From: Rhytidiadelphus loreus
Lineage: Eukaryota > Streptophyta > Bryopsida > Hypnales > Hylocomiaceae
Assembly (NCBI GenBank): GCA_947034895.1
Contig: OX344764.1
Span: forward strand, 60,121,348-60,185,347
Direction of reading: 5' to 3'
DNA: 64,000 nucleotides
In this document: positions 1 through 64,000 of the stretch, one piece after another
Numbering within the stretch: position 1 is the first letter of the stretch
Layout of the letters: every line of letters begins with the position of its first letter
Notes under the pieces: model-generated
What the model saw: the letters and a program-made list of their open reading frames with translations, nothing else
Told to the model about the DNA's origin: nothing
Databases searched by the model: none
Program-made: the position numbers and the translations under genes

Positions 1-444
1 ATAGCATAATGAAAGCAGAGGATACTAAAATAATTAGAGAACTCCTACGCTGACCCAACTGCAGCTCACCTAGAAGTACACCTGACTGACCTACATTTAG
101 AAAATTTGGTGTAAGATATCAAGGCAGGGTTAAATGCCTCTGGTCACTGATATTTGAATGGAAAATGCGTCGTCTACTTTCGGACCTCTACTTTCCCTTT
201 CAATAGTGCACTACAACCTCCCATTTTGAAATTGCAGAAGAATTTACACATGAAGATCAAAATTGTCTCAACAGGTTTGTCTCTTCTACCCAAAGTCCTC
301 TTCACAGCTCTATACATACAAAATCAATTCTACATATTGGTTAAATGCTGGAGGAGACAAATCCTGAGGACTCATCACAAGCATCGAAACAAGACAGGAA
401 AAGCTCCACAGTAGTGCATGACAGGCAGAAAGGAGGTCTCATAC

Positions 445-3400
445 CTAGGATCACGCCAACTAAGAAGCGAATGGAGGCGTTCACCTAAGCTAGCCATATC
501 ACCAAGTGCGTTCTGAAGACGACCCGCAACTCCTCTCAGTCTCTCGTATCTGTGCTTCAAGATCTGCACACATCAATCAAAAAATGATTAGGAAAAACAT
601 TGCACTGAGAAAACAAGCAAAAAGGATGAACCAGCAAATCACAGGAAGGATGAGCCAGATTATCCAACCATTATCTAAAGCAGCTTGGGCGAGGGCGAAT
701 CTACTTGTGAGAATCGAAGAAACTGGATTTGCCCAGGCCAAATGTAACGAAAAAGAAGCGAAATAATTTCGTCCTCTCCTCTCCCCAAACATGCCCAGAG
801 CTGAAGGGAGCTAAAACATTCGCTTTTCAAGCCAGGGCGAAACTTCAGAATCCTCCGGGTGAGGTCAAACATGGTACAAGCGATTCAAGCTTGCGTCCTC
901 TGAAGAACAAAATTACAATTGCTGGTTGAAATTTCCGACCTCTGGTGCTCTATTGGCCGGGACGACATTGAATTCCTCCTCCAGCTCATCCAAGTCGCCA
1001 ATGTACTCCCCTTGAGAGAGTTTGGCGTCCATAAAGGGAGGGGTGCGAGATCGAAAGCGGTAGTTCCAAGCCCCAATCAGAAACATATAAAGAAACACCG
1101 TCGGCAACAAAAGCTCCGGGTACCAAACAAGGATCAAGAAAAGGATGTGCACCAGCACCGTAGTGACCGGACTCTTCCAACTACAGATGTCGGAGAACCA
1201 GTTCATCACAGCCAGGACACCACTCAGCACACCCTGCACAACAGCAACAAACATGCACAATCAGTTAATTCGATAAACCTGCATTCGAGAAGAAACGCGC
1301 TTGAAACGGGCCACCCCCCCTTAAAGAGCACTCCCATCAGTGACACTATTCCCACTAACAATGCGGCTATTCAAATCACTCTTTCTCTCAAAAATGGCAC
1401 TTTCCACTTAATAGTCCCATTATTATTCTCAACCGCAACACCTTTTCACTAAACTAAAGCTCATATTGTTACATAAAAAGCATTGTGAAAGTACAACTTG
1501 ACATCACTATTCAAATATCTATGTTATGTACCAGTAGTTGCATTACAGAACATAAATTGTGAATATTTCTTAAAAAGTACAACTTAGCACCACAATTCAG
1601 ATGTACTTATCCTACTCGGACCCAAATCTCTCACATTCTCTCACACATTCTCTCAAATACATACATCTTCCCTGTTGCGGAATACCAGATATGAAAAAAA
1701 GCATGAATTGCTTGTATTGAAAGTACCCAAACCTCATAAATTAAAACCCTTCTGTAAATTACCATTCCAAATTATCTAGCGCACATTCATGGTCCCATCA
1801 TGACACGCTGAAAAACTTGGGACCCAGGCGGAAGATCAGAGTGCAGAGACGTTCATTCAGTTAGAGTGTCCGGCGTACCATGATTCGGAAATAGTTGGCT
1901 TTGCTCCGTCGCATGCTCCATCGCTCCGACTCCGTGTCCAGCATGAACTGCACGATCTCCTGCCGCAAGGGCGGCTCCGCCTTCATCAGACGCAACGCCA
2001 CGATGTTCATGGCGGCCACGCGAAGCGGCTCCGTCTGCCGCGGGTCGATAGGGTAGAAGAAGTGCATGCGCGGCAGCTGCGGTTGCACATACGCGTGTAT
2101 CAGGTTTGCCGTGGACGCGCAAGACAGCCGTACAGCCAGCTCGATCTCGCCCATCTTCTTCACGCCCTGCGGAGTCACCACAAGCAGCGGGTACGAGTTC
2201 GTGTACACGCGGTCGCTCTCCAGCGTCGACAGACGGATGCGCACCTTGCCCACAGGCAAGTCTTTCGCCTGGATGGGTGCCATGGGCTGCGTGTGACTGC
2301 GGCAACAAACAGCAGCAGAAGCAGCAGCAGCGTCAGAACCAGCAAAATATCAGAACTCGAAAAGACCTACTGCATGTCACAATAATCTGGGCAATCCAAA
2401 AATTGAATCGAAAACGTTACCTATCAACCGTCTCTAATAGCACTTTCCTAGCTAGAACGACATTGGAATATGGAAGCCACACAACTAGAGGGTTAAACCA
2501 CTTAATAGCTGCAAAATAGTTTCTACATATATTCTATGGAATTTAAAGAATTACTCCGTAGTATATTAGAAGTTCGGTAGGTAAGAGAATTACACTTGAA
2601 GAAATTCTTTCTACAGATAGGTGGAGAGTTTCACATAAAATCTTGTATATTTACTTCAACATTTGAAGGACCGAGAAGTCATATTTGGCCTCATCTTTAC
2701 ATTAAAGCAGTTTTGAAGAGTTCATGTACAGATTTCTATTTGTTCCAATAATCATAGTTCTAACCAGCACATTGCAATGTTCGATACAGTCAGGCGATAT
2801 CAAAATTTCGCTAACTAGATTCCACTACGTGATCAATCAAACTGATCATTGGAAAACTATGAACCCTTGGTCCAAAAAGGGGTTCATACAGTCCAACACA
2901 AGGATCCATTGCAAGGGGTTAACATAGTCCGACAGAAAAATTAGACCAGCATCAATTGCAAGAGATTACTAAATCCCAATAAAGAACTAACTAGCATCAA
3001 TTGCAAACCTAGGACAATTAAAGGTTAATAAAATTCAAATGAGGTAAGGTCAATTGCATTGGGTGAATGCAGTCTAACAGAAAACAGACGATGTTCAACT
3101 GCAAGCAAGTAATCTCAGCAGCAGGAAAGGAAATTAAGAGGCCGAGCTTACCGATTGTCAAAAACACTGATGGTGACGACCGTGCACGGATCGTAAACCT
3201 CCCACGTGTACTGCTCGTTCCAGCGAGGGTTGAAGCTTTCGAAGATGGTGCGGGTGCGCACCCACTTGGGACCATACTTGGCCACGCAGTAAGCGTCCGT
3301 GCTGCCGCGGTTGTCCTTCGTGGTCTTCATGGGAAGCAGGTTGTTGGCGCCGTGAATGCCCAGCTCCAGCACCCCCAGCGAAGGCCGCCACAGCTGCCGG

Positions 3401-6400
3401 GCAGTGGGTCGGGTGTCGCTGATGTAATTCGGGGACTCGTCCATGACGTGGTACCCACCATCGAAGCAGAGCCTCAGGTGGATTCGTCCCAGAAATGGGC
3501 CACCCTTTCCTGGCTCCCTCTCCAAAATGTACCACCTGGAGTATTGCCATTACTATTAAGGTCTCAATCAGAATGCCCCTGTACAACACTAAGAAGCTCT
3601 TACAGATGCAATATTTAATAATTGTGTTTCAGAATTTCATGTAATTAAAAAGATCAGACAAACAAATCCATACATTTCATTTTCTATTTCATAAAAAACT
3701 AGGTGATTTTATGCACTGAAAATCGTGTAACTTGCAACAAAACGTTCGCCTCTCCACAAGAGATCGGTTTCACGTGAGTTGAAGCCAAAAATAACGACAA
3801 TGACCTAGAGGGCACTGGACGGCCGTCAATCCGACGCTCTATTGTGCTGAGCGGTATTCTTGCCAGGCCCAGAAATTCTCCCTGCAAAAGATTCATCCAA
3901 GTCAGGTCATGTACGTATGTAAAACTAATTGCGACACTTTTAAGGGTTGAGCAATGTTGCTATTACTAGAATGGGTAGATTATTTAATGATCCTGTCCAG
4001 AAATCAAAGGGATTCAAATGTACCTGAGAATGTATTGATTGGATACCATAAGCAAAATTTATAACCTAACGTATCTTCAAATCATTATTAGTCTACGATC
4101 ACAAACTAGTCTACTACAACTTAAGATAAAGTACTTACATTATTGTGAAGCTCCTGCCGAATTGTTGTTAAATTGATGTAGATTTGCGTTACTCACTAAC
4201 ATTAACATGAAGACTGTATGAATCTAATGTCTTTCATTTAGGACTTGTAGATCCGACAAGGGTATTTTGTGGAGAGAGTAGGGAAAGATGCTTGGATAGA
4301 CACTCACCCTCGCGCCTAAAGTGTCTTCAACGATTAAATTCAACCATTCTTCAAACGGCTCAGCAGCAACAAACATCAAGTCTTCGTTCCAGAAAGGACT
4401 GGTACTCCTCACTGACGACGGCCTCGTTCGTAGCATTTGGTATGGACCAACCTGGGCTGTGACAAACTGTGATACAGTCACAATTTCAGGGATACGGTCA
4501 GCTGAACCCCCGAGGCCCAAATCTCGTCTCATGTTTACTATACCGGTTTGTGGTAGCTCATACGGGGACTATTCTTTGTTCAATTTTAATTTAATTTATA
4601 TTGTAATGAACACATACAAAACTCTTCACAAGGTCTTTTGGTTGGCAAGTACTTTTCATAGGAAACTGAGAGGTTCAGAGGCATACCGGCTCAGGGGGAC
4701 GTCCTTTATCGACTCCAACTAGATCTTGAGCTTCGATGACATTCACCCGTAAGTACCACAGCTTCGGTGAAAGATACACCTTGGACCGAAAAATAGCATG
4801 CCCACCAGTGTCCGATTGCCACGCCTCCGCGAAGGCTTCATCGGCTTGGGTTCCCCACCAGATGGCAACCATAATCTCTCCTGAAAACGATTCATCATTC
4901 ATGTACCAAGTCAATAGATTTGTGGCAAGGTGAATTTCCTAATGTGAACGGGCAGTGACCCAAGCGTGGATGCATCAGGTCCTAAGCCTTGCATTAAATA
5001 ATCATCACTCTGTTTAGTAACCCCTAATGGACCAATTCGTACCTCAGTAATTATTAGCACTTTTGAGTAGGTAAAACTAAGGCTTTAATTCTTCAATTTT
5101 ATTTAAGTTCTAGACGAACACGTAAAATGTTCTGCCCGAATTCTGGTGATATACAATTTGGATCAATCTGAATTCTATAATTCGCAATATGAACAATCAA
5201 ATTTGTCATTAATAAGCCAGTAAATGACGACGCCAAAAAATTTTAAGTACCTCGGACTCGTCCTGGTCCGGCCTTGGCCTCCAGCCGGTACCACTGGGGT
5301 GCAAGAGGACTTTCGGGAGGCTTTCGAACCGGTACTTCACTCAGATCAATCATGAATCCACCCAGGAAATCATCCTTGGAGAGCTTGTCCTGTTCAAGCA
5401 GAAACACTAGAAGTCAGGATGGTACAGTGGTCCCAAGTGTGATGTTCATAAACAGCACAAGTTGCAGAAAACAGTGCTTAGAGAGCTAAAAATCAAATCA
5501 AACTTGTGAAACTAATTTATGTTTCTAGCTATGACATTTCTATAGCACAAGTTCTGCGAAGGTAAGCCACAGCTGCGAACACTTGGATTGTCACATTGTA
5601 AGAGACATGAAGCTGCAACTCAAGAGCTAGTATGAAACCGACGCGAGCTTACCGCATCCCAAACAGTCAATTCCAAAGTTCTGCCCTGAATCTTGTCTTT
5701 CCCCACAGCAAACACTTGGTTCCACTCCGGACTGAGATTGTGCTTCACTATCTTCGTCTCAGTTCGCACCGCTCCAACGGCCAAGCGGACGTACTGATAC
5801 ACACAGAAAAAAGTTACTCACAAGTCCCACAAATACTAACTGCAGGTCATTAAAAACACAGGAGCTAATACGAAAAGCAAAGATTCCAGTAAACTTAGAC
5901 AGTTTGAAGAATTTCCACACAACATCACAGGGAGACTGGGCATCGGGAGGAAAAATCAAGTATGATGCAGTACAAGAAGAGCCCCCCACGTGATTCTTTG
6001 GAAGGCCTCCTCACAATCCCGATCTCATATATATTTAGCTTACATAATTCCAATAACTTCAATGACATGAATATGTCCGTCTCTTAATGATTGACATACT
6101 TAATTGCTATCTTCCCGTTGCAAAGAATGCCGAATTCTAGTGGAGAATTTTTATGAAAACCGAGAATGCCAGACATGATGAGCTATATTATCAAAACCAT
6201 ACGAAAGTCTGCACCAATTGGAGAGCTACAATAGAAGTTTGAGATCCAACACTTACAGGATCGCTTAACCCGTTGGCATCCTTTCCCATAAGACCTCGAG
6301 CTCGGACCACACGGATGAACAGATAAGACATCTGCTCAACCAGATCGAAGTGCTGGCGGTAGTCAACAGCCTTCCCTAAATCCGGGTTAGTTTCCTTCAC

Positions 6401-9400
6401 GGTGAAGTCGGCCTCGGGGACAGTAATGAGAGAGGGCCGGGGAGGGCCTGGCTGCATGTCGGCCTTGGCTTCTCTCCTGACCACTTTCGGTGTAGGGCCT
6501 CCCCCACTGTCTCCGGATTTCTCCTCCCCACCACCTTCACCACCTAAATGAATTTCCACATATTGACGACTGCTCGTTAAAACGACGAAGATTTGTGCAG
6601 CAGTGCAAAAACTGAATCGAGATATGTCCTAGATTATGAAGGAAAATTCACTTGTGCATCACATTTCTGGCAGTAGGAGAATTGGCAATGTCATGAATCT
6701 TGTGTTACCTCCTTTTGGCTTCTCATCATCACCTTCTCCCTTGGACTTGACCTTTCCTTCCCTAGCAGCATCTCCACCACCACCGTCCTTATTATTTTGT
6801 TTCTTACCCCCACCACCTCCTCCGCCTTCCTTTTTCTCCTCTTGAGTCCCATCAGCCTTTCCTTCCTTCCCCTTCTTCTCGTCTTTCGCCTTAGCAGGCG
6901 CATCGACCGCCCACCAGACTTTGAGCCTGTTTGTGCAGTGGGGATTCAGAACTAGTAATTTTATTTTTAAGATACTCAAATGCTTGAACATGCACTAGTA
7001 GACAAGAAACCCCTTAGGTGTTAAGGAAAACCAGGCAGCCGTAAAATTGGCAGGCTTTCCGTTAGAAACGGCCTTGAACAACGTTACTATTAAAGTTATC
7101 TACCAGTTTGCAGATGAATTGTGAGGAATCTACTCGTCAAGGCAAGCTAGGACACAAAATACATTCCATTTGCTTCAAGTCTAACAATTCTTCAGATTCA
7201 CGAACTAAACTCTGATCTCCAAATCTACGGCATAGCCACTCGTAATATTTCGTCTCATTAAACTTCAAATTTGCAGACAGTTAGAGAAAAAATCTTGACT
7301 CCTAGTCAACAATATACACAACCGAGACAATGAAGAGTGAACTTGAGCGACAGCAAGAAAAACTGACCCTAAGTCCCCTTTGATGTGGGAGAAAAGCCCA
7401 CGTTTCTGCAACGGATACCACTTCACAGCCTCCACTTTGGGGGGCACGGTGTTCACAGGAACGACCACTCGTCCCAGAAAACTACTCCGCCTCCCAGTCC
7501 CACTATTTCGGTCATTCTGGACGTTAATTTCCAGGTCTCCAGGCATGGAGGGGTCCAAAATCTCAAATTCGAACTGCACAAGGACAACCTCAGTAGCTTA
7601 ATCGACATGCCCACATCTGCTTGTGTCAATACTCTGCTATACTTCGTCATTGAACTATCAATCCCATCAATAGCAAAAAGACATCAAGCGGAGACCCGAC
7701 CTAGGGTGACCCAAATGTAAACAGCAGGAAGATAAGGTGCTTCCCCAATGCCAGTCGAAGAGAGTACGATAAGGACCTAGATATAATTTTATTATGCTGG
7801 ATGTCTGCTGTTGGAAGCGGACGCGGAACTGCAGCATTAGTTTTGAAGAGACGGTATGCACAATCCCTTTTAGTTAAGGCTCACGCATATGAGATCATCG
7901 CAAGACGTACGACTGTTGGTTATACAGAACATGTGTTCTTAAGTTAGGCTAGAGAATGGCAGGTGGTTTCAGTTCATGAACTTCGAATTTCTGTTTCCCG
8001 TCCAATTGGAGTGGACTTGCAACGTGAGCCTCCACCGTCGAGATGATGCTGAGCTCAGTGGCGGCGTTAAAAGCATTAAACAATTTTGGAGTCAGGTGCA
8101 TCTCATGGGGTTTTAAATGGCCTACACGAGGCGTCGTGAATGAGCAATCAGTAAGTTCCTGGTGCTAAGTCATGCGTCTCCATAACCATGACTGTGATTT
8201 TGAAAGATAGGATATGTTCTGTAACATAGATCTGCCACTGAGAATTTCTCAAGGCTTTGAGTACCTAGTCTGTAACCTACTACACACCTAAGAGCAGCAA
8301 GCCTGGTACAGTGTGGTGTAATGATTACGGGAATCACCGCTTGCAGCCACCCTCTACATGTTACGAACTGCTAATGCACCCAGCTTGCTAAATCTAGAGA
8401 ATGATTGACGGAAACAAAGGGTACCCTTAAAGGGCATTTGTACAGGTATCTTCCGTTACTGAAGCTATAATGTACCACACCTGGAGACTTCCTAATCTAG
8501 CACCTGAGTGACCCAACCAACGTAAGTACGATCAAATAGAGATGAAATGGAAGTGATCCACTTTCAGGATGGAATTGTATTTCATGGCAATTTCTGCTCT
8601 TGATACGGTGGCTCGAAAGCCAAGAGATACTGTTTTCCGAAACTGGAACTAACAAACCCAATTAACTTATGGGTTTACAGAAAGCAAGTCTTCAGCTAGG
8701 AAAGTCACGGCAACGCTTGTACTAAGACGTACGACCCGAAAGTGTGCAAAAACTATCTCATAAAATAAATTTGGGACTAGTGCTGCTGAGGGGACACCGA
8801 CCCCTGAAATGTACCCCGCTGCAACAGTCTCTCCATAGAGCATGTACTAGGTGTCCCCTAACTAGCAAGCTATCCCAGAATTCCGGTCCTACTGATTGAG
8901 CTTAGAGTCCAATTTCCTCCCTAGTAGCTAATAACCTTAGTGTTAGTTTGAGCAATTGTTTAGGAGTAAATCCTTATGCTAGAGTAGGTGTAACAGCTAC
9001 GTGGTAAACATGGACGTTGACTCATAAGTTGAAATTGGGACGTCACTGCAAGAGGGATATGGCGCAATAATTGATGGCAACATAACACCGCGTGGGTAGG
9101 GAGTTCACAGTACCTTCTCATTCCATGTGGGGTCCAAGGCCTTGTTCTTCACCTTCGTTCGCTTCCGCTGACCATCGTAGTCCAACTGTGAGGCAAAAAC
9201 ATTAGAATCCACGTTTGTAAAGCGGCAACAGAAACAAACCGTTGGGTCTCCCAAGTCGGCAGAAATCCATACATTGGTGGCAGAAACGAACATTCTAATC
9301 TCTACACCCTGAACCAATTCCCTAAGTCGGCATTGCACGAGCCACACGAGTCCAAAGCGACTAGCAAGCAAAGCAGCGAAACAGCAAAACCAAAAGAGAG

Positions 9401-9506
9401 GGATCCCACACACCACACAGTAAGCATTCGATGAACCTTGGCCGTCCTTGGGCATAAGATCCCTAGCCGAGGTCACCTCCACCAGAAGCTTCCGACCAAT
9501 CGCCAT
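445..9506 (-). CDS. MCTP (QUIRKY-type) C2-domain/transmembrane protein, copy A, 3' end cut by window edge
   Basis: Plant MCTPs are ER-anchored proteins, many at plasmodesmata, whose C2 domains contact acidic lipids, often with Ca2+. Exons spliced by hand (minus strand): 9506-9414, 9185-9114, 7573-7368, 6926-6709, 6543-6257, 5793-5653, 5389-5251, 4880-4687, 4466-4308, 3881-3805, 3535-3152, 2296-1879, 1233-940, 563-445. All junctions are GT-AG and all phases agree, giving 933 codons plus two bases. Order: C2A (residues about 5-110, DLMPKDGQG loop), low-complexity Gly/Lys linker (about 125-235), C2B (245-400), C2C (415-560), C2D (575-720), then the PRT_C region with its first hydrophobic segment near 823-855. 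The last exon (second membrane segment) must lie left of position 1, since in copy B it is about 680 bp further on. Four C2 domains fit the QUIRKY type rather than three-C2 FTIPs. No disabling mutation seen. ATG 9506 starts the first C2 strand directly. Confidence 0.93.
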
Positions 9507-10260
9507 AGCTAAGCCCCTGCACTACCACCACCGAGCTACCAACACGCACCAGAACTCAACCAACACATGCTCTGCTCCCCTCTCCCCCCAGATCTCTACT
9601 GCTTTCCATCAATTACACTCCAAGTCTCCCCCCTCCCATAGCCACTGCAGCACCGGCAGCCCTAACCCAAGTGACTCGACTGAAGCTGCACCGAAGCTCA
9701 GACAGGAGCACTGACAGAAACGCGGCTTTGCAACAAGAAAACACTAGAAACGACGAGCCTGACAAAACGATGAGCAATGCAAGCTCTCGTTTTCCGACCA
9801 CGATTTCTCACTCCAAGGCCATGCAGTGGGTGATTGATCGATCGTGTTGGTGCGATGGTGCAAGTGCGATTCAAATTCTGGGATCTGGAAGTATGGTTTC
9901 CGTTATTAATGCGATGGGATCACGGTCCTGTTGGTGCCAGAAAAAGGCCCAAGGAATTCTGGGGGCGTGCAGTCGATCTGGCTCGATCTGGCTCGATCTG
10001 GCTCGCTCCGGCTGCTTTTGTCTCTAAGTTATGTTGGGTATGTAACTGAACTGTGTATGTATTTGGACGGTAGGATTTGTACGGATACTCAACGGCTTTG
10101 TATTGGGCAGCATTCAATATTCACCATCTGGCCTCTGTTCCAGTGACTTTGGGTACAGTTAATGCATTAACTGTCAGTCCGTGGACTCGGCAGAGGGGTT
10201 CAGTTGGGTGCATGCCATGTGTTGAATTTCTGTGCCCTGGAATAAGTAGTGGGCAATAAA
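9507..10260 (-). promoter_or_regulatory. 5' flank of MCTP copy A (presumed promoter/5' UTR)
   Basis: DNA immediately upstream of the copy A start codon, conserved in copy B (26405-27010), so both paralogues kept their proximal control region. It is pyrimidine-rich and CT-rich next to the ATG on the plus strand. I could not identify a clear TATA box. A four-unit 10-bp repeat specific to copy A lies inside it (9974-10013). Confidence 0.5.
9974..10013. repeat. 10-bp tandem repeat (CGATCTGGCT x3 plus one variant)
   Basis: Three exact copies of CGATCTGGCT followed by a variant, CGCTCCGGCT. It lies about 470 bp upstream of the copy A ATG and is absent from the matching part of copy B, so it expanded in A or collapsed in B after the duplication. 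Confidence 0.85.
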
Positions 10261-10407
10261 TTTTCTGGGAAGACCGGACTCTTCGGTCTTCAACTCTTCA
10301 GTTGGGGGGGCTGAAATTGCTGATTGCTGATTGCTGAAATTGATTGGGTCACTTGGGTGGGCGGTGGTCCCCTTGGTGAATTGAAATGTGAATAGTGGTT
10401 TCATCAA

Positions 10408-13400
10408 GCTACTGTACAGTGAGTGGGGTATAGTTTGTTCAGTCAGTTTTCACTACAGAGTGCAGCTCTAGTGTGCTAAAAAAAATGAAACAGCTAATTG
10501 CAATGAAGTGCACTTCAACTTCATAACAAGAGAAAAATGAATAATTTAATATCATACAACAATTTGTATTCCTTTTACACACTATCTATCATTTCATAGA
10601 GAGTTTTTGGAAGATAGTCAAAGATTTTTTGCATTTGGATGAAGAACAAGCAAGAAATCATACAAGCAATGCAAGTGGCATGCAAATAACTATCTCTAAA
10701 GTAATTGTGAAGGTTCATTTCTTATATGTATCATTGAATACAAGTTGTAATTTTCACAAATGTTAGCAACACTAGATAGTACATACTCGAGTACATAGTG
10801 CATAGAAAACATCAAAATCTTTGTATGATTTTCAATTACATATGTGTGTTTGTAATGATAAAGTAGACTTTAGTGTAATTCCAATGCAATTCAAAATTCA
10901 AAATTCCATTCATTTCTGTGCACACAGGCTTCCTTAAGTTCTCCTAATCTCAATAGGATCCAAAAATTTGTAAATGAATTTGTATCCCACTATACAAGAC
11001 ATACTTAAAATAGGTGAATTGGTGCAATTACAAAAATGTCATAAATAAAGCGACCCACTTTAATCCCGTAGGAAAGTTGAAGACTTATAGTTTTTGATGA
11101 ATGACTTTTAAGGAAACCTTAGAAATAAGGCACCTATTCATCCTAAAATCTAATCATTTTTGGCTAATTACCTTGTAGATAGGGTTGCATTCTTCTAAAA
11201 GCTAAAAAAACTTAAGAATATAGTATAGACATCCTAGTTTTTTTTATTAAATATAGTGATTCTCTAGTTTTGAATGCAACTCAATAAGCCCCTCCCAATA
11301 AGACTAAGGACCAACATTGAGTTTTTTAAGAATTAAGGGAAGTTAAACTGATTTTCTTATTTAGGGGGAGTTTTTGCATGAGATATTCAAATTACTCTTA
11401 ATCACTGTACTTTGTATACAAAGTTTTGTTTCTTGTCATTCCTATAATTATATAAAAATTACAATTGATGTTTTGTTTCCATCTCAAAGTGGGCATACGA
11501 AATAATTTACTTCTTTAAAGTTATGCACATGTTAAGTGTTTCCATTATATTGCCTTGCACCACCTTCCACTTAATAAATATTTATGAACAAATATGATTC
11601 TTTTTTGTTAAATGCTTTACATATATTCTCAATCCATTATCCAATGTTTTCCATAAAGTGTACAAGTTGTAGGAAACTTGTAGTTTTTACTAATTTTTGG
11701 AATGATAAAACTTCACATTTAAAAAGGCCTAGAAAAGATTTTTCTTTGAAGTGTGTCCACTCTAATCTTGCAATATGTGGGGACTTTCACTCTAAAATTC
11801 TAGAGGACATATTTCAATGAGACAATTAATAGATCTTATATTTAAATTCTTAAGAAAATAAGAAAAATGAAAAGAGTTCTACCTTAATTTGGAATTCTTT
11901 GAAGCAATCATGGTCCTTAAAACACAACAAAGTAATAGGGGATAATGATCCAACTATTAAGCCTTAAAGTCCCAAGGCCTTGTTTCCATCAAAATTGCCA
12001 TTTCTTGTGTAAAGTGACCTAGCAAGTGACAAAAAAATAAATTTAATGCATATTTTGCATACCGAAAATTCTAAACTTAAGATTTTGCAATAGACTAGTA
12101 TGAAATGTGTAGAAGAAAATATAAAACCTTTGACTTCATAAATTGCAAGACAACAGTGCTAGTTAGTGAGCCTAGAAATGTGAGCCTATGAGCCTTGAGC
12201 CTAGGCACATAGGTACTCTACAACTATTGGATGTGTCTATAACATACATACTTATAATATAAACATCCTATAACTATGGAAGGTGCTAATAACATAGGAG
12301 TTTATGCTCCTATGCTCATGGGTTCAAAATCTTTCAATTGTCCTCAACAAAGACACTTGGTACTTTAGGGGTTAACTAAGCCTTATGAGTGTAGACAAAA
12401 CATGTAGAATATGAACATAATGCATTTATTCATACAAATTAGTGTCCATTCATCTAAATTTGTAATAATTCATTCAAATATACTTACACCATTCTAAGAT
12501 TCAAGAACAATTTAGCATTTTCATCTAGTGATTTAATTTCTTCCTTAAAAATTGTATTAGCTTTGTTTGATAAATTGGTCTAGAAAAACAATAATATAGT
12601 CAAACCTCTGTACATGTTATACATAGGGAGCAAGAAGATTTCAAACACATACAACATCATAACATGTTACAAATAATATATATTTAACTTATAAACTTGT
12701 GGGCTATTAACCCCTAAATGCCCAAGGCCTTTTTTCAACTTATAGAGATCACATAGGAAAAGAAAACACAACAATATCACTTATGTATTGAAAGATTATA
12801 ATGTTTGATTATGAGGATGTTAAAATTGTGAAAGTGATTTAGAGTCTTTCAATCCTCTTTTCACATGTCAAATCTAAAAAGTTGGTTACCAAAATAATAT
12901 GAGGATAAAAGGCCTAACATGCATAACAATCAATTTATGGTTTCTCAAAATTTACTCTATGATTCTTTTAAATGAATTTCTAATGTGATATTTTTGTCCA
13001 AGATCTAGTGTGTTTGAGGATCATTTCCAAAACCCCTCAATACTGCAGAAAGTCAAGATTGCAATGGACACCCTTGCACAAAATCTTGAATAGATAAATC
13101 ATAATCAATCATTTTCAAAATAGGAATTTTGACGCTAAAACCAGACTTCAAAAAGAATTTTTCAAAAACATATACTATTAAGAATAGTAACTTGGTTAGA
13201 TTTTATTTAACTTCAAAGTATTGTTGACATCAAAATTTGGTGCCATGACATTTAGAGGTGAACTATATATTGTAATTTATCAATTTTTGGCTATTCTAAC
13301 ACATAGAAAGGTATATTTAGAGAGGTTGTTATGAAGAATTAGTAATGTTTATCATCTAATATTTATCTTTAAATATTTAGAAGGAGAATGATATTCTATA

Positions 13401-14640
13401 ACATACTTGAGATTTTATTGTTGATTGAGGTAACAAGTATAGTGGTTTGACTATACTTCATATTTGTGCCCCCTGAGATAGTTTCAAAATCTAATTTGAG
13501 ATAAGTTTCTATTTACAAGTCCCCCCTATTGTAATGGACAATTGTCGATTGAACAAATGATTGAAAATCCAAGTAGGTTCTCACAAAGTCAATTTGGGTT
13601 GGATGTTCATGAAATTTTGACACAAGGTGTGAACATATCCCCCCTTAGTGAGAACATAATTTTTTTTTCCAATCGATTGGATACCCAAATTAGAAGTTAT
13701 GTTGCACTAAACTTCTTCAACAGCCTAGGCAATTAGGACAACTTTGGGGCATCTTTTGCTAAAACCCTCATCAACTTTTGAAATTTGGTATGTATGTAAC
13801 TAATAAAATATGGCAAACAATTGTCCCCCCCAAACAAAATTTTAGTTCTCAAATCACATTTCAAGAAGAGTTAAACTTTGTTAGCTATATTGAGTCAGTT
13901 TTGAGAAAAAAACATTTTCTTTTAACTTCAAACCCTATTATCTTACAATTTGTGAAGTTAACGTTCTTGAAAATTTTCCCACATATTCTAAATGTTTGTC
14001 TCTAACTTTTCAATGATCAATTTGTATTTGAAATAAAAAGTTTTCTCATTGCACAAGAAATCATCAAAAAATGACTAGTGGATTGCCAGTTCACTTAACC
14101 TTCTTGCATTGCAAGATGAATTAGAATAAACTAGAATCCATATTTGATTCTGAATTTTTTTGTGAGTGAACCTAACATCATATACTTAAGAGTGGTGAAA
14201 ATCTTCATTTTTGTGTAGAGCAATCATTTTACTCCAGTAGAACTCAAAATTTGTTGACCTTATTTAGCATGAATGAAAAAAAAATTCTTTTTCTCACTTC
14301 AAACATTATAATCTTTCAATCTACATAGTCAAATGGGCTGAAACACATTGCCTTACTTATTTAATACACCTTTTTAAGAATGGCGTTCAAAAAAAAAAAT
14401 TAATTTTTTATTTTGGACAAGGCATCCAAAATTGGCAGTTTTGAACTTTTCCTCTTCCAAAACACCCTCCGTCCTTGTGCGTACGTGTTAAGATACATTC
14501 ACAACTTATTCTCATGTGTTTGTGTTCAGATTATAGTGTTATTCAGTTGGTGGGATGTTGAGATCAGTTTGTGCATAAAATGTTTGTGGAAGAGACTCCT
14601 AGTTGAAATCCTTTGGGTGTGTCTACTGTAAATTATGTAT
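10408..14640. other. AT-rich intergenic spacer without recognisable genes
   Basis: About 4.2 kb of strongly AT-rich DNA with short poly-A/T runs. The reading frames are short and of random, Phe/Leu/Asn/Lys-rich composition, and none resembles a known protein. I see no RNA gene, array or transposon end. It is probably old decayed repeat DNA between the two MCTP units. Confidence 0.7.
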
Positions 14641-14766
14641 TCTTGTCAACTGCATGCCACGCCTACTATCCACTGAAGATCGAGTGCGACGAAACGTACA
14701 CACTCTGAGAGTTCCAAAACTCACGCACATTTGGATCTTTGCAACAGCTCCTGGCCCAGTCCCAGG

Positions 14767-15006
14767 TCAGGAATACTGATTCAAAATTTCGGATCCTCTA
14801 GACATTAGGTCTCCACTAACGTCGTACAATGGACGGATATCTGGCTCCAGACATGGCCGCAGAGACTGCACCAACTTCCGCCAAGCAGAGAGAGAACCGT
14901 TGTGCCATGTGCTGCCGCAGGCCGTAGTGAGCAGCTTCAATTTTCCTCGTGATATGATCTTGTGGTAACGAGTAACGACCTTTACCCAGAGGTCCGTCTG
15001 CGACAA
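14767..15006 (-). pseudogene. Possible LINE reverse-transcriptase C-terminal remnant
   Basis: An open stretch of about 79 codons contains TDLWVKVVTRYHK followed some 20 residues later by GSTWHNGSLSAWRKLVQSLRPCLEPD. The spacing of LWVKV..RY and W....W.....L resembles the region after the reverse-transcriptase domain of plant non-LTR retrotransposons (LW..VL.ARY...W..I......L). It has no start context, and flanking frames close quickly. The match is by pattern only; it could be chance. Confidence 0.3.
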
Positions 15007-16564
15007 GTGTGCAGGAATTTCGAGTTTATTTTTAGCATCTTTTCGTCAATTCCATCCTCGATCATAAGCCAATTCTTTCTTAATTTTTATATTAAATTGT
15101 TTAACCCAAATGGATCAATACCATAAATAGCAGTCTTCATCTAAAAATTACACTTGATCTCTACGTACATGAGCGATATGCAAAACTCCAAAAAAATTCG
15201 CTGCTAGCACAATGCAGCAAGGCACGGGCTAATTATACTTACCACAATGACAAACAAATAGCAGTGTAAGGGTGGCAGGCTAATTTTGAATTCTTTTTCT
15301 GGATGCTGAGCTCACATTCCGGCTGGGTGTCAGCCAGCCGTCAGCTAGCTTATTCGAAAACCGATCTCCTGTTTTCCCCAATCGATCTCAGAGCCCTGGG
15401 AGTGAGAATTATTGAGCTGATGTTCGCATACTTAACTTGTAGAACTTATATGAGGTATGAGTGTTGGCAAACTCACTTGGGAACTGTCGCATTAAACGTA
15501 TCTCGAAGCAAACAAGGAATGCAAGCGATACAATCCAGTGAAATTCCAGAGCAGTTGTACTCAGCATACTGTACGAGTGAGCATCACCGGACATAGTAAA
15601 CTTCGTTTTACCCCTAAAGAACGGGCCGATGACATTCTGACAGAATGGATCTCACTCTGTATGTTCCCATTTTGTGACTATTTATGAATGAAATTTTTGT
15701 TATTTATTTCTAAATATGAAACGACATGCCTTCTTTAAGTTTTTAAGTTATAAGCATTTTTATCTGAAAATTTGAAATTATCATTGATATTTAAAGAAAA
15801 GGTGATGAGAATTCATATCTGAATATTGTCAACATAGGTGTATATTATAGTTTAGGACATTATGGTGTGAACGAAAATTCTATGACATTCTATTATTCTA
15901 TTACTAGAAAATTAGTACACAATACTTACAAGCCCAATGTTCAATTACAATAGAGTATTAAATTAGGGGATTTTTCAAATTGGAGTACAATTGTTGTTTT
16001 CTAGTCTGAGCATTAAATTTGCTCAAATCAAAAATAAACAAATAGTTCAAATTCATATAAAATTGGCAATATAAGAAGGTTGACTATTATTCTTTATATG
16101 AATAAGAAAATGAATGAGAAGACAAGTACCGGTATATGAAATAACACAACACTTTGTTCAACATCTAAAATATGGAAGTCGGGCAGACATATGGTTCAAA
16201 TGCTTAAAATGAAACACCTAGTCCACTTACAAAAGAATCTCACTGAGAAAACAACAATTAAATTTATCTCGTAATAAATTTAAGAATACAATTCAGCGAG
16301 TTTGTCTGCGAATCGAAGCTGCTATCCGATAAGCGAATATGGTTAAGTGACACGAACTCAAGGTGTTTGATATTGTCTCACCTAGCATCAAGCTATCGTC
16401 TGTCCTCTATCTCTCTCCACTGCTCACTATCGACAGGGTACAAAACTATCCTACAACTAGTATCATAGTACAAAAACCTGCAAATCAGTAGAGAGAACCA
16501 CAATTGACAAATGAAGGGTGCTCTACTGTTGCAATTCTTTAAGAATAACAGGATAGTACTTTCC
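15007..16564. other. Spacer and 3' flank of MCTP copy B
   Basis: No gene recognised. The part next to the copy B stop codon (about 16,100-16,564) presumably holds the 3' UTR and polyadenylation signals, but I cannot place a cleavage site. A short frame at 15303-15596 has no recognisable content. Confidence 0.5.
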
Positions 16565-19500
16565 CTACAGAATGCGGTCTGATTGCGACGGTAGCCTTTT
16601 GAAGAAATTTATGGGCAGAGCAGGTAAAGGATCTCGAAACCGCGGGTGACGCAATATGTACAAACCCAGCAGCACTGCCACCACTTGGAACGGTGTCACG
16701 TAGAGCACAATGGCCGTAATCAGACAGAATGTGATGAACACTGCAGTGGCCCTGTGCCAGACAAAGCCACGAGAAATAGGATCAATCAACAGAACAAGCA
16801 GCTACGCAACTAAAGGCTCTGACCTTGTAACTTAGCACTGGCTCTCTTTCTGGTAAGGTTACTGTCAAACTTGCTTAACACACTGAAAATGTAGCTTTTG
16901 TCAGCGCAAAGCCACCTCCAGTTTGATCCCAAGGCAAAATGAGATAGAGCATATAAACTGATAAACGTCAATATATTTTTGAAAACCTCTGACAATTTAT
17001 TTAAGGATGAGAACTACCGGTATAAGATACCACCTGTACTGACCACTCTTGCAAAACGCTACTTGTGTATTAATACAATTATTTGTCCATCATTTAGAAA
17101 TTTCGGAGTAAGAAATTATGATTTGGGTAACTGACACCAGCCACTGATCTTTCAATGAAAAATAGGATGTCTACTCTCCCTTCAATAGTAGAGCATACAA
17201 CCGCCCAATTTGAACTTGCACAGGAAATCCGTACAAAGCGATCAAAATTCATCTTAGCAGATTCGGCGCTTTTACACACACATATCTCACATTGGCTAAA
17301 ATGATTAAAGTAACGCAACGTAATCTACATTAGGACTCATCACAGGCATGGAAAAAATTTCGCAGAACAGAAAGAAGTGCAACATCAGTCATGACAATTT
17401 GACGCAACTTGAGAAGGGGGTTCTCATACCTAGGATCACGCCAACTAAGAAGCGAATGGAGGCGTTCACCTAAGCTAGCAATGTCACCAAGAGCATTCTG
17501 AAGACGACCAGCGACTCCCCTCAACCTCTCGTATCTGTGCTTCAAGATCTGCACACATCAATCAAAAAGGGGGTTAGAAAAGATATTGAATTGAGAAAAC
17601 ACTCTAAAATAGGTGAAAGGAACCAGAGAATCACTAGGAGGATGAACCAAATTATCCAACCAGTGATAAAACAGTTTGGGAGAGGGCGAATCTACTTTGC
17701 TAAAATCTGCATTAGACCGGGCCTCATGAACCCAGAAAGAAGCTAAAAATTAGGACTCCCCTCTCCCAAACATAAATAGAGCTAAAAGGACCTAAAACAT
17801 CGCCTTAATTAAACTCGAGAAACCTCCGGGTGAGGTCAAAGCGATTCAAGCTTGCGTCTTCTAAAGAACAAAATTACAATTGTTGGTTGAAATTTCCGAC
17901 CTCTGGTGCTCTGTTGGCTGGGACGACATTGAATTCCTCCTCCAGCTCATCCAAGTCGCCAATGTACTCCCCTTGAGAGAGTTTGGCGTCCATGAAGGGA
18001 GGGGTGCGAGATCGAAAGCGGTAGTTCCAAGCCCCAATCAGAAACATATAAAGAAACACCGTCGGCAACAAAAGCTCCGGGTACCAAACAAGGATCAAGA
18101 AAAGGATGTGCACCAGCACCGTAGTGACCGGACTCTTCCAACTACAGATGTCGGAGAACCAGTTCATCACAGCCAGGACACCACTCAGCACACCCTGCAC
18201 AACAGCAACAAACATGCACAATCAGTTAATTTGAATCTTTTGCATGAGATAGGACATGTGCTTGAAACGGGCCCGCCACTCGCCCTATCCACAGAAGCTA
18301 TCCCACCAGCGGCACTTTGCCCTTCACAATGCTGATATTCAATTCACACTTTCTAAAAAATGACACTGTCCACTCAGTAGTCGCATTACTGTTTTCAGAA
18401 GCGAAACCTTTTCACTCAAGTAAGCCAATGTTGTTGCATAACACAGACTGTGAAAGTACAACTTGACACCAGTATTCGCAAATCTATGTTCTGCAAAGTT
18501 TCACAATCTATGCTATGTAACAGTAGCTGCAGTACACAACATAGGATGTGAAAGGTTGTTTTAAAGTACAAGATGCTACAACTTTTCACATGAACTGTTT
18601 CTACTCGGTCCAAAACCTCATTTGTTATCGAATATATACATCTTCACTGTTATCGAATATCAGAAACGATAAGGAGCATGAAGGAATGTACACTCAAACC
18701 TCATCCAAATGACATTCTACAAATTAACATTAGCACACTTGACACAAAATCAAAGCCTGCAGCACTCTTGTCACACATTCGAAGTCAAAAAATGTGATGG
18801 TGAAAAAGAGGGGATCCCATGCCACGAGTAGAAGAGTGGGTTCATTAGCGTACCATAATTCGGAAATAGTTAGCTTTGCTCCGTCGCATGCTCCATCGCT
18901 CCGACTCCGTGTCCAGCATGAACTGCACGATCTCCTGCCGCAAGGGCGGCTCCGCCTTCATCAGACGCAACGCCACGATGTTCATGGCGGCCACGCGAAG
19001 CGGCTCCGTCTGCCGCGGCTCGATGGGGTAGAAGAAGTGCATGCGCGGCAGCTGCGGCTGCAAATACGCGTGCATCAGGTTGGCCGTGGACGCGCAAGAC
19101 AGACGCACAGCCAGCTCGATCTCGCCCATCTTCTTCACGCCCTGCGGAGTCACCACCAGCAGCGGGTACGAGTTCGTGTACACGCGGTCGCTCTCCAGCG
19201 TCGACAGACGGATGCGCACTTTACCCACAGGCAAGTCTTTCGCCTGGACGGGCGCCATGGGCTGCGTGTGACTGCGGCAACAAACAGCAGCAACAGCAGC
19301 AAATGGGTTAGAAGCAGTATTGTTCGCACAACTCTGCTTGCTACAAGTATTATCTGGGCGATCTATAACTTGAATGGGAAATGTTACTCTCAATCCTCTC
19401 GAATTGCCATTCGTGAATAATGCATGTCTATCAAACTGTGTTGACATCCGATCAGACAACATTCGCATATCAATAGATTTGAACAGATGTGATGGCAGCC

Positions 19501-22500
19501 CATTCCTGTGGTTGTGCCAGGTGGTGCGATCGAGAGAGTTCGGTGTACTCCACGGCAATTTGATTAAGCAAAGCAAGTGCGTCACAGTATTAAGGAATCA
19601 AATATACTTACAGGTTCATCCAATAATAATTGCACAGAAAGTTACAACATTTTCTACGGTATTCAAAAGAACACCCAGGGCAACAAATTAATGGCTCGGT
19701 GGGTAAACCAAATGCACTTGAACGAATCGCTAATCCTCCATTGTACAGAAGGGTGCCGAGATTCTCAAAAAAGCTAATACATTGTAAGCATTTTGTGACC
19801 GAGAAGCCATATCTGGCCTCATAGTTATAAATAGAAGTTTTGCACAGATCATGAAGGGATGCTTTTTATGATTATTAATATTATTATATATTATACTACA
19901 TCTAATGTATTATGTATTAACATATATGTTAATTGATATTTTTGGCAACACATCTCAATGTTCTTGATCCAGTGAAGCGATAAAAAGCATCCATTTTAAA
20001 TTTCGAGACGGGATTCATCGCAAAACCATGGAACCTTGATCAGTAAAAGGATTGAATTAGTCCAACAGAATGCAGAACAGGGTCAATTGCATAGGGTTCA
20101 ATACAGTCCACCCAAGACCAGTCCACAATCAATAGCAAACAAGCAATCACAAGAGCAGGGATCGAATTCAAGCTTACCGATTGTCAAAAACACTGATGGT
20201 GACGACCGTGCACGGATCGTAAACCTCCCACGTGTACTGCTCGTTCCAGCGAGGGTTGAAGCTTTCGAAGATGGTGCGGGTGCGCACCCACTTGGGACCA
20301 TACTTGGCCACGCAGTAAGCGTCCGTGCTGCCGCGGTTGTCCTTCGTGGTCTTCATGGGAAGCAGGTTGTTGGCGCCGTGAATGCCCAGCTCCAGCACCC
20401 CCAGCGAAGGCCGCCACAGCTGCCGGGCAGTGGGTCGGGTGTCGCTGATGTAATTCGGGGACTCGTCCATGACGTGGTACCCACCATCGAAGCAGAGCCT
20501 CAGGTGGATTCGTCCCAGAAACGGGCCACCCTTTCCTGGCTCCCTCTCCAAAATGTACCACCTGGAGCATTGCCATTATTTCTAAGGTCTCATCAGGATG
20601 CCCATGCACAACACTAAGAAGCTCTAATATAAGGAATATTAAGTGTCTTGGCTCCAGAATCTGAAGTGGTAAGAAAAATTAGACAAAGAAATCCAAACAT
20701 TTCATTTTCTATTTCATTGAAACCGCGTGATTTCATGTACTGAAAATCGTGTAACTTGCAACAAAATAATCTCCGCTCTCCATAAGAGGCCGCTTTGTGG
20801 TCAGTTCTAGTCAAATTGAGGACACTGACCTAGAGGGCACTGGACGGCCGTCAATCCGACGCTCTATTGTGCTGAGCGGTATTCTTGCCAGGCCCAGAAA
20901 TTCTCCCTGCAAAATATTCATCCAAATCAGGTCAGGTAGGTAAGCACAGCTAATTGCGAGAGTTCTAGCGTTGAGCAATGTTGCTAAAACTAGAATGGGC
21001 AGATTTGTAAATGTTCTTGTCAAAAACTAAATGAGGATTCCAAGGTACAAAAGAATGCATTGTTTGGATACCATGTACAGAAGTTGTGATCTAACATATC
21101 ATAAGATCTATATGAATCTACGACCACTGAACTAATAGAACTTTAGATCAATTGAAAGAGAGCTTGTACATTACTTTCATGTTTATGTCGACATTTTGTC
21201 AATTTTATGTCAATTTAAGTTACACCAACATTAACAAGAGGACTGCATGAATCTAATGCCTATTCATTTAGGACTTGTAGACCTGACGAGGATATTTTGT
21301 GGTGAGAGTAGGGAAGGAAGATGGGATAGACACTCACCCTCGCGCCTAAAGTGTCTTCAACGATTAAATTCAACCATTCTTCAAACGGCTCAGCAGCAAC
21401 AAACATCAAGTCTTCGTTCCAGAAAGGGCTGGTACTCCTCACGGAAGATGGCCTCGTTCGTAGCATTTGGTATGGACCAACCTGGGCTGTGACAAACTGG
21501 GACAAAGTCACAATTTCAGGAACAGACAATTAAACCCCGGAGGACCAAATCTCGTCTCATGTTCACTTTTACCAGTATTGGGGAGCTCATACGGGGAATA
21601 TTTCTTGACCAGTTTTATTTATTATCAGACCAAGTGACTAACACATGCAATTTTCTTCACCAATTCTGGAAATGTAAAATTGCTTTTATGTGAATCATAT
21701 TCTTTCACGATTATATTTGGCAGGGAATTTCTTTAGAATACTCAATCTGAGAGGCGTACCGGCTCAGGGGGGCGTCCTTTGTCAATTCCAACCAAATCTT
21801 GAGCTTCGATAACATTCACCCGCAAGTACCACAGCTTCGGTGAAAGATACACCTTGGACCGAAAAATAGCATGCCCACCAGTGTCCGATTGCCACGCCTC
21901 CGCGAAGGCTTCATCGGCTTGGGTTCCCCACCAGATGGCAACCATAATCTCTCCTGAAAACGATTCATCATTCATGTACCAAGTCAATAGATTTGTGGCA
22001 AGCTGAATTTCCGAATGTGAAGATGCAACAGGTCCTAAAGCCTTGCATTGCATAATCATAATAGCCCATAAAGGACCAAACTGGGCATCGATAATGATCA
22101 GCACTTTTGAGAAGGTTTGAGTAGGTGAAACTCCGGGTTTCTTTTGTTCAATTATATTCAATTTCTATACCGACACCTGCAACGGTCTTGACTGATTCTG
22201 GAGATAAAAAATTTGAACCAATATGAATTACATTATTCACAATATGATCAATCAAATCACTCATAATTGAGACAGGAAATGACGATGACAAAAATTTCCA
22301 AGTACCTCGGACTCGTCCTGGTCCAGCCTTGGTCTCCAGTCGGTACCACTGGGGTGCAAGAGGACTTTCGGGAGGCTTTCGAACCGGTACTTCACTCAGA
22401 TCAATCATGAATCCACCCAGGAAATCATCCTTGGAGAGCTTGTCCTGTTCAAGCAGAAACACTAGGAGTCAGGATGGTAGTGGTCCAAAATTTGATTTTC

Positions 22501-25500
22501 AAGATAATCTCAAGTCGCTCAAAACAGAGTTAAATGTGCATCGGATTCAAATTTGAACTCTGTGGTACTCATATGTTTTGTAGTTCTGAAACTTTCCTTG
22601 TACAAGATTGAAAACTTCAACCACAGATGCGAACACGGGGATATTAAGTATCTAGATTGTAACAACGTAAAGCCATGGACAAGCTAATCAAGAGGGAGTA
22701 CATAACCAACGGGAGCTCACCGCATCCCAAACAGTCAATTCCAAAGTTCTGCCCTGAATCTTGTCCTTGCCCACAGCAAACACTTGGTTCCATTCCGGAT
22801 TGAGATTGTGCTTCACTATCTTCGTTTCAGTTCGCACAGCTCCAACGGCCAAGCGGACGTACTGGTACATAGAGAAGAAATTTCAAGCAAGTCTCACAAG
22901 TACAGACTGCAGGAGCTTTAAAGCATGAGAGCTAAAACGAATAGGACAGATTTCAGTGAAATTAGACTGTTTCGAGAATTCATATACAACAACATATAAG
23001 TACGCTGCAGTTCAAGAAGAGAGTTCCACATGATTCAGGAGGAGGCTCCTCACAATACCTAGTTCAAATATGTAGCATAGATTTTTGCAATCACGTGAAT
23101 GTGCCAGTCCCTTCATGATTGACACACTTAATTGCCATCTCCCATTGCAAAAGATGTCCAAAAATCTCTACAAAGTCGAAGTCTACGGGAAAATTTGTTA
23201 TCACAACTGAGTTTGTAAAACATTATGAGCTGCAATATAAAAACCACAAAAAATTCTGCACCGACTGCAGAGCTACAATAGAGGTTTGAAATCCAACACT
23301 TACAGGATCGCTTAACCCGTTGGCATCCTTTCCCATAAGACCTCGAGCTCGGACCACACGGATGAACAGATAAGACATCTGCTCAACCAGATCGAAGTGC
23401 TGGCGGTAGTCAACAGCCTTGCCTAAATCCGGGTTTGTTTCCTTCACGGTGAAGTCGGCCTCGGGGACAGTAATGAGAGAGGGCCGGGGAGGACCTGGCT
23501 GCATGTCGGCCTTCGCTTCTCTCCTGACCACTTTCGGTATAGGGCCTCCACCACTGTCTCCGGGTTTCTCCTCCCCACCTCTTTCACCACCTTAATGAAT
23601 TTCCATATATTGACGACTGCTCGTTAAAACGACGAAGATTTGTGCAGCAGTGCAAAAACTGAATCGAGATATGTCCTAGATTATAAAGGAAGATCCACTT
23701 GTGCATCACATTTCTGGCAGTAGCAGAATTGGCAATTTCATGAATCTTGTGTTACCTCCTTTTGGCTTCTCATCATCACCTTCTCCCTTGGACTTGACCT
23801 TTCCTTCCCTAGCAGCATCTCCACCACCACCGTCCTTATTATTTTGTTTCTTACCCCCACCACCTCCTCCGCCTTCCTTTTTCTCCTCTTGAGTCCCATC
23901 CGCCTTTCCTTCCTTCCCCTTCTTCTCGTCTTTCGCCTTGGCAGGCTCATTGACCGCCCACCAGACTTTGAGCCTGTTGTGCAGGGTGAAAATCAGCACC
24001 AACTAGTGAAACTATTTCCAGATAAGCAAATGGTTGAACTTGCACTAATGCACAACCCATCCACCCCATGTATTCTAGAAAACAAAGGCTGGGGTAAAAC
24101 TGCAGGGATCAAGTTACTATTAAGGTTATCTACAAGTCATGGCGGAGTCACCTTTGCAGATGAATCGTGAGGAAACTACTCGTCAATGCAAGCTAGGACA
24201 CAAAATTCATTCCAAATGCTTCAAGTCTAACAATTCATCAAATTCACTAATCCAAAGTCTCCAAAGCTACGGCATAGCCACTCGTAATATCTCTTCCCAT
24301 ATAAACTTCAGATGAGCATTCTCAGGGAGGAAATCCTGACTCCTAGTCAATAACGTACACAACTAGTACAATGTAGAGTGAATTAGAGCCCAAGCAAAAC
24401 TGACCCCAAGTCCCCTTTGATGTGGGAGAAGAGTCCTCGTTTCTGCAACGGATACCACTTCACAGCCTCAGCTTTTGGAGGCACAGTGTTCACAGGAACA
24501 ACCACTCGTCCCAGAAAACTGCTCCGCCTTCCAGTTCCACTATTTCGGTCGTTCTGGACGTTAATTTCCAGGTCTCCAGGCATGGAAGGGTCCAGAATCT
24601 CAAATTCGAACTGCACAAATAAAATCTTAATAACTTAATCAGCATCTGCTTCTGTCAGTACCCTGGCATATAACGGCATTGAATTATCAATTCTCACCAA
24701 CAGCAAAAAGTGGAGAACCAATCTACGGTGACCCAAAAGTCACCAGCACAAAGATTAGGTGATTTCTCACTGCCAGTCGATGAGAACAGGTCCTGGTCAG
24801 GAAGATCTAAGTAGAATTCGTTATAATTGATGTCTGCTAGCAGAGGCAGAATCTCAGCCATCGAGCATTAAATTTGTAGACACGGTAAGGTCAATTCTTT
24901 CAAGCTCATCTCCCGCATTTGAGATGCTCTTGAGATGTACAAATATTGGTTATACCGATGAGTACTTGAGCTAGGCTAGAAAATGGCAGGTAGTTCCAGT
25001 TCATTGACTTTGAATTTCTATTTCAAGTCCAACATGAAAGCAATTCAAACGTGAGACTCTATCTTCGAGATGATGCAGAGCTCAGTAGTGTTTAACATAG
25101 ACACTTCTGACTTCAAGCGCACCTCATGGGGCTTCATATGGCCAACAGGTAGCATCGTGAACCCTGAATGTGCAATCAGTAATTTCCTGGTACTACTCTG
25201 GCGTCTCCATAACCATGACTGAGATTCCAAAACGCGGCATACAATATATATATCATTTATCATCCACTGAGGAAGTATAAAGAGAATTTCTCAAGGTTTG
25301 AGTACCATTGCTGTTGGATTCAGACAGTCGTTGATGCTCTGTGATCTACTACAAAACACAGACCTACAAGATTGGTGCAGTGGGGTAGAATGATTATTAA
25401 GATCGCCGGTTGCAGGTAACCTCTACATGTTACAAAATGCTACTGCTCCCAGCTTGTGAAATGAAACAATATTCGTAGACTTGTATTCCCTTAGAGAAGC

Positions 25501-26404
25501 TCACATGTCCCGCGCGTTGAGACGTGCTACTCTAGCAACCTAGTGACCCAAACAACCTAAGTTCGACCTAATGCAGTAGTAACGGAAGAGATCCGCTTAC
25601 TAAACACTTGGAATTTCGTGTATGGAGTCATAGGACACTAAAATTATAAAAAAAACATCTCCTTAAATCGAAAATAATTTTGGAGACACCTGACCCCAGA
25701 TATGAACAGACAGCAACATTCTCTCATTGAACATGTACTAGGTGTCCCCTAACTAGCAAGTTACCTCGGAATTTCGCTCCTACTGAGCGAGGTTAGTGTC
25801 TAATTACGCTCCTAGTAGCTAATGACCTTGGAGTTAGTTCGACCAATTGTTTAGGAGAACAATTCCTAAACTAGAGTAGGTGAAATAGCTAGTAGGCGTG
25901 GACATTGACTTACAAGTTGAAATTGGGACGTCACTGACGGAGGGATATTGCACAATAATGGATCACTACACAACACCACGAGGGCAGAGAGATGACTGTA
26001 CCTTCTCATTCCATGCAGGGTCCAAGGCCTTGCTCTTCACCTTCGTTCGCTTCCGCTGACCATCGTAGTCCAACTGTGAGGCACGTACATTAGATTCCAC
26101 GTTTACACAACGGCAACGAAAACAAATCATTGAGCCTCCCAAATCGGCAGAAATCTAACGGAAGGTGACAAACAGGCAAGCCATTAATCCAGCGAACATT
26201 TTAATCTCTACACCCTGAATCAATTTCCTACATTGGCATTGCACGAGTCACACGATTCCAACGCGACTAGAAAATACAGCAGCAGAAGCGAAAGAGGGAG
26301 ATCCCACACACCACACAGTAAGCATTCGATGAACCTTGGCCGTCCTTGGGCATAAGATCCCTAGCCGACGTCACCTCCACCAGAAGCTTCCGACCAATCG
26401 CCAT
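16565..26404 (-). CDS. MCTP (QUIRKY-type) C2-domain/transmembrane protein, copy B, complete
   Basis: Complete tandem paralogue of copy A with the same intron positions and phases. Exons (minus strand): 26404-26312, 26073-26002, 24610-24405, 23973-23756, 23590-23304, 22861-22721, 22444-22306, 21953-21760, 21496-21338, 20906-20830, 20561-20178, 19271-18854, 18194-17901, 17548-17430, 16751-16565. Together 996 codons including TAG, so 995 residues, within the length of four-C2 plant MCTPs. The domain order is as in copy A. The last exon adds the second hydrophobic segment (about 935-967, ATAVFITFCLITAIVLYVTP) and the family's conserved tail (RHPRFRDPLPALPINFFKRLPSQSDRIL type). Most exon differences from copy A are synonymous or mild (for example Asp to Glu before PRQTEPLR), and the frame is open throughout. 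The expected role is ER-plasma-membrane tethering and cell-to-cell trafficking; which Arabidopsis member it matches cannot be told here. Confidence 0.95.
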
Positions 26405-27010
26405 AGCTAAGCCCCTCCACTACCACCACCGAGCTACCAACAAGCTAGCAACGCAACTCAACCAACGCATGCTGTACCCACCCCAATCACCCCAGATCTC
26501 TACTGCTTTCCATCAATTGCACTCAAAGACTCCCCTCCCATAGCGACTGCTGCACCAGTAGCCCTAACCCAAGTAGCTCGACACCAGCTGCACCGAAGCT
26601 CAAACGGGAGCACTGAAAGCAACGCGACTTTGCGCCAACCAAAACTAGCGTCGACGTGCCTGACAAAAACAATGCGCAACCTCTCGCTGTCCGACCACGA
26701 ACATCACTGCGAGTCAAAGCAGATGGTGATCGAGCCAGTGCTCGTGGTGCAAGTGCGATTCAAATTCTGGGAGCTTGCAATCTGGCGCGCTCCGCCTTCT
26801 TCTTCCCACTGGCTCTGTCTGGCTCTGTCCTGTGCTCAGAGAGCCAGAGCAGGTCCCAGTATGTATGTATTTGGACGGTATTTTGTATTCAATATTCGTA
26901 CAGATACCTAACGGCTTTATCTTGGGTATTATGAGTCCTCCGTCCGTTCCAGTGACTTTGCGTAACTACAGTTTACCTTAGACAAATTCAACTGTCAGTC
27001 CTGGTCTAAC
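16990..27010. repeat. Tandem segmental duplication, unit B
   Basis: Second copy of the duplicated segment with the complete MCTP gene and its upstream region. Intron lengths differ slightly from unit A through indels, while exon lengths are identical in all fourteen comparable exons. Similarity fades just past 27,010. The last exon (16565-16751) and the DNA below it belong to the unit too, but their partner lies outside the window. Confidence 0.85.
26405..27010 (-). promoter_or_regulatory. 5' flank of MCTP copy B (presumed promoter/5' UTR)
   Basis: Homologous to the copy A upstream region but shortened by several indels. It lacks the 10-bp CGATCTGGCT repeat of copy A. No certain TATA box or transcription start can be read. 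Differences here are the likeliest source of any expression divergence between the paralogues; that is inference. Confidence 0.45.
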
Positions 27011-28589
27011 TTACCGGTACTGTAGTTTGGTCTCTCTTAGTCAACATGAGCTTCAATGGAACTGTGAAAAACTTAAAGGAGGTGAGAGGAGTTCTGCAGG
27101 TGTACTTCACAGGTGCACCTGGGTATGCAGGGTAATGGAATTTCCATTTTCCAAAGTCTACACGACCTCGAAATAGGGGCACCCTTTATTTTATTTTTTG
27201 GAACAAATGAATAGGGGCACCCTTTACACTATGCATTGCATTGTGCACCCACAACCACAACTACCCCTAAACCGGAATGATAATAGTTAGTGGGATTTTT
27301 TTTTCATGTCTTTTGAGGAGTCCCACTCGTATTCATCACTTGCACTTTAAAAGATTTTACCTCTTCAATAGCAGCCTATTCCACATTATTCTGCATTTGT
27401 GGGGTGCCTAAACGCAACAAATGTGTAAAATAATGCAACTTCTTTTAGCAAATTATGAGTGAAATTAAGAGTTCATATTAGCAATCTTAGAGACATTCAC
27501 ATACATCCTTTAGCTATTCAAATTAATTTCACAACCATACACGGGATTTCATTAACCCCTAAAGTCCCATTGTCCCTTCAAGGGACAAAATGAATTTTGG
27601 GTAGGCTCCTATTGTTTCAATTTCTACTACAATTTTTGAAAACTTTTTTGGAGATGTGGAATTCCAAGGGCTTTGCTTTTATGCAAATTGGACTTACAAT
27701 TTAGAAGTTAGAGCATTTTTTTGGCAAAATGGCATTTGAGGGTCAAGACGTGCATATGAACATTCCATGAATTATAAGGGGGGCAACAAAGGAGCAAGGG
27801 GAAGTTCAACAAGAAGGCAATGGATGAAGACATTTGAAAGAATGCAAGGCCTTGACATAATTTTGATATAGAAATTGTGACTACCAATTGTAAGAGTAAT
27901 TTTTGTTCAAATCCAACATTTAATATATTATTCAAAAGGGCTTGTGTGAGCCTTGTAATTGTCACCAGGCCTTGGATTTTTTTTCTTTCACTTTATGCTC
28001 ATTTTTATGAGTATTTCTAGTCAAAAAGTCCTAAAAGTGTATTAACATCATGTTTAGTAGAAGTCCCTATTAATACGGTGTTTTAGGTCCGAAAAGTCCG
28101 GAAGTGCTCTAAACACTTCCATTTGCTACACTTTATGTCTTAATAGGTGTTCAAGAGGTCATTTGTGATGTTGGAATAGAATTGAGCCTTGATGCCTAAA
28201 ATAGTGAAAACACCTAAAGTAGACTTTTGAAGGATTTAATCACAGAAGGAACATATGATATTCTTAGGACATAGAAGGAAGAGTTGGAATTTCCATAAGT
28301 CCCCTAGAAGCTTAGAACTTCTATTAGAAATTCATAGGAAAGCATGACCCAATTTGCAAAAGTTGGAGAAAATGCCATCATGTGTGACATTGCAAGTAAA
28401 ATCCACAAATCTAGATTGTAGGCAATTGAGGGATGAAGAAAGGGTGTTTCTAACTAAAAAACATGCCAGGAGTGTAACGGTGAAGCTAGATTGTCAAGAT
28501 TCCCTAATACGGAAATAATTCCTCTCTGAAGGAATTAAAAACATAATGTAGAATTTAAATCCTCCCATTATTAATGCAAATTTTAAAAG
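27011..28589. other. AT-rich spacer, no gene recognised
   Basis: Low-complexity AT-rich sequence with only short random frames. The phrase ACCCCTAAAGTCCCA at about 27,557 resembles ones in the 10.4-14.6 kb spacer (about 11,960 and 12,711), suggesting a common dispersed repeat, but no boundaries can be drawn. Confidence 0.4.
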
Positions 28590-29842
28590 CATAAACTTGC
28601 ACTTAACTTTAAGGAACCTCTTAGGAGTTTTCCAAAAAGTTTCATATTTTTTTGGATTGCAAAAGATGACTCCATGGGATATTAACTATATTTATTGGCA
28701 TTGGAGAATTCATAGAAATTACCCAAGTAGTGGTAAAATCCCACTAAAAATTACAATAGAGTGTTTTAGTATAAAAAAGAGACCAACCAAATTTCATGAC
28801 ATTCCAACACTGACAAGTACCTCAACTAGCATTGGCAAAAACTTTTAACAAATTTTCAAGATTTGCGGTGGGTTGACTAGTATACTAAGACCATACGATG
28901 TCCGAATGAGGTAAACTTGGACTCTTTTCCTACTATCTTGAACCTTCCAAGAGACCTTGGCCAGTCAAAACTTGAAGGAAAAATCATCTCCAACAATTGT
29001 ATTTTTGACCTATTTTAACAATACGCTAAATTATTGTTTTTGCATGCAAAATAGCTTGGAAGTAGGGGTTGGGGTTACACGCACATTATTTGGGTCTTCT
29101 AAAGACAATGGCACAATTGATTTGGCATTTGGAGCTTTTCTCCAAAAGTTATAGAAATAACAGCAGTTGTAATAGAATTTGAATTTCATTAGTTTTTTTA
29201 TTACGTAGGAATAGAAGTAGATAATTATAGGGGAGATGGGGGACTTGGACAAGTATAAGAGGCCCCTTTCTCCTCTGTCTTTGCACCCTTTTTCCATAAA
29301 CTTTGGCCAAAACACAACAACATTGTTTGAATTTTGGCCATTTGGCCTAAAACTCTTGTTTTGATTCATACGTAGAAGCTCTGCTTCTATTTTATTGCTT
29401 TCAATCTTTTGTGTTCTCTTTTGAAGTTCATTCAAAGGACGTTGGAGTCCCTTTGAAGAATTTGACAAGTATTTGATGCATTTTGAAGTTTCAAACTAAG
29501 AAGTTCCATTTTGCTATCAAGGTTTTCATTGCTAACCACTTGGTAAACTATTGTGTGGGATTTCCAATCGTTGTTTTGAGAACATCCCCCTTAAATTTGT
29601 GCACTAACAATCATTTGTCTTTGTAATCTTTTAAGTGTCTTCTATCTACTAACTTTTATTCCTACTGAGCTTCTTGTATGGGATTTCCAACTTTTGGGTT
29701 GAGTACATCCCCCTAAAGCCTTGACGTAAGAATACGTGGTCCAAAGTATTGTTTGGTGTCTTTTAGAGAGATCTTGGATTGGATCCAAAACTTTAAAAGT
29801 CTTACATTTTAAACAAATATTATTAGTTTGTTTAAAGAATTT
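28590..29842 (+). mobile_element. Decayed LTR-like segment (U3/R/U5) of a retrotransposon
   Basis: From about 28,590 to 29,340 this aligns with 41,905-42,640: shared TCATAGAAATTACCCA, GGTAAAATC.CACTAAAAATTA, AAATTTCATG.C.TTCCAA.A, and a TATA-like site (AAGTATAAGAGGCCCC at 29,251) matching CTATAAAAGGGGGCCC at 42,571. A conserved core promoter feeding a pyrimidine-rich leader is typical of an LTR. Within the presumed U5, the phrase GGGATTTCCAA...ACATCCCCCT occurs twice (about 29,558 and 29,680). The segment ends near AATTTGGTGCTAATCCACC (29,840), which looks like the LTR/primer-binding-site junction also seen at 33,846. No terminal repeats or target duplication were identified. Confidence 0.5.
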
Positions 29843-29932
29843 GGTGCTAATCCACCAATACAATGAAACTATCGCCCTACTTGTTATACTTGTTTCGTGT
29901 CATGAGAGGCGCGTGGGCGTTCATTTCGTATC

Positions 29933-30140
29933 ATGGCGACTTTTACAGAGTTCGGGAGGTGTTCAAGAAGGCGTAGAGGGCCCAAGACACCAATGGAAAC
30001 TTGACATCTCGTTTGGGGACCTCAATCCCTTTGACCTTGACGAAAAGTTCTTGGAGACTCATCTTTTTCAAGTTGAGTCTCCCACGTGATGGAGTGAGAG
30101 GTTTTGCCTCGTGAGCTTCATCCAAATATGCAATCATTCT
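29933..30140 (+). pseudogene. Possible start of a truncated retrotransposon internal region
   Basis: After the LTR-like segment an ATG at 29,933 opens a 23-codon frame, and an overlapping frame continues with protein-like text (SFGDLNPFDLDEKFLE) to about 30,090. Neither frame continues into gag or pol. Most likely the beginning of an internal domain cut off by deletion. Confidence 0.25.
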
Positions 30141-31932
30141 TCAAGAATGGCATCGACTTGACTTTGTAGTTCGTTGTGAGGTTTTTCCAGTTTCTTTAGA
30201 AGCTTTTCCTCACGTCTTATTACTTGAAAAAGATCTCACAACGTTTATAGGTGTACACGTAGTGAAAATTGACACCTGAAGTAGTAGAAAAATGAGTTTT
30301 GAAGTGTTTTTGATATGTTTTGTGTGTGCTGGAATTGCAAGCAAAGTTAGAGCTTGGACCCCATGATAACCACGGGTTTAGGGTGTTTTAGCCTTGGAAA
30401 TGGGTCCTAAACCCATATCTGGAAATTAGGTGCATTATTGTCTTAGCTTTTGGGATTAGGATAAGGAAAGGGTGGGTTAGGAATGAGCCACCTAAGAGAA
30501 TTCCAAGACTTTAGGGAAAAATGTTATCTCTCTCCTAGAAACACTCCAAGTTAGAACTTGGAGTTGGGAGGGGGCCACACACATAGGGGGAACGAGACTT
30601 TGAACTGTAGTGACAGTACGGAGAGTGTTGGCTGGTCAAAAACGGTGAATATGGGGTGATCTTTGGAGCGGGTGGCATTGGGCGTTTGAACTGGAATTTG
30701 GCATGGTTCCCGCAAAAAGTACTGCATATGGTGTCGAAGAAGATTTGATCCTTTGTTGGAGCTCCTGGTTTTGTTGTTAGATTGTGGAACCATCAAGAGT
30801 AAGTCGTTGATGATTTTGGAGGGGAGCTTATTCTGGTTCGGCCTGTGAGTGCAAAAGAGCCCGTCTCGCGCTTGCTCTTGAGATTTGCTCGTGCCTAGTC
30901 GGATAGAGTTCAGAGGAGTTTTTCAGTTGCCTCACCATCTGGCTCTATCTCGTGATTCATTCGTGGTTTCCCCTTCGCACCTCAGCGTCCGTCCGTCTTG
31001 CAGCGCAAAGAACGACAACAACTCCACCAGTCGACATGTCATCTCCATCACAATAGGGCGACTCAGTGAGTAAGTGTGAGCAAGAAGCACCCCACCGGCC
31101 TCCTTCGCAACAGGAGCAGCAGACCGTGACAGAAAACAAAACAAAACAGATTGTCACCTGCCGCTGCTCATCTTTTGCCGCTGCCGTATAGGTGATTCGT
31201 CAGGGAGCAATATTTTTCTGTTTGTAGTGGAGGTCGTAGACATGGTGTCGTCACCAATACGGTCATGTAGACAATGAAGGTTGGTGCTATATCGTGTGCT
31301 GGTGGTGAGATGGTGAGGGCGAGAAGCGCCAGGAAGTGTAACTTGATGTCCTCATTGTAACCGGATCGAAGGATTGGAAGAAGCTCGCTATTTGAACTTG
31401 AATCTCGATCACTTGCACGAGCTGATCAAATTTCAACAGGTATCGATCCACCGCCGCATGCATTCAGTCGTACGTGCACATGTAGAGGGAGTACAATATA
31501 TAAATTTAAGATTTCTTGCGTACTTATTTCATCTCTTCTAAGGAAGAATTGGAGTTTTAGCAGTCTGGACATATTGGAGACGGATTCGGGGCTGTTCAGC
31601 TGGTTGGTAACCTAGGTGACCGGTCCAACCGGTCATCCAAATTGAGGCGCTTAAGGCCCGATTTTTCTAAAAACAAAAAAAAACAAAAAAAACGACTACT
31701 ATTTCTAAAACTTTGTAGGTGTCTTTGGACCATCTTAGGAAGTGTTTAGGGTTGGGAGCCCCTGCATTGCCTACTTATGGTTACTACTAGGGTACAGGCG
31801 GTTGCCCAATCCGAAGATGTGAGACCACCAGAGCGGTGTCATGTTGTAAATTCGTACATAGTATAAAAATACGTAGTATGCGTTATTCGTGTAGCTTCAA
31901 GGTGACGCCTTCTAGTGAAGATGTGAGTCATC
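30141..31932. other. Repeat-derived spacer without a supported gene
   Basis: No coding region could be supported. The stretch 30,840-31,500 is less AT-rich than its surroundings and has short frames on both strands without recognisable content. It precedes the TATA-bearing region at 31,933 and may be part of the element carrying the 32,008 ORF. Confidence 0.4.
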
Positions 31933-31940
31933 TATATAAG
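31933..31940 (+). promoter_or_regulatory. TATA box upstream of the 32,008 ORF
   Basis: TATATAAG lies 68 bp upstream of the ATG at 32,008, followed by the purine-rich AAGGAGAG. Position and sequence fit a plant core promoter with a leader of about 40 nt. Confidence 0.6.
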
Positions 31941-32007
31941 AAGGAGAGTTTCTATGAGAGTTGCATTGAATTGAAGTGTTGTAGTTTGTTTTTACTTTAG
32001 ATTTAGA

Positions 32008-32466
32008 ATGTCGAATTGGAGGGGTTTTTTTGAGTCTCAAGATGAAGAGCTTCAACCGGAAGCTGAGATTGAACTTTCTTTGTCACAACTACCGGATCAG
32101 CCTCTTTTGCCACGGGATCTTGTTTTATCGCATGAACGTCCTAAAGATGAAGCTGGGCCTTCCCGTCTGCCAAAGCAACCTCGTGTGGAGCGGCGTTGGC
32201 ACGGAAACTTACTTGAAGATGCTCGAGCGTTGGTGATTCTGCTTCAGGTCGGATGTGTTGAGTCCGGTAGCCGAGAAGTGACATTTGAAGGGAGCTTTGA
32301 AGGTTTGAACAATGATCAATACTTTTGCATGGTGAAGCCTATCGAAGGAAGTCGTGGTCACCAACGATGGTTAGAGGGGCCAGTCAATCCTTTAACTAAG
32401 GCGGATCGTGCAGAATATGTGGCGGCGACTATCAAACGCATTCTCAAATTTCTGCAGATGGAGTGA
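32008..32466 (+). CDS. Unrecognised 152-residue protein, probably element-borne
   Basis: The open frame from ATG 32,008 to TGA at 32,464 encodes 152 residues with natural composition: an acidic, proline-containing N-terminus (about 1-55, including SLSQLPDQPLLPRDL) and a C-terminal part (about 60-152) that looks folded, with RRWHGNLLEDARALVILLQVG and a final amphipathic helix (EYVAATIKRILKFLQ). There is no signal peptide or membrane segment. A TATA box stands 68 bp upstream. It sits between decayed LTR sequence and the long repeat leading to a gag frame, so it may belong to a retroelement. I do not recognise the family. Confidence 0.5.
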   Translation: MSNWRGFFESQDEELQPEAEIELSLSQLPDQPLLPRDLVLSHERPKDEAGPSRLPKQPRVERRWHGNLLEDARALVILLQVGCVESGSREVTFEGSFEGLNNDQYFCMVKPIEGSRGHQRWLEGPVNPLTKADRAEYVAATIKRILKFLQME

Positions 32467-32799
32467 AATTTCGATTGGAATTCTAGTTTTTACCTCTAAT
32501 AGATGTATTTGGATCTTTAGTTCTTCATTTCATACTTGGAGTGAATTTATACAATAGTTTTGTGTGTAAGAAGTAGTTTGAAAGAAATATCCAATTCATT
32601 TTCCTTCTAAGTGAACTTGGAGTGAATTTCTTTCAATGATAAAGATAAGGAAATAGTTGCTTGGGCCAAATAATGGCTCAATTATTGTATTTTTTGCTTT
32701 GGGAGCAAGTTAGGGGTTGACCCCACTTGTTTGTGTGGTTAGAGTAGAGATAAGGTGGAGGAAAAGGGGAACACTATTCATCTTCTCTCCCATTGTAAG

Positions 32800-33330
32800 T
32801 TTGAAGAGGACCCGAATGTTTGAAGACTCATTGTGTTGTGATTTTGAAGAGTTTTGAAATGAAAATTGGAGGTGTTGAGTATCATGGTGTGTAGTTTTCA
32901 AATTGATCTCACTTGCTTAATTTGGAGTTGTGAATCAAAAGTTGTGCTAGTTTGAGTGGTGGAAGGTTTGTTGCCTTTGAAAATAAGAGACAGAGACTTC
33001 GACCGGCCATAAAAGACGGACATGTTCTTGGTTTGTAATGAAATTTGGAGGGAGTGTAGGAAACTGTGTTAGCTTTTCATGAACATATCATTCGATCTGT
33101 TTGGAGTTCGTATGAGAAAGTTGTGAGTGTGGAAGCAAAGGAGGGTCTGCTGCCTTTCTTTTGTCAAGGCCGAAACTTTGGATGGCCATAGAAGTTGGAC
33201 AAAGTTTTATATTCATTTGAGATTTGAAAGAGAAGTAGATTATTGTATAAGCTTTCCAAAAAGCTATTACTTGATTCATTTGGAGTTGTGATGCAACGGT
33301 GGCACTCCACCAAAGTTCAGCTTGAGAATT
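32800..33330. repeat. Three imperfect direct repeats of about 178 bp
   Basis: The anchor TTTGGAGTTGTGAATCAAA recurs in related form at 32,922, 33,100 and 33,279. Each follows a similar context (GAAATTTGGAGGGAG..., AGCTTTTCATGAA..., CTTGATTCA) and precedes GTGGAAG...GTTTGTTGCCTTT-like text and a GGCCATAAAAGACGGACA-like phrase. Period 178-179 bp, divergence high. Long degenerate tandem repeats like this are common in plant LTRs, which fits the gag frame downstream. Confidence 0.65.
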
Positions 33331-33845
33331 GGAGTTGCGGTTGGAGGAGTTTGGAAGACTTTGTGTGTTTGTTTGTGTGGCTTGTGGCTTTGTAAACATT
33401 GTTGTTGCGGGCGGCTTGGGTAAAATCAACGCTAGCCTCATTTTGTGTTGTGGGTGACGAAGTGAGGTTAATGACCCACATGGTCGAGACTTGCTTGTTC
33501 TCACGGTGAAAGCTTGTTTCTTAAAGCTGGTCATCGGGAGTTTGAAAGTTTAGGAGCCAATCTTTCGGACAGTCAACTCGTGGTTTGGTCGTCTCGTTTT
33601 ACCTATCCGAAGCCGTAGGATCTTATCACACACCTTTACCCTTAAACCCATTTAGAGCCACATCAGGATAGGCCAACGGATACGGTTTCAAGACGAAGAA
33701 AAAGATTCGACGTTCGAGACCAAAGATTTGACGTTCGAGTGTGAAGATTCAAGTTTACTTGTGACTTTACGTTCTCAGTTCCTAAACCATTTCGAGTCGC
33801 AGCCGGAATCCCCGTGATTTCCCGAGGCAAAAGCTCTCAATACGA

Positions 33846-33871
33846 CATTTGGTGCTTCCACTGAGAGAGCT
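33846..33871 (+). other. Putative LTR/primer-binding-site junction before gag
   Basis: ATTTGGTGCTTCCACTGAGA lies just upstream of the gag start codon at 33,900. ATTTGG followed by a tRNA-3'-end-like sequence is the usual arrangement in plant Ty3/gypsy elements, and a related TTTGGTGCTAATCCAC occurs at 29,842. I cannot name the matching tRNA. Confidence 0.4.
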
Positions 33872-33899
33872 TCGAGGCGACTAGTTTTGGTTGAGGACG

Positions 33900-34703
33900 A
33901 TGGAAGATAGTGAAGGGGCTCCTACAGGAGCCCAAGCAAACATGGAGGCTATACTTGGTGCCTTGGCCATATTTATGGAGCGAGAGAGAGCACACCCTGG
34001 TGGCCAAGGGGCTACCAAAGCTTTGAAGGGTGTTGTTGACAAGAATGGGAGATTTGACGGAAAGAACATTACAAAGTTCTTGAGAGCATACGTCTGCGAG
34101 ATGGAGGTTCACCAAGTGCCTGAACACCAAATGAGACAGACTTTCAGCTTGGCCGTGGTGCCTGAGATTCGTGAGAGGGTGGAGGAGATTCGAGGAAACA
34201 TTCACGTGACCTCGTGGTTGGTGTTTGAGGAGAGGTTGCGGGATGAGTATTTTGACGAAGATTCGGAGTGGATGACCAAGAGGTCTTTTCTCGATTGGAT
34301 CGAACAACGGCCTGGGAATAATATAGGCCCAAATGAGTTGCTTCGAGACTTTGAAAAGAAATACAACCAGCTACCTTTGGCAGAAAGACGCCTTCTTGAT
34401 ACAAGGAAGGCGGAGCTCTTTTTGCAAGCGGCTGATGATGCTTTAGAGGACAGACTTCTCTTACTCCTTGGTGATCGAACCACTGAGGGAGGTTTCACAA
34501 ATGATTGGAGAAGGGTAGAGGAGACCAGGGTTGTTCGTTGCGACAACGCGACACCGCGACAGACAGACATCGCGCGACGTCTAGTAGAGCCCGCGCGACG
34601 TCACGAAAAGTCAAATTTACCTTTGACTTTACAGGAAATTACCCCCTTCCAGGTGGATGCCACATGGCATCCACTTGGCAAACTAGAGGGCGCGTACGAG
34701 TAG
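33900..34703 (+). pseudogene. Ty3/gypsy-like gag, truncated and fused to unrelated sequence
   Basis: The frame from ATG 33,900 reads as a retrotransposon gag/capsid: GRFDGKNITKFLRAYVCEME, then SFSLAVVPEIRERV-like text, LRDEYFDEDSEWMTKRSFLDWIE, NELLRDFEKKYNQLPLAERR and DRLLLLLGDRTTEGGFTNDWRR. This pattern (FDG..I..FL..Y...M, then helices ending RRVEE) is that of gag proteins I associate with retroelements of non-flowering plants. After the codons for EET at about 34,525 the frame runs into unrelated GC-rich DNA rich in CGCGAC, so the tail to 34,703 is not gag. No zinc knuckle, protease or polymerase follows. A broken copy whose 3' part was lost to deletion or insertion at 34,525. Confidence 0.65.
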
Positions 34704-35095
34704 GAGACTGCGGGTAGGGGCGACTACGTGTGGGCGACTGCGGGTGGACGAGGGCGACTTCGGGTGGGCGACTACGGGTGGGCGAGGGCGACTACGGGTG
34801 GACGAGGGCGACTGCGGGTGGGCGACTACGGGTGGGCGACTGCGGATTTCTAAGGGAGACCGCGGGTGGGCGACTGCGGGTTTGGTAGGGAGACTGCGGG
34901 TTCAGGAAGTGTTCTTGGGTGGGCGACCGCGGGTGCGCAAAAGGTACCTAGACCCGGTGGTGGACCCGAAGTCGCCCAATTTGGACCCGCTGTCGCCCTC
35001 TCGAGACCCGCTGTCGCCCACGTCGGACCCGAAGTCGCCCTACCCAGACCCGCAGTCGCTGGATACGCAGTTGCCCTATCCGTACTCGCCCCCCT
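34690..35095. repeat. GC-rich motif array 1 (GGGCGACTGCGGGT, with inverted half)
   Basis: The left part (about 34,700-34,940) repeats GGGCGACTGCGGGTGG-like units on the plus strand. The right part (about 34,965-35,090) carries the complement, GACCCGCTGTCGCCC and variants. The array is therefore head-to-head, turning over near 34,950. It lies just upstream of the gene at 35,276. Confidence 0.9.
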
Positions 35096-35113
35096 AGAAT
35101 GAAGTCACTCGCC

Positions 35114-35120
35114 CTATATA
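35114..35120 (+). promoter_or_regulatory. TATA box of the 35,276 gene
   Basis: CCCTATATAGCC follows the motif array directly and stands about 160 bp before the ATG. The shared 5' block (35,167-35,210) falls just downstream, where the transcript would begin. Confidence 0.5.
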
Positions 35121-35166
35121 GCCAGTAGCCCATCATCATGCTATCACCTTCATTTTCCATTGAGGC

Positions 35167-35210
35167 TTTCTGTCTTGCAACCTTTATTGGCTGCATGCTT
35201 GACCCTTTTG
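35167..35210 (+). promoter_or_regulatory. Shared 5' block, copy 1 (diverged)
   Basis: TTTCTGTCTTGCAACC followed by TTATTGGCTGCATGCTTGACCC aligns with the blocks at 41,161-41,203 (minus), 49,130-49,172 (minus), 51,019-51,053 and 53,995-54,038. It lies between motif array and ATG, as in the other four cases. This is the most diverged copy. Confidence 0.55.
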
Positions 35211-35275
35211 GATAATATATATACTATTTTTTGCTATCATTTGGTTCTTAGAATTTTGCGACGTCCGCAAATCTG

Positions 35276-37777
35276 ATGGCAACTGGAGGTAGCAGTGATG
35301 GGTCCCTTCCGGTTTTTTCCACTGTACGCACTCCTGGTGCAATTAGGAAGGCTGCCAAAGACAAGACTAGAAAAAGGAGGGGTAACATTCACAAGAAGCA
35401 ATGGCATGTGTTGAACAATGATAACCACCTAGCTTTCAAAGGGTGGAACGAGGAGTCAAAGCCTTGGAGTATGCAGGTGTGCAAAGACTACATTGAATGG
35501 TGTCACATCGGGAAGTTCTTTCCGGCATGGCGCCATCATCACAACCGACACAATAACAAGGCAAATTTGAAGTATTGTGAAAATCCAGCTTTCATACGAA
35601 GGTGTTTAGAATTGTGGCAGGTCCTCTACAAAACCCCTTTTGTAGATAGGAATGAGGCCCCTTTGTTCATTGCTAGAGGTGCCTATGCTGAGGTCGCCTT
35701 GAACAAACAAGTTGACTGGACCACGATCAAAGAAAGTACCTACGTGGAGCGTCCAGAAGTTGGAATAATTCCAAGAGGGGTTCTCAAATTTCCGGAGGGT
35801 GGACTTGGGCCTTTTCGAAGTGATCCACAAAACAAAGAAACTCAAGAGGTGGACACGGAAGAATCAGAAGAGGATAATGATTCAGATGGCACACGGATTC
35901 CTAAGCTTGTACGAGTGAAGGAGCAGATTATCACCCCCGTCCAAGTTCTAGTTCCAGTTCCAGATCCAAATATTCAAGCCGCTTCATCATCGTGGGGAAA
36001 GAAGATGAAACATCCTGCCAAGGTGCGACGGTCCACCACGAAAATTAGATTGGCATCAGCCTTAACCACAATTGCGACTCCAATCTTGCCACCACAAGAC
36101 GCCAGCAACGTCTTCGACTTTGCTTTAAGTGACGACTCGCCCGTATGTGCCACAAGTCACATTCCCATTCCATAGTCTGAATCTGATGTTGTTCACAATG
36201 CGATGACGTTGGCGAAGGCTCTCGACCTCTTGAAGACCAAGGATGCACAAATTGCAACCTTAGAAGGTGATGTGAAGAAATGGCGGTCTACATGTGAACA
36301 AAAAAATGCTCTCATTTCTCAACAATCCAAAGAATTACAAGGCCTTCGAGAAAAAGAGCGTCAGACTTTCACATTGTCGGACATGGACGAAACCTTTATT
36401 GAGCAGGATCCACATCACTTGGACAAGCTCGTTAGGGACCTCACCAACGATGTCATTCACCTTTCTCCCCTTGCCAAGCGTACGAAGCGTTCTTCAATTC
36501 TTCCAATGGCACCACTTCCGTTCGTCTCAAGAGATTCTAGCAATCCGCACGTTGATGGTTTGCAAGGGACTCAGGATTCACTTTCGTTTCCTGCCATTCC
36601 ACATCTACAATCATCAAAGAAACTTGATTTGGCTGAGGAAAATAGAATGCTTCGAGAGAAGTTGGCAGTGTTGGCAGCGACATACTATCATTGGAAGGTC
36701 GCGTGCATTCTCTCCGTGGATCGATCTCAACAAGTTGCGAAAGAGCTAGACAAAGTTTCGAAGAACTTTGTAGCAAATGCCCCTAAACGAGAGAATGGAT
36801 TGACATCATGGGCATTGATGGAGGACATGTTTCCGGATAACATGTCCATGCTTGACGTGGCGGAAAAAAATGTCATAGACTGGGCACAAAATGGTTGGGA
36901 CCATGGAAATCAGATGTCTAGTCACTTCAACGAAAAAGACCAAAGTCTATTGTGGCCAAAGCCAGCTCATTTCGTCTTGGATCATACCAAATGCCCCATA
37001 TGTCTAGAACAATTTGGGCCAGAAGGAGGATGGGCACTTGGATCATGTACACATGTGTACCATCCTTAGTGTCTCATCACTCAATGTCTGATTAGACGAC
37101 GATGTGTGATTTGTGCAGCACCATTCCATGATCGCTTGTATACCATGTTCAACTTGATGACTTACATGCCACCTTCTTGGGAACACAATAGAGACACGAC
37201 GGTAGAGACACGATTTTGGGGACGAGACTTGCTTTGGAGTTGGCGAGAAGGCCTACATGATCAAGAAATGGGAGCTGCTACCTCACAATTGAATTGGGAA
37301 ACGGACCCGCGAGAAATTCTAAGAGTGGCATTCAACCTTATGGGAAAAGGAGCTCACAATGCAGGGAAGAGGGCGTTTTTTTTTCAATGCCTTGGTGGAT
37401 ATTTTGATAAGACATCCCAAACCTTCAAGTGGGGTGCTCATCCGGAAGGACACCGTTGGAATTTTGAAGGTGAACAAGGGGCTAATCGTGATGAAAATGC
37501 CACTCCAGAAGACTTGAATAGTATGGCTTACCTCGACTCAACATACGGGCCTTATTATCAAAGTCAAGCACTCGATTATCTATTGGAGTTACACTCTCCG
37601 CAAACTAAAAGGACACTTGAAGCTCTCAAGAACTCCAATGTCTTGGAATCTATTTTAGAAGCAGATGGACCTGCTTCAAGGACTCGTGCTAAGAAGAAAC
37701 TCGTTGTTGGAGAGTCCAATGATTACGAACAAGGTGCAACGAGTGCTTCTCAAAACAATCCAATGGACTTGAACTAA
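35276..37777 (+). pseudogene. WCHI-family protein 1: novel N-domain, coiled coil, RING-H2; two in-frame TAG codons
   Basis: One reading frame runs from ATG 35,276 to 37,777 with no frameshift, interrupted by TAG at 36,173 and 37,067. Residues about 1-165 form a conserved domain shared with the genes at 40,939 (minus) and 54,179: KGWNEESKPW, YIEWCHIGKFFPAWRH, NKANL, FIRRCLELWQVLY and VDWTTIKE. An acidic stretch follows, then, after the first TAG, a coiled coil from about 36,203. A RING-H2-like finger starts at 36,992: CPIC, SCTHVYH, the second TAG, then C and CVIC (to about 37,113). The stop sits between the second zinc-binding His and the next Cys. A further 220 codons (FNLMTYMPPSWEH onwards) are unrecognised. 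RING fingers usually mark E3 ubiquitin ligases; that role is inference. It reads either as a decaying copy or as a gene using stop readthrough. Confidence 0.55.
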
Positions 37778-39448
37778 ATATTTCTATGAGATACTTACTT
37801 CAACGGTGGTTCTAGTTAATCGTAGTAGTATACAGATGTAAGGCCCATAGTATAAGGGCCGTAGTATATCCATACTCGCACAATGTAGTACTCTAGCAAA
37901 AGTTAGGGTTAAGATGTTGGCTTCTAAAACTATACCGCCTTGGCTGTGTATTGTACTACTATGCTTATGGACAACAACCTTCTATTGCTTTGGTTTTGAA
38001 GGTTTGGGCATACTTATACATTTGTAGCCTAAAATGTAATTGGTGAAATGCAAATACATTTGTTGTAATGCCTTGCACAATGATTCCATACACGGTCCCC
38101 ACAAAATTGCTATCTTCAAATCTTTTAATGAATTTTTTCCTTTTGGATTTTTTTCTCATACAACATGTTTTGGTTTACATGGAAAAATTTGATTCATTCC
38201 ATTCAGATTTTTTATGAGAAAGTTATGGACCATTTTGTTTGGCGGGCAACTTGAGTCTACAGCTTCTTCTTTTAAAAGTTGCTTGTAGGATTTGTTTCTC
38301 CAAGCAATTTCTACAATCTAAAAAAAAATTAGGTCCGGTCACATAGTTAACTTCACTTGATAGCACACTCTCACCATTTTCATTTCATTTTAGAGATATT
38401 CATTATTTAAATTTTACAACTACATCTTACCTACTTCTACTCAACAATTTCTTAAAGTATCCAAAATTGTTTTTGAAAATTGTTTTTTTCCCACACATAA
38501 CCATAGGATCTTACACCTTACTAGTATGAGAATGTGTGGAAAAAATTTCAGAATTTTTCATCTTACAGATTGCAAGATATCCGCATTTAGAGTGAAAAAA
38601 ACAATTTTTTCAGCACATTGCTGGACTACATTATTTGACTTTTAACATTTTTCACTTTAATTTCTTGCACTACAGAGTTTTGAGCTTTAAACAAATATAG
38701 TAGAGAATTGAGTTGAGAGTCTAAATAAAAAAAAGGTTTTCAAAAAAACTTAATTTTCATTCTTAAAAAAATTGTAGAATAGAAGTACATATGAGATTGA
38801 ATGAAAATCTATTTTCTTTCTAAGATAGAATTAAAATGCACTAATCCCCACAGTCAAATTGTTGTTGCAAGCAAACTAAACCATGTCAAACTTCTTTTCT
38901 TGAACAATTGCCAAAATTGCATTCCTAAATTAATCTTACAAGGTATTTTTTCCACCAGAAGCTCTAATTGCCCAATAAACAAGATTGTCCATAACTTTCT
39001 CATAAAATATCCAAATGAAATGAAAAAAAGCTTTCTGGATAGACAAAATTATAATCTATGAGGGAAAAAAACTTAGAAAAATAAATTCAAATGCTTGTCA
39101 CATTTTTTTGCTGCCCATTCTCCCCTGCTTTGGAGTTTGGACTATATGGGCATAACTTTTGTTCCCGGGCACTGATTGGAAAAAAAGTTATATTACCACA
39201 ATGGTAATCGTTTTTTCTATCTTCAAATAAAGTTTCAAAAATTCAGTCCCAAATTTCAGCCCGTAGGTACCATCTCTAACATCCATTCTTGCAAAGACAC
39301 CAAATTCATAGCCCTCGTATTCAAAATATAATAAAAACATATGTACATTTCAAAAACAAAGGTGTGAATTTCTTTATTCCACAAAACCTTTGGAAAATCA
39401 AAAATTGGAAGGCCAAATTGTTTTTTTCTACCACACTAGATCCAACCA
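37778..39448. other. AT-rich spacer between two WCHI-family genes
   Basis: Presumed 3' UTR of the gene ending at 37,777, then low-complexity AT-rich DNA. The convergent gene on the minus strand ends at 39,449. Nothing else recognised. Confidence 0.55.
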
Positions 39449-40939
39449 CTAAGCATTTTTTTCACTATTCACAAAGTCACTTTCTTTGGGCTCCGGTCTC
39501 ATTCTTTGAAGTTCCGCACGGGTGGCACCTATGCCTTCATAGGCCCACTTGCGCCATTCCTTAAAATAAAGGATGTGGCGCTCCAAGTCCAATATGCCCT
39601 CGTGCAACAACTCTTGTTTTTTCTCCAGTAGCTTCACCAAATAAAAAAGCGTTGTTCTTTCTTCTGTATTGCTACCATAATCCGGAGCTAAAGCCAAGAT
39701 GCCCTCTTTTTTGGCTTCTTTTAAGGCATCATCATAATATTCCATCTCTAGCTCACGTATTTGAAGATTCAAGCTTCTCCTTTCGCTTTGATGGGACCAT
39801 TTCTCACGTTGCAAAAGATCAAGTTTATTTTGAAGCACCGCCAAATCATCGGAAATGTGTGCTCGCCCGTCTTCGATCTTCTTGAAATAATTTACTCTAC
39901 TTTTGTTTAACTTAGAGTAAATCTTCTCATTTTCAGCAATGGTGTTTTCAGTCGCCTCTAACTCCTTCTTCAACCCATCCACAACAGTTGGATTCACTAG
40001 AAGATGTTGTACCTTCTCTTTCAAATTCATAAGATCCGCTACTGTTGAAATCAAAGCTGCTCGTGCACTTTCGATCTTAGTGCCCAACATCTCTAAATTG
40101 TCTTCCGAATCATTGTCACTACTTCCGCTAGACCCAATGTCTGCACCAGAACGGTCCACATTGATCGGTACATGAACATCTTCACTTTGTTTTTGAATCT
40201 TGGACAATGATTGCGGCTCCTCAAGCTTCCTCTTGCCCTTTTTGTCAACTTGAACGTCTTCAGCCGCCTCTTGTTTTTCTTTGCCAATGTCTTCGTCGTC
40301 ACTCTCAAAAGAATATCCATCGTATTCATGAGTGTGCTCATCTGAGCTAGAAGTTGAAGACCATTGAACTTGGTCATCACCAACAGCCAACTTGCCAGGC
40401 TTTGCCTCTAAAAGCTTCTGATTTGCTTAAAGAAGTCCTTCTTCATCCAGCACTATCGGTCTGTCCGGGCGGTCACCGATAGGAAGCTCCTTGAAGGTTG
40501 TCCAATCTACCTTTTTCTTCAATTGAACTTCAACGTACACCATTTGCACAAGATAGAAAGAGAAGTTGTCATTTCGATAAGGCTGGGACTCCAAATAGAG
40601 TTGCTGCCATACCTCCAAACACCTTCGCTGGAAGACAACACTCTTGTAGTAAGCCAAATTTGCCTTATTAGACTTCACGTGCAAAGGGTGTCGCCAAAAC
40701 GGGAACAACTTGTTGATGTGGCACCAATCCACATATTTGTTTACAATTTCATATGTCCAAGGCTCTGGTTCTACTTCCCATCCCAAAAAGGCCTTCATTT
40801 TTGGATGCAACAAGATGGGTACACACTTCTTGCGAGGTTTGCCGCTCCTTTTACGATCCTTGTCACGAACCGCCTTTTTGTTGAGCCGAAGTCGGTATCT
40901 TGACATACCGTGTGGCAGTTGAGAGTCCTCGCCCTCCAT
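39449..40939 (-). pseudogene. WCHI-family protein 2: novel N-domain plus coiled coil; one in-frame TAA
   Basis: Minus-strand frame from ATG 40,939 to TAG 39,449, broken only by TAA at 40,429-40,427. The first about 165 residues carry the family domain: FLGWEVEPEPW, YVDWCHINKLFPFWRH, NKANL, FQRRCLEVWQQLY, VQMVYVEVQLKKKVDWTTFKE. Beyond the stop come an acidic serine-rich stretch (DDQVQWSSTSSSDEH, matching DEQFQWTSSDSSSAEED in family member 3) and a long coiled coil (LKKELEATENTIAENEKIY and LQREKWSHQSERRSLNLQ regions), ending in FVNSEKNA. Aligning EGLL-stop-ANQKLL with EGLGQKKNLK of member 3 puts the stop opposite a glutamine codon. No frameshift seen. No RING finger. Function unknown; a nuclear or chromatin-binding scaffold is conceivable but not shown. 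Confidence 0.55.
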
Positions 40940-40980
40940 AACGATCACTTCGTCTCAAAAGTAGCCAACTAAGTACTATG

Positions 40981-41009
40981 CGGTTTAGGGTTGCAAGCCT
41001 AAACCGTAG
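40981..41009. other. Inverted repeat with 9-bp arms in the 5' leader of WCHI gene 2
   Basis: CGGTTTAGG and CCTAAACCG are separated by eight bases (GTTGCAAG), able to form a small hairpin. A related GCGGTTTAGGGTTAAG occurs at about 54,126 upstream of WCHI gene 3, so the left arm belongs to the shared leader. Confidence 0.6.
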
Positions 41010-41160
41010 GTGTAAAAAATGCTAAACGTAATCCTATCACATTTAACATTTACAAAAATACAATGTTCTCGTGAAACACCCTATGTCATCCAAGTGTGAA
41101 TAAAATGAGCCGTGCAAAGGAACAAAAATCCCCCCCCACAACTCAAACCCCTAGCTTCTG

Positions 41161-41203
41161 TGCACACATTCAGCCACGTCAGCAGGTGAAAGACAGTGCG
41201 CAG
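41161..41203 (-). promoter_or_regulatory. Shared 5' block, copy 2
   Basis: On the minus strand it reads TGCGCACTGTCTTTCACCTG, then CTGACGTGGCTGAATGTGTGCA. The 17 bases GTGAAAGACAGTGCGCA (plus strand) are identical in the copy at 49,130-49,172. A C-rich tract (eight Cs, plus strand) lies between block and ATG in both. Confidence 0.8.
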
Positions 41204-41222
41204 AATGCCAGGGAAAATTTAA

Positions 41223-41318
41223 TGGCGACTGCGGGTGGAGGAGAACGCTGATGTACCCGAGGTCGCCCCTGGGGCGCGTGCGGGTCCTGAAGTGGGGCGA
41301 GTGCGGGTGTGAGCCCCA
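41223..41318. repeat. GC-rich motif array 2 (short)
   Basis: A few units: GGCGACTGCGGGTGG, then ACCCGAGGTCGCCCC, then GGGGCGAGTGCGGGTG. It lies upstream of the minus-strand WCHI gene 2, beyond the shared block. Mixed orientation within under 100 bp. Confidence 0.75.
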
Positions 41319-41904
41319 AATTCGTCACTTGGGACTCATTGTTTTTTTTTTTTTTAGTTTATTACAAATTAAAGCATAAAGTAGTACAAAAAGCCCAAAA
41401 AAGAGTGTAGAACCAAAATAGGTATGTCACGTACCAGTATAGCATTTGGTCATAAATAGCCTTTTATCCATAGATTACCCATGAAACCCACTTGTATATA
41501 GGTTAGAACCCGTAATTAGTAGGAAACAACAGGGCTATTGGGAACTTATCCAAAATAGCCCAAACCCTAGTGCATGTGACCATGATAGGCTAAATTAAGT
41601 CTTTGGAAAGTGGGGGAGGTCTCCACATAAATCTCCAAAGATAGGTTCTAGTTTCCCCATTCCATTGACGAAACATTAGAAATCCACATTGTTAGCTTGC
41701 AGGTGTTACTTGTCCCAAGACAGGCCGCATGGAGGAATCCACAGCCGCCGGATAGTGTTCTCGGATCTGGAACATGGCGGGACATCCACGGCAAAACCCA
41801 TTCGCCAAGATTCCCTCACATGTGAAAGATTCCCTGACTGCCGATGATTCAACCGAAGTCAGTTTTCACCTCGCCACCAACTGTGTGCCAGAATAGCCTA
41901 AGAC

Positions 41905-42640
41905 TTGGCACGTGGCTTGGGGGACTCCATGAGAGGTTCCCCAAAAAGTCTCGGTTTTTTCTGATCTCCAAAGGATCTTTTTCCGAGCGGTCAACTGCCA
42001 AAGGCCACGTTGGGAAATTCATAGAAAATACCCAGGCCGCGGTAAAATCTCACTAAAAATTAGACTAGCATCTTTTATGTTAATAACGCGCCCCGACAAA
42101 TTTCATGGCGTTCCAATAGCGGGAAGCAGCCGAAACTGACAACATCCCCCCAATTAATATTTACGGCAAGATCTTTGCGGGGTTGACCGGCGTCCCGGGA
42201 GCGTACGAAGTCGGAACAAAGACATCAAAGAGCCTTTTCTTACTCCCTAGAGCCTCCCCAACAACCCTAGCTAGTTACCCAAGCCAAAAGAGGTAAACCC
42301 CAAAAGTTAGGTTTTTACCCTTTTAATTGGCTCCAGTTGGCACTAGTTTCCGAGGGTTTTTTTGTGATAGAAATAGGGGATAGAGGTCTATTAGGCTAAA
42401 AATGGCATTCTGAAGCCATTGGCGCAATCCATTTGCAATTCCGAGCTAAACTCCAAAAGTTAGAAACTAGGACCAGCGTAAAACCCAAGATTAGGTGAAA
42501 ATCTCAAAGTTGGATGAAAATCCGGATGGATGAGGTTACTCGTCGAGGGGGGGAGTGGGACCTTGGAAACCTATAAAAGGGGGCCCTTCTCTCTCCCAAA
42601 ACACCCCCAATACTTGTTTTGGGTCCGTGGGTCCAAGTTA
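41905..42640 (+). mobile_element. LTR-like segment related to 28.6-29.3 kb
   Basis: It aligns with 28,590-29,340 through TTCATAGAAAATACCCAGG, GGTAAAATCTCACTAAAAATTA, CAAATTTCATGGCGTTCCAA and GATCTTTGCGGGGTTGACC. The core promoter CTATAAAAGGGGGCCC at 42,571 is followed by a pyrimidine-rich leader with CTTGTTTTGGGTCC, as expected for U3/R. This copy is more GC-rich than its relative, in line with less C-to-T decay. No paired LTR, gag or pol is present, so it is a solo or truncated LTR. Confidence 0.5.
42572..42578 (+). promoter_or_regulatory. TATA box in LTR-like segment
   Basis: CCTATAAAAGGGGG, conserved in position with the TATA-like site at 29,254 in the related segment. Confidence 0.6.
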
Positions 42641-43004
42641 TCTTGGAATTTTTGGCGTTTCAAGCCAAAAAACCTCTACGGTGTTTTCGGAGCACTTTTG
42701 GCTCCCATTGTCGTTTTATTTCAAGCTCTTTGAAGTCCTTGAGGTCCTTCTACCTTACCTTGTACATGTGTGAGTCAAGCGGTTTCCATCTACTTGTGTG
42801 TGTTTTCCGTGTATCTTTTTGGGTGTCTTGTACTAATCCTAAAGTCACCCCCCACCGTACCTTGGCGATGCCGCTTAGGGGGGCCTTTAGTACATGAGTA
42901 TTGCCTTGTTTATGTTTACCTTGTGGATTCGGTTGCATCTTGTGTAAGTCCTAACCATAGTCACCCTTGCCGTGTTGTTTACGAGTGGACCCCACCGCCC
43001 TTGA

Positions 43005-43327
43005 GGCGGCGAAGCTTTGAACGTATAACCTACCCTAGTCTTAGAGTGTGTGTCAAAAACAGGCCTTAGACGGCGAAGCTTTGGACCCGGGGGGCGTCAC
43101 CAGTCTTAGAGTTGGTGTCAAAACCAATTCGACGGCGAAGCTTTGAACCCCCTATACTTTTTGGTTCCAAAGTTTAGTTCCCAAGATCTTCTTGGGAAAA
43201 GCCAAAGTTTAGCCCCCAAAAGTGCCCTAGGTGGTAGACAAGTATAGGGAGAAACCCCGCCACTAGGCCATTGTTTTGCTAGTTGTTAAAACTTTTTGTC
43301 TATTTCCCCTAGACGGCGAAGCTTTGA
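43005..43327. repeat. GGCGAAGCTTTGA repeat, three tandem 63-bp units and one distant copy
   Basis: ACGGCGAAGCTTTGA-like units start near 43,005, 43,069, 43,131 and 43,311. The first three are about 63 bp apart, and the intervals share CAGTCTTAGAG.TGGTGTCAAAA, so they are true tandem units. Found downstream of the LTR-like segment, probably in its U5/leader. Confidence 0.8.
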
Positions 43328-43424
43328 CCCTGACCTGTCCAATTTTAAGTTGTGTAGTGGGTTCCCATACGGGAACCCGGAGAGGAAGGATTGTAGTAAA
43401 AATACTTGGGACCAGCCCCAAGGA

Positions 43425-43592
43425 GAGGCCTGTAAGGGAGCAGTCAGCCAACCTAAGGGGAGGCCCGTAAGGAAGCAGTCAGCCAGCCCAAGGGGAGGCC
43501 CGTAAGGGAGTAGTCAGCCAGCCCGTAAGGGAGCAGTCAGCCAGCCCGTAAGGGGAGGCCGTAAGGGAGCAGTCAGCCAGCCGTAATGGGGG
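43425..43592. repeat. Tandem repeat of about 36 bp (AGGGGAGGCCCGTAAGGGAG)
   Basis: About five units containing GGGGAGGCCCGTAAGGGAG and CAGTCAGCCAGCCC, some shortened by internal deletion. Adjacent to the next repeat block. Confidence 0.85.
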
Positions 43593-43599
43593 GCCGGGT

Positions 43600-43770
43600 A
43601 TCGGGGAGCCAGTTCGGGGGGGAGCCAGTTCGGGGAGCCAGTCGGGGGGGAGCCAGTTCGGGGAGCCAGTTTGGGGAGGGCCAGTTCGGGGAGGGCCAGT
43701 TCGGGAGGGCCAGGGAGTTGGGAGTTCAAGGGGGAGGGCCAGGGAGTTGGGAGTCTAAGGGGGGGGGGAA
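43600..43770. repeat. G-rich repeat (GGGGAGCCAGTTC and GGAGGGCCAGTTC units)
   Basis: Units of 14-17 bp, GGGGAGCCAGTTCG shifting to GGGAGGGCCAGTTCG, then longer GGGCCAGGGAGTTGGGAGT units, ending in a G9-type run near 43,760. Strong purine strand asymmetry; G-quadruplex-capable. Confidence 0.8.
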
Positions 43771-43849
43771 AGGGAGAAATCCTTACCTCAACTAAATTCA
43801 GCACTACGGGACGATGCCCTGCGGGGCCCCACCACACCTTTTTTTTTGG

Positions 43850-44810
43850 GTTTTCATCACACTAAGATTGAAACCCGGGGTCTAGTGAAAAACTAACAAA
43901 AGACCAACTCAAGGCTAAAGGAAAAAGGGGGGAAGAGAAGTCGCCATCCCACGCGTCCAAACCTGCACAACCTCTCAAAGTCCCTCACCAACAAGCCACT
44001 TCACACAATGATGACAAAATTAGGAAGGGGGTAGTTATAGGAGAGGAAGAAGGGAGAGACGATAAATAGTGTTGCGTCATAGGATTAGGTAGGAAATCTC
44101 ACAAGCTTCTTACAACCATTGGGAAGGAGATTAGGATGACACCAAAATGACGACGTAAGGGAATAGGTGATTCTTCCATTAGATTAGCGTCATATGGTGT
44201 AAGGTCTCATTTAAAGGGTTGGTAGGAATAGTGTTGAAAGAAAAGAAGAAGAGGTAAGGAGGAAGGAAGGAACCATTAAAGGTCTTTAAGGTGTACCACT
44301 TCGCCGAGGACTAAGCTGTTGGCATTTTACTACGTCAAAATACTTGTCGACTATGGAATACGAGCACGCGGCTGGAGGTATGGAGGAGAATGCCGCACAT
44401 GCTAACGACGATCAGGTGAGTCATTAAACAGATCCCCGGTGTCTTTTTTTTCCCTTCTAATTTACGTTAGACTCTGTTAGATAGTGAATAATTTTGATTA
44501 GCAAAGAGGGGTTAGGGATAGGCCTTAAGTTTAGGCATAGAAGGTTATCGATAGAAGTATCCAACCCATCTCACACATAGAAGTTAACCATCAGAGCAAC
44601 CAAATTAGAGTAGGGTAGGATAGGACTAGGAATTAGTAATTGTTAAGGTTAGCACTCAACCAAGAAGCAAACACTAGATTAAGACAAAATAATCCAATTA
44701 GGAGCTCGGGTTAATTTAGCAAAACAGACCTTGCCTTAGAAGATTAAATTAGGAGAAGAGATAAATTAAAATTAGAAGATTAAATTAGGAAATTAAATTA
44801 GGAAAAAAGA
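43850..44810. other. Purine-rich spacer without a supported gene
   Basis: No clear gene. One possible first exon, ATG 44,353 to a GTGAGT donor at 44,416 (EYEHAAGGMEENAAHANDD), is noted but unsupported by further exons. Confidence 0.35.
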
Positions 44811-45070
44811 TCATTTAAATTAGAAGATAAATTAGATCATTTAAATTAGAAGATAAATTAGATCATTTAAATAAGAAGATAAATTAGATCATTTAAATAA
44901 GAAGATAAATTAGATCATTTAAATTAGAAGATAAATTAGATAATTTAAATTAGAAGGTAAATTAGATAATTTAAATTAGAAGATAAACTAGATAATTTAA
45001 ATTAGAAGATAAATTAGATCAATTAAATTAGAAGATTAAATTAGGAAGTAATTTAGATAAATTGAATTAG
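44811..45070. repeat. 26-bp AT-rich tandem repeat
   Basis: About nine to ten units of GATCATTTAAATTAGAAGAT plus AAATTA (26 bp), with variants GATAATTTAAATTAGAAGGT and AAATAAGAAG. Degenerate half-units continue to about 45,110. Each unit includes the palindrome ATTTAAAT or a near form. Confidence 0.9.
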
Positions 45071-45464
45071 AAAATTAAATTAGGGAAAAAGATAACTTAG
45101 ATTAGGAAGAGACCCAATCAACTCAGGAAACCATGGAAGGGACTTAGATAATCCCTCCTCAGCCCTAGGGGAGGTCAATTAGCCTCAGATTCCCATAGAT
45201 TAGGATAGATTCGGTGGTAGTTCGTATAGGTTGCCGTTAGGGGACGGTTATCCCGAACTATTCCCTCGCCAATTGGGGACAACTCCATTGTCACCCGCGG
45301 AAACTAGGAACTTAGAAAAGAAGATCCATTGCTTGGAAGGCACAATGGACCGACGTTTAGTCACCCGTTAGGTTAGAATTTAGTTAACCCCTAGAACCTG
45401 GTTGTGTCCGATTAATTACCAAGGGTGGGTAATTAAGCGCCCACAGCGGGTCAGCCCAGTGCTC

Positions 45465-45695
45465 CAGGGCGACCGCGGGACCGGAAGTGGGGCGACTGCC
45501 GGTCAGCGCAAGTGCTCGAGGGCGACCGCGGGTCCTAGAGTAGGGCAACTGCGGGTCTGGACAGGTGCTCCAACGCGACCGCGGGTCGAAGGAACCTGGG
45601 CGATTGCGGGTCCTAGGCGACCGCAGGTCCAGGACGACCACGGGTCCACTTTGCGAAGGCGACCGCGGGTCCTGGGCGACCGCAGGTCCATCTAT
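45465..45695. repeat. GC-rich motif array 3 (no gene attached)
   Basis: Units GGGCGACCGCGGGACC, GGGCGACTGCCGGTC, GGGCAACTGCGGGTC and GGCGACCGCAGGTCC in one orientation, about a dozen. Unlike most arrays here it has no obvious gene on either side, although the kinase gene ends about 1.75 kb to the right. Confidence 0.85.
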
Positions 45696-45710
45696 TAATG
45701 CATGGGCTTT

Positions 45711-47445
45711 TCTTTTCTTTCTTAGTACATGTTTATAGATTGTGATATTTTTTTCCATTTTTCCTTGCGCTTGAAAAGTGGCGATACTAAATGTTACGGA
45801 GGGGCTCCAAGCTTCAACATTCATCCACGTATTGGATAGAAAATGTGATACTAAGTATCTAAAATTCTATTTTCATTTACATTGTGGCGATTTCATCGAA
45901 GACTTTTCTAGAAGTTGAAGTTTTTCTAGCAATTTCATCCAAAATTTTCCTAAAAAATTCCTATAGCTTATAGCTAGCCTAAATTTTTTGTTGCTTTTGA
46001 GCACCAAATCTCAAGGGAAAAAAAAAGGATTGTGAGCTCAATCCCATTTGTGTTGCAAAATTTATGGAATACTAGTTTATACTTTATACTATATTTGGGG
46101 AGCCATTAGGGTTGAGGTCGGTTGTGGTACAAATGGATTCCTTATTGATTATCTGAACAGAAGTTAAATCTTTGCAATTGTTTTAGAAGAAGTTGTTGTT
46201 AACTAATTTTTTCCTTATTAATTAATTTCATTGTTAATTCTTAATTTTATTGTAAATGACTTATTTCATTGTTAATTCTTAATTTTATTGTTAATAACTA
46301 ATTCAATTGTTAATAACCAATGTTATGTTTATTAACCATTGCAATTGTAACAATAATGTCTTTGTAATTGTTTTGACATGAGATGTTCATTATGTATTTT
46401 TGGATGTAGACTCAAATTACATACTATGTTACACACACTAATTTTGGTAAATTACATGCCTAATAACTAAATTTCTTGTACGGACACAAATCTATAAATG
46501 AAAGTCATTGTTGGACTTATATCATACTCCAACCATCTATGAAAGAATGTGTGTTTTTATCAATTTGGATGACATATACCAAAAAAAAGAATATGGTAGA
46601 AAAACATTATGCTACTAGGAATAATATATATGGTAAAACCAGATTTACATTTATTATTGAATTCATCCAAGTTTTCTCGAATTGCGTGTTTAATAAATGA
46701 CAAAGATTATGGCTACATATCTTTTTTGCAATATCCACTCTTGTTTCATTGTCAAAAAAGAAAAAAAGGGTCGCAAGAAGTCAATGAACTTCCTTTTTCC
46801 AAATAAAATAAATAGGAAGAGAGCGAAAAAGGTTAAATAAATAAATAAAAACATCTCTCATCTATTTTGAAATAGGTAAAGTACGAATAAAAAGAAAAAG
46901 TCTAAAAAAGTCTAAAATGTATGTTTCCTATATTTGAATTAGAATAAATAGGAAAAAAAACCCAACTTGCTTTTATTTCTGGAAATAGAAAAAATAATAA
47001 GAGAATGTAAATGATGTATGACTTACATTTTTTTAGGGATTGAAAAAACAACTATTTGAATTCAATGACCATGAAAGTAGAACTCCTTTCAAGTGCATAC
47101 TAGCACATTTTATTCAAGAAATAATACAAGTCTTCAACATCAATTACCAACTAATTTATTTTCATTTTCTTATTTTCCTTGCGTCCATTATATACTACGG
47201 AATCAAAAAGGACCAAGAACATTTGAATTCAAAAGTTGTTACACTTTGCATAACAATGTGTAAAAGGCCATATTCAATATATACAATTTGACAAATAGCC
47301 CATTGAGTAATTGTTTTTCTAAAGACAAGGCGCGTAGCATAAAATTCCTTCATATATTATAGGAAAATATTACAAAGTAAGCAACACATAATTGGCCACC
47401 AAGCTCATTGCTTGCAGCACTAAACTCTTGCTCTAGACTATCCTA
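45711..47445. other. AT-rich spacer
   Basis: Simple AT-rich DNA with repeated TTAATTTTATTGTTAATAAC-like phrases at about 46,210-46,330. No gene recognised. It includes the presumed 3' flank of the kinase-like gene. Confidence 0.5.
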
Positions 47446-49037
47446 TTACAAAGGTGAGTCTCGGAACACCAATTCGGGGGGCATCATGGACCATGGTGGA
47501 GACATAAGGGAATTTGTGATCTCTATACACGTTGGTCTCTTTTTTGGGTCAGTGTTCACGAGTTCACGCAACTTCATTCCAAAGTACATTGATCCCTCGC
47601 GGCTCTTGAACAAATCCTTGTCCAATCGTCCATATCACCAATTCTCATCCATTCGGTCAACTTCCCAATAGAATACGAGTCTGATTGTTGCGTATATTTA
47701 TACCGTTGTTGCATGATCGGTATGCTTGTATCAGAATTTGGAGGTCCATATGCATAAAACAACTCCGGGGCAACCCACCAACGACCTTCTCGGTATTGAT
47801 CCCTCTCGGCCTCAGATGGCTTTCCAAAATGTGAAGGCGCATTTTCGTCAAAACGACTTGATATTCCAAAATCACAAATTCCAATGTTGATTATGTCGTT
47901 TGAATAATCCGGAAAATGCAACATGATGTTCATGGGAGACAAGTCATTGTGTAGCACGCGGCACTTGTGCATGAGATTTGTCACATATACTAAAGCCCAT
48001 GCCAACTTTGCCTTGTGCCTTCGGAAGAGACCAAGTTCTTTTTGTTTCTCTTCAAGAAGTCTTGTGGCTTTTTGCATTTCATGCCAATCAATGGTTGGTG
48101 ATACAGAACGATCTAAATGCCTCAACTCATTCAAATGGCCCCCATTCCACCACAAAGTGTACGCTTCATTCGTGCGAGAATGAATGGCAAAAAACTTAAT
48201 GATGCCAGGGTGGTTCAAGGGGCATGCAAGGGCCTCCATGGATCGTTGTGCTCTCCCCTCGCGCGGGTTTATTGCCTTGGATACTTTTCCAGCAAAAGCG
48301 ATGTAGCTTGGAATTGTATCCATTCCTTCAATGCGTACCTTACGCACTTTTGCATACCCCCCTTCACGTTCAAAAGCACTAAGGGGCACCACTTTCGCCG
48401 TATCGGGGATCCACGTGATACACAATCCACCATCTCGTGCAAATGCTGCCTGCACCGCTGCATTTTTCCACTTAAAATCCCTTGCCGAGCCTCTTGCCAA
48501 TTTCTTCACTGCGCTGGACCACCACTCCATTTTTTGGTGGAATGCCTTGATGTCTTCTGATTCCTCTACTATCGGAAGAAACGGTCGATGTTCCTCCATC
48601 AATTTCTTAGTATTGAACATCACCGCTTTCAATGTGTTATCAAGCCATTCAAATAGTCTCGAAGAATATGTCAAGTCAATGTCTGCGAAATCATCGGATC
48701 CCTTTAGCTTGGTTAAAATCCGTGCTTGTAAATCGTTTGGCAAGGCCACACTACCAGTTGTAGGACACCTCAAATAGCTTGCCTCCAAGAATTGTACACT
48801 TTTCCCTACGTACCACTGGAGACACGCTTCGTATGCATATCGGGTATAACTCGGGGGAGGATAGTTGGAGTCCTTGTCATGTGCTGACTTCTGCTTCTTG
48901 CCCTTCCGTCGCTCTTGACTCCCTCCTTCTTCGTTTTCATTTACAGCTATCGGAACCTCGAAAAAAATTGGATCATCGAGGTCCAAATCCCATAAAGACT
49001 TTCTCCTTGTAGTGTTGCCTTCATGTGGAAAAGCCAT
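47446..49037 (-). pseudogene. Kinase-like protein with novel N-terminal region, frameshifted near its C-terminus
   Basis: Minus-strand frame from ATG 49,037 encodes 487 residues before TGA at 47,574. Residues about 1-200 are a basic, then helical region I do not recognise. From about 210 it follows the protein kinase fold: Gly-rich loop EREGGYAKV (223-231), candidate Lys in FAGKVSK (251), NHPGIIKF, catalytic loop HNDLSPMNIML (363-373), DFG (389-391), WVAPEL (421-426) and QSDSYSIG (451-458). HND instead of HRD makes it non-RD. Near residue 471 (about 47,630) the frame shifts by one: the other frame continues FGMKLRELVNTDPKKRPT to TAA at 47,446, giving the usual C-lobe with its conserved RP. 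So either a single-base indel broke it or a short intron is missed. Shared block and array 4 lie upstream. Confidence 0.65.
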
Positions 49038-49129
49038 GTTGTACTTAAAAACAATTCAAAACCGTAGTTCAAAATTCGTAGATTGAAAGGGTAAAAATTC
49101 CCCCCCCAATTGAAACCCCAGCCTACGGG

Positions 49130-49172
49130 CACGCATCCAGCCACCTGAAGGTAGGTGAAAGACAGTGCGCAA
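49130..49172 (-). promoter_or_regulatory. Shared 5' block, copy 4 (kinase-like gene)
   Basis: On the minus strand TGCGCACTGTCTTTCACCTA, then CCTTCAGGTGGCTGGATGCGTGCCC. It contains CACCT...AGGTG, a small inverted repeat around ACCTTC. The downstream C8 tract matches the WCHI gene 2 leader. Confidence 0.8.
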
Positions 49173-49194
49173 GGCTAAAGTAAGGTGAGAATCG

Positions 49195-49790
49195 AAAGTG
49201 GGGCTAACGCTTAAGTACCTGAAGTCGCCTCAGGGCGCGTGCGTTTGGGTGACTGCGGGTCTGAAGTGGGGCGACTGCGGATCTGAGGAGGGGCGACTGC
49301 GGGTCTGAAGACAGCGGGAATAGGCGACTACGCGTTTTTGGAGCGCTGAAATGGGCGACTGCGCATCAAGGGCGACTGCGGATCGTGGGCGACCGCGGGT
49401 ACCAACTAAAGCATCCCGAAACTTGCACACGCGGTCGCCCACAAAGAAGTCTCTTCGACCCGCAAATGCCCCCTACGTGCAGTCGCCCCACTGGAGATTG
49501 AGTTTGCATTTTCCAAAAAATCAGTCTCCCTCCTTGACCCGCAATCGCCCCCTACGCGCAGTCGCCCTACTGGAGATTGAGTTTGCATTTTCCAAAAAAT
49601 TAGTCTCCCTCCTTGACCCGCAGTCGCCCCCTACGCGCAGTCGCCCTACTGGAGATTGAGTTTGCATTTTCCAAAAAATTAGTCTCCCTCCTTGACCCGC
49701 AGTCGCCCCCTACGCGCAGTCGCCCTGATTCAAATGTGTTTTTTGCTTCGTTGATGACCCGCGGTCACCCCTGACTCGAGGTCGCCCTAA
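49195..49790. repeat. GC-rich motif array 4 with 79-bp higher-order repeat
   Basis: The left part (to about 49,400) is GGGCGACTGCGGGTCTGAAG-type. After an inversion near 49,430 the complement GACCCGCAGTCGCCC appears. From 49,536 the pair GACCCGCAGTCGCCCCCTAC and GCGCAGTCGCCCT plus an AT-richer linker (GAGATTGAGTTTGCATTTTC) forms units of exactly 79 bp (starts 49,536, 49,615, 49,694). The array heads the kinase-like gene. Confidence 0.9.
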
Positions 49791-50429
49791 ACCAACAACC
49801 AATCTGACCCAACACTAATTAGCATCTGCAGCATATTCTAATTGATTTTTCCTTATCTCACATACTAAATTGGTAATAAATGTTAGGCGTCAGTTCATAT
49901 CAAAGACATAGCAAGGCAATGGAAGAATTATTCTCACAATGTGAAGGGTTTCCCAAACCCTAAACCCTAGACCCTAGACCTTGGAAAACAATAATACAAC
50001 TTTTATCTAGAATCAAATCCTTAAACCTACATAAAATACTTACACATCCTACACGAGATGTAGTGTTTTAGACCTAAAACAGAATCATGTCTTTTTTGTC
50101 TTGTTGAATTTGTAAACAAAATGGAGGAAGTAACATATGATTAAAGGGAATTAGAAACAATAAGGGAGAGGTCCCAAAAAAAACACCATCTCGTGAATCA
50201 TGCCCAAATAAATCTAATTACACCTCCCCACTATTAGAATGTACATAAAACTTTCATTTGGAACTTCTTGCCAAAGGAGTGTTGGAGAGCTAATGCAAAA
50301 CCTAGGATTTGTTTGTCTTGTTGAATTTGTAAACAAAATGGAGGAAGTAACATATCATTAAAGGGAATTAGAAACAATAAGGGAGAGGGGTCCCAAAAAA
50401 AAAATTAATCTTGTGAAACATGCCCATAC
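49791..50429. other. AT-rich interval between arrays 4 and 5
   Basis: No gene. It contains two direct copies of a segment of about 110 bp (about 50,091-50,204 and 50,309-50,428) and a short AAACCCTAAACCCTAGACCC telomere-like phrase at about 49,956. Confidence 0.6.
50091..50428. repeat. Direct duplication of a segment of about 110 bp
   Basis: The phrases TTGTCTTGTTGAATTTGTAA, GGAGGAAGTAACATAT and GGGAATTAGAAACAATAAGG recur in the same order at about 50,096 and 50,314, ending in GGTCCCAAAAAAAA and CATGCCCA. The two copies are about 218 bp apart and nearly identical. Confidence 0.9.
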
Positions 50430-50965
50430 CCGCAGTCGCCCAAAGCGCAGTCGCCCTAGAACCCCAGGTCTGATTTTGGAAGTGATCTGGGGACCCGCAG
50501 TCGCCCCCTACGCGCAGTTGCCCTGATGGAAGGGGGGAGATTGCATTTTCGAAATTTTTGGTGTCTCCCACCTTGACCCGCAGTCGCCCCCTACGCGCAG
50601 TCACCCTGATGGAAGGGGGGAGATTGCATTTTGAAATAGTTAGGTTGCTCCCACCTTGACCCGCAGTCGCCCCCTACGCGCAGTCGCCCTGATAGAGGGC
50701 GGAAAAGTATTTGGTGTCTCCCTCCCCTTCCATATGGGCGACTGCGGGTCAAGGAGTTTGCATTTTCTCCTTGACCCGCAGTCGCCCCCTATGCGCAGTC
50801 GCCCTGATGGAGGGGGGATTTTGAAATGTGTTTCCCCCTCGAGGACCCGAGGTCGCCCTTGAAAGACGCGAGGGATCCTTGGACCGGACCCGCGGTCGCC
50901 CCATGCGCTGTCGCCCTAGTATCCGTGTTAGGGTTAGCGCATGCGCCCCTGGCGACCGCGGGTAT
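50430..50965. repeat. GC-rich motif array 5
   Basis: Mainly plus-strand GACCCGCAGTCGCCCCCTAC with GCGCAGTCGCCCTGATGG, in units of about 75-80 bp with linker GGGGGGAGATTGCATTTT, plus occasional inverted units (GGGCGACTGCGGGTC at 50,738). It precedes the shared block at 51,019 and the spliced gene at 51,673. Confidence 0.9.
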
Positions 50966-51018
50966 TTCATGGGCTGTTCCAGCCTATGGTCCATAATTTT
51001 CATAAACGCGCCTTGTAG

Positions 51019-51053
51019 TTCATCTACCTTGTAGTGGCTGAATGTGGACCCAA
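51019..51053 (+). promoter_or_regulatory. Shared 5' block, copy 5
   Basis: GTTCATCTACCTTGTAGTGG then CTGAATGTGGACCC, matching 25 of 33 positions of TTCACCTACTTTACAGTGGC TGATTGCGTGCCC at 54,008. It stands just after array 5, like the other copies. Confidence 0.55.
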
Positions 51054-51672
51054 TGTTGTGGAGGTCTCGTGGTTTTTTTGGTTTCCCACAAACAGCCAAC
51101 AATACAGCAGACACTTCTTGTATACTTCAATGAATCCAAAATCTTTTCCATTAGTTTAGGATAGTGAGAATATCAAAGCCATTTGATGTAGAGGGCCTTG
51201 AAATGGCAATTGCATTCATTGTGGCAAAGTTGTTGAATAATAAGGATGCACACACAAATGGGTGTGAAGTCACCAAAAAAGGGTACACTAAATTCACATT
51301 TAAAACAATTAGCAATTCAAATGAAAATGATTCATTTGGTTCTTCATTGATTCTCTTTCATTTTTGGGTGTTATAGTAACGTAGGGGGGCCTCAATTGTT
51401 ATGTAGCCTATTCAAATTTAATCTTCTTGCATTGCTAATGATTAGTTATTTGGCTCCTTACAGGCTTAATGGCAGGTGTTCAATTTAGCAAGTGCTCAGA
51501 GGAAGTCATAATTATTCTCGACCATGAATATTTCCGATAAAAATTTGTTTAGTTTGCCTTTGACTTCCTTATTGTCATCCACTTGTATTGTAGACAATGT
51601 CTTTTTAATAGGTGGAAGAATCACCATGACAATGACTATTCTATTGGAATTGATTTGTGATCTTTGAAATAG

Positions 51673-52479
51673 GATTAAGGACTTTTGGAAAGGCTACAAA
51701 TTGTATTGCTTTGCTCATTATGGCCAGTGCAATGAGTTCAAAGGCCATTTCCAAGCCAGCAAAATGGGTGAGTAAAATATTGCCCTTCATTTTGTATAGG
51801 TGATTTGAATCCTTGAATAATGAAATGAACATGTATTAATGAACATTTCTAGTTGGATAGTTGGTGGTGGACATTTCATCTCACTATTAGTGCTTATTTG
51901 CTGCAGGACGAGTGATGTGTTTGATACAAAACACACGCGATATTGTTTGGGGAGCCAAATTTGATGAGGCCATTAGGGAGGGGTGGGCCATGATGGAAGA
52001 ATATGTGTGGGTTCGGCAAGGAAAAGATTGTACAAACCTCAGGTTCGGTTGTTCTAGTATAGAACTTGTATTATAAGATTATATGCTAAAAATACCCATA
52101 TGTAGTTGTTATGTTTTAATATTCATTGATATGGGGGGCCGGGAGATGCAGGGCTTTATTAGAAGAATTTGAGGATGTCGAGAAACTTTCCGAGTCTGAG
52201 AATGGATGCTTGTTGTTACAACTCATTAAGGTTAGTGCAATACCACAACACGAGTTAATATACTTGCTAGGTTAGTATTGTTTGTACCCCATTCTGTGAA
52301 TATCATATGTACTAATGACAATTCCACCTTAGGATGATGAGCACGGGACGGAACGCGCATTTACACAATCTCTGAGCGTTCAAATCAACACCACGGATAT
52401 CTTTGAGCAGACCAATAATAGGTTAAACCAAACTCGCGCAAACTTGGACAACCTTGTGCCACGGGCAAATCGTTCGTGA
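51673..52479 (+). CDS. Unrecognised spliced gene, last four exons
   Basis: Exons read by hand: 51,673-51,767, 51,907-52,042, 52,152-52,230, 52,333-52,479 (TGA). Donors are GTGAGT, GTTCGG and GTTAGT; acceptors CAG, CAG and TTAG (first exon AAATAG). All phases fit, giving about 150 residues with protein-like composition: DFWKGYKLYCFAHYGQCNEF, FDEAIREGWAMMEEYVWV, LLEEFEDVEKLSESENGCLL, then FTQSLSVQINTTDIFEQTNN. The 5' end is unresolved. Protein-like text at about 51,153-51,373 (FDVEGLEMAIAFIVAKLLNN) and 51,467-51,541 (VQFSKCSEEVIIILDHEYF) may be earlier exons, but I could not join them. No family recognised. Array 5 and the shared block precede it, so it seems to be another gene of the array-headed group, and the only one with introns. 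Confidence 0.55.
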
Positions 52480-53740
52480 CTAGAGACATTGTTGTGGTGC
52501 ATCAAACGGCAGCCTTGTACCATGGCATAAGACCCTATTTTGATTTTTGAGTTGGGATCATAAAAAGAAATAAGTTATTTATGAAGATAATAGTACTAAA
52601 GTCATGCTAGACATGTGAAATAGCAATGTGCTTGACAAAGAACTTCATTTTACATTTTTATACTATGATTTTGCTAAACAATGCATGGATTGTTTATCTC
52701 AGATGGATGGTCATATTTTGCTAAACAGTCCATGGTATATGAATGTTTAATTGATTAGTGCCCAATACTTTAATGGTTTACATATGTGACCCCTCCCAAA
52801 AAATATATACCCATAAATGTGACCCTCCCAATAAAATATATACCCATAAATGTTGTGGCTTGTTATTCTTGGTTCACAAGTTTGAAATCCCCAAATATTG
52901 AAAATGTACAAATGTATGCCCTTCATTTAATCCCTTTGTTTGTAAATATGATGGCTACACTTTTAATTAATATGAAACAAGTTTTATTGTTTGGATACCT
53001 ATGAATGTACAGATAAATAAAATTTGAACAAAACCATGAAATCAGCTGGGAAATAGCTATGACAATTAATTGTAACAATTAGTTCCCAACTACACCTTCA
53101 CGGTGCTTGATGAAGCACATAATGAAAGTTATATGGGAGCTCATGCTGTCACACCCAATCCTTATGGGATATTTGAACAACCATCTTACTACACCTATCC
53201 TATGCATTGTATAATTGATTATATTGAGTTTTGTTCTCTCACGCAATTTATAATGTGTCAATCACACTTGACCATAAATGAATAAAAGGTATTTATCCCT
53301 CAATTCCCAAACCCCTTCTTTGGGAGCTCTCCGAAAGTGGTCTACATTGATCAAGAATCCCACATTCTTCATAGTTGGATCTTGTTTTACAATGGATTCA
53401 CCATACAAATTCAAACTAAACATAATAGAGATTGCATTGGAAAATAAAACGCAACCATGTGAATCATGGATGGTAAATTTCTTATGTTTGATTATTTTCT
53501 TATTGAAATTGCAGAAGTGATGTTAGGGTGGGAATCCTCTTTTTGCATGTCAAATCTAATAAGTTGCAACAATAATTAATAAAATGGCTAAAGATGCATA
53601 ACCCAAATTTTTAAATAAAAGATGAAAAGGTGCAATACATTTTTATGAAGTGCATTGGTAACTAAAATTTATGTCCACAATTTTGTGTAAGAGAACTTCA
53701 AAGTGAAAGTCTTAGAGGTTCAGAAATTCAAAATCCCGCC
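52480..53740. other. AT-rich spacer
   Basis: No gene supported. It has short frames only, and a local near-duplication at about 52,788-52,855 (ATATATACCCATAAATGTGA and AAATATATACCCATAAATGT). Confidence 0.5.
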
Positions 53741-53742
53741 TT

Positions 53743-53955
53743 GTACCCGCAGTTGCCCACCCGCGGTCGCCCCACTGTAGGGGTCCAGAAATTACTCTGT
53801 GGTGCCCTACACGCGGTCGCCCATCCCCAGTAGCCCCAGACCCGCAGTCGCCTTCACAGTCAGCCCCTTAGACCCGCAGTCGCCCTACCCGCGGTCGCTC
53901 TCAGACCTGCACTCGCCCCTTCCCGCACTCGCCCCAGGGCGATTGCGGGTTAATT
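53743..53955. repeat. GC-rich motif array 6
   Basis: Plus-strand units ACCCGCAGTTGCCC, ACCCGCGGTCGCCCC, GACCCGCAGTCGCC and ACCTGCACTCGCCC, ending with one inverted unit (GGGCGATTGCGGGTT at 53,938). Immediately upstream of the shared block and WCHI gene 3. Confidence 0.9.
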
Positions 53956-53994
53956 AGCTGTCTCCTCACCCGACTTCGCCACTTTCCCTTCTTG

Positions 53995-54038
53995 CTGCGT
54001 ACTGCCTTTCACCTACTTTACAGTGGCTGATTGCGTGC
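53995..54038 (+). promoter_or_regulatory. Shared 5' block, copy 3
   Basis: TGCGTACTGCCTTTCACCTA, then CTTTACAGTGGCTGATTGCG and TGCCC. It is followed by GGGAGCTTGGGTTTTGAGTT, as in the minus-strand copies at 41.2 and 49.1 kb. The ATG is about 140 bp downstream. Confidence 0.8.
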
Positions 54039-54178
54039 CCGGGAGCTTGGGTTTTGAGTTTCACTTACATGTGGCTCATGTTCTTGATTTTACTCCATCA
54101 CTCACTAATCGCTAGATAATACTTTGCGGTTTAGGGTTAAGTTTAGATTCCTTGCCCCAAATCTCAAGAGCATCTCCA

Positions 54179-55786
54179 ATGGCGGACCACAAGAAGAAGA
54201 CCAAGGCAAAAGGAGCCATGCACCCTAGGCAACAACGCATCCTTTTGGACCCAGCGTGTGTGGCCTACCGAGGTTGGGATCGAATTACGGGCCACTGGAC
54301 CGCCAAGACTTGTAAGTCCTTCGTGGGGTGGTGCCACATCGACAAGTTATTCCCCTATCATCGGCACTACACGAATCGGCGCAACAATACGGCCAATTTG
54401 CATCCATGCCGTAATGATGCATTTGTGCAACGTTGTATCGAAATTTATCGATACTTGTATGGCACATATTCAGTGCCCAGGAGCGAAGTCCCGTATTTCA
54501 TATGTGCAATGGTGTATGCGGAACTCATTTTGTTTCAAAGCGTGGATTGGAGTTCAATCAAGGGAGTGAAGCATGCTCACCTTCCACCGACAAAAGACAT
54601 CCCAAGGGCGGCTCTATCTGCCAATCCACGTGAAGGGCTAGGCCAGAAGAAAAACTTGAAGGAGGGAGTGCTTGATGAGCAGTTTCAATGGACATCATCT
54701 GATTCATCTTCCGCAGAGGAAGACAATCCTGGTGAAGACCCTCCAATGGAGCCTAAAAACATGGCGAGGGTGGCTTCTACTTCACAAAATGTACCTCCCC
54801 CGAGAATGGAAGAAGAGGGTGAACCAACTAGGCAACCACAAAATCTTGATGTTTTGCCTCTTGCTATGGTGAATCCAATTACAGTTCCTTGCAATAAAGA
54901 GGACGAAGTTTTGCAGTATGTGCTTGCATGCATGCAAGAAGCAAAAGATGATGTTTTTTATACAGAGATGGAAACATAAGAAGATGTGAAGCCTTCTTTG
55001 TTCCAATTGGATTGTGTTGATGACATGTACCGAAGTGAGGAATTCATTGAAGATGGAACTGTCTCTGACACAGTAATGTTGGACACCAAAGTTGTTTACA
55101 AAGCTCAACTCAAGAAGCTTCTAAATGAATTGGATGAAAAGCATCTAGAATGTGAGAAGCTTCGCAATTAAGAAACGCAAACTTTGAGTGGAGATATTGT
55201 AAATAGCTTACGTGCTGAACTTGAAAGTCCGCAAGTTCTTTTATCAACGCAAATAACAAAGATTTTAGACTTGGAAGCATTTTACCTTAGATTCTCTTCT
55301 CGGCATGCTGGAGGATCTAGTTCTTCTAGCAATGAGTTTGCGAACAAACGGCTTGCCAAAATTATAGAAGCATGCAAGCTGGAGGAAGATCAGATAGACT
55401 TGGAGAAGCGAGGGGTGGAAGAAGCACGATCAAGATTAAATTCCTTGAAAGCATTAAAGGACAAAGCCCCCCTTGACCGTGTTGCAGAAATGTGTGGTTG
55501 GAAAGACGTGGCTACTAAACAAGCATTGTCTCTTACGGAAGTAGTTGACTTGAAAAAGAAGCTTGGGGTTTCTTTGTCATTGGATCCAAAATTGGAAGAA
55601 CATCGGGATGCACTGAAGGCGCTTTTGAAGTTCCAAAAATCATACAAGCAATTTTGGTTGGAAAAGAAGTTGGGGAAGGATGACCGATACCTTAGGAATT
55701 TGCAGTTGAAAGGTAGGAAAGTCTTGTATGAGATGGAACGTGAGGCTCATGACCGCAAAGAAAAGGCCAAAATGGATGTTGAATGA
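54179..55786 (+). pseudogene. WCHI-family protein 3: novel N-domain plus coiled coils; two in-frame TAA codons
   Basis: One frame from ATG 54,179 to TGA 55,784, interrupted by TAA at 54,977 and 55,169 but without frameshift. The N-terminal about 150 residues hold the family signature: YRGWDRITGHW, FVGWCHIDKLFPYHRH, NNTANL, FVQRCIEIYRYLY, AMVYAELILFQSVDWSSIK. An acidic serine-rich stretch (DEQFQWTSSDSSSAEED) and a proline-rich region follow. Beyond the first stop comes a short region with QLKKLLNELDEKHLECEKL, and beyond the second a helical coiled-coil region (LDLEAFYLRFSS to EREAHDRKEKAKMD). No RING finger is seen, unlike member 1. The stop following NEL..EKLRN is in a coil where glutamine is a plausible ancestral residue. 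Function unknown. Confidence 0.55.
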
Positions 55787-56250
55787 TTTTCATTTTTAGT
55801 ACATTTTTGAGGACTATGTATATTCCATCTTATGTATATATAAAAGGATATTATCCATTTTGAACATTCCAATGCAAGCACATTGAATTCTATGTAGTTC
55901 CTTGACAAGAGTACATAAATATAGATATGAATTTTTGGTTATTTATGTTTGCAATGTTGTGAATACTTGAATATTCTAGGAATTTTGGCAGGAAAATGAC
56001 CTTGGGAGTTCGGACTTTCGGAATTAAAAGAGAATTAAAAAAACAGGAAAATTAAAAACTTGCCGGATTGGAAAAGAACTTGTTATTGAAGTTCAGAGCA
56101 ATTGTCACGGCTAGGGTGAATTGACCTACTCATTGCCACTCCAGGGCAAACACTAGAATTTTTTATTTTCAAGGCTTATTTTTTTAGTGGAAATTCTGAA
56201 TTCATAGTTTCAATTATAGGCCCCAAATTACCCCAGGGGATGCAAGAATT
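55787..56250. other. 3' flank of WCHI gene 3
   Basis: AT-rich, with presumed 3' UTR signals (TATATATAAAAGG at about 55,836 is AT-rich but not a clear promoter). No other feature recognised. Confidence 0.45.
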
Positions 56251-56261
56251 ATCCAAACAAA

Positions 56262-56490
56262 TGGCACTCGCCCGTTCCTGGACCCGCAGTCGCTTGTTTC
56301 TGGACCCGCAGGCGCCCATTACTGGACCCGCAGGCGCCCGTTCCTGACCCGCAGGCGCTTGTTTCTGGACCCGCAGTCGCCCACTCCTGGACCCGTTGTC
56401 GTCCAATCTTGGACCCGCAGTCGCCCATCACCTGACTGATTTCAGGTTTTTGGACCCGCATTCTCTCATGGGGCGACCGCGGGTCCAAGG
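56262..56490. repeat. GC-rich motif array 7
   Basis: Units GGACCCGCAGTCGCTTGTTT, GGACCCGCAGGCGCCC and GGACCCGCAGTCGCCC on the plus strand, closing with one inverted unit (GGGGCGACCGCGGGTCC at 56,470). It lies about 250 bp upstream of the hAT transposase ATG. I do not see the shared 5' block here. Confidence 0.9.
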
Positions 56491-56735
56491 AGTTTTCTTG
56501 TATAAAGTTCTAGGGGTACCCTTTGTTTTATCACCTTGGCTCCGTTGATAAAACTCTTGTCTTGGACCTTCGAAAGAGGCTTCATGCGGACGTTTAACTT
56601 CTTCGGAGGGCAACAACCGTGTTTAGAAGGGTTTACAAGACCACTCTAAGCGGGTTGCTTTGTCATTACATCTTCCATAGTATTAGTGTGATTATTGTAG
56701 TCATTTTCTTTGAAGACCCAGTGTTGATCTACTAC

Positions 56736-58796
56736 ATGGCTGGACAAGGTGTTGGGAGGGGGGGGACCATGAATGATACGCGGAGGTCCACAAAGGATTG
56801 GGACCCTTGGCTAGTACCGTGTACCCCAATTGATAATTCTCCCCATGCTCGAAAATGCGTGTTTTGTGGGTGGAGCAAAGCATTTGTACGAAAGAGAGCA
56901 TTGATTCACTTTGGCTATGGCGGCTCGACTACATCGGAGCGTTGTAAGGAGATCCCTAGAATTGTACGAGAAAAGTTTCGGACTGGCGAGGGGCAAGTTC
57001 CAAGGTCCATGAGTTACGAAGAGATGTATGATGCACCGACTGGACATGATGCACCAATTCATGTTGCAGAGTCTATTGTCGCACCTGCGTTGGATGTCGA
57101 AGAAGAAGGGTCTCTCAATCCCTTTGAATCAAATGCAAGACCAAATCCTACACCTGATTCAGTAGATTCTACTGGAACAACGCTTGAGAGAAGGAGGAAC
57201 ATGCCATCTGTTTCTCGGCAAAGAAGCATGGATGAATCATTACAGACGGGCCGCAGACAAAAGTTGGATAGGTTGCGGGCTTCTTTCTTTTACGAGGCGA
57301 ACATTTCATTTAATGTTGTGCGCCACCCGGCCTTCGTGAATGCTGTTAAACAAACTGCAGCAGCTGGATTCGTGTACCAACCGCCACCGTATAATGCGAT
57401 TCGCACGAAAATGATAGATGTTAAGAAGGCATCGGTTGAAGCCATGGTCTCGGAGCGGACGAGGGTTTCAATAAGTCAGTATGGAGCGACAATTTGTTCA
57501 GATGGTTGGTCCGATACTAATTCGTGGCCATTACTAAATATGATGTTGGTGTGTCCCGCCGGGGATGTCTTTTTGGGATCAGTGGATAGTACTGGGGAGA
57601 AGAAGGATATATCTTACACGACTAAGACGATGGCACGATACATTGAGGAAGTTGGGCCTACCAACGTTGTGCAATTGTGTACGGACAATGCTGCAGTCAT
57701 GACGGGGGCGATGGCAAGGTTGGAAGAAAGGTACCCTCACATTTATAGGCAAGGTTGTGCGGCACACATTTTGGACTTACTCTTAGAAGACTGGGGAAAG
57801 GATCAGAGAATAAAGGAGTTGGTAAAAAAGGCTTCATCAATTGTGAAGTTCATCAAGAAATACCAACATACTTTGGCGTTGTTTCGGAGATTTTCACCAA
57901 ACAAAGTGTTGAGACTTCCAAGCAAAACACGTTTTGCCACAAATTTCTTGATGATTGATCGTTTGGTAGACTGCAAGCAAGTAGTGCACAACGTGACACT
58001 GGATGAGACATACATGACGTTCGAGTTGAGTTTGCAAAACCGCAGAAATGGACATTTCGTTATGGGCAAGGCCAAACTTGCAAGGCAAGATATCCGTTCA
58101 GAAGAGTTCTGGGTTCAATGCGACAATTTCCTCCATATAGTGAAGCCCGTGCTGCTTTGTCTTCGTCATTTTGATGGAAAAGTCCCGGCAATGCCGAAAG
58201 CTTTAGTAATGATGACAACCTTGAAGGAGCACATTTATTCTCTCAAGAATGCTCCATTTTTCCTTGATCCAGTGGTGGCAACACGATATGAGAAACAATT
58301 TGATGCTCGCTGGAAGTTGATGATTACTGACCTACACTATGCGGGGGCACTACTAAATCCATACTTGAGTGACGTGGAGGCTATTCATAACAATGGCTAC
58401 GCGAAGGGAGCTTTGAATCGAGTCATACGAAAACTGAGCGTACCATTGAACGTGTCAGTGGTGGAAGCAATGCAGGAGCTAACTCAATTTGAAGAAAAGA
58501 CAGGTGCATTCGATCCTTTACATGAGGCTCCCGATATCATTGAATGTCAATTATTGCCTCATCAATGGTGGAATCGTGTGGGGGGCAATGCTCTTCCAAA
58601 AATTGCAAAGCGAATTCTCGGTTTGACGTGCTCTGCATCTTCGTGTAAAAGGAATTGGAGCATGTATTCCTTTGTGCACAATAAAGTGCGAAACCGCTTG
58701 GACACGACAAAGGCAGAGACATTGGTGTATATCTACGCGAACAACAAACTTGAACGTCAAAAACGTGGATACAACCCAGCCATTTTTTACGACTAG
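56736..58796 (+). CDS. hAT-superfamily transposase (BED finger, DUF659, hAT dimerisation)
   Basis: Cut-and-paste DNA transposase. ATG 56,736 gives 686 residues to TAG 58,794. This start puts a BED-type finger near the N-terminus (CVFCGWSKAF...RALIHFGYGG...ERC, followed by KEIPRIVREKF). The DUF659-like catalytic region follows: FYEANISFNVVRHPAFVNAV, ICSDGWSD (first Asp), VQLCTDNAAVM (second Asp), RQGCAAHILDLLL. The C-terminal dimerisation domain has LPHQWWNRVGGNALPKIAKR, SASSCKRNWS and HNKVRNRLDTTKAETLVYIY. Length and motifs are those of a full-length plant hAT transposase, with no internal stop or frameshift, so it may be active. I did not find terminal inverted repeats or 8-bp target duplications. 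It is the only intact transposase here and a candidate driver for the array-headed elements. Confidence 0.92.
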   Translation: MAGQGVGRGGTMNDTRRSTKDWDPWLVPCTPIDNSPHARKCVFCGWSKAFVRKRALIHFGYGGSTTSERCKEIPRIVREKFRTGEGQVPRSMSYEEMYDAPTGHDAPIHVAESIVAPALDVEEEGSLNPFESNARPNPTPDSVDSTGTTLERRRNMPSVSRQRSMDESLQTGRRQKLDRLRASFFYEANISFNVVRHPAFVNAVKQTAAAGFVYQPPPYNAIRTKMIDVKKASVEAMVSERTRVSISQYGATICSDGWSDTNSWPLLNMMLVCPAGDVFLGSVDSTGEKKDISYTTKTMARYIEEVGPTNVVQLCTDNAAVMTGAMARLEERYPHIYRQGCAAHILDLLLEDWGKDQRIKELVKKASSIVKFIKKYQHTLALFRRFSPNKVLRLPSKTRFATNFLMIDRLVDCKQVVHNVTLDETYMTFELSLQNRRNGHFVMGKAKLARQDIRSEEFWVQCDNFLHIVKPVLLCLRHFDGKVPAMPKALVMMTTLKEHIYSLKNAPFFLDPVVATRYEKQFDARWKLMITDLHYAGALLNPYLSDVEAIHNNGYAKGALNRVIRKLSVPLNVSVVEAMQELTQFEEKTGAFDPLHEAPDIIECQLLPHQWWNRVGGNALPKIAKRILGLTCSASSCKRNWSMYSFVHNKVRNRLDTTKAETLVYIYANNKLERQKRGYNPAIFYD

Positions 58797-60011
58797 ATGC
58801 TTGCAAATGGAGACGATGAGGACGAGCGTGATGGGCCTTTGTCTTCAGGGGAAGAAGACGACGTTGTTCCAGATTTTATGAGAGAACGCGAGAACCGTAG
58901 GGATGAAGAGGATCGGTTGCGCAACAATCCTTGGAATGCAGTGGTTAGGCCGCCACATAGTCCTCCACGACCAATATACGGGAATACATTTGATTTTAGT
59001 GACGATGGGTATGTTTCTCCAGGAAATTCACCTGTACGCAGTCCACCGCAGAATGTCGTGCACAATATGGATGCAATTTCGCTGGCACATGCATCACTAA
59101 GGAGGGAAAGCACCCCCGACAACAACGACGAAGGCGTACCTATTCCCATGGCACCCGTAGAGGAAGAAGTTAGATCTCCAATATCAACTAGTTTGCCTCC
59201 AAATATGGCCCGCAATTTAAGAAGCAGTGCACAAGTTCCAATGAGAAGCGAACATGAAGAAGAGGCCATCGAAGTCAATGAAGTTGTACACGAGGGAATA
59301 CCAAATCCCGTTGTATTGAACGCATCTACCCTCGAAACAACTGTTACTACAGATGATGATGATGATGTGCCATTGGCATATGTTATGAATCGAAGTCAGA
59401 ATGTGCCGTTGAATCCAGAGACGACTACAAATGTGGCAACAGTGAGGAGGTCTATCCCAACCCTTCCAACAAGGCCACCGGTGCGTGGAGGTGCTCTACG
59501 GACGATTGATGAAGAGGTTCACGGCTCAGCTCCACAACCCACTCAACCTTCATCCGTGTTTGGCCCTGGCGAATCATCATTAGGAATCCAGGGGCGCAAT
59601 AGTAGAGGCCAGAAAAGGCGTATTAGGAGGGTTGACGAGAGGGGACCTCGAAACCCTAAACGACCCACTCAAATTGTCCAACGGTGTACCATTGGAGCGG
59701 GATGTTCCACCCAGAATGTTGGACAATCAAGTAGAGGAGGGCGACACCCTGCATCCAACATGGATGGAACTACGGATGCGTTGAGACTCACGAAACGACT
59801 TGTGCAAACTAAAGGGTTCAGTGGTGTAGATACAGAAGTTCGAAATCTGAACTCAGAGGTAGAGCGTGAGGTACAAATCGAAGTAGTAACAAGGGAAGAT
59901 GATGAAATCGAAAGCTCGGGCGACAACAAGAGCAACGAAGAGTTTTACGAAGATACAGACCCTAATGCTGATGAGGTGCCGAGCGATTCCACATTCACGC
60001 TTGGTGACTAG
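58797..60011 (+). CDS. Acidic, disordered protein following the transposase in the same frame
   Basis: The frame begins with ATG directly after the transposase stop (TAGATG) and in the same phase, running 404 residues to TAG 60,009. Composition is acidic and low in hydrophobics: DDEDERDGPLSSGEEDD at the start, SPP-rich motifs, TTDDDDDVPLAYVMN in the middle, a basic patch (RGQKRRIRRVDERGPRNPKR) at about 260-290 and an acidic tail. No folded domain is seen. Immediate adjacency and shared frame suggest it was once, or still is by stop readthrough, a C-terminal extension of the transposase; otherwise it is a second ORF of the element. Plant hAT transposases often end in an acidic tail, but one of 400 residues would be unusual. 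Confidence 0.65.
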   Translation: MLANGDDEDERDGPLSSGEEDDVVPDFMRERENRRDEEDRLRNNPWNAVVRPPHSPPRPIYGNTFDFSDDGYVSPGNSPVRSPPQNVVHNMDAISLAHASLRRESTPDNNDEGVPIPMAPVEEEVRSPISTSLPPNMARNLRSSAQVPMRSEHEEEAIEVNEVVHEGIPNPVVLNASTLETTVTTDDDDDVPLAYVMNRSQNVPLNPETTTNVATVRRSIPTLPTRPPVRGGALRTIDEEVHGSAPQPTQPSSVFGPGESSLGIQGRNSRGQKRRIRRVDERGPRNPKRPTQIVQRCTIGAGCSTQNVGQSSRGGRHPASNMDGTTDALRLTKRLVQTKGFSGVDTEVRNLNSEVEREVQIEVVTREDDEIESSGDNKSNEEFYEDTDPNADEVPSDSTFTLGD

Positions 60012-60524
60012 AGTACTAGAGAAGTAAACAATAATTATAATTATAGTTATAGTTATAAGGTTTTAGCTTATATGTTAGGTAACAAATCTTTGTAGTTCAA
60101 GCTTTGAGCCTTCATCCTGATGTGTAAGGATTTTGTAATGCTTCATCAAGCATATGAGCATATTAGAGTGAGGGACAGATTACCGGTTTTAAAATATATG
60201 TTGAATTCTAATTGGTAGGCAGTTAGGTGATGACTGCAACGAGGTTATAAAAGTGCAATGCAAGTATGGCTACATTTGAAGTCCGCCTGAAAGCAATATC
60301 GATGACTTATTAATATAATCGTTGTTGACATTATTATTGTGGCCTTATATTGGGTGAATTTTTGGGATTAGAGAAGTTTGTCCAATTTACATTTCATGGG
60401 CTCTATTATTTGCACTTGTAAATTGTAAACCCCAATATAACGTAGCACCTAATTCTGCGCTTATAAAACACCTATGTGACGTGTTACTTCAAAGACTGAA
60501 TATGCCAAACTGAAATCCTAAACT

Positions 60525-60845
60525 GAACCTGCGGTCGCCCTGGAACACGCGGTCGCTGTCTGTTGCTCCAACCCGTAGTCGCCCTGTAACCCGCAGTCGC
60601 CCCTACCTGTCGGACCCGCGGTCGCCCTCAGTACCCGAAGCCGCGGTCGCCCCTTCACTCGAAGTCACCCTAAAGCCCCTGACCCGCAGTCACCCACTCA
60701 CCCGCAGTCGCCTCTATTTTTTCCACCCGAGGTCGCCCCTTCACCCGAAGTCGCCCTAGCACCCCAGACCCGCAGTCGCCTCAATTTTTCCACCCGAGGT
60801 CGCCCAAGGCAAACCTACACGCGCCCACACCCGCAGTCGCCCATG
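60525..60845. repeat. GC-rich motif array 8
   Basis: Plus-strand units ACCTGCGGTCGCCCTGG, ACCCGCAGTCGCCCC, ACCCGAGGTCGCCCC and ACCCGAAGTCGCCC; related pairs recur (CCCCTTCACTCGAAGTCACC and CCCCTTCACCCGAAGTCGCC). It stands about 500 bp downstream of the acidic ORF and upstream of the CCGGA-rich element. Confidence 0.9.
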
Positions 60846-61140
60846 CTGGCTGTCCACGTCAGTTCCGAAACCCTGCCACGTAGGCAAAATCTATTTACCA
60901 TGGGGTAAAAATTTTTACCCCTCCGCGACGCGATGTCAAGTAAACTCGACACTTTGTGACACGCGACACGCGACGTCAGACGTCATACACGACGCCTAAA
61001 CCCAAAAATATGTCAGACAAGACAACCCTGGTTTGGACCGGATTAGTTTGGATCGGATTGGGCAGTCCGAACTGGATTGGTTCTGTCCGGATCAGATTTG
61101 GAGGACCGGATTAGGTTAGGCGCGGATTAGGGTTATCCGG
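60846..61140. repeat. CGCGAC-rich stretch and degenerate CCGGATTAG repeat
   Basis: At 60,925-60,990 several CGCGACGTCA/ACACGCGAC phrases recall the sequence joined to gag at about 34,540-34,610. From 61,030 a degenerate repeat of GGACCGGATTAG and GGATCGGATTGG leads into the promoter of the next unit. The same motif returns at 63,150-63,240 and 63,735-63,990. Confidence 0.65.
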
Positions 61141-61160
61141 ATTAGGTCATTTGACCTAAT
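61141..61160. promoter_or_regulatory. Near-perfect 20-bp palindrome upstream of a TATA box
   Basis: ATTAGGTCATTTGACCTAAT: 9-bp arms with a 2-bp centre, 27 bp upstream of TATATAA (61,187). Containing GTCA/TGAC half-sites, it resembles a dimeric transcription-factor site (bZIP- or WRKY-like TTGAC core). Binding is inference. Confidence 0.6.
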
Positions 61161-61186
61161 TTCTGGCGGCGCTGAGAGCCTGGGAC

Positions 61187-61193
61187 TATATAA
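61187..61193 (+). promoter_or_regulatory. TATA box of the CCGGA-rich element
   Basis: GGGACTATATAAGAAGAGGC, a strong plant-type TATA box, about 290 bp before the first ATG in the 61,478 frame and after the palindrome. Confidence 0.7.
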
Positions 61194-61477
61194 GAAGAGG
61201 CCTTGCCAGTTAGTACCCCTTTTCTACCTTGAGCGCTGAGGCTTATTTTCACGCTTGGGGCTGTTTTGTGTTTCCTCTTTGTGATTTCTCTTCAGATTTG
61301 TGAGGTAGGGCGTCATTAGTGAGTAGTTATTTTGGGCGCTGTGGGGTTGGACATCCACAGTTGCAATTTGTTGCTTTCCGGTCAGGACCAGGAAGGAAAG
61401 TAAGGAATGGGACGTGCGGCTAGGAGTGGAAGTGAGGTAGTCTCTGGGAGGTGCTTGAGCGCCTCAGGAACGCGTCC

Positions 61478-63130
61478 ATGCCGCAGCTACGCAGGTCAAG
61501 ATTTAGCCCGGTCTTGACAGAAGTAAAACTCCGGAAGGTAGTTCTGGTTATTCCTTCGACAGAACCGGAAAAGACCGCACTGATGGAAGATCTCGCGAAG
61601 ATGGGGTGCGCAGGTCTGGTTGAGAAGCCATGGGGTTTCAAGGAAGAGCGGGTGGTCCGCGAGCTGTTGGGGAAGCTATCGAACCAGTTCGATAATACGG
61701 TTAGAGGAAGTCCAGATTGCTGGATAGAAGAGAAGTGGAGGGAAGTCTACTAGTTCCGGTTGGGAGGCTCAGGGATGGCCAGCCGGAAGGATGAGTACAT
61801 CAAGGACAAGTTCTCGGGACCAGCAAACCCGAAGGATGGATACGCGGTGGACGATTGTGAGGATGACCGGAACCGGAACCTACTCAAGTTCCTGATTCCG
61901 ATCTTCCATCTGGAGAAGCCGACAAGAGTGACGGTGACTCTCGGCAACACAATTTTTGGTGTGCTAACCGGAGAGCGGAAAGCGGATTGGGCGCGGCTCA
62001 TCAGTGACTTGGTTTCCAATTTGGTGCCTCGGGTAGGGAAGAGTAGGCCCACGCCTCTGTCCCCCTACCTATTTCACATGTATCATCACGATCAAGTCCT
62101 GACTGACACGGAGGAGAAGACCTGGCGATCTCAAGAGTCGATTTTGAAGTATGGAGAGTCGGAGACGGATGATGAACCGGAAGAAGAAGGTTCCGGAACG
62201 GAACCGGAAGATGACGAGACAGATGAAGAGGAGGAGTCGTTGAAGAGGACGAAACAACAGAAGACGACGCCTCCGCACGGAAGAGGAACGCCGCGGGGCG
62301 AGACTTCAGAACCGGAACGCCGACCGGATAAGAAGCCGGTCGCAGAAGGAAGTGATCCGGCTGACCCTTTCGGTGAATTGGTGGAGAACCTCTCCATGAT
62401 CCGGGGAGACTGGGAGTGTAAGAGGATCACGTTGGAGAAGATTGGGAAACTGATTGGAGCCCAACCGGATAGTCTGTTACCCGGAAAGGTAGCAGACTGC
62501 ATCAGTAATCCGGAGGAGAACCGGAAACTGAGGGAAGAGATTCGTCGGCTGCAGGATGAAGTCGACTCGTTGAAAGGGGAGATCGTCACCTTCAAAGAAG
62601 ATTTGGCCGCCACTAGGGAGATGGTGGATGCGACCCAGAAGACAGCGAAGATGATGAAGGAGACGTTCGGAGAATTCGGAACGTTGGTCGCCAAAGCAAA
62701 GCTGTTTGATGAAGGGTTTCTGGTGGACAAGAAGCTATCCGGTTCCCGGATGGTCCGGATCCTGACAGCCTTCGCCGAGAAGGTTGAGGCAGTTATGAGG
62801 GAAGCTCGGGAAGCTACGGACCGGATGGAGATGAGCAGCGTGAAGCTGACCGGAACTGTACTCTCAAGGAGTATCCGTCTTTCGGATATTTCCTTGCCTG
62901 AGTTGTTTCCGGGAGGAACAGAGTTAAACCGGGGGAAGGATGTTACTCCCCAGTCGAAGAAGGAGCGGAAGCCGAGAGGGACCGGATCTACTGAACACAT
63001 CGAGTTGGATTCATCGCCAGAGCGACCGGATCCTCCTACTGGTGAGAAGGCCAGGAACTTGCAGGAGGTCTTCGACGAGCTTCCGCCTGAGACCGTCAGC
63101 GTCACATTGAAGATGGGCATGGGGTCTTAG
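61478..63130 (+). pseudogene. Plant transposon-type ORF (Transposase_32-like N-part, acidic middle, coiled coil); one in-frame TAG
   Basis: One frame from ATG 61,478 (open from about 61,436) to TAG 63,128, interrupted by TAG at 61,751 and without frameshift; translation could restart at ATG 61,775. The first part (VVRELLGKLSNQFDNTVRGS, WIEEKWREVY, then PKDGYAVDDCEDDRNRNLLK) recalls the 'putative plant transposon protein' pattern of helices around RG and a W-rich strand. Next come an acidic segment (ETDDEPEEEGSGTEPEDDET), a region rich in Pro and charged residues, a coiled coil at about residues 240-305 of the second part (NRKLREEIRRLQDEVDSLKG) and a helical C-terminus. Codons rich in CCGGA set it apart from its neighbours. 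The family assignment is tentative; a gag-like ORF of an LTR element is the alternative. Confidence 0.4.
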
Positions 63131-64000
63131 TGGGGAATAGTTTTGTAAATACCGAGTGTTATGACCGGATTGTAGTTAGGAACCGGACCGGATTGGATCC
63201 CGATCTGTTAGGAAGGGACCGGATTAGTATTCTATTGGCGCCTTTTGTATTCTATTGGCGCCTTGTTTGTGTGTTCTCCCGCGGTTAGCAGGGCAGATTG
63301 GTGAGGAGTTAGGAGCGCATTTAGAGTTTGGATTGGGATTTCTCCCCTTTGTGTTTTTGTTTTTGTTTTGAGTACATGAAGGCAGGTAGTAAGAGTTGGG
63401 AGTACTTTCTAGTGCCTCAGCACTGCTAGGATTCAGTATTCCGGTTGAGGAAGCCACTGCTAGGCTAGGCGTATAGGGAAGGAGTCCTTAGGCACGCTAG
63501 AACTCCTGGATAGGAAATCCGGTCGAGTGTCCGAACTGTTGTGAGGCCTCATTGCTGTAGTGGCGAACGGAAGAGTCTTAGTTGATGTTGGTATGGACGG
63601 TTGTACTTGCAGACACCTACCTTAGTACAGCCGGAACTTGGCATCAAGGTCATTGTAGTATGTGTGGATCGTACGGGGGGTCTTTGTGTGACCTGTGATC
63701 TGGATTGTTTTCTGGATTACTGTGAAAGATCAAACCGGATCCGGATTAGAGTAGGAAAGTAGAGTAGAAGAAGTGGGTCTTCAGCTACTATAAGTCACGG
63801 AAGGAGCGGCGGGCCTGCCACTCTCAAATTCAAGCGGCGACCCCTCTGATGGTAAAACAGAGGCAAAATTAAACCGGATTGGTTACTAGATCGAGTGGGA
63901 GTAGACCGGAAGTTATAGGTCTAAGAGTTGTACCCAAGACCGGAAGTGTAAAGGTCTTGGTTTTGTTGCAGATTAACGGACTGGATTACTTCCTGGTCCG
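63131..64000. other. 3' region of the CCGGA-rich element, no gene supported
   Basis: CTATTGGCGCCTTTTGTATT occurs twice in tandem at about 63,230 and 63,250 (22-bp period). Further CCGGATTG/ACCGGAAG motifs are spread to the window edge. A possible second coding part may begin near 63,970 after a TTGCAG acceptor, but the window ends. Confidence 0.5.

Follow-up and report, generated by a model that had tools for sequence, protein, structure and literature searches.

In Rhytidiadelphus loreus (GCA_947034895.1, contig OX344764.1:60,121,348-60,185,347, forward strand; a stretch of 64,000 nt that I will call the window and to which all plain positions refer), five genes and a transposase gene make up one mobile unit between one pair of hAT-type ends, as comparison of genomic copies establishes at the level of sequence. 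It is very probable that the whole is a giant hAT element of ~22.4 kb which moves as a unit, and its presumed transposase-binding motif would be reused as a shared promoter element. A sequence-only reading of this DNA had seen five unrelated genes with a common upstream module and had thought of gene-capturing transposons; the transposon stands, but the separate units with shared ends and different cargo do not, since every module lies inside a single element with one pair of ends. Nor are the genes all unrelated: WCHI1, WCHI2 and WCHI3 are paralogues, the second and third being 41% and 32% identical to WCHI1. The element and its genes are laid out as follows.

34,526-61,030, plus strand: whole giant hAT element, collinear with other genomic copies
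34,526-34,534, plus strand: left 9-bp terminal inverted repeat, CAGGGTTGT
35,276-37,777, plus strand: WCHI1, 833-codon frame, internal stops at frame positions 299 and 597 in the window copy
39,449-40,939, minus strand: WCHI2, 496-codon frame, one internal stop (position 170) in the window copy
41,308-45,445, no strand given: 4,138-bp later insertion, beginning TG and ending CA, GCGGG on both sides
47,574-49,037, minus strand: KIN, kinase-like gene, 487 codons in the window copy, Pfam Pkinase E 3.3e-11
51,720-52,479, plus strand: SPL, predicted 4-exon gene of 139 aa with putative splice sites (exons 51,720-51,771; 51,907-52,042; 52,146-52,230; 52,333-52,479)
54,179-55,786, plus strand: WCHI3, 535-codon frame, internal stops at positions 266 and 330 in the window copy
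56,736-60,011, plus strand: transposase frame of 1,091 codons, DUF659 and hAT dimerisation domain
61,022-61,030, plus strand: right 9-bp terminal inverted repeat, ACAACCCTG

One element in many copies

The window copy measures 26,505 bp, or ~22,362 bp once the 4,138-bp insert and its 5-bp duplication are subtracted. The four other copies compared, at C1:5.208-5.230 Mb, C1:401-423 kb, C1:351-376 kb and, with part of WCHI1 missing, C1:1.640-1.662 Mb, agree with it in the order and orientation of their genes; identity is mostly 95-98.5% over long pieces and goes down to 85.5% in array pieces. hAT elements move by cut and paste, and the copies document transposition of this one insofar as sequence can, with target duplications of 8 bp (4-8 bp being the hAT range) that are perfect in 18 of the 25 copies checked, have one mismatch in one and do not match in six. 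The first five copies with both ends read gave three perfect duplications and 20 further copies gave 15 (8/13 full-size, 7/7 short), with one mismatch and four without a match, and the 18 perfect words all differ from each other. A matching duplication is absent from the window copy (GAGGAGAC/GTTTGGAC at the flanks) and from the copy at C1:1.64 Mb, and inverted duplication of element loci may account for some of the missing ones. The tips, CAGGGTTG at both ends, fit the hAT short-TIR consensus [T/C]AGNGNNG as given in PMC6027215.

That each of the five genes sits in a gene-capturing element of its own, Pack-type or Helitron-like, with a 5' end in common has next to no probability: the shared 5' modules are real for three genes, yet the genes keep the same order within one pair of ends, with 8-bp duplications and a transposase inside, and the three types of promoter block, among 100 matches listed, lie mostly together at similar spacing. 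For the copies examined this reading is refuted. A short copy at C1:972 kb does hold SPL as its only gene, in an open frame, beside arrays and ends, but those ends are the ones of the large element. The element shows neither Helitron nor Pack-type architecture; Helitrons have neither TIRs nor target duplications, whereas TIRs and 8-bp duplications are present here, and a Pack-hAT would not be expected to hold the transposase frame and the cargo frames of 496-833 codons seen inside.

Exact matches in the 407-Mb genome number 307 for the extended left end, 378 for the extended right end and 602 for the promoter block (controls 0), therefore roughly 200 full-type copies, beside which a 5-7 kb form is abundant. 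For the size classes, each left end was matched to the closest right end on its own strand no more than 60 kb away, in C1 as a whole and in C2 up to 10.3 Mb (100 right ends listed, all used; 100 left ends listed, 82 used). Of the 82, 60 found a partner, at sizes of 5.1-6.9 kb (22), 10.9-19.5 kb (8), 22.2-23.7 kb (15) and 25.8-50 kb (15), some of which may join different copies. The content of the 5-7 kb class is taken from the one short copy read, at C1:972 kb, where a single deletion has brought together two like-oriented arrays.

The transposase

The frame at the right of the element encodes a predicted DDE transposase with a C-terminal dimerisation domain, as expected of a hAT element: DUF659 (PF04937) matches at E 2.6e-35 and 121.8 bits, Dimer_Tnp_hAT (PF05699) at 21.4 bits, equal to its curated cut-off of 21.4, and patterns chosen from hAT motifs pick out C.DGW, LCTDN, GCAAH, SSC[EK]RNWS and CxxC-H-C, triad-like motifs among them. 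The CxxC-H-C spacing may mark an N-terminal BED zinc finger, a domain for which Pfam gave no match at E up to 1, and a PDB search gave only four weak matches (best E 0.099), by name two to Hermes transposase and two to transposase. Long homologues of ~960-1,170 residues are known elsewhere, the best at 65%. In the window copy one in-frame TAG at 58,794-58,796 splits the frame into two ORFs; 36 of the 65 best-scoring copies (from 1,471 candidates, the list being biased towards intact copies) have no stop in a 686-residue stretch, and for 18 of these 36 the surrounding open frame is at least 1,136 codons long.

A possible second family, at loci L022 and L023, has a transposase 63-75% identical by stretch, the same right tip and arrays; at L022 a tblastn of 24 kb gave no WCHI, KIN or SPL match, and the pattern for the left end was not seen in the 15 kb before the right tip.

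Arrays and the conserved block

The array motif is the 15-bp GACCCGCAGTCGCCC, matched with up to 3 mismatches, and is CpG-rich. All 94 matches in the window, in 8 clusters, fall within 34,526-61,030 and none elsewhere, while the genome holds 4,904 exact copies of the motif and 0 of its backwards-read pattern.

34,702-34,950, minus strand: left subterminal array, 13/13 matches outward (complement strand)
34,963-35,076, plus strand: array adjoining WCHI1, 6/6 in gene direction
41,223-45,690, minus strand: array of WCHI2, 13/14 in gene direction, cut by the insert into 41,223-41,309 and 45,467-45,688
49,247-49,787, no single strand: arrays between KIN and SPL, KIN-proximal 6/6 minus, remainder 11/11 plus
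50,427-50,964, plus strand: array of SPL, 12/14 in gene direction
53,744-53,951, plus strand: array of WCHI3, 8/9 in gene direction
56,281-56,485, plus strand: array of the transposase gene, 8/9 in gene direction
60,526-60,842, plus strand: right subterminal array, 12/12 matches outward

Arrays thus stand upstream of all six recognised genes, the transposase gene and the five for which they had been claimed before, and at both ends of the element, and the polarity of the gene-proximal array is that of the gene in 6/6 cases. The outward matches of the end arrays (13/13 and 12/12) form what appear to be the mirrored subterminal repeats of a hAT element, and these arrays, by analogy with other hAT elements, would be the subterminal binding sites of the transposase. 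A mirror layout of subterminal repeats is also described for Hermes ends (PMC10368747), although the arrays here start deeper inside the element, at 176 bp (left) and 188 bp (right) from the tips, than the first repeats of Hermes do.

Next to some of the arrays lies a conserved block, which had been claimed as a 40-bp sequence before five genes, on the strand of the gene in every case.

41,123-41,216, minus strand: block of WCHI2, core start 41,192
49,092-49,171, minus strand: block of KIN, core start 49,161
53,983-54,061, plus strand: block of WCHI3, core start 54,006
51,008-51,047, plus strand: weak and uncertain resemblance to the block, ahead of SPL

With arrays masked, upstream regions paired and 200 null comparisons made for each pair, the regions of WCHI2, KIN and WCHI3 have 60-80 bp in common at scores of 77, 67 and 61, reached by 0/200 nulls, and for these three the claim stands, strand included; the two minus-strand blocks do share TGCGCACTGTCTTTCACCT and a C-run. 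The match of SPL falls in one consistent place (~51,008-51,047) with a score of 27-29 that 5-6 of 200 nulls equal and its opposite strand almost equals (25-28), WCHI1 is at noise level (25, 10, 12 and 188 of 200 nulls equally good against WCHI2, KIN, SPL and WCHI3), and the transposase gene lacks the block in the same comparison (36-182 of 200 nulls equally good). When all 200 null pieces were rechecked against each region, two overlapping pieces scored 80 with the region upstream of WCHI3; they match 695-576 bp before the ATG, not the block at 196-118 bp before it, through a repeat that also lies near window 12.7 kb, and apart from these two no null reached 60.

The sequence-only reading had also held that blocks found in the genome without arrays or genes would make the module a coincidence. 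In the part of that search carried out, on the first 30 of the 602 exact block matches, all on C1, every locus has an array within 400 bp upstream (6-15 forward motif matches within 400 bp of the block), none has motif matches downstream, and all align over at least 800 bp with WCHI2 (8), KIN (11) or WCHI3 (11). The nearest motif starts 69 bp from the block in 10/11 WCHI3 and 9/11 KIN loci and 45 bp from it in 8/8 WCHI2 loci. The 100 block matches listed are all one of three variants by eye, 30 of them classed by script, and for 13 of the 100 the nearest exact end on C1 is over 30 kb away.

From these arrangements I infer a regulatory role for the arrays: the same motif before each gene would allow the transposase or another element protein to control the element's genes together, and the block beside the array in three genes could be a core promoter or 5' leader that was copied when the WCHI genes duplicated and that the kinase-like gene acquired. 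The earlier alternative of a promoter module spread by amplification comes close to this pattern inside the element, the whole then having been multiplied by transposition. A stronger form, which I regard as tentative and somewhat doubtful, is that the element has its own regulon, in which one motif would be both the transpososome assembly site and the operator of each gene, one element protein would couple transposition to expression of the kinase, the three WCHI paralogues and SPL, and the 5-7 kb form would be a satellite competing for that protein. Should the motif prove to be both transposase site and promoter site, the element would offer a simple example of gene regulation by a network internal to a transposon. 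It is unlikely, at a slightly lower level still, that within the same giant hAT the internal arrays are extra transposase-binding or recombination-prone repeats, spread by duplication and without a part in gene regulation; arrays do expand and contract, having higher-order units of 79 and 83 bp and 6-15 matches over the 30 loci, and the deletion in the short copy joined two of them, but polarity that follows gene direction in all six genes, the fixed spacing of 69 or 45 bp and the lack of downstream motifs argue against it.

The cargo genes

KIN has an open frame of ~536 codons in most scored copies and is free of stops in 65 of the 88 best-scoring ones (from 1,316 candidate places, again a list biased towards intact copies), all 88 being 96-100% identical to the element's KIN; in the query and 19 of 73 homologues the beta-3 Lys251, His363, Asn370 and Asp389 are invariant and Asp365 nearly so. 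The SPL frame is open in 6/6 copies read, the short copy included, with GT/AG splice sites throughout in five and one AT donor at C1:1.64 Mb, and the internal stops of WCHI3 occur in none of the four other multi-gene copies. WCHI1 has a partial RING-like match under the curated cut-off. In a simplified count over 9-12 copies, pN/pS is 0.40 for KIN against 0.60-0.69 in shifted frames (with the window copy, one that has an indel of its own, as reference), 0.40 for WCHI2 against 0.60-0.99, and 0.74 for WCHI3 against 0.48-0.73, the last without a selection signal; stretches with no stop or gap against the reference number 3/12 for KIN, 4/9 for WCHI2 and 6/12 for WCHI3, and the pN/pS ratios weakly support selection on cargo genes.

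Pfam was run at E up to 1 on 10 ORFs of at least 120 codons, a set that takes in WCHI2 and WCHI3 without their second halves and does not extend to SPL. Three domains reach curated cut-offs in it, Pkinase, DUF659 and the hAT domain, the last exactly at the threshold. An integrated large virus or virus-derived element with hAT ends would offer many genes, own promoters and a kinase, yet it is highly improbable in view of this short list of domains and of the WCHI N-terminal domain, which has no viral structural match at E up to 0.001. Public proteins include 73 homologues of KIN, 7 of WCHI3 and 77 of the transposase, and other bryophyte genomes may hold the same gene set between hAT ends. Several hundred natural copies are a resource for learning the role of kinase-like and WCHI proteins in the element, and annotators should be warned that its genes resemble unrelated host genes.

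Relation to known elements

Transposons that move by cut and paste between short inverted repeats tend to be small, and among larger elements Starships have a tyrosine recombinase, Polintons DNA polymerase B and an integrase, and Teratorn a piggyBac with herpesvirus genes. None of these was found in the 10 ORFs scanned with Pfam as above, at E up to 1, and filing the element with any of them is unlikely because it has hAT ends and a hAT transposase. What it has in common with Polinton/Maverick, Teratorn (PMC6431247) and Starship is a size above 20 kb and many genes, with different enzymes; the word hAT is absent from the main text of PMC6431247, and no giant hAT with cargo was found among the open-licence PMC papers listed.

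As described in PMC3260210 and PMC10368747, the hAT superfamily (Ac/Ds, Hermes, Tol2) has CAGGG-type short inverted repeats, 8-bp target duplications, a DDE-type transposase with a hAT C-terminal domain and mirrored subterminal repeats, all of which this element resembles, and its short form relates to it as the internally deleted Ds-del does to Ac. It is unlike known hAT elements in its 22.4 kb, its at least six genes and the repetition of its end motif before each recognised gene; Ac has 4,565 bp (PMC3260210), and no plant hAT consensus in the survey PMC6027215 exceeds 7,144 bp. Tgmt*, a 20.5-kb element of soybean (PMC2613891), is likewise a plant TIR transposon of very large size in which a motif is repeated near the ends, but it belongs to the CACTA superfamily. 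A single large gene supplies its transposase and DNA-binding functions, and the abstract mentions no cargo of several genes. Pack-TYPE elements, Pack-hAT included, also place hAT ends around non-transposase coding DNA, in their case as non-autonomous elements with gene fragments, whereas this one has a transposase and long cargo frames (PMC8903248). A 22.4-kb hAT with extra genes at roughly 200 full-type copies shows that, in a plant, cut-and-paste transposons with short inverted repeats are able to transport a large cargo and multiply it.

Decay and later insertion

Each of the five multi-gene copies read has at least one broken gene, and across four genes in these copies 14 of 16 stop positions are C-to-T or G-to-A type changes relative to other copies; the element was probably a methylation target in the past, because such changes are expected of methylated repeats. 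Together with the CpG-rich motif they would suit arrays that are host-silencing targets or GC-rich promoter islands read by host factors and not by an element protein, which I consider quite improbable, as it leaves the mirrored, hAT-like end arrays unexplained. The window copy also carries the 4,138-bp insertion, not present in the four other multi-gene copies, which from its TG and CA termini and the GCGGG on both sides is probably solo-LTR-like.

A transposed unit of six genes

The sequence-only reading took five window genes, each preceded by a GC-rich array and a conserved block, as the product of gene-capturing transposons or of a promoter module that had spread. The modules do recur, but comparison with other array-rich places finds the whole stretch repeated, and the repeated unit is an entire six-gene stretch with hAT ends, not the module alone. 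The paralogues WCHI1 and WCHI2, the kinase-like gene KIN, the small predicted spliced gene SPL, the third paralogue WCHI3 and the transposase gene stand in identical order and on identical strands at 5.21 Mb, 401-423 kb and 351-376 kb of contig C1, and a copy at C1:1.64 Mb keeps the order with part of WCHI1 missing. The window itself is C4:60,121,348-60,185,347. Similarity among copies ends at window 34,526 and 61,030, the borders of the element, whose tips read CAGGGTTGT... on the left and ...ACAACCCTG on the right.

Perfect 8-bp target duplications flank the copies at C1:5.21 Mb (TTCAGGAC) and C1:401 kb (GAGGTGCC) and the short copy at C1:972 kb (GTTCAAAG); comparing the flanks of both ends gave none at the window copy or the C1:1.64 Mb copy. 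Twenty further copies, picked from pairs of left and right ends, comprised 15 with perfect duplications (8 of 13 full-size, 7 of 7 short), one with a one-base difference and four that did not match. The 18 perfect duplications thus obtained among 25 copies are 18 different words, which identifies transposition, and not segmental duplication, as the origin of the copies.

Exact left ends, right ends and blocks number 307, 378 and 602 genome-wide (control 0 in each case), and the 602 blocks, at three per element, give a rough figure of ~200 full-type, multi-gene copies. Of 82 left ends on C1 and up to 10.3 Mb on contig C2, 60 have a same-strand right end at most 60 kb away, with spans of 5.1-6.9 kb (22), 10.9-19.5 kb (8), 22.2-23.7 kb (15) and 25.8-50 kb (15). 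One short copy, C1:972,142-977,624 (5,483 bp), retains both ends, the KIN and SPL arrays and an open SPL; its left deletion fuses two like-oriented motif arrays (window ~34.9 kb to 49.27 kb), which suggests that the arrays can mediate internal deletion.

Element copies also lie as inverted pairs, ~20-25 kb apart, at three places:

C4:60,155,873-60,182,377, the window copy, with a minus-strand mirror whose right tip is inferred near C4:60,202,649
C1:351-376 kb and 401-423 kb
C1:29.326-29.349 Mb and 29.373-29.396 Mb

KIN and the transposase are both at 100% (rounded) in the window pair, and the right flanks of the 29.3-Mb pair are mutually reverse-complementary, as after exchange or inverted duplication. 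Such pairs could reflect alternative hAT transposition and may explain the missing target duplications.

Motif arrays and the conserved block

The 15-bp motif GACCCGCAGTCGCCC occurs exactly 4,904 times in the 407-Mb genome (its reversed control, 0 times), and all 94 window matches with at most three mismatches, in eight clusters, fall within 34,526-61,030. The array claimed upstream of each named gene is borne out, and polarity follows the gene in every proximal array, in 6/6 (WCHI1, KIN), 13/14 (WCHI2), 12/14 (SPL) and 8/9 (WCHI3, transposase) matches, while the end arrays point outward (13/13 left, 12/12 right). Whole arrays take the expected direction in 8/8 cases, ~0.004 under a coin-toss model framed after inspection of the data.

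The block fared less evenly. With arrays masked, the WCHI2, KIN and WCHI3 blocks share an alignment of 60-80 bp that outscores every null at that place; two null pieces that overlap each other do match the sequence upstream of WCHI3, but elsewhere in it. The SPL match is weak, falls consistently at one place and is nearly equalled on the opposite strand; neither WCHI1 nor the transposase gene has a match that stands out from the nulls, so that a block common to five genes stands for three of them, weakly for SPL and not for WCHI1. Its association with arrays holds throughout the 30 block loci examined, every one of which has at least seven motif matches in the upstream 400 bp and lacks them downstream. 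The nearest motif starts 69 bp from the block in 10/11 WCHI3 and 9/11 KIN loci (100 bp at the window KIN) and 45 bp in 8/8 WCHI2 loci.

Outside the element, window 12,742-12,927 (~72% to other copies) resembles ~53,484-53,603, 576-695 bp before the WCHI3 ATG (score 80 against that upstream region). It would be a dispersed repeat that also lies in the element, or a copy made from it.

Element genes and their possible maintenance

Judged by other copies, the genes in the window are damaged forms of frames that reach 833 (WCHI1), 496 (WCHI2), 535 (WCHI3) and 1,091 codons (transposase). Across five copies, four genes show 16 stop positions, 14 of them of the C-to-T or G-to-A type. Under scoring biased towards intact copies, 65 of the best-scoring 88 KIN places (1,316 candidates) lack a stop, as do 36 of the best-scoring 65 transposase places (1,471 candidates) across the 686 residues searched, 18 of these 36 within a frame that stays open for 1,136 codons or more.

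The transposase carries DUF659 and hAT dimerisation domains (Pfam), and its named public relatives include one protein from the moss Ceratodon purpureus and others from seed plants; the host is taken to be a land plant, probably a bryophyte. SSCKRNWS in the window copy reads SSCERNWS at five other loci, two of them from a diverged hAT family seen at C1:138,001-148,000 (L022) and C1:1,524,001-1,534,000 (L023). That family has a transposase 63-75% identical by stretch, the same right tip and motif arrays; a pattern search of the 15 kb before the L022 right tip showed no left end, and 24 kb around L022 gave no WCHI or KIN match.

KIN is kinase-like, and across the query and 19 of 73 homologues Lys251, His363, Asn370 and Asp389 never vary and Asp365 hardly does. 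In the model the WCHI proteins have long coiled coils and a helical N-terminal domain, which is conserved; WCHI1 has a partial RING match below cut-off. Among copies, pN/pS is 0.40 for both KIN and WCHI2, with shifted frames higher, and 0.74 for WCHI3, not below shifted frames. A better indication of maintenance comes, for KIN and WCHI3, from relatives found among public proteins: KIN has 73, at 26-70%, and WCHI3 has seven, five covering 88-98% of it at 40-43%.

A motif shared by the ends and the putative promoters

Short subterminal repeats of Hermes are bound by BED domains; those numbered 2 to 7 at the left end are antisense and 1 to 5 at the right end sense (PMC10368747), a mirrored layout that the element's end arrays share. 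Ac transposase binds AAACGG repeats within the terminal 200 bp (PMC3260210). Since the end motif recurs before each gene, I infer that the protein holding the ends may also act on the element's promoters, as activator or repressor. For a plant TIR element such a size has a precedent in the 20.5-kb CACTA element of soybean (PMC2613891). The longest consensus in a plant hAT survey measures 7,144 bp, and that survey found no hAT elements in Physcomitrella, a moss (PMC6027215); the term hAT is absent from the main text of a giant-transposon review (PMC6431247). Searches of the open-licence PMC literature brought up no element that joins hAT ends to at least six genes and has a single motif both at its ends and at its promoters.

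Neighbouring sequences

Within the WCHI2 array, an insertion at 41,308-45,445 (4,138 bp) starts with TG, ends with CA, has GCGGG at either side and contains short GC-rich and AT-rich minisatellites; it looks like a solo LTR. The left flank, 33,900-34,525, has by eye an interrupted gag-like ORF with no Pfam match, and an ORF at 33,900-34,703 runs from this flank into the element. On the right lies a coiled-coil-like ORF (61,775-63,130) with relatives at C1:138,001-148,000 and at a further locus (L009). Two related gene copies outside the element, at window 1,861-9,506 and 18,797-20,576, resemble what I take to be MCTP/C2-domain genes.
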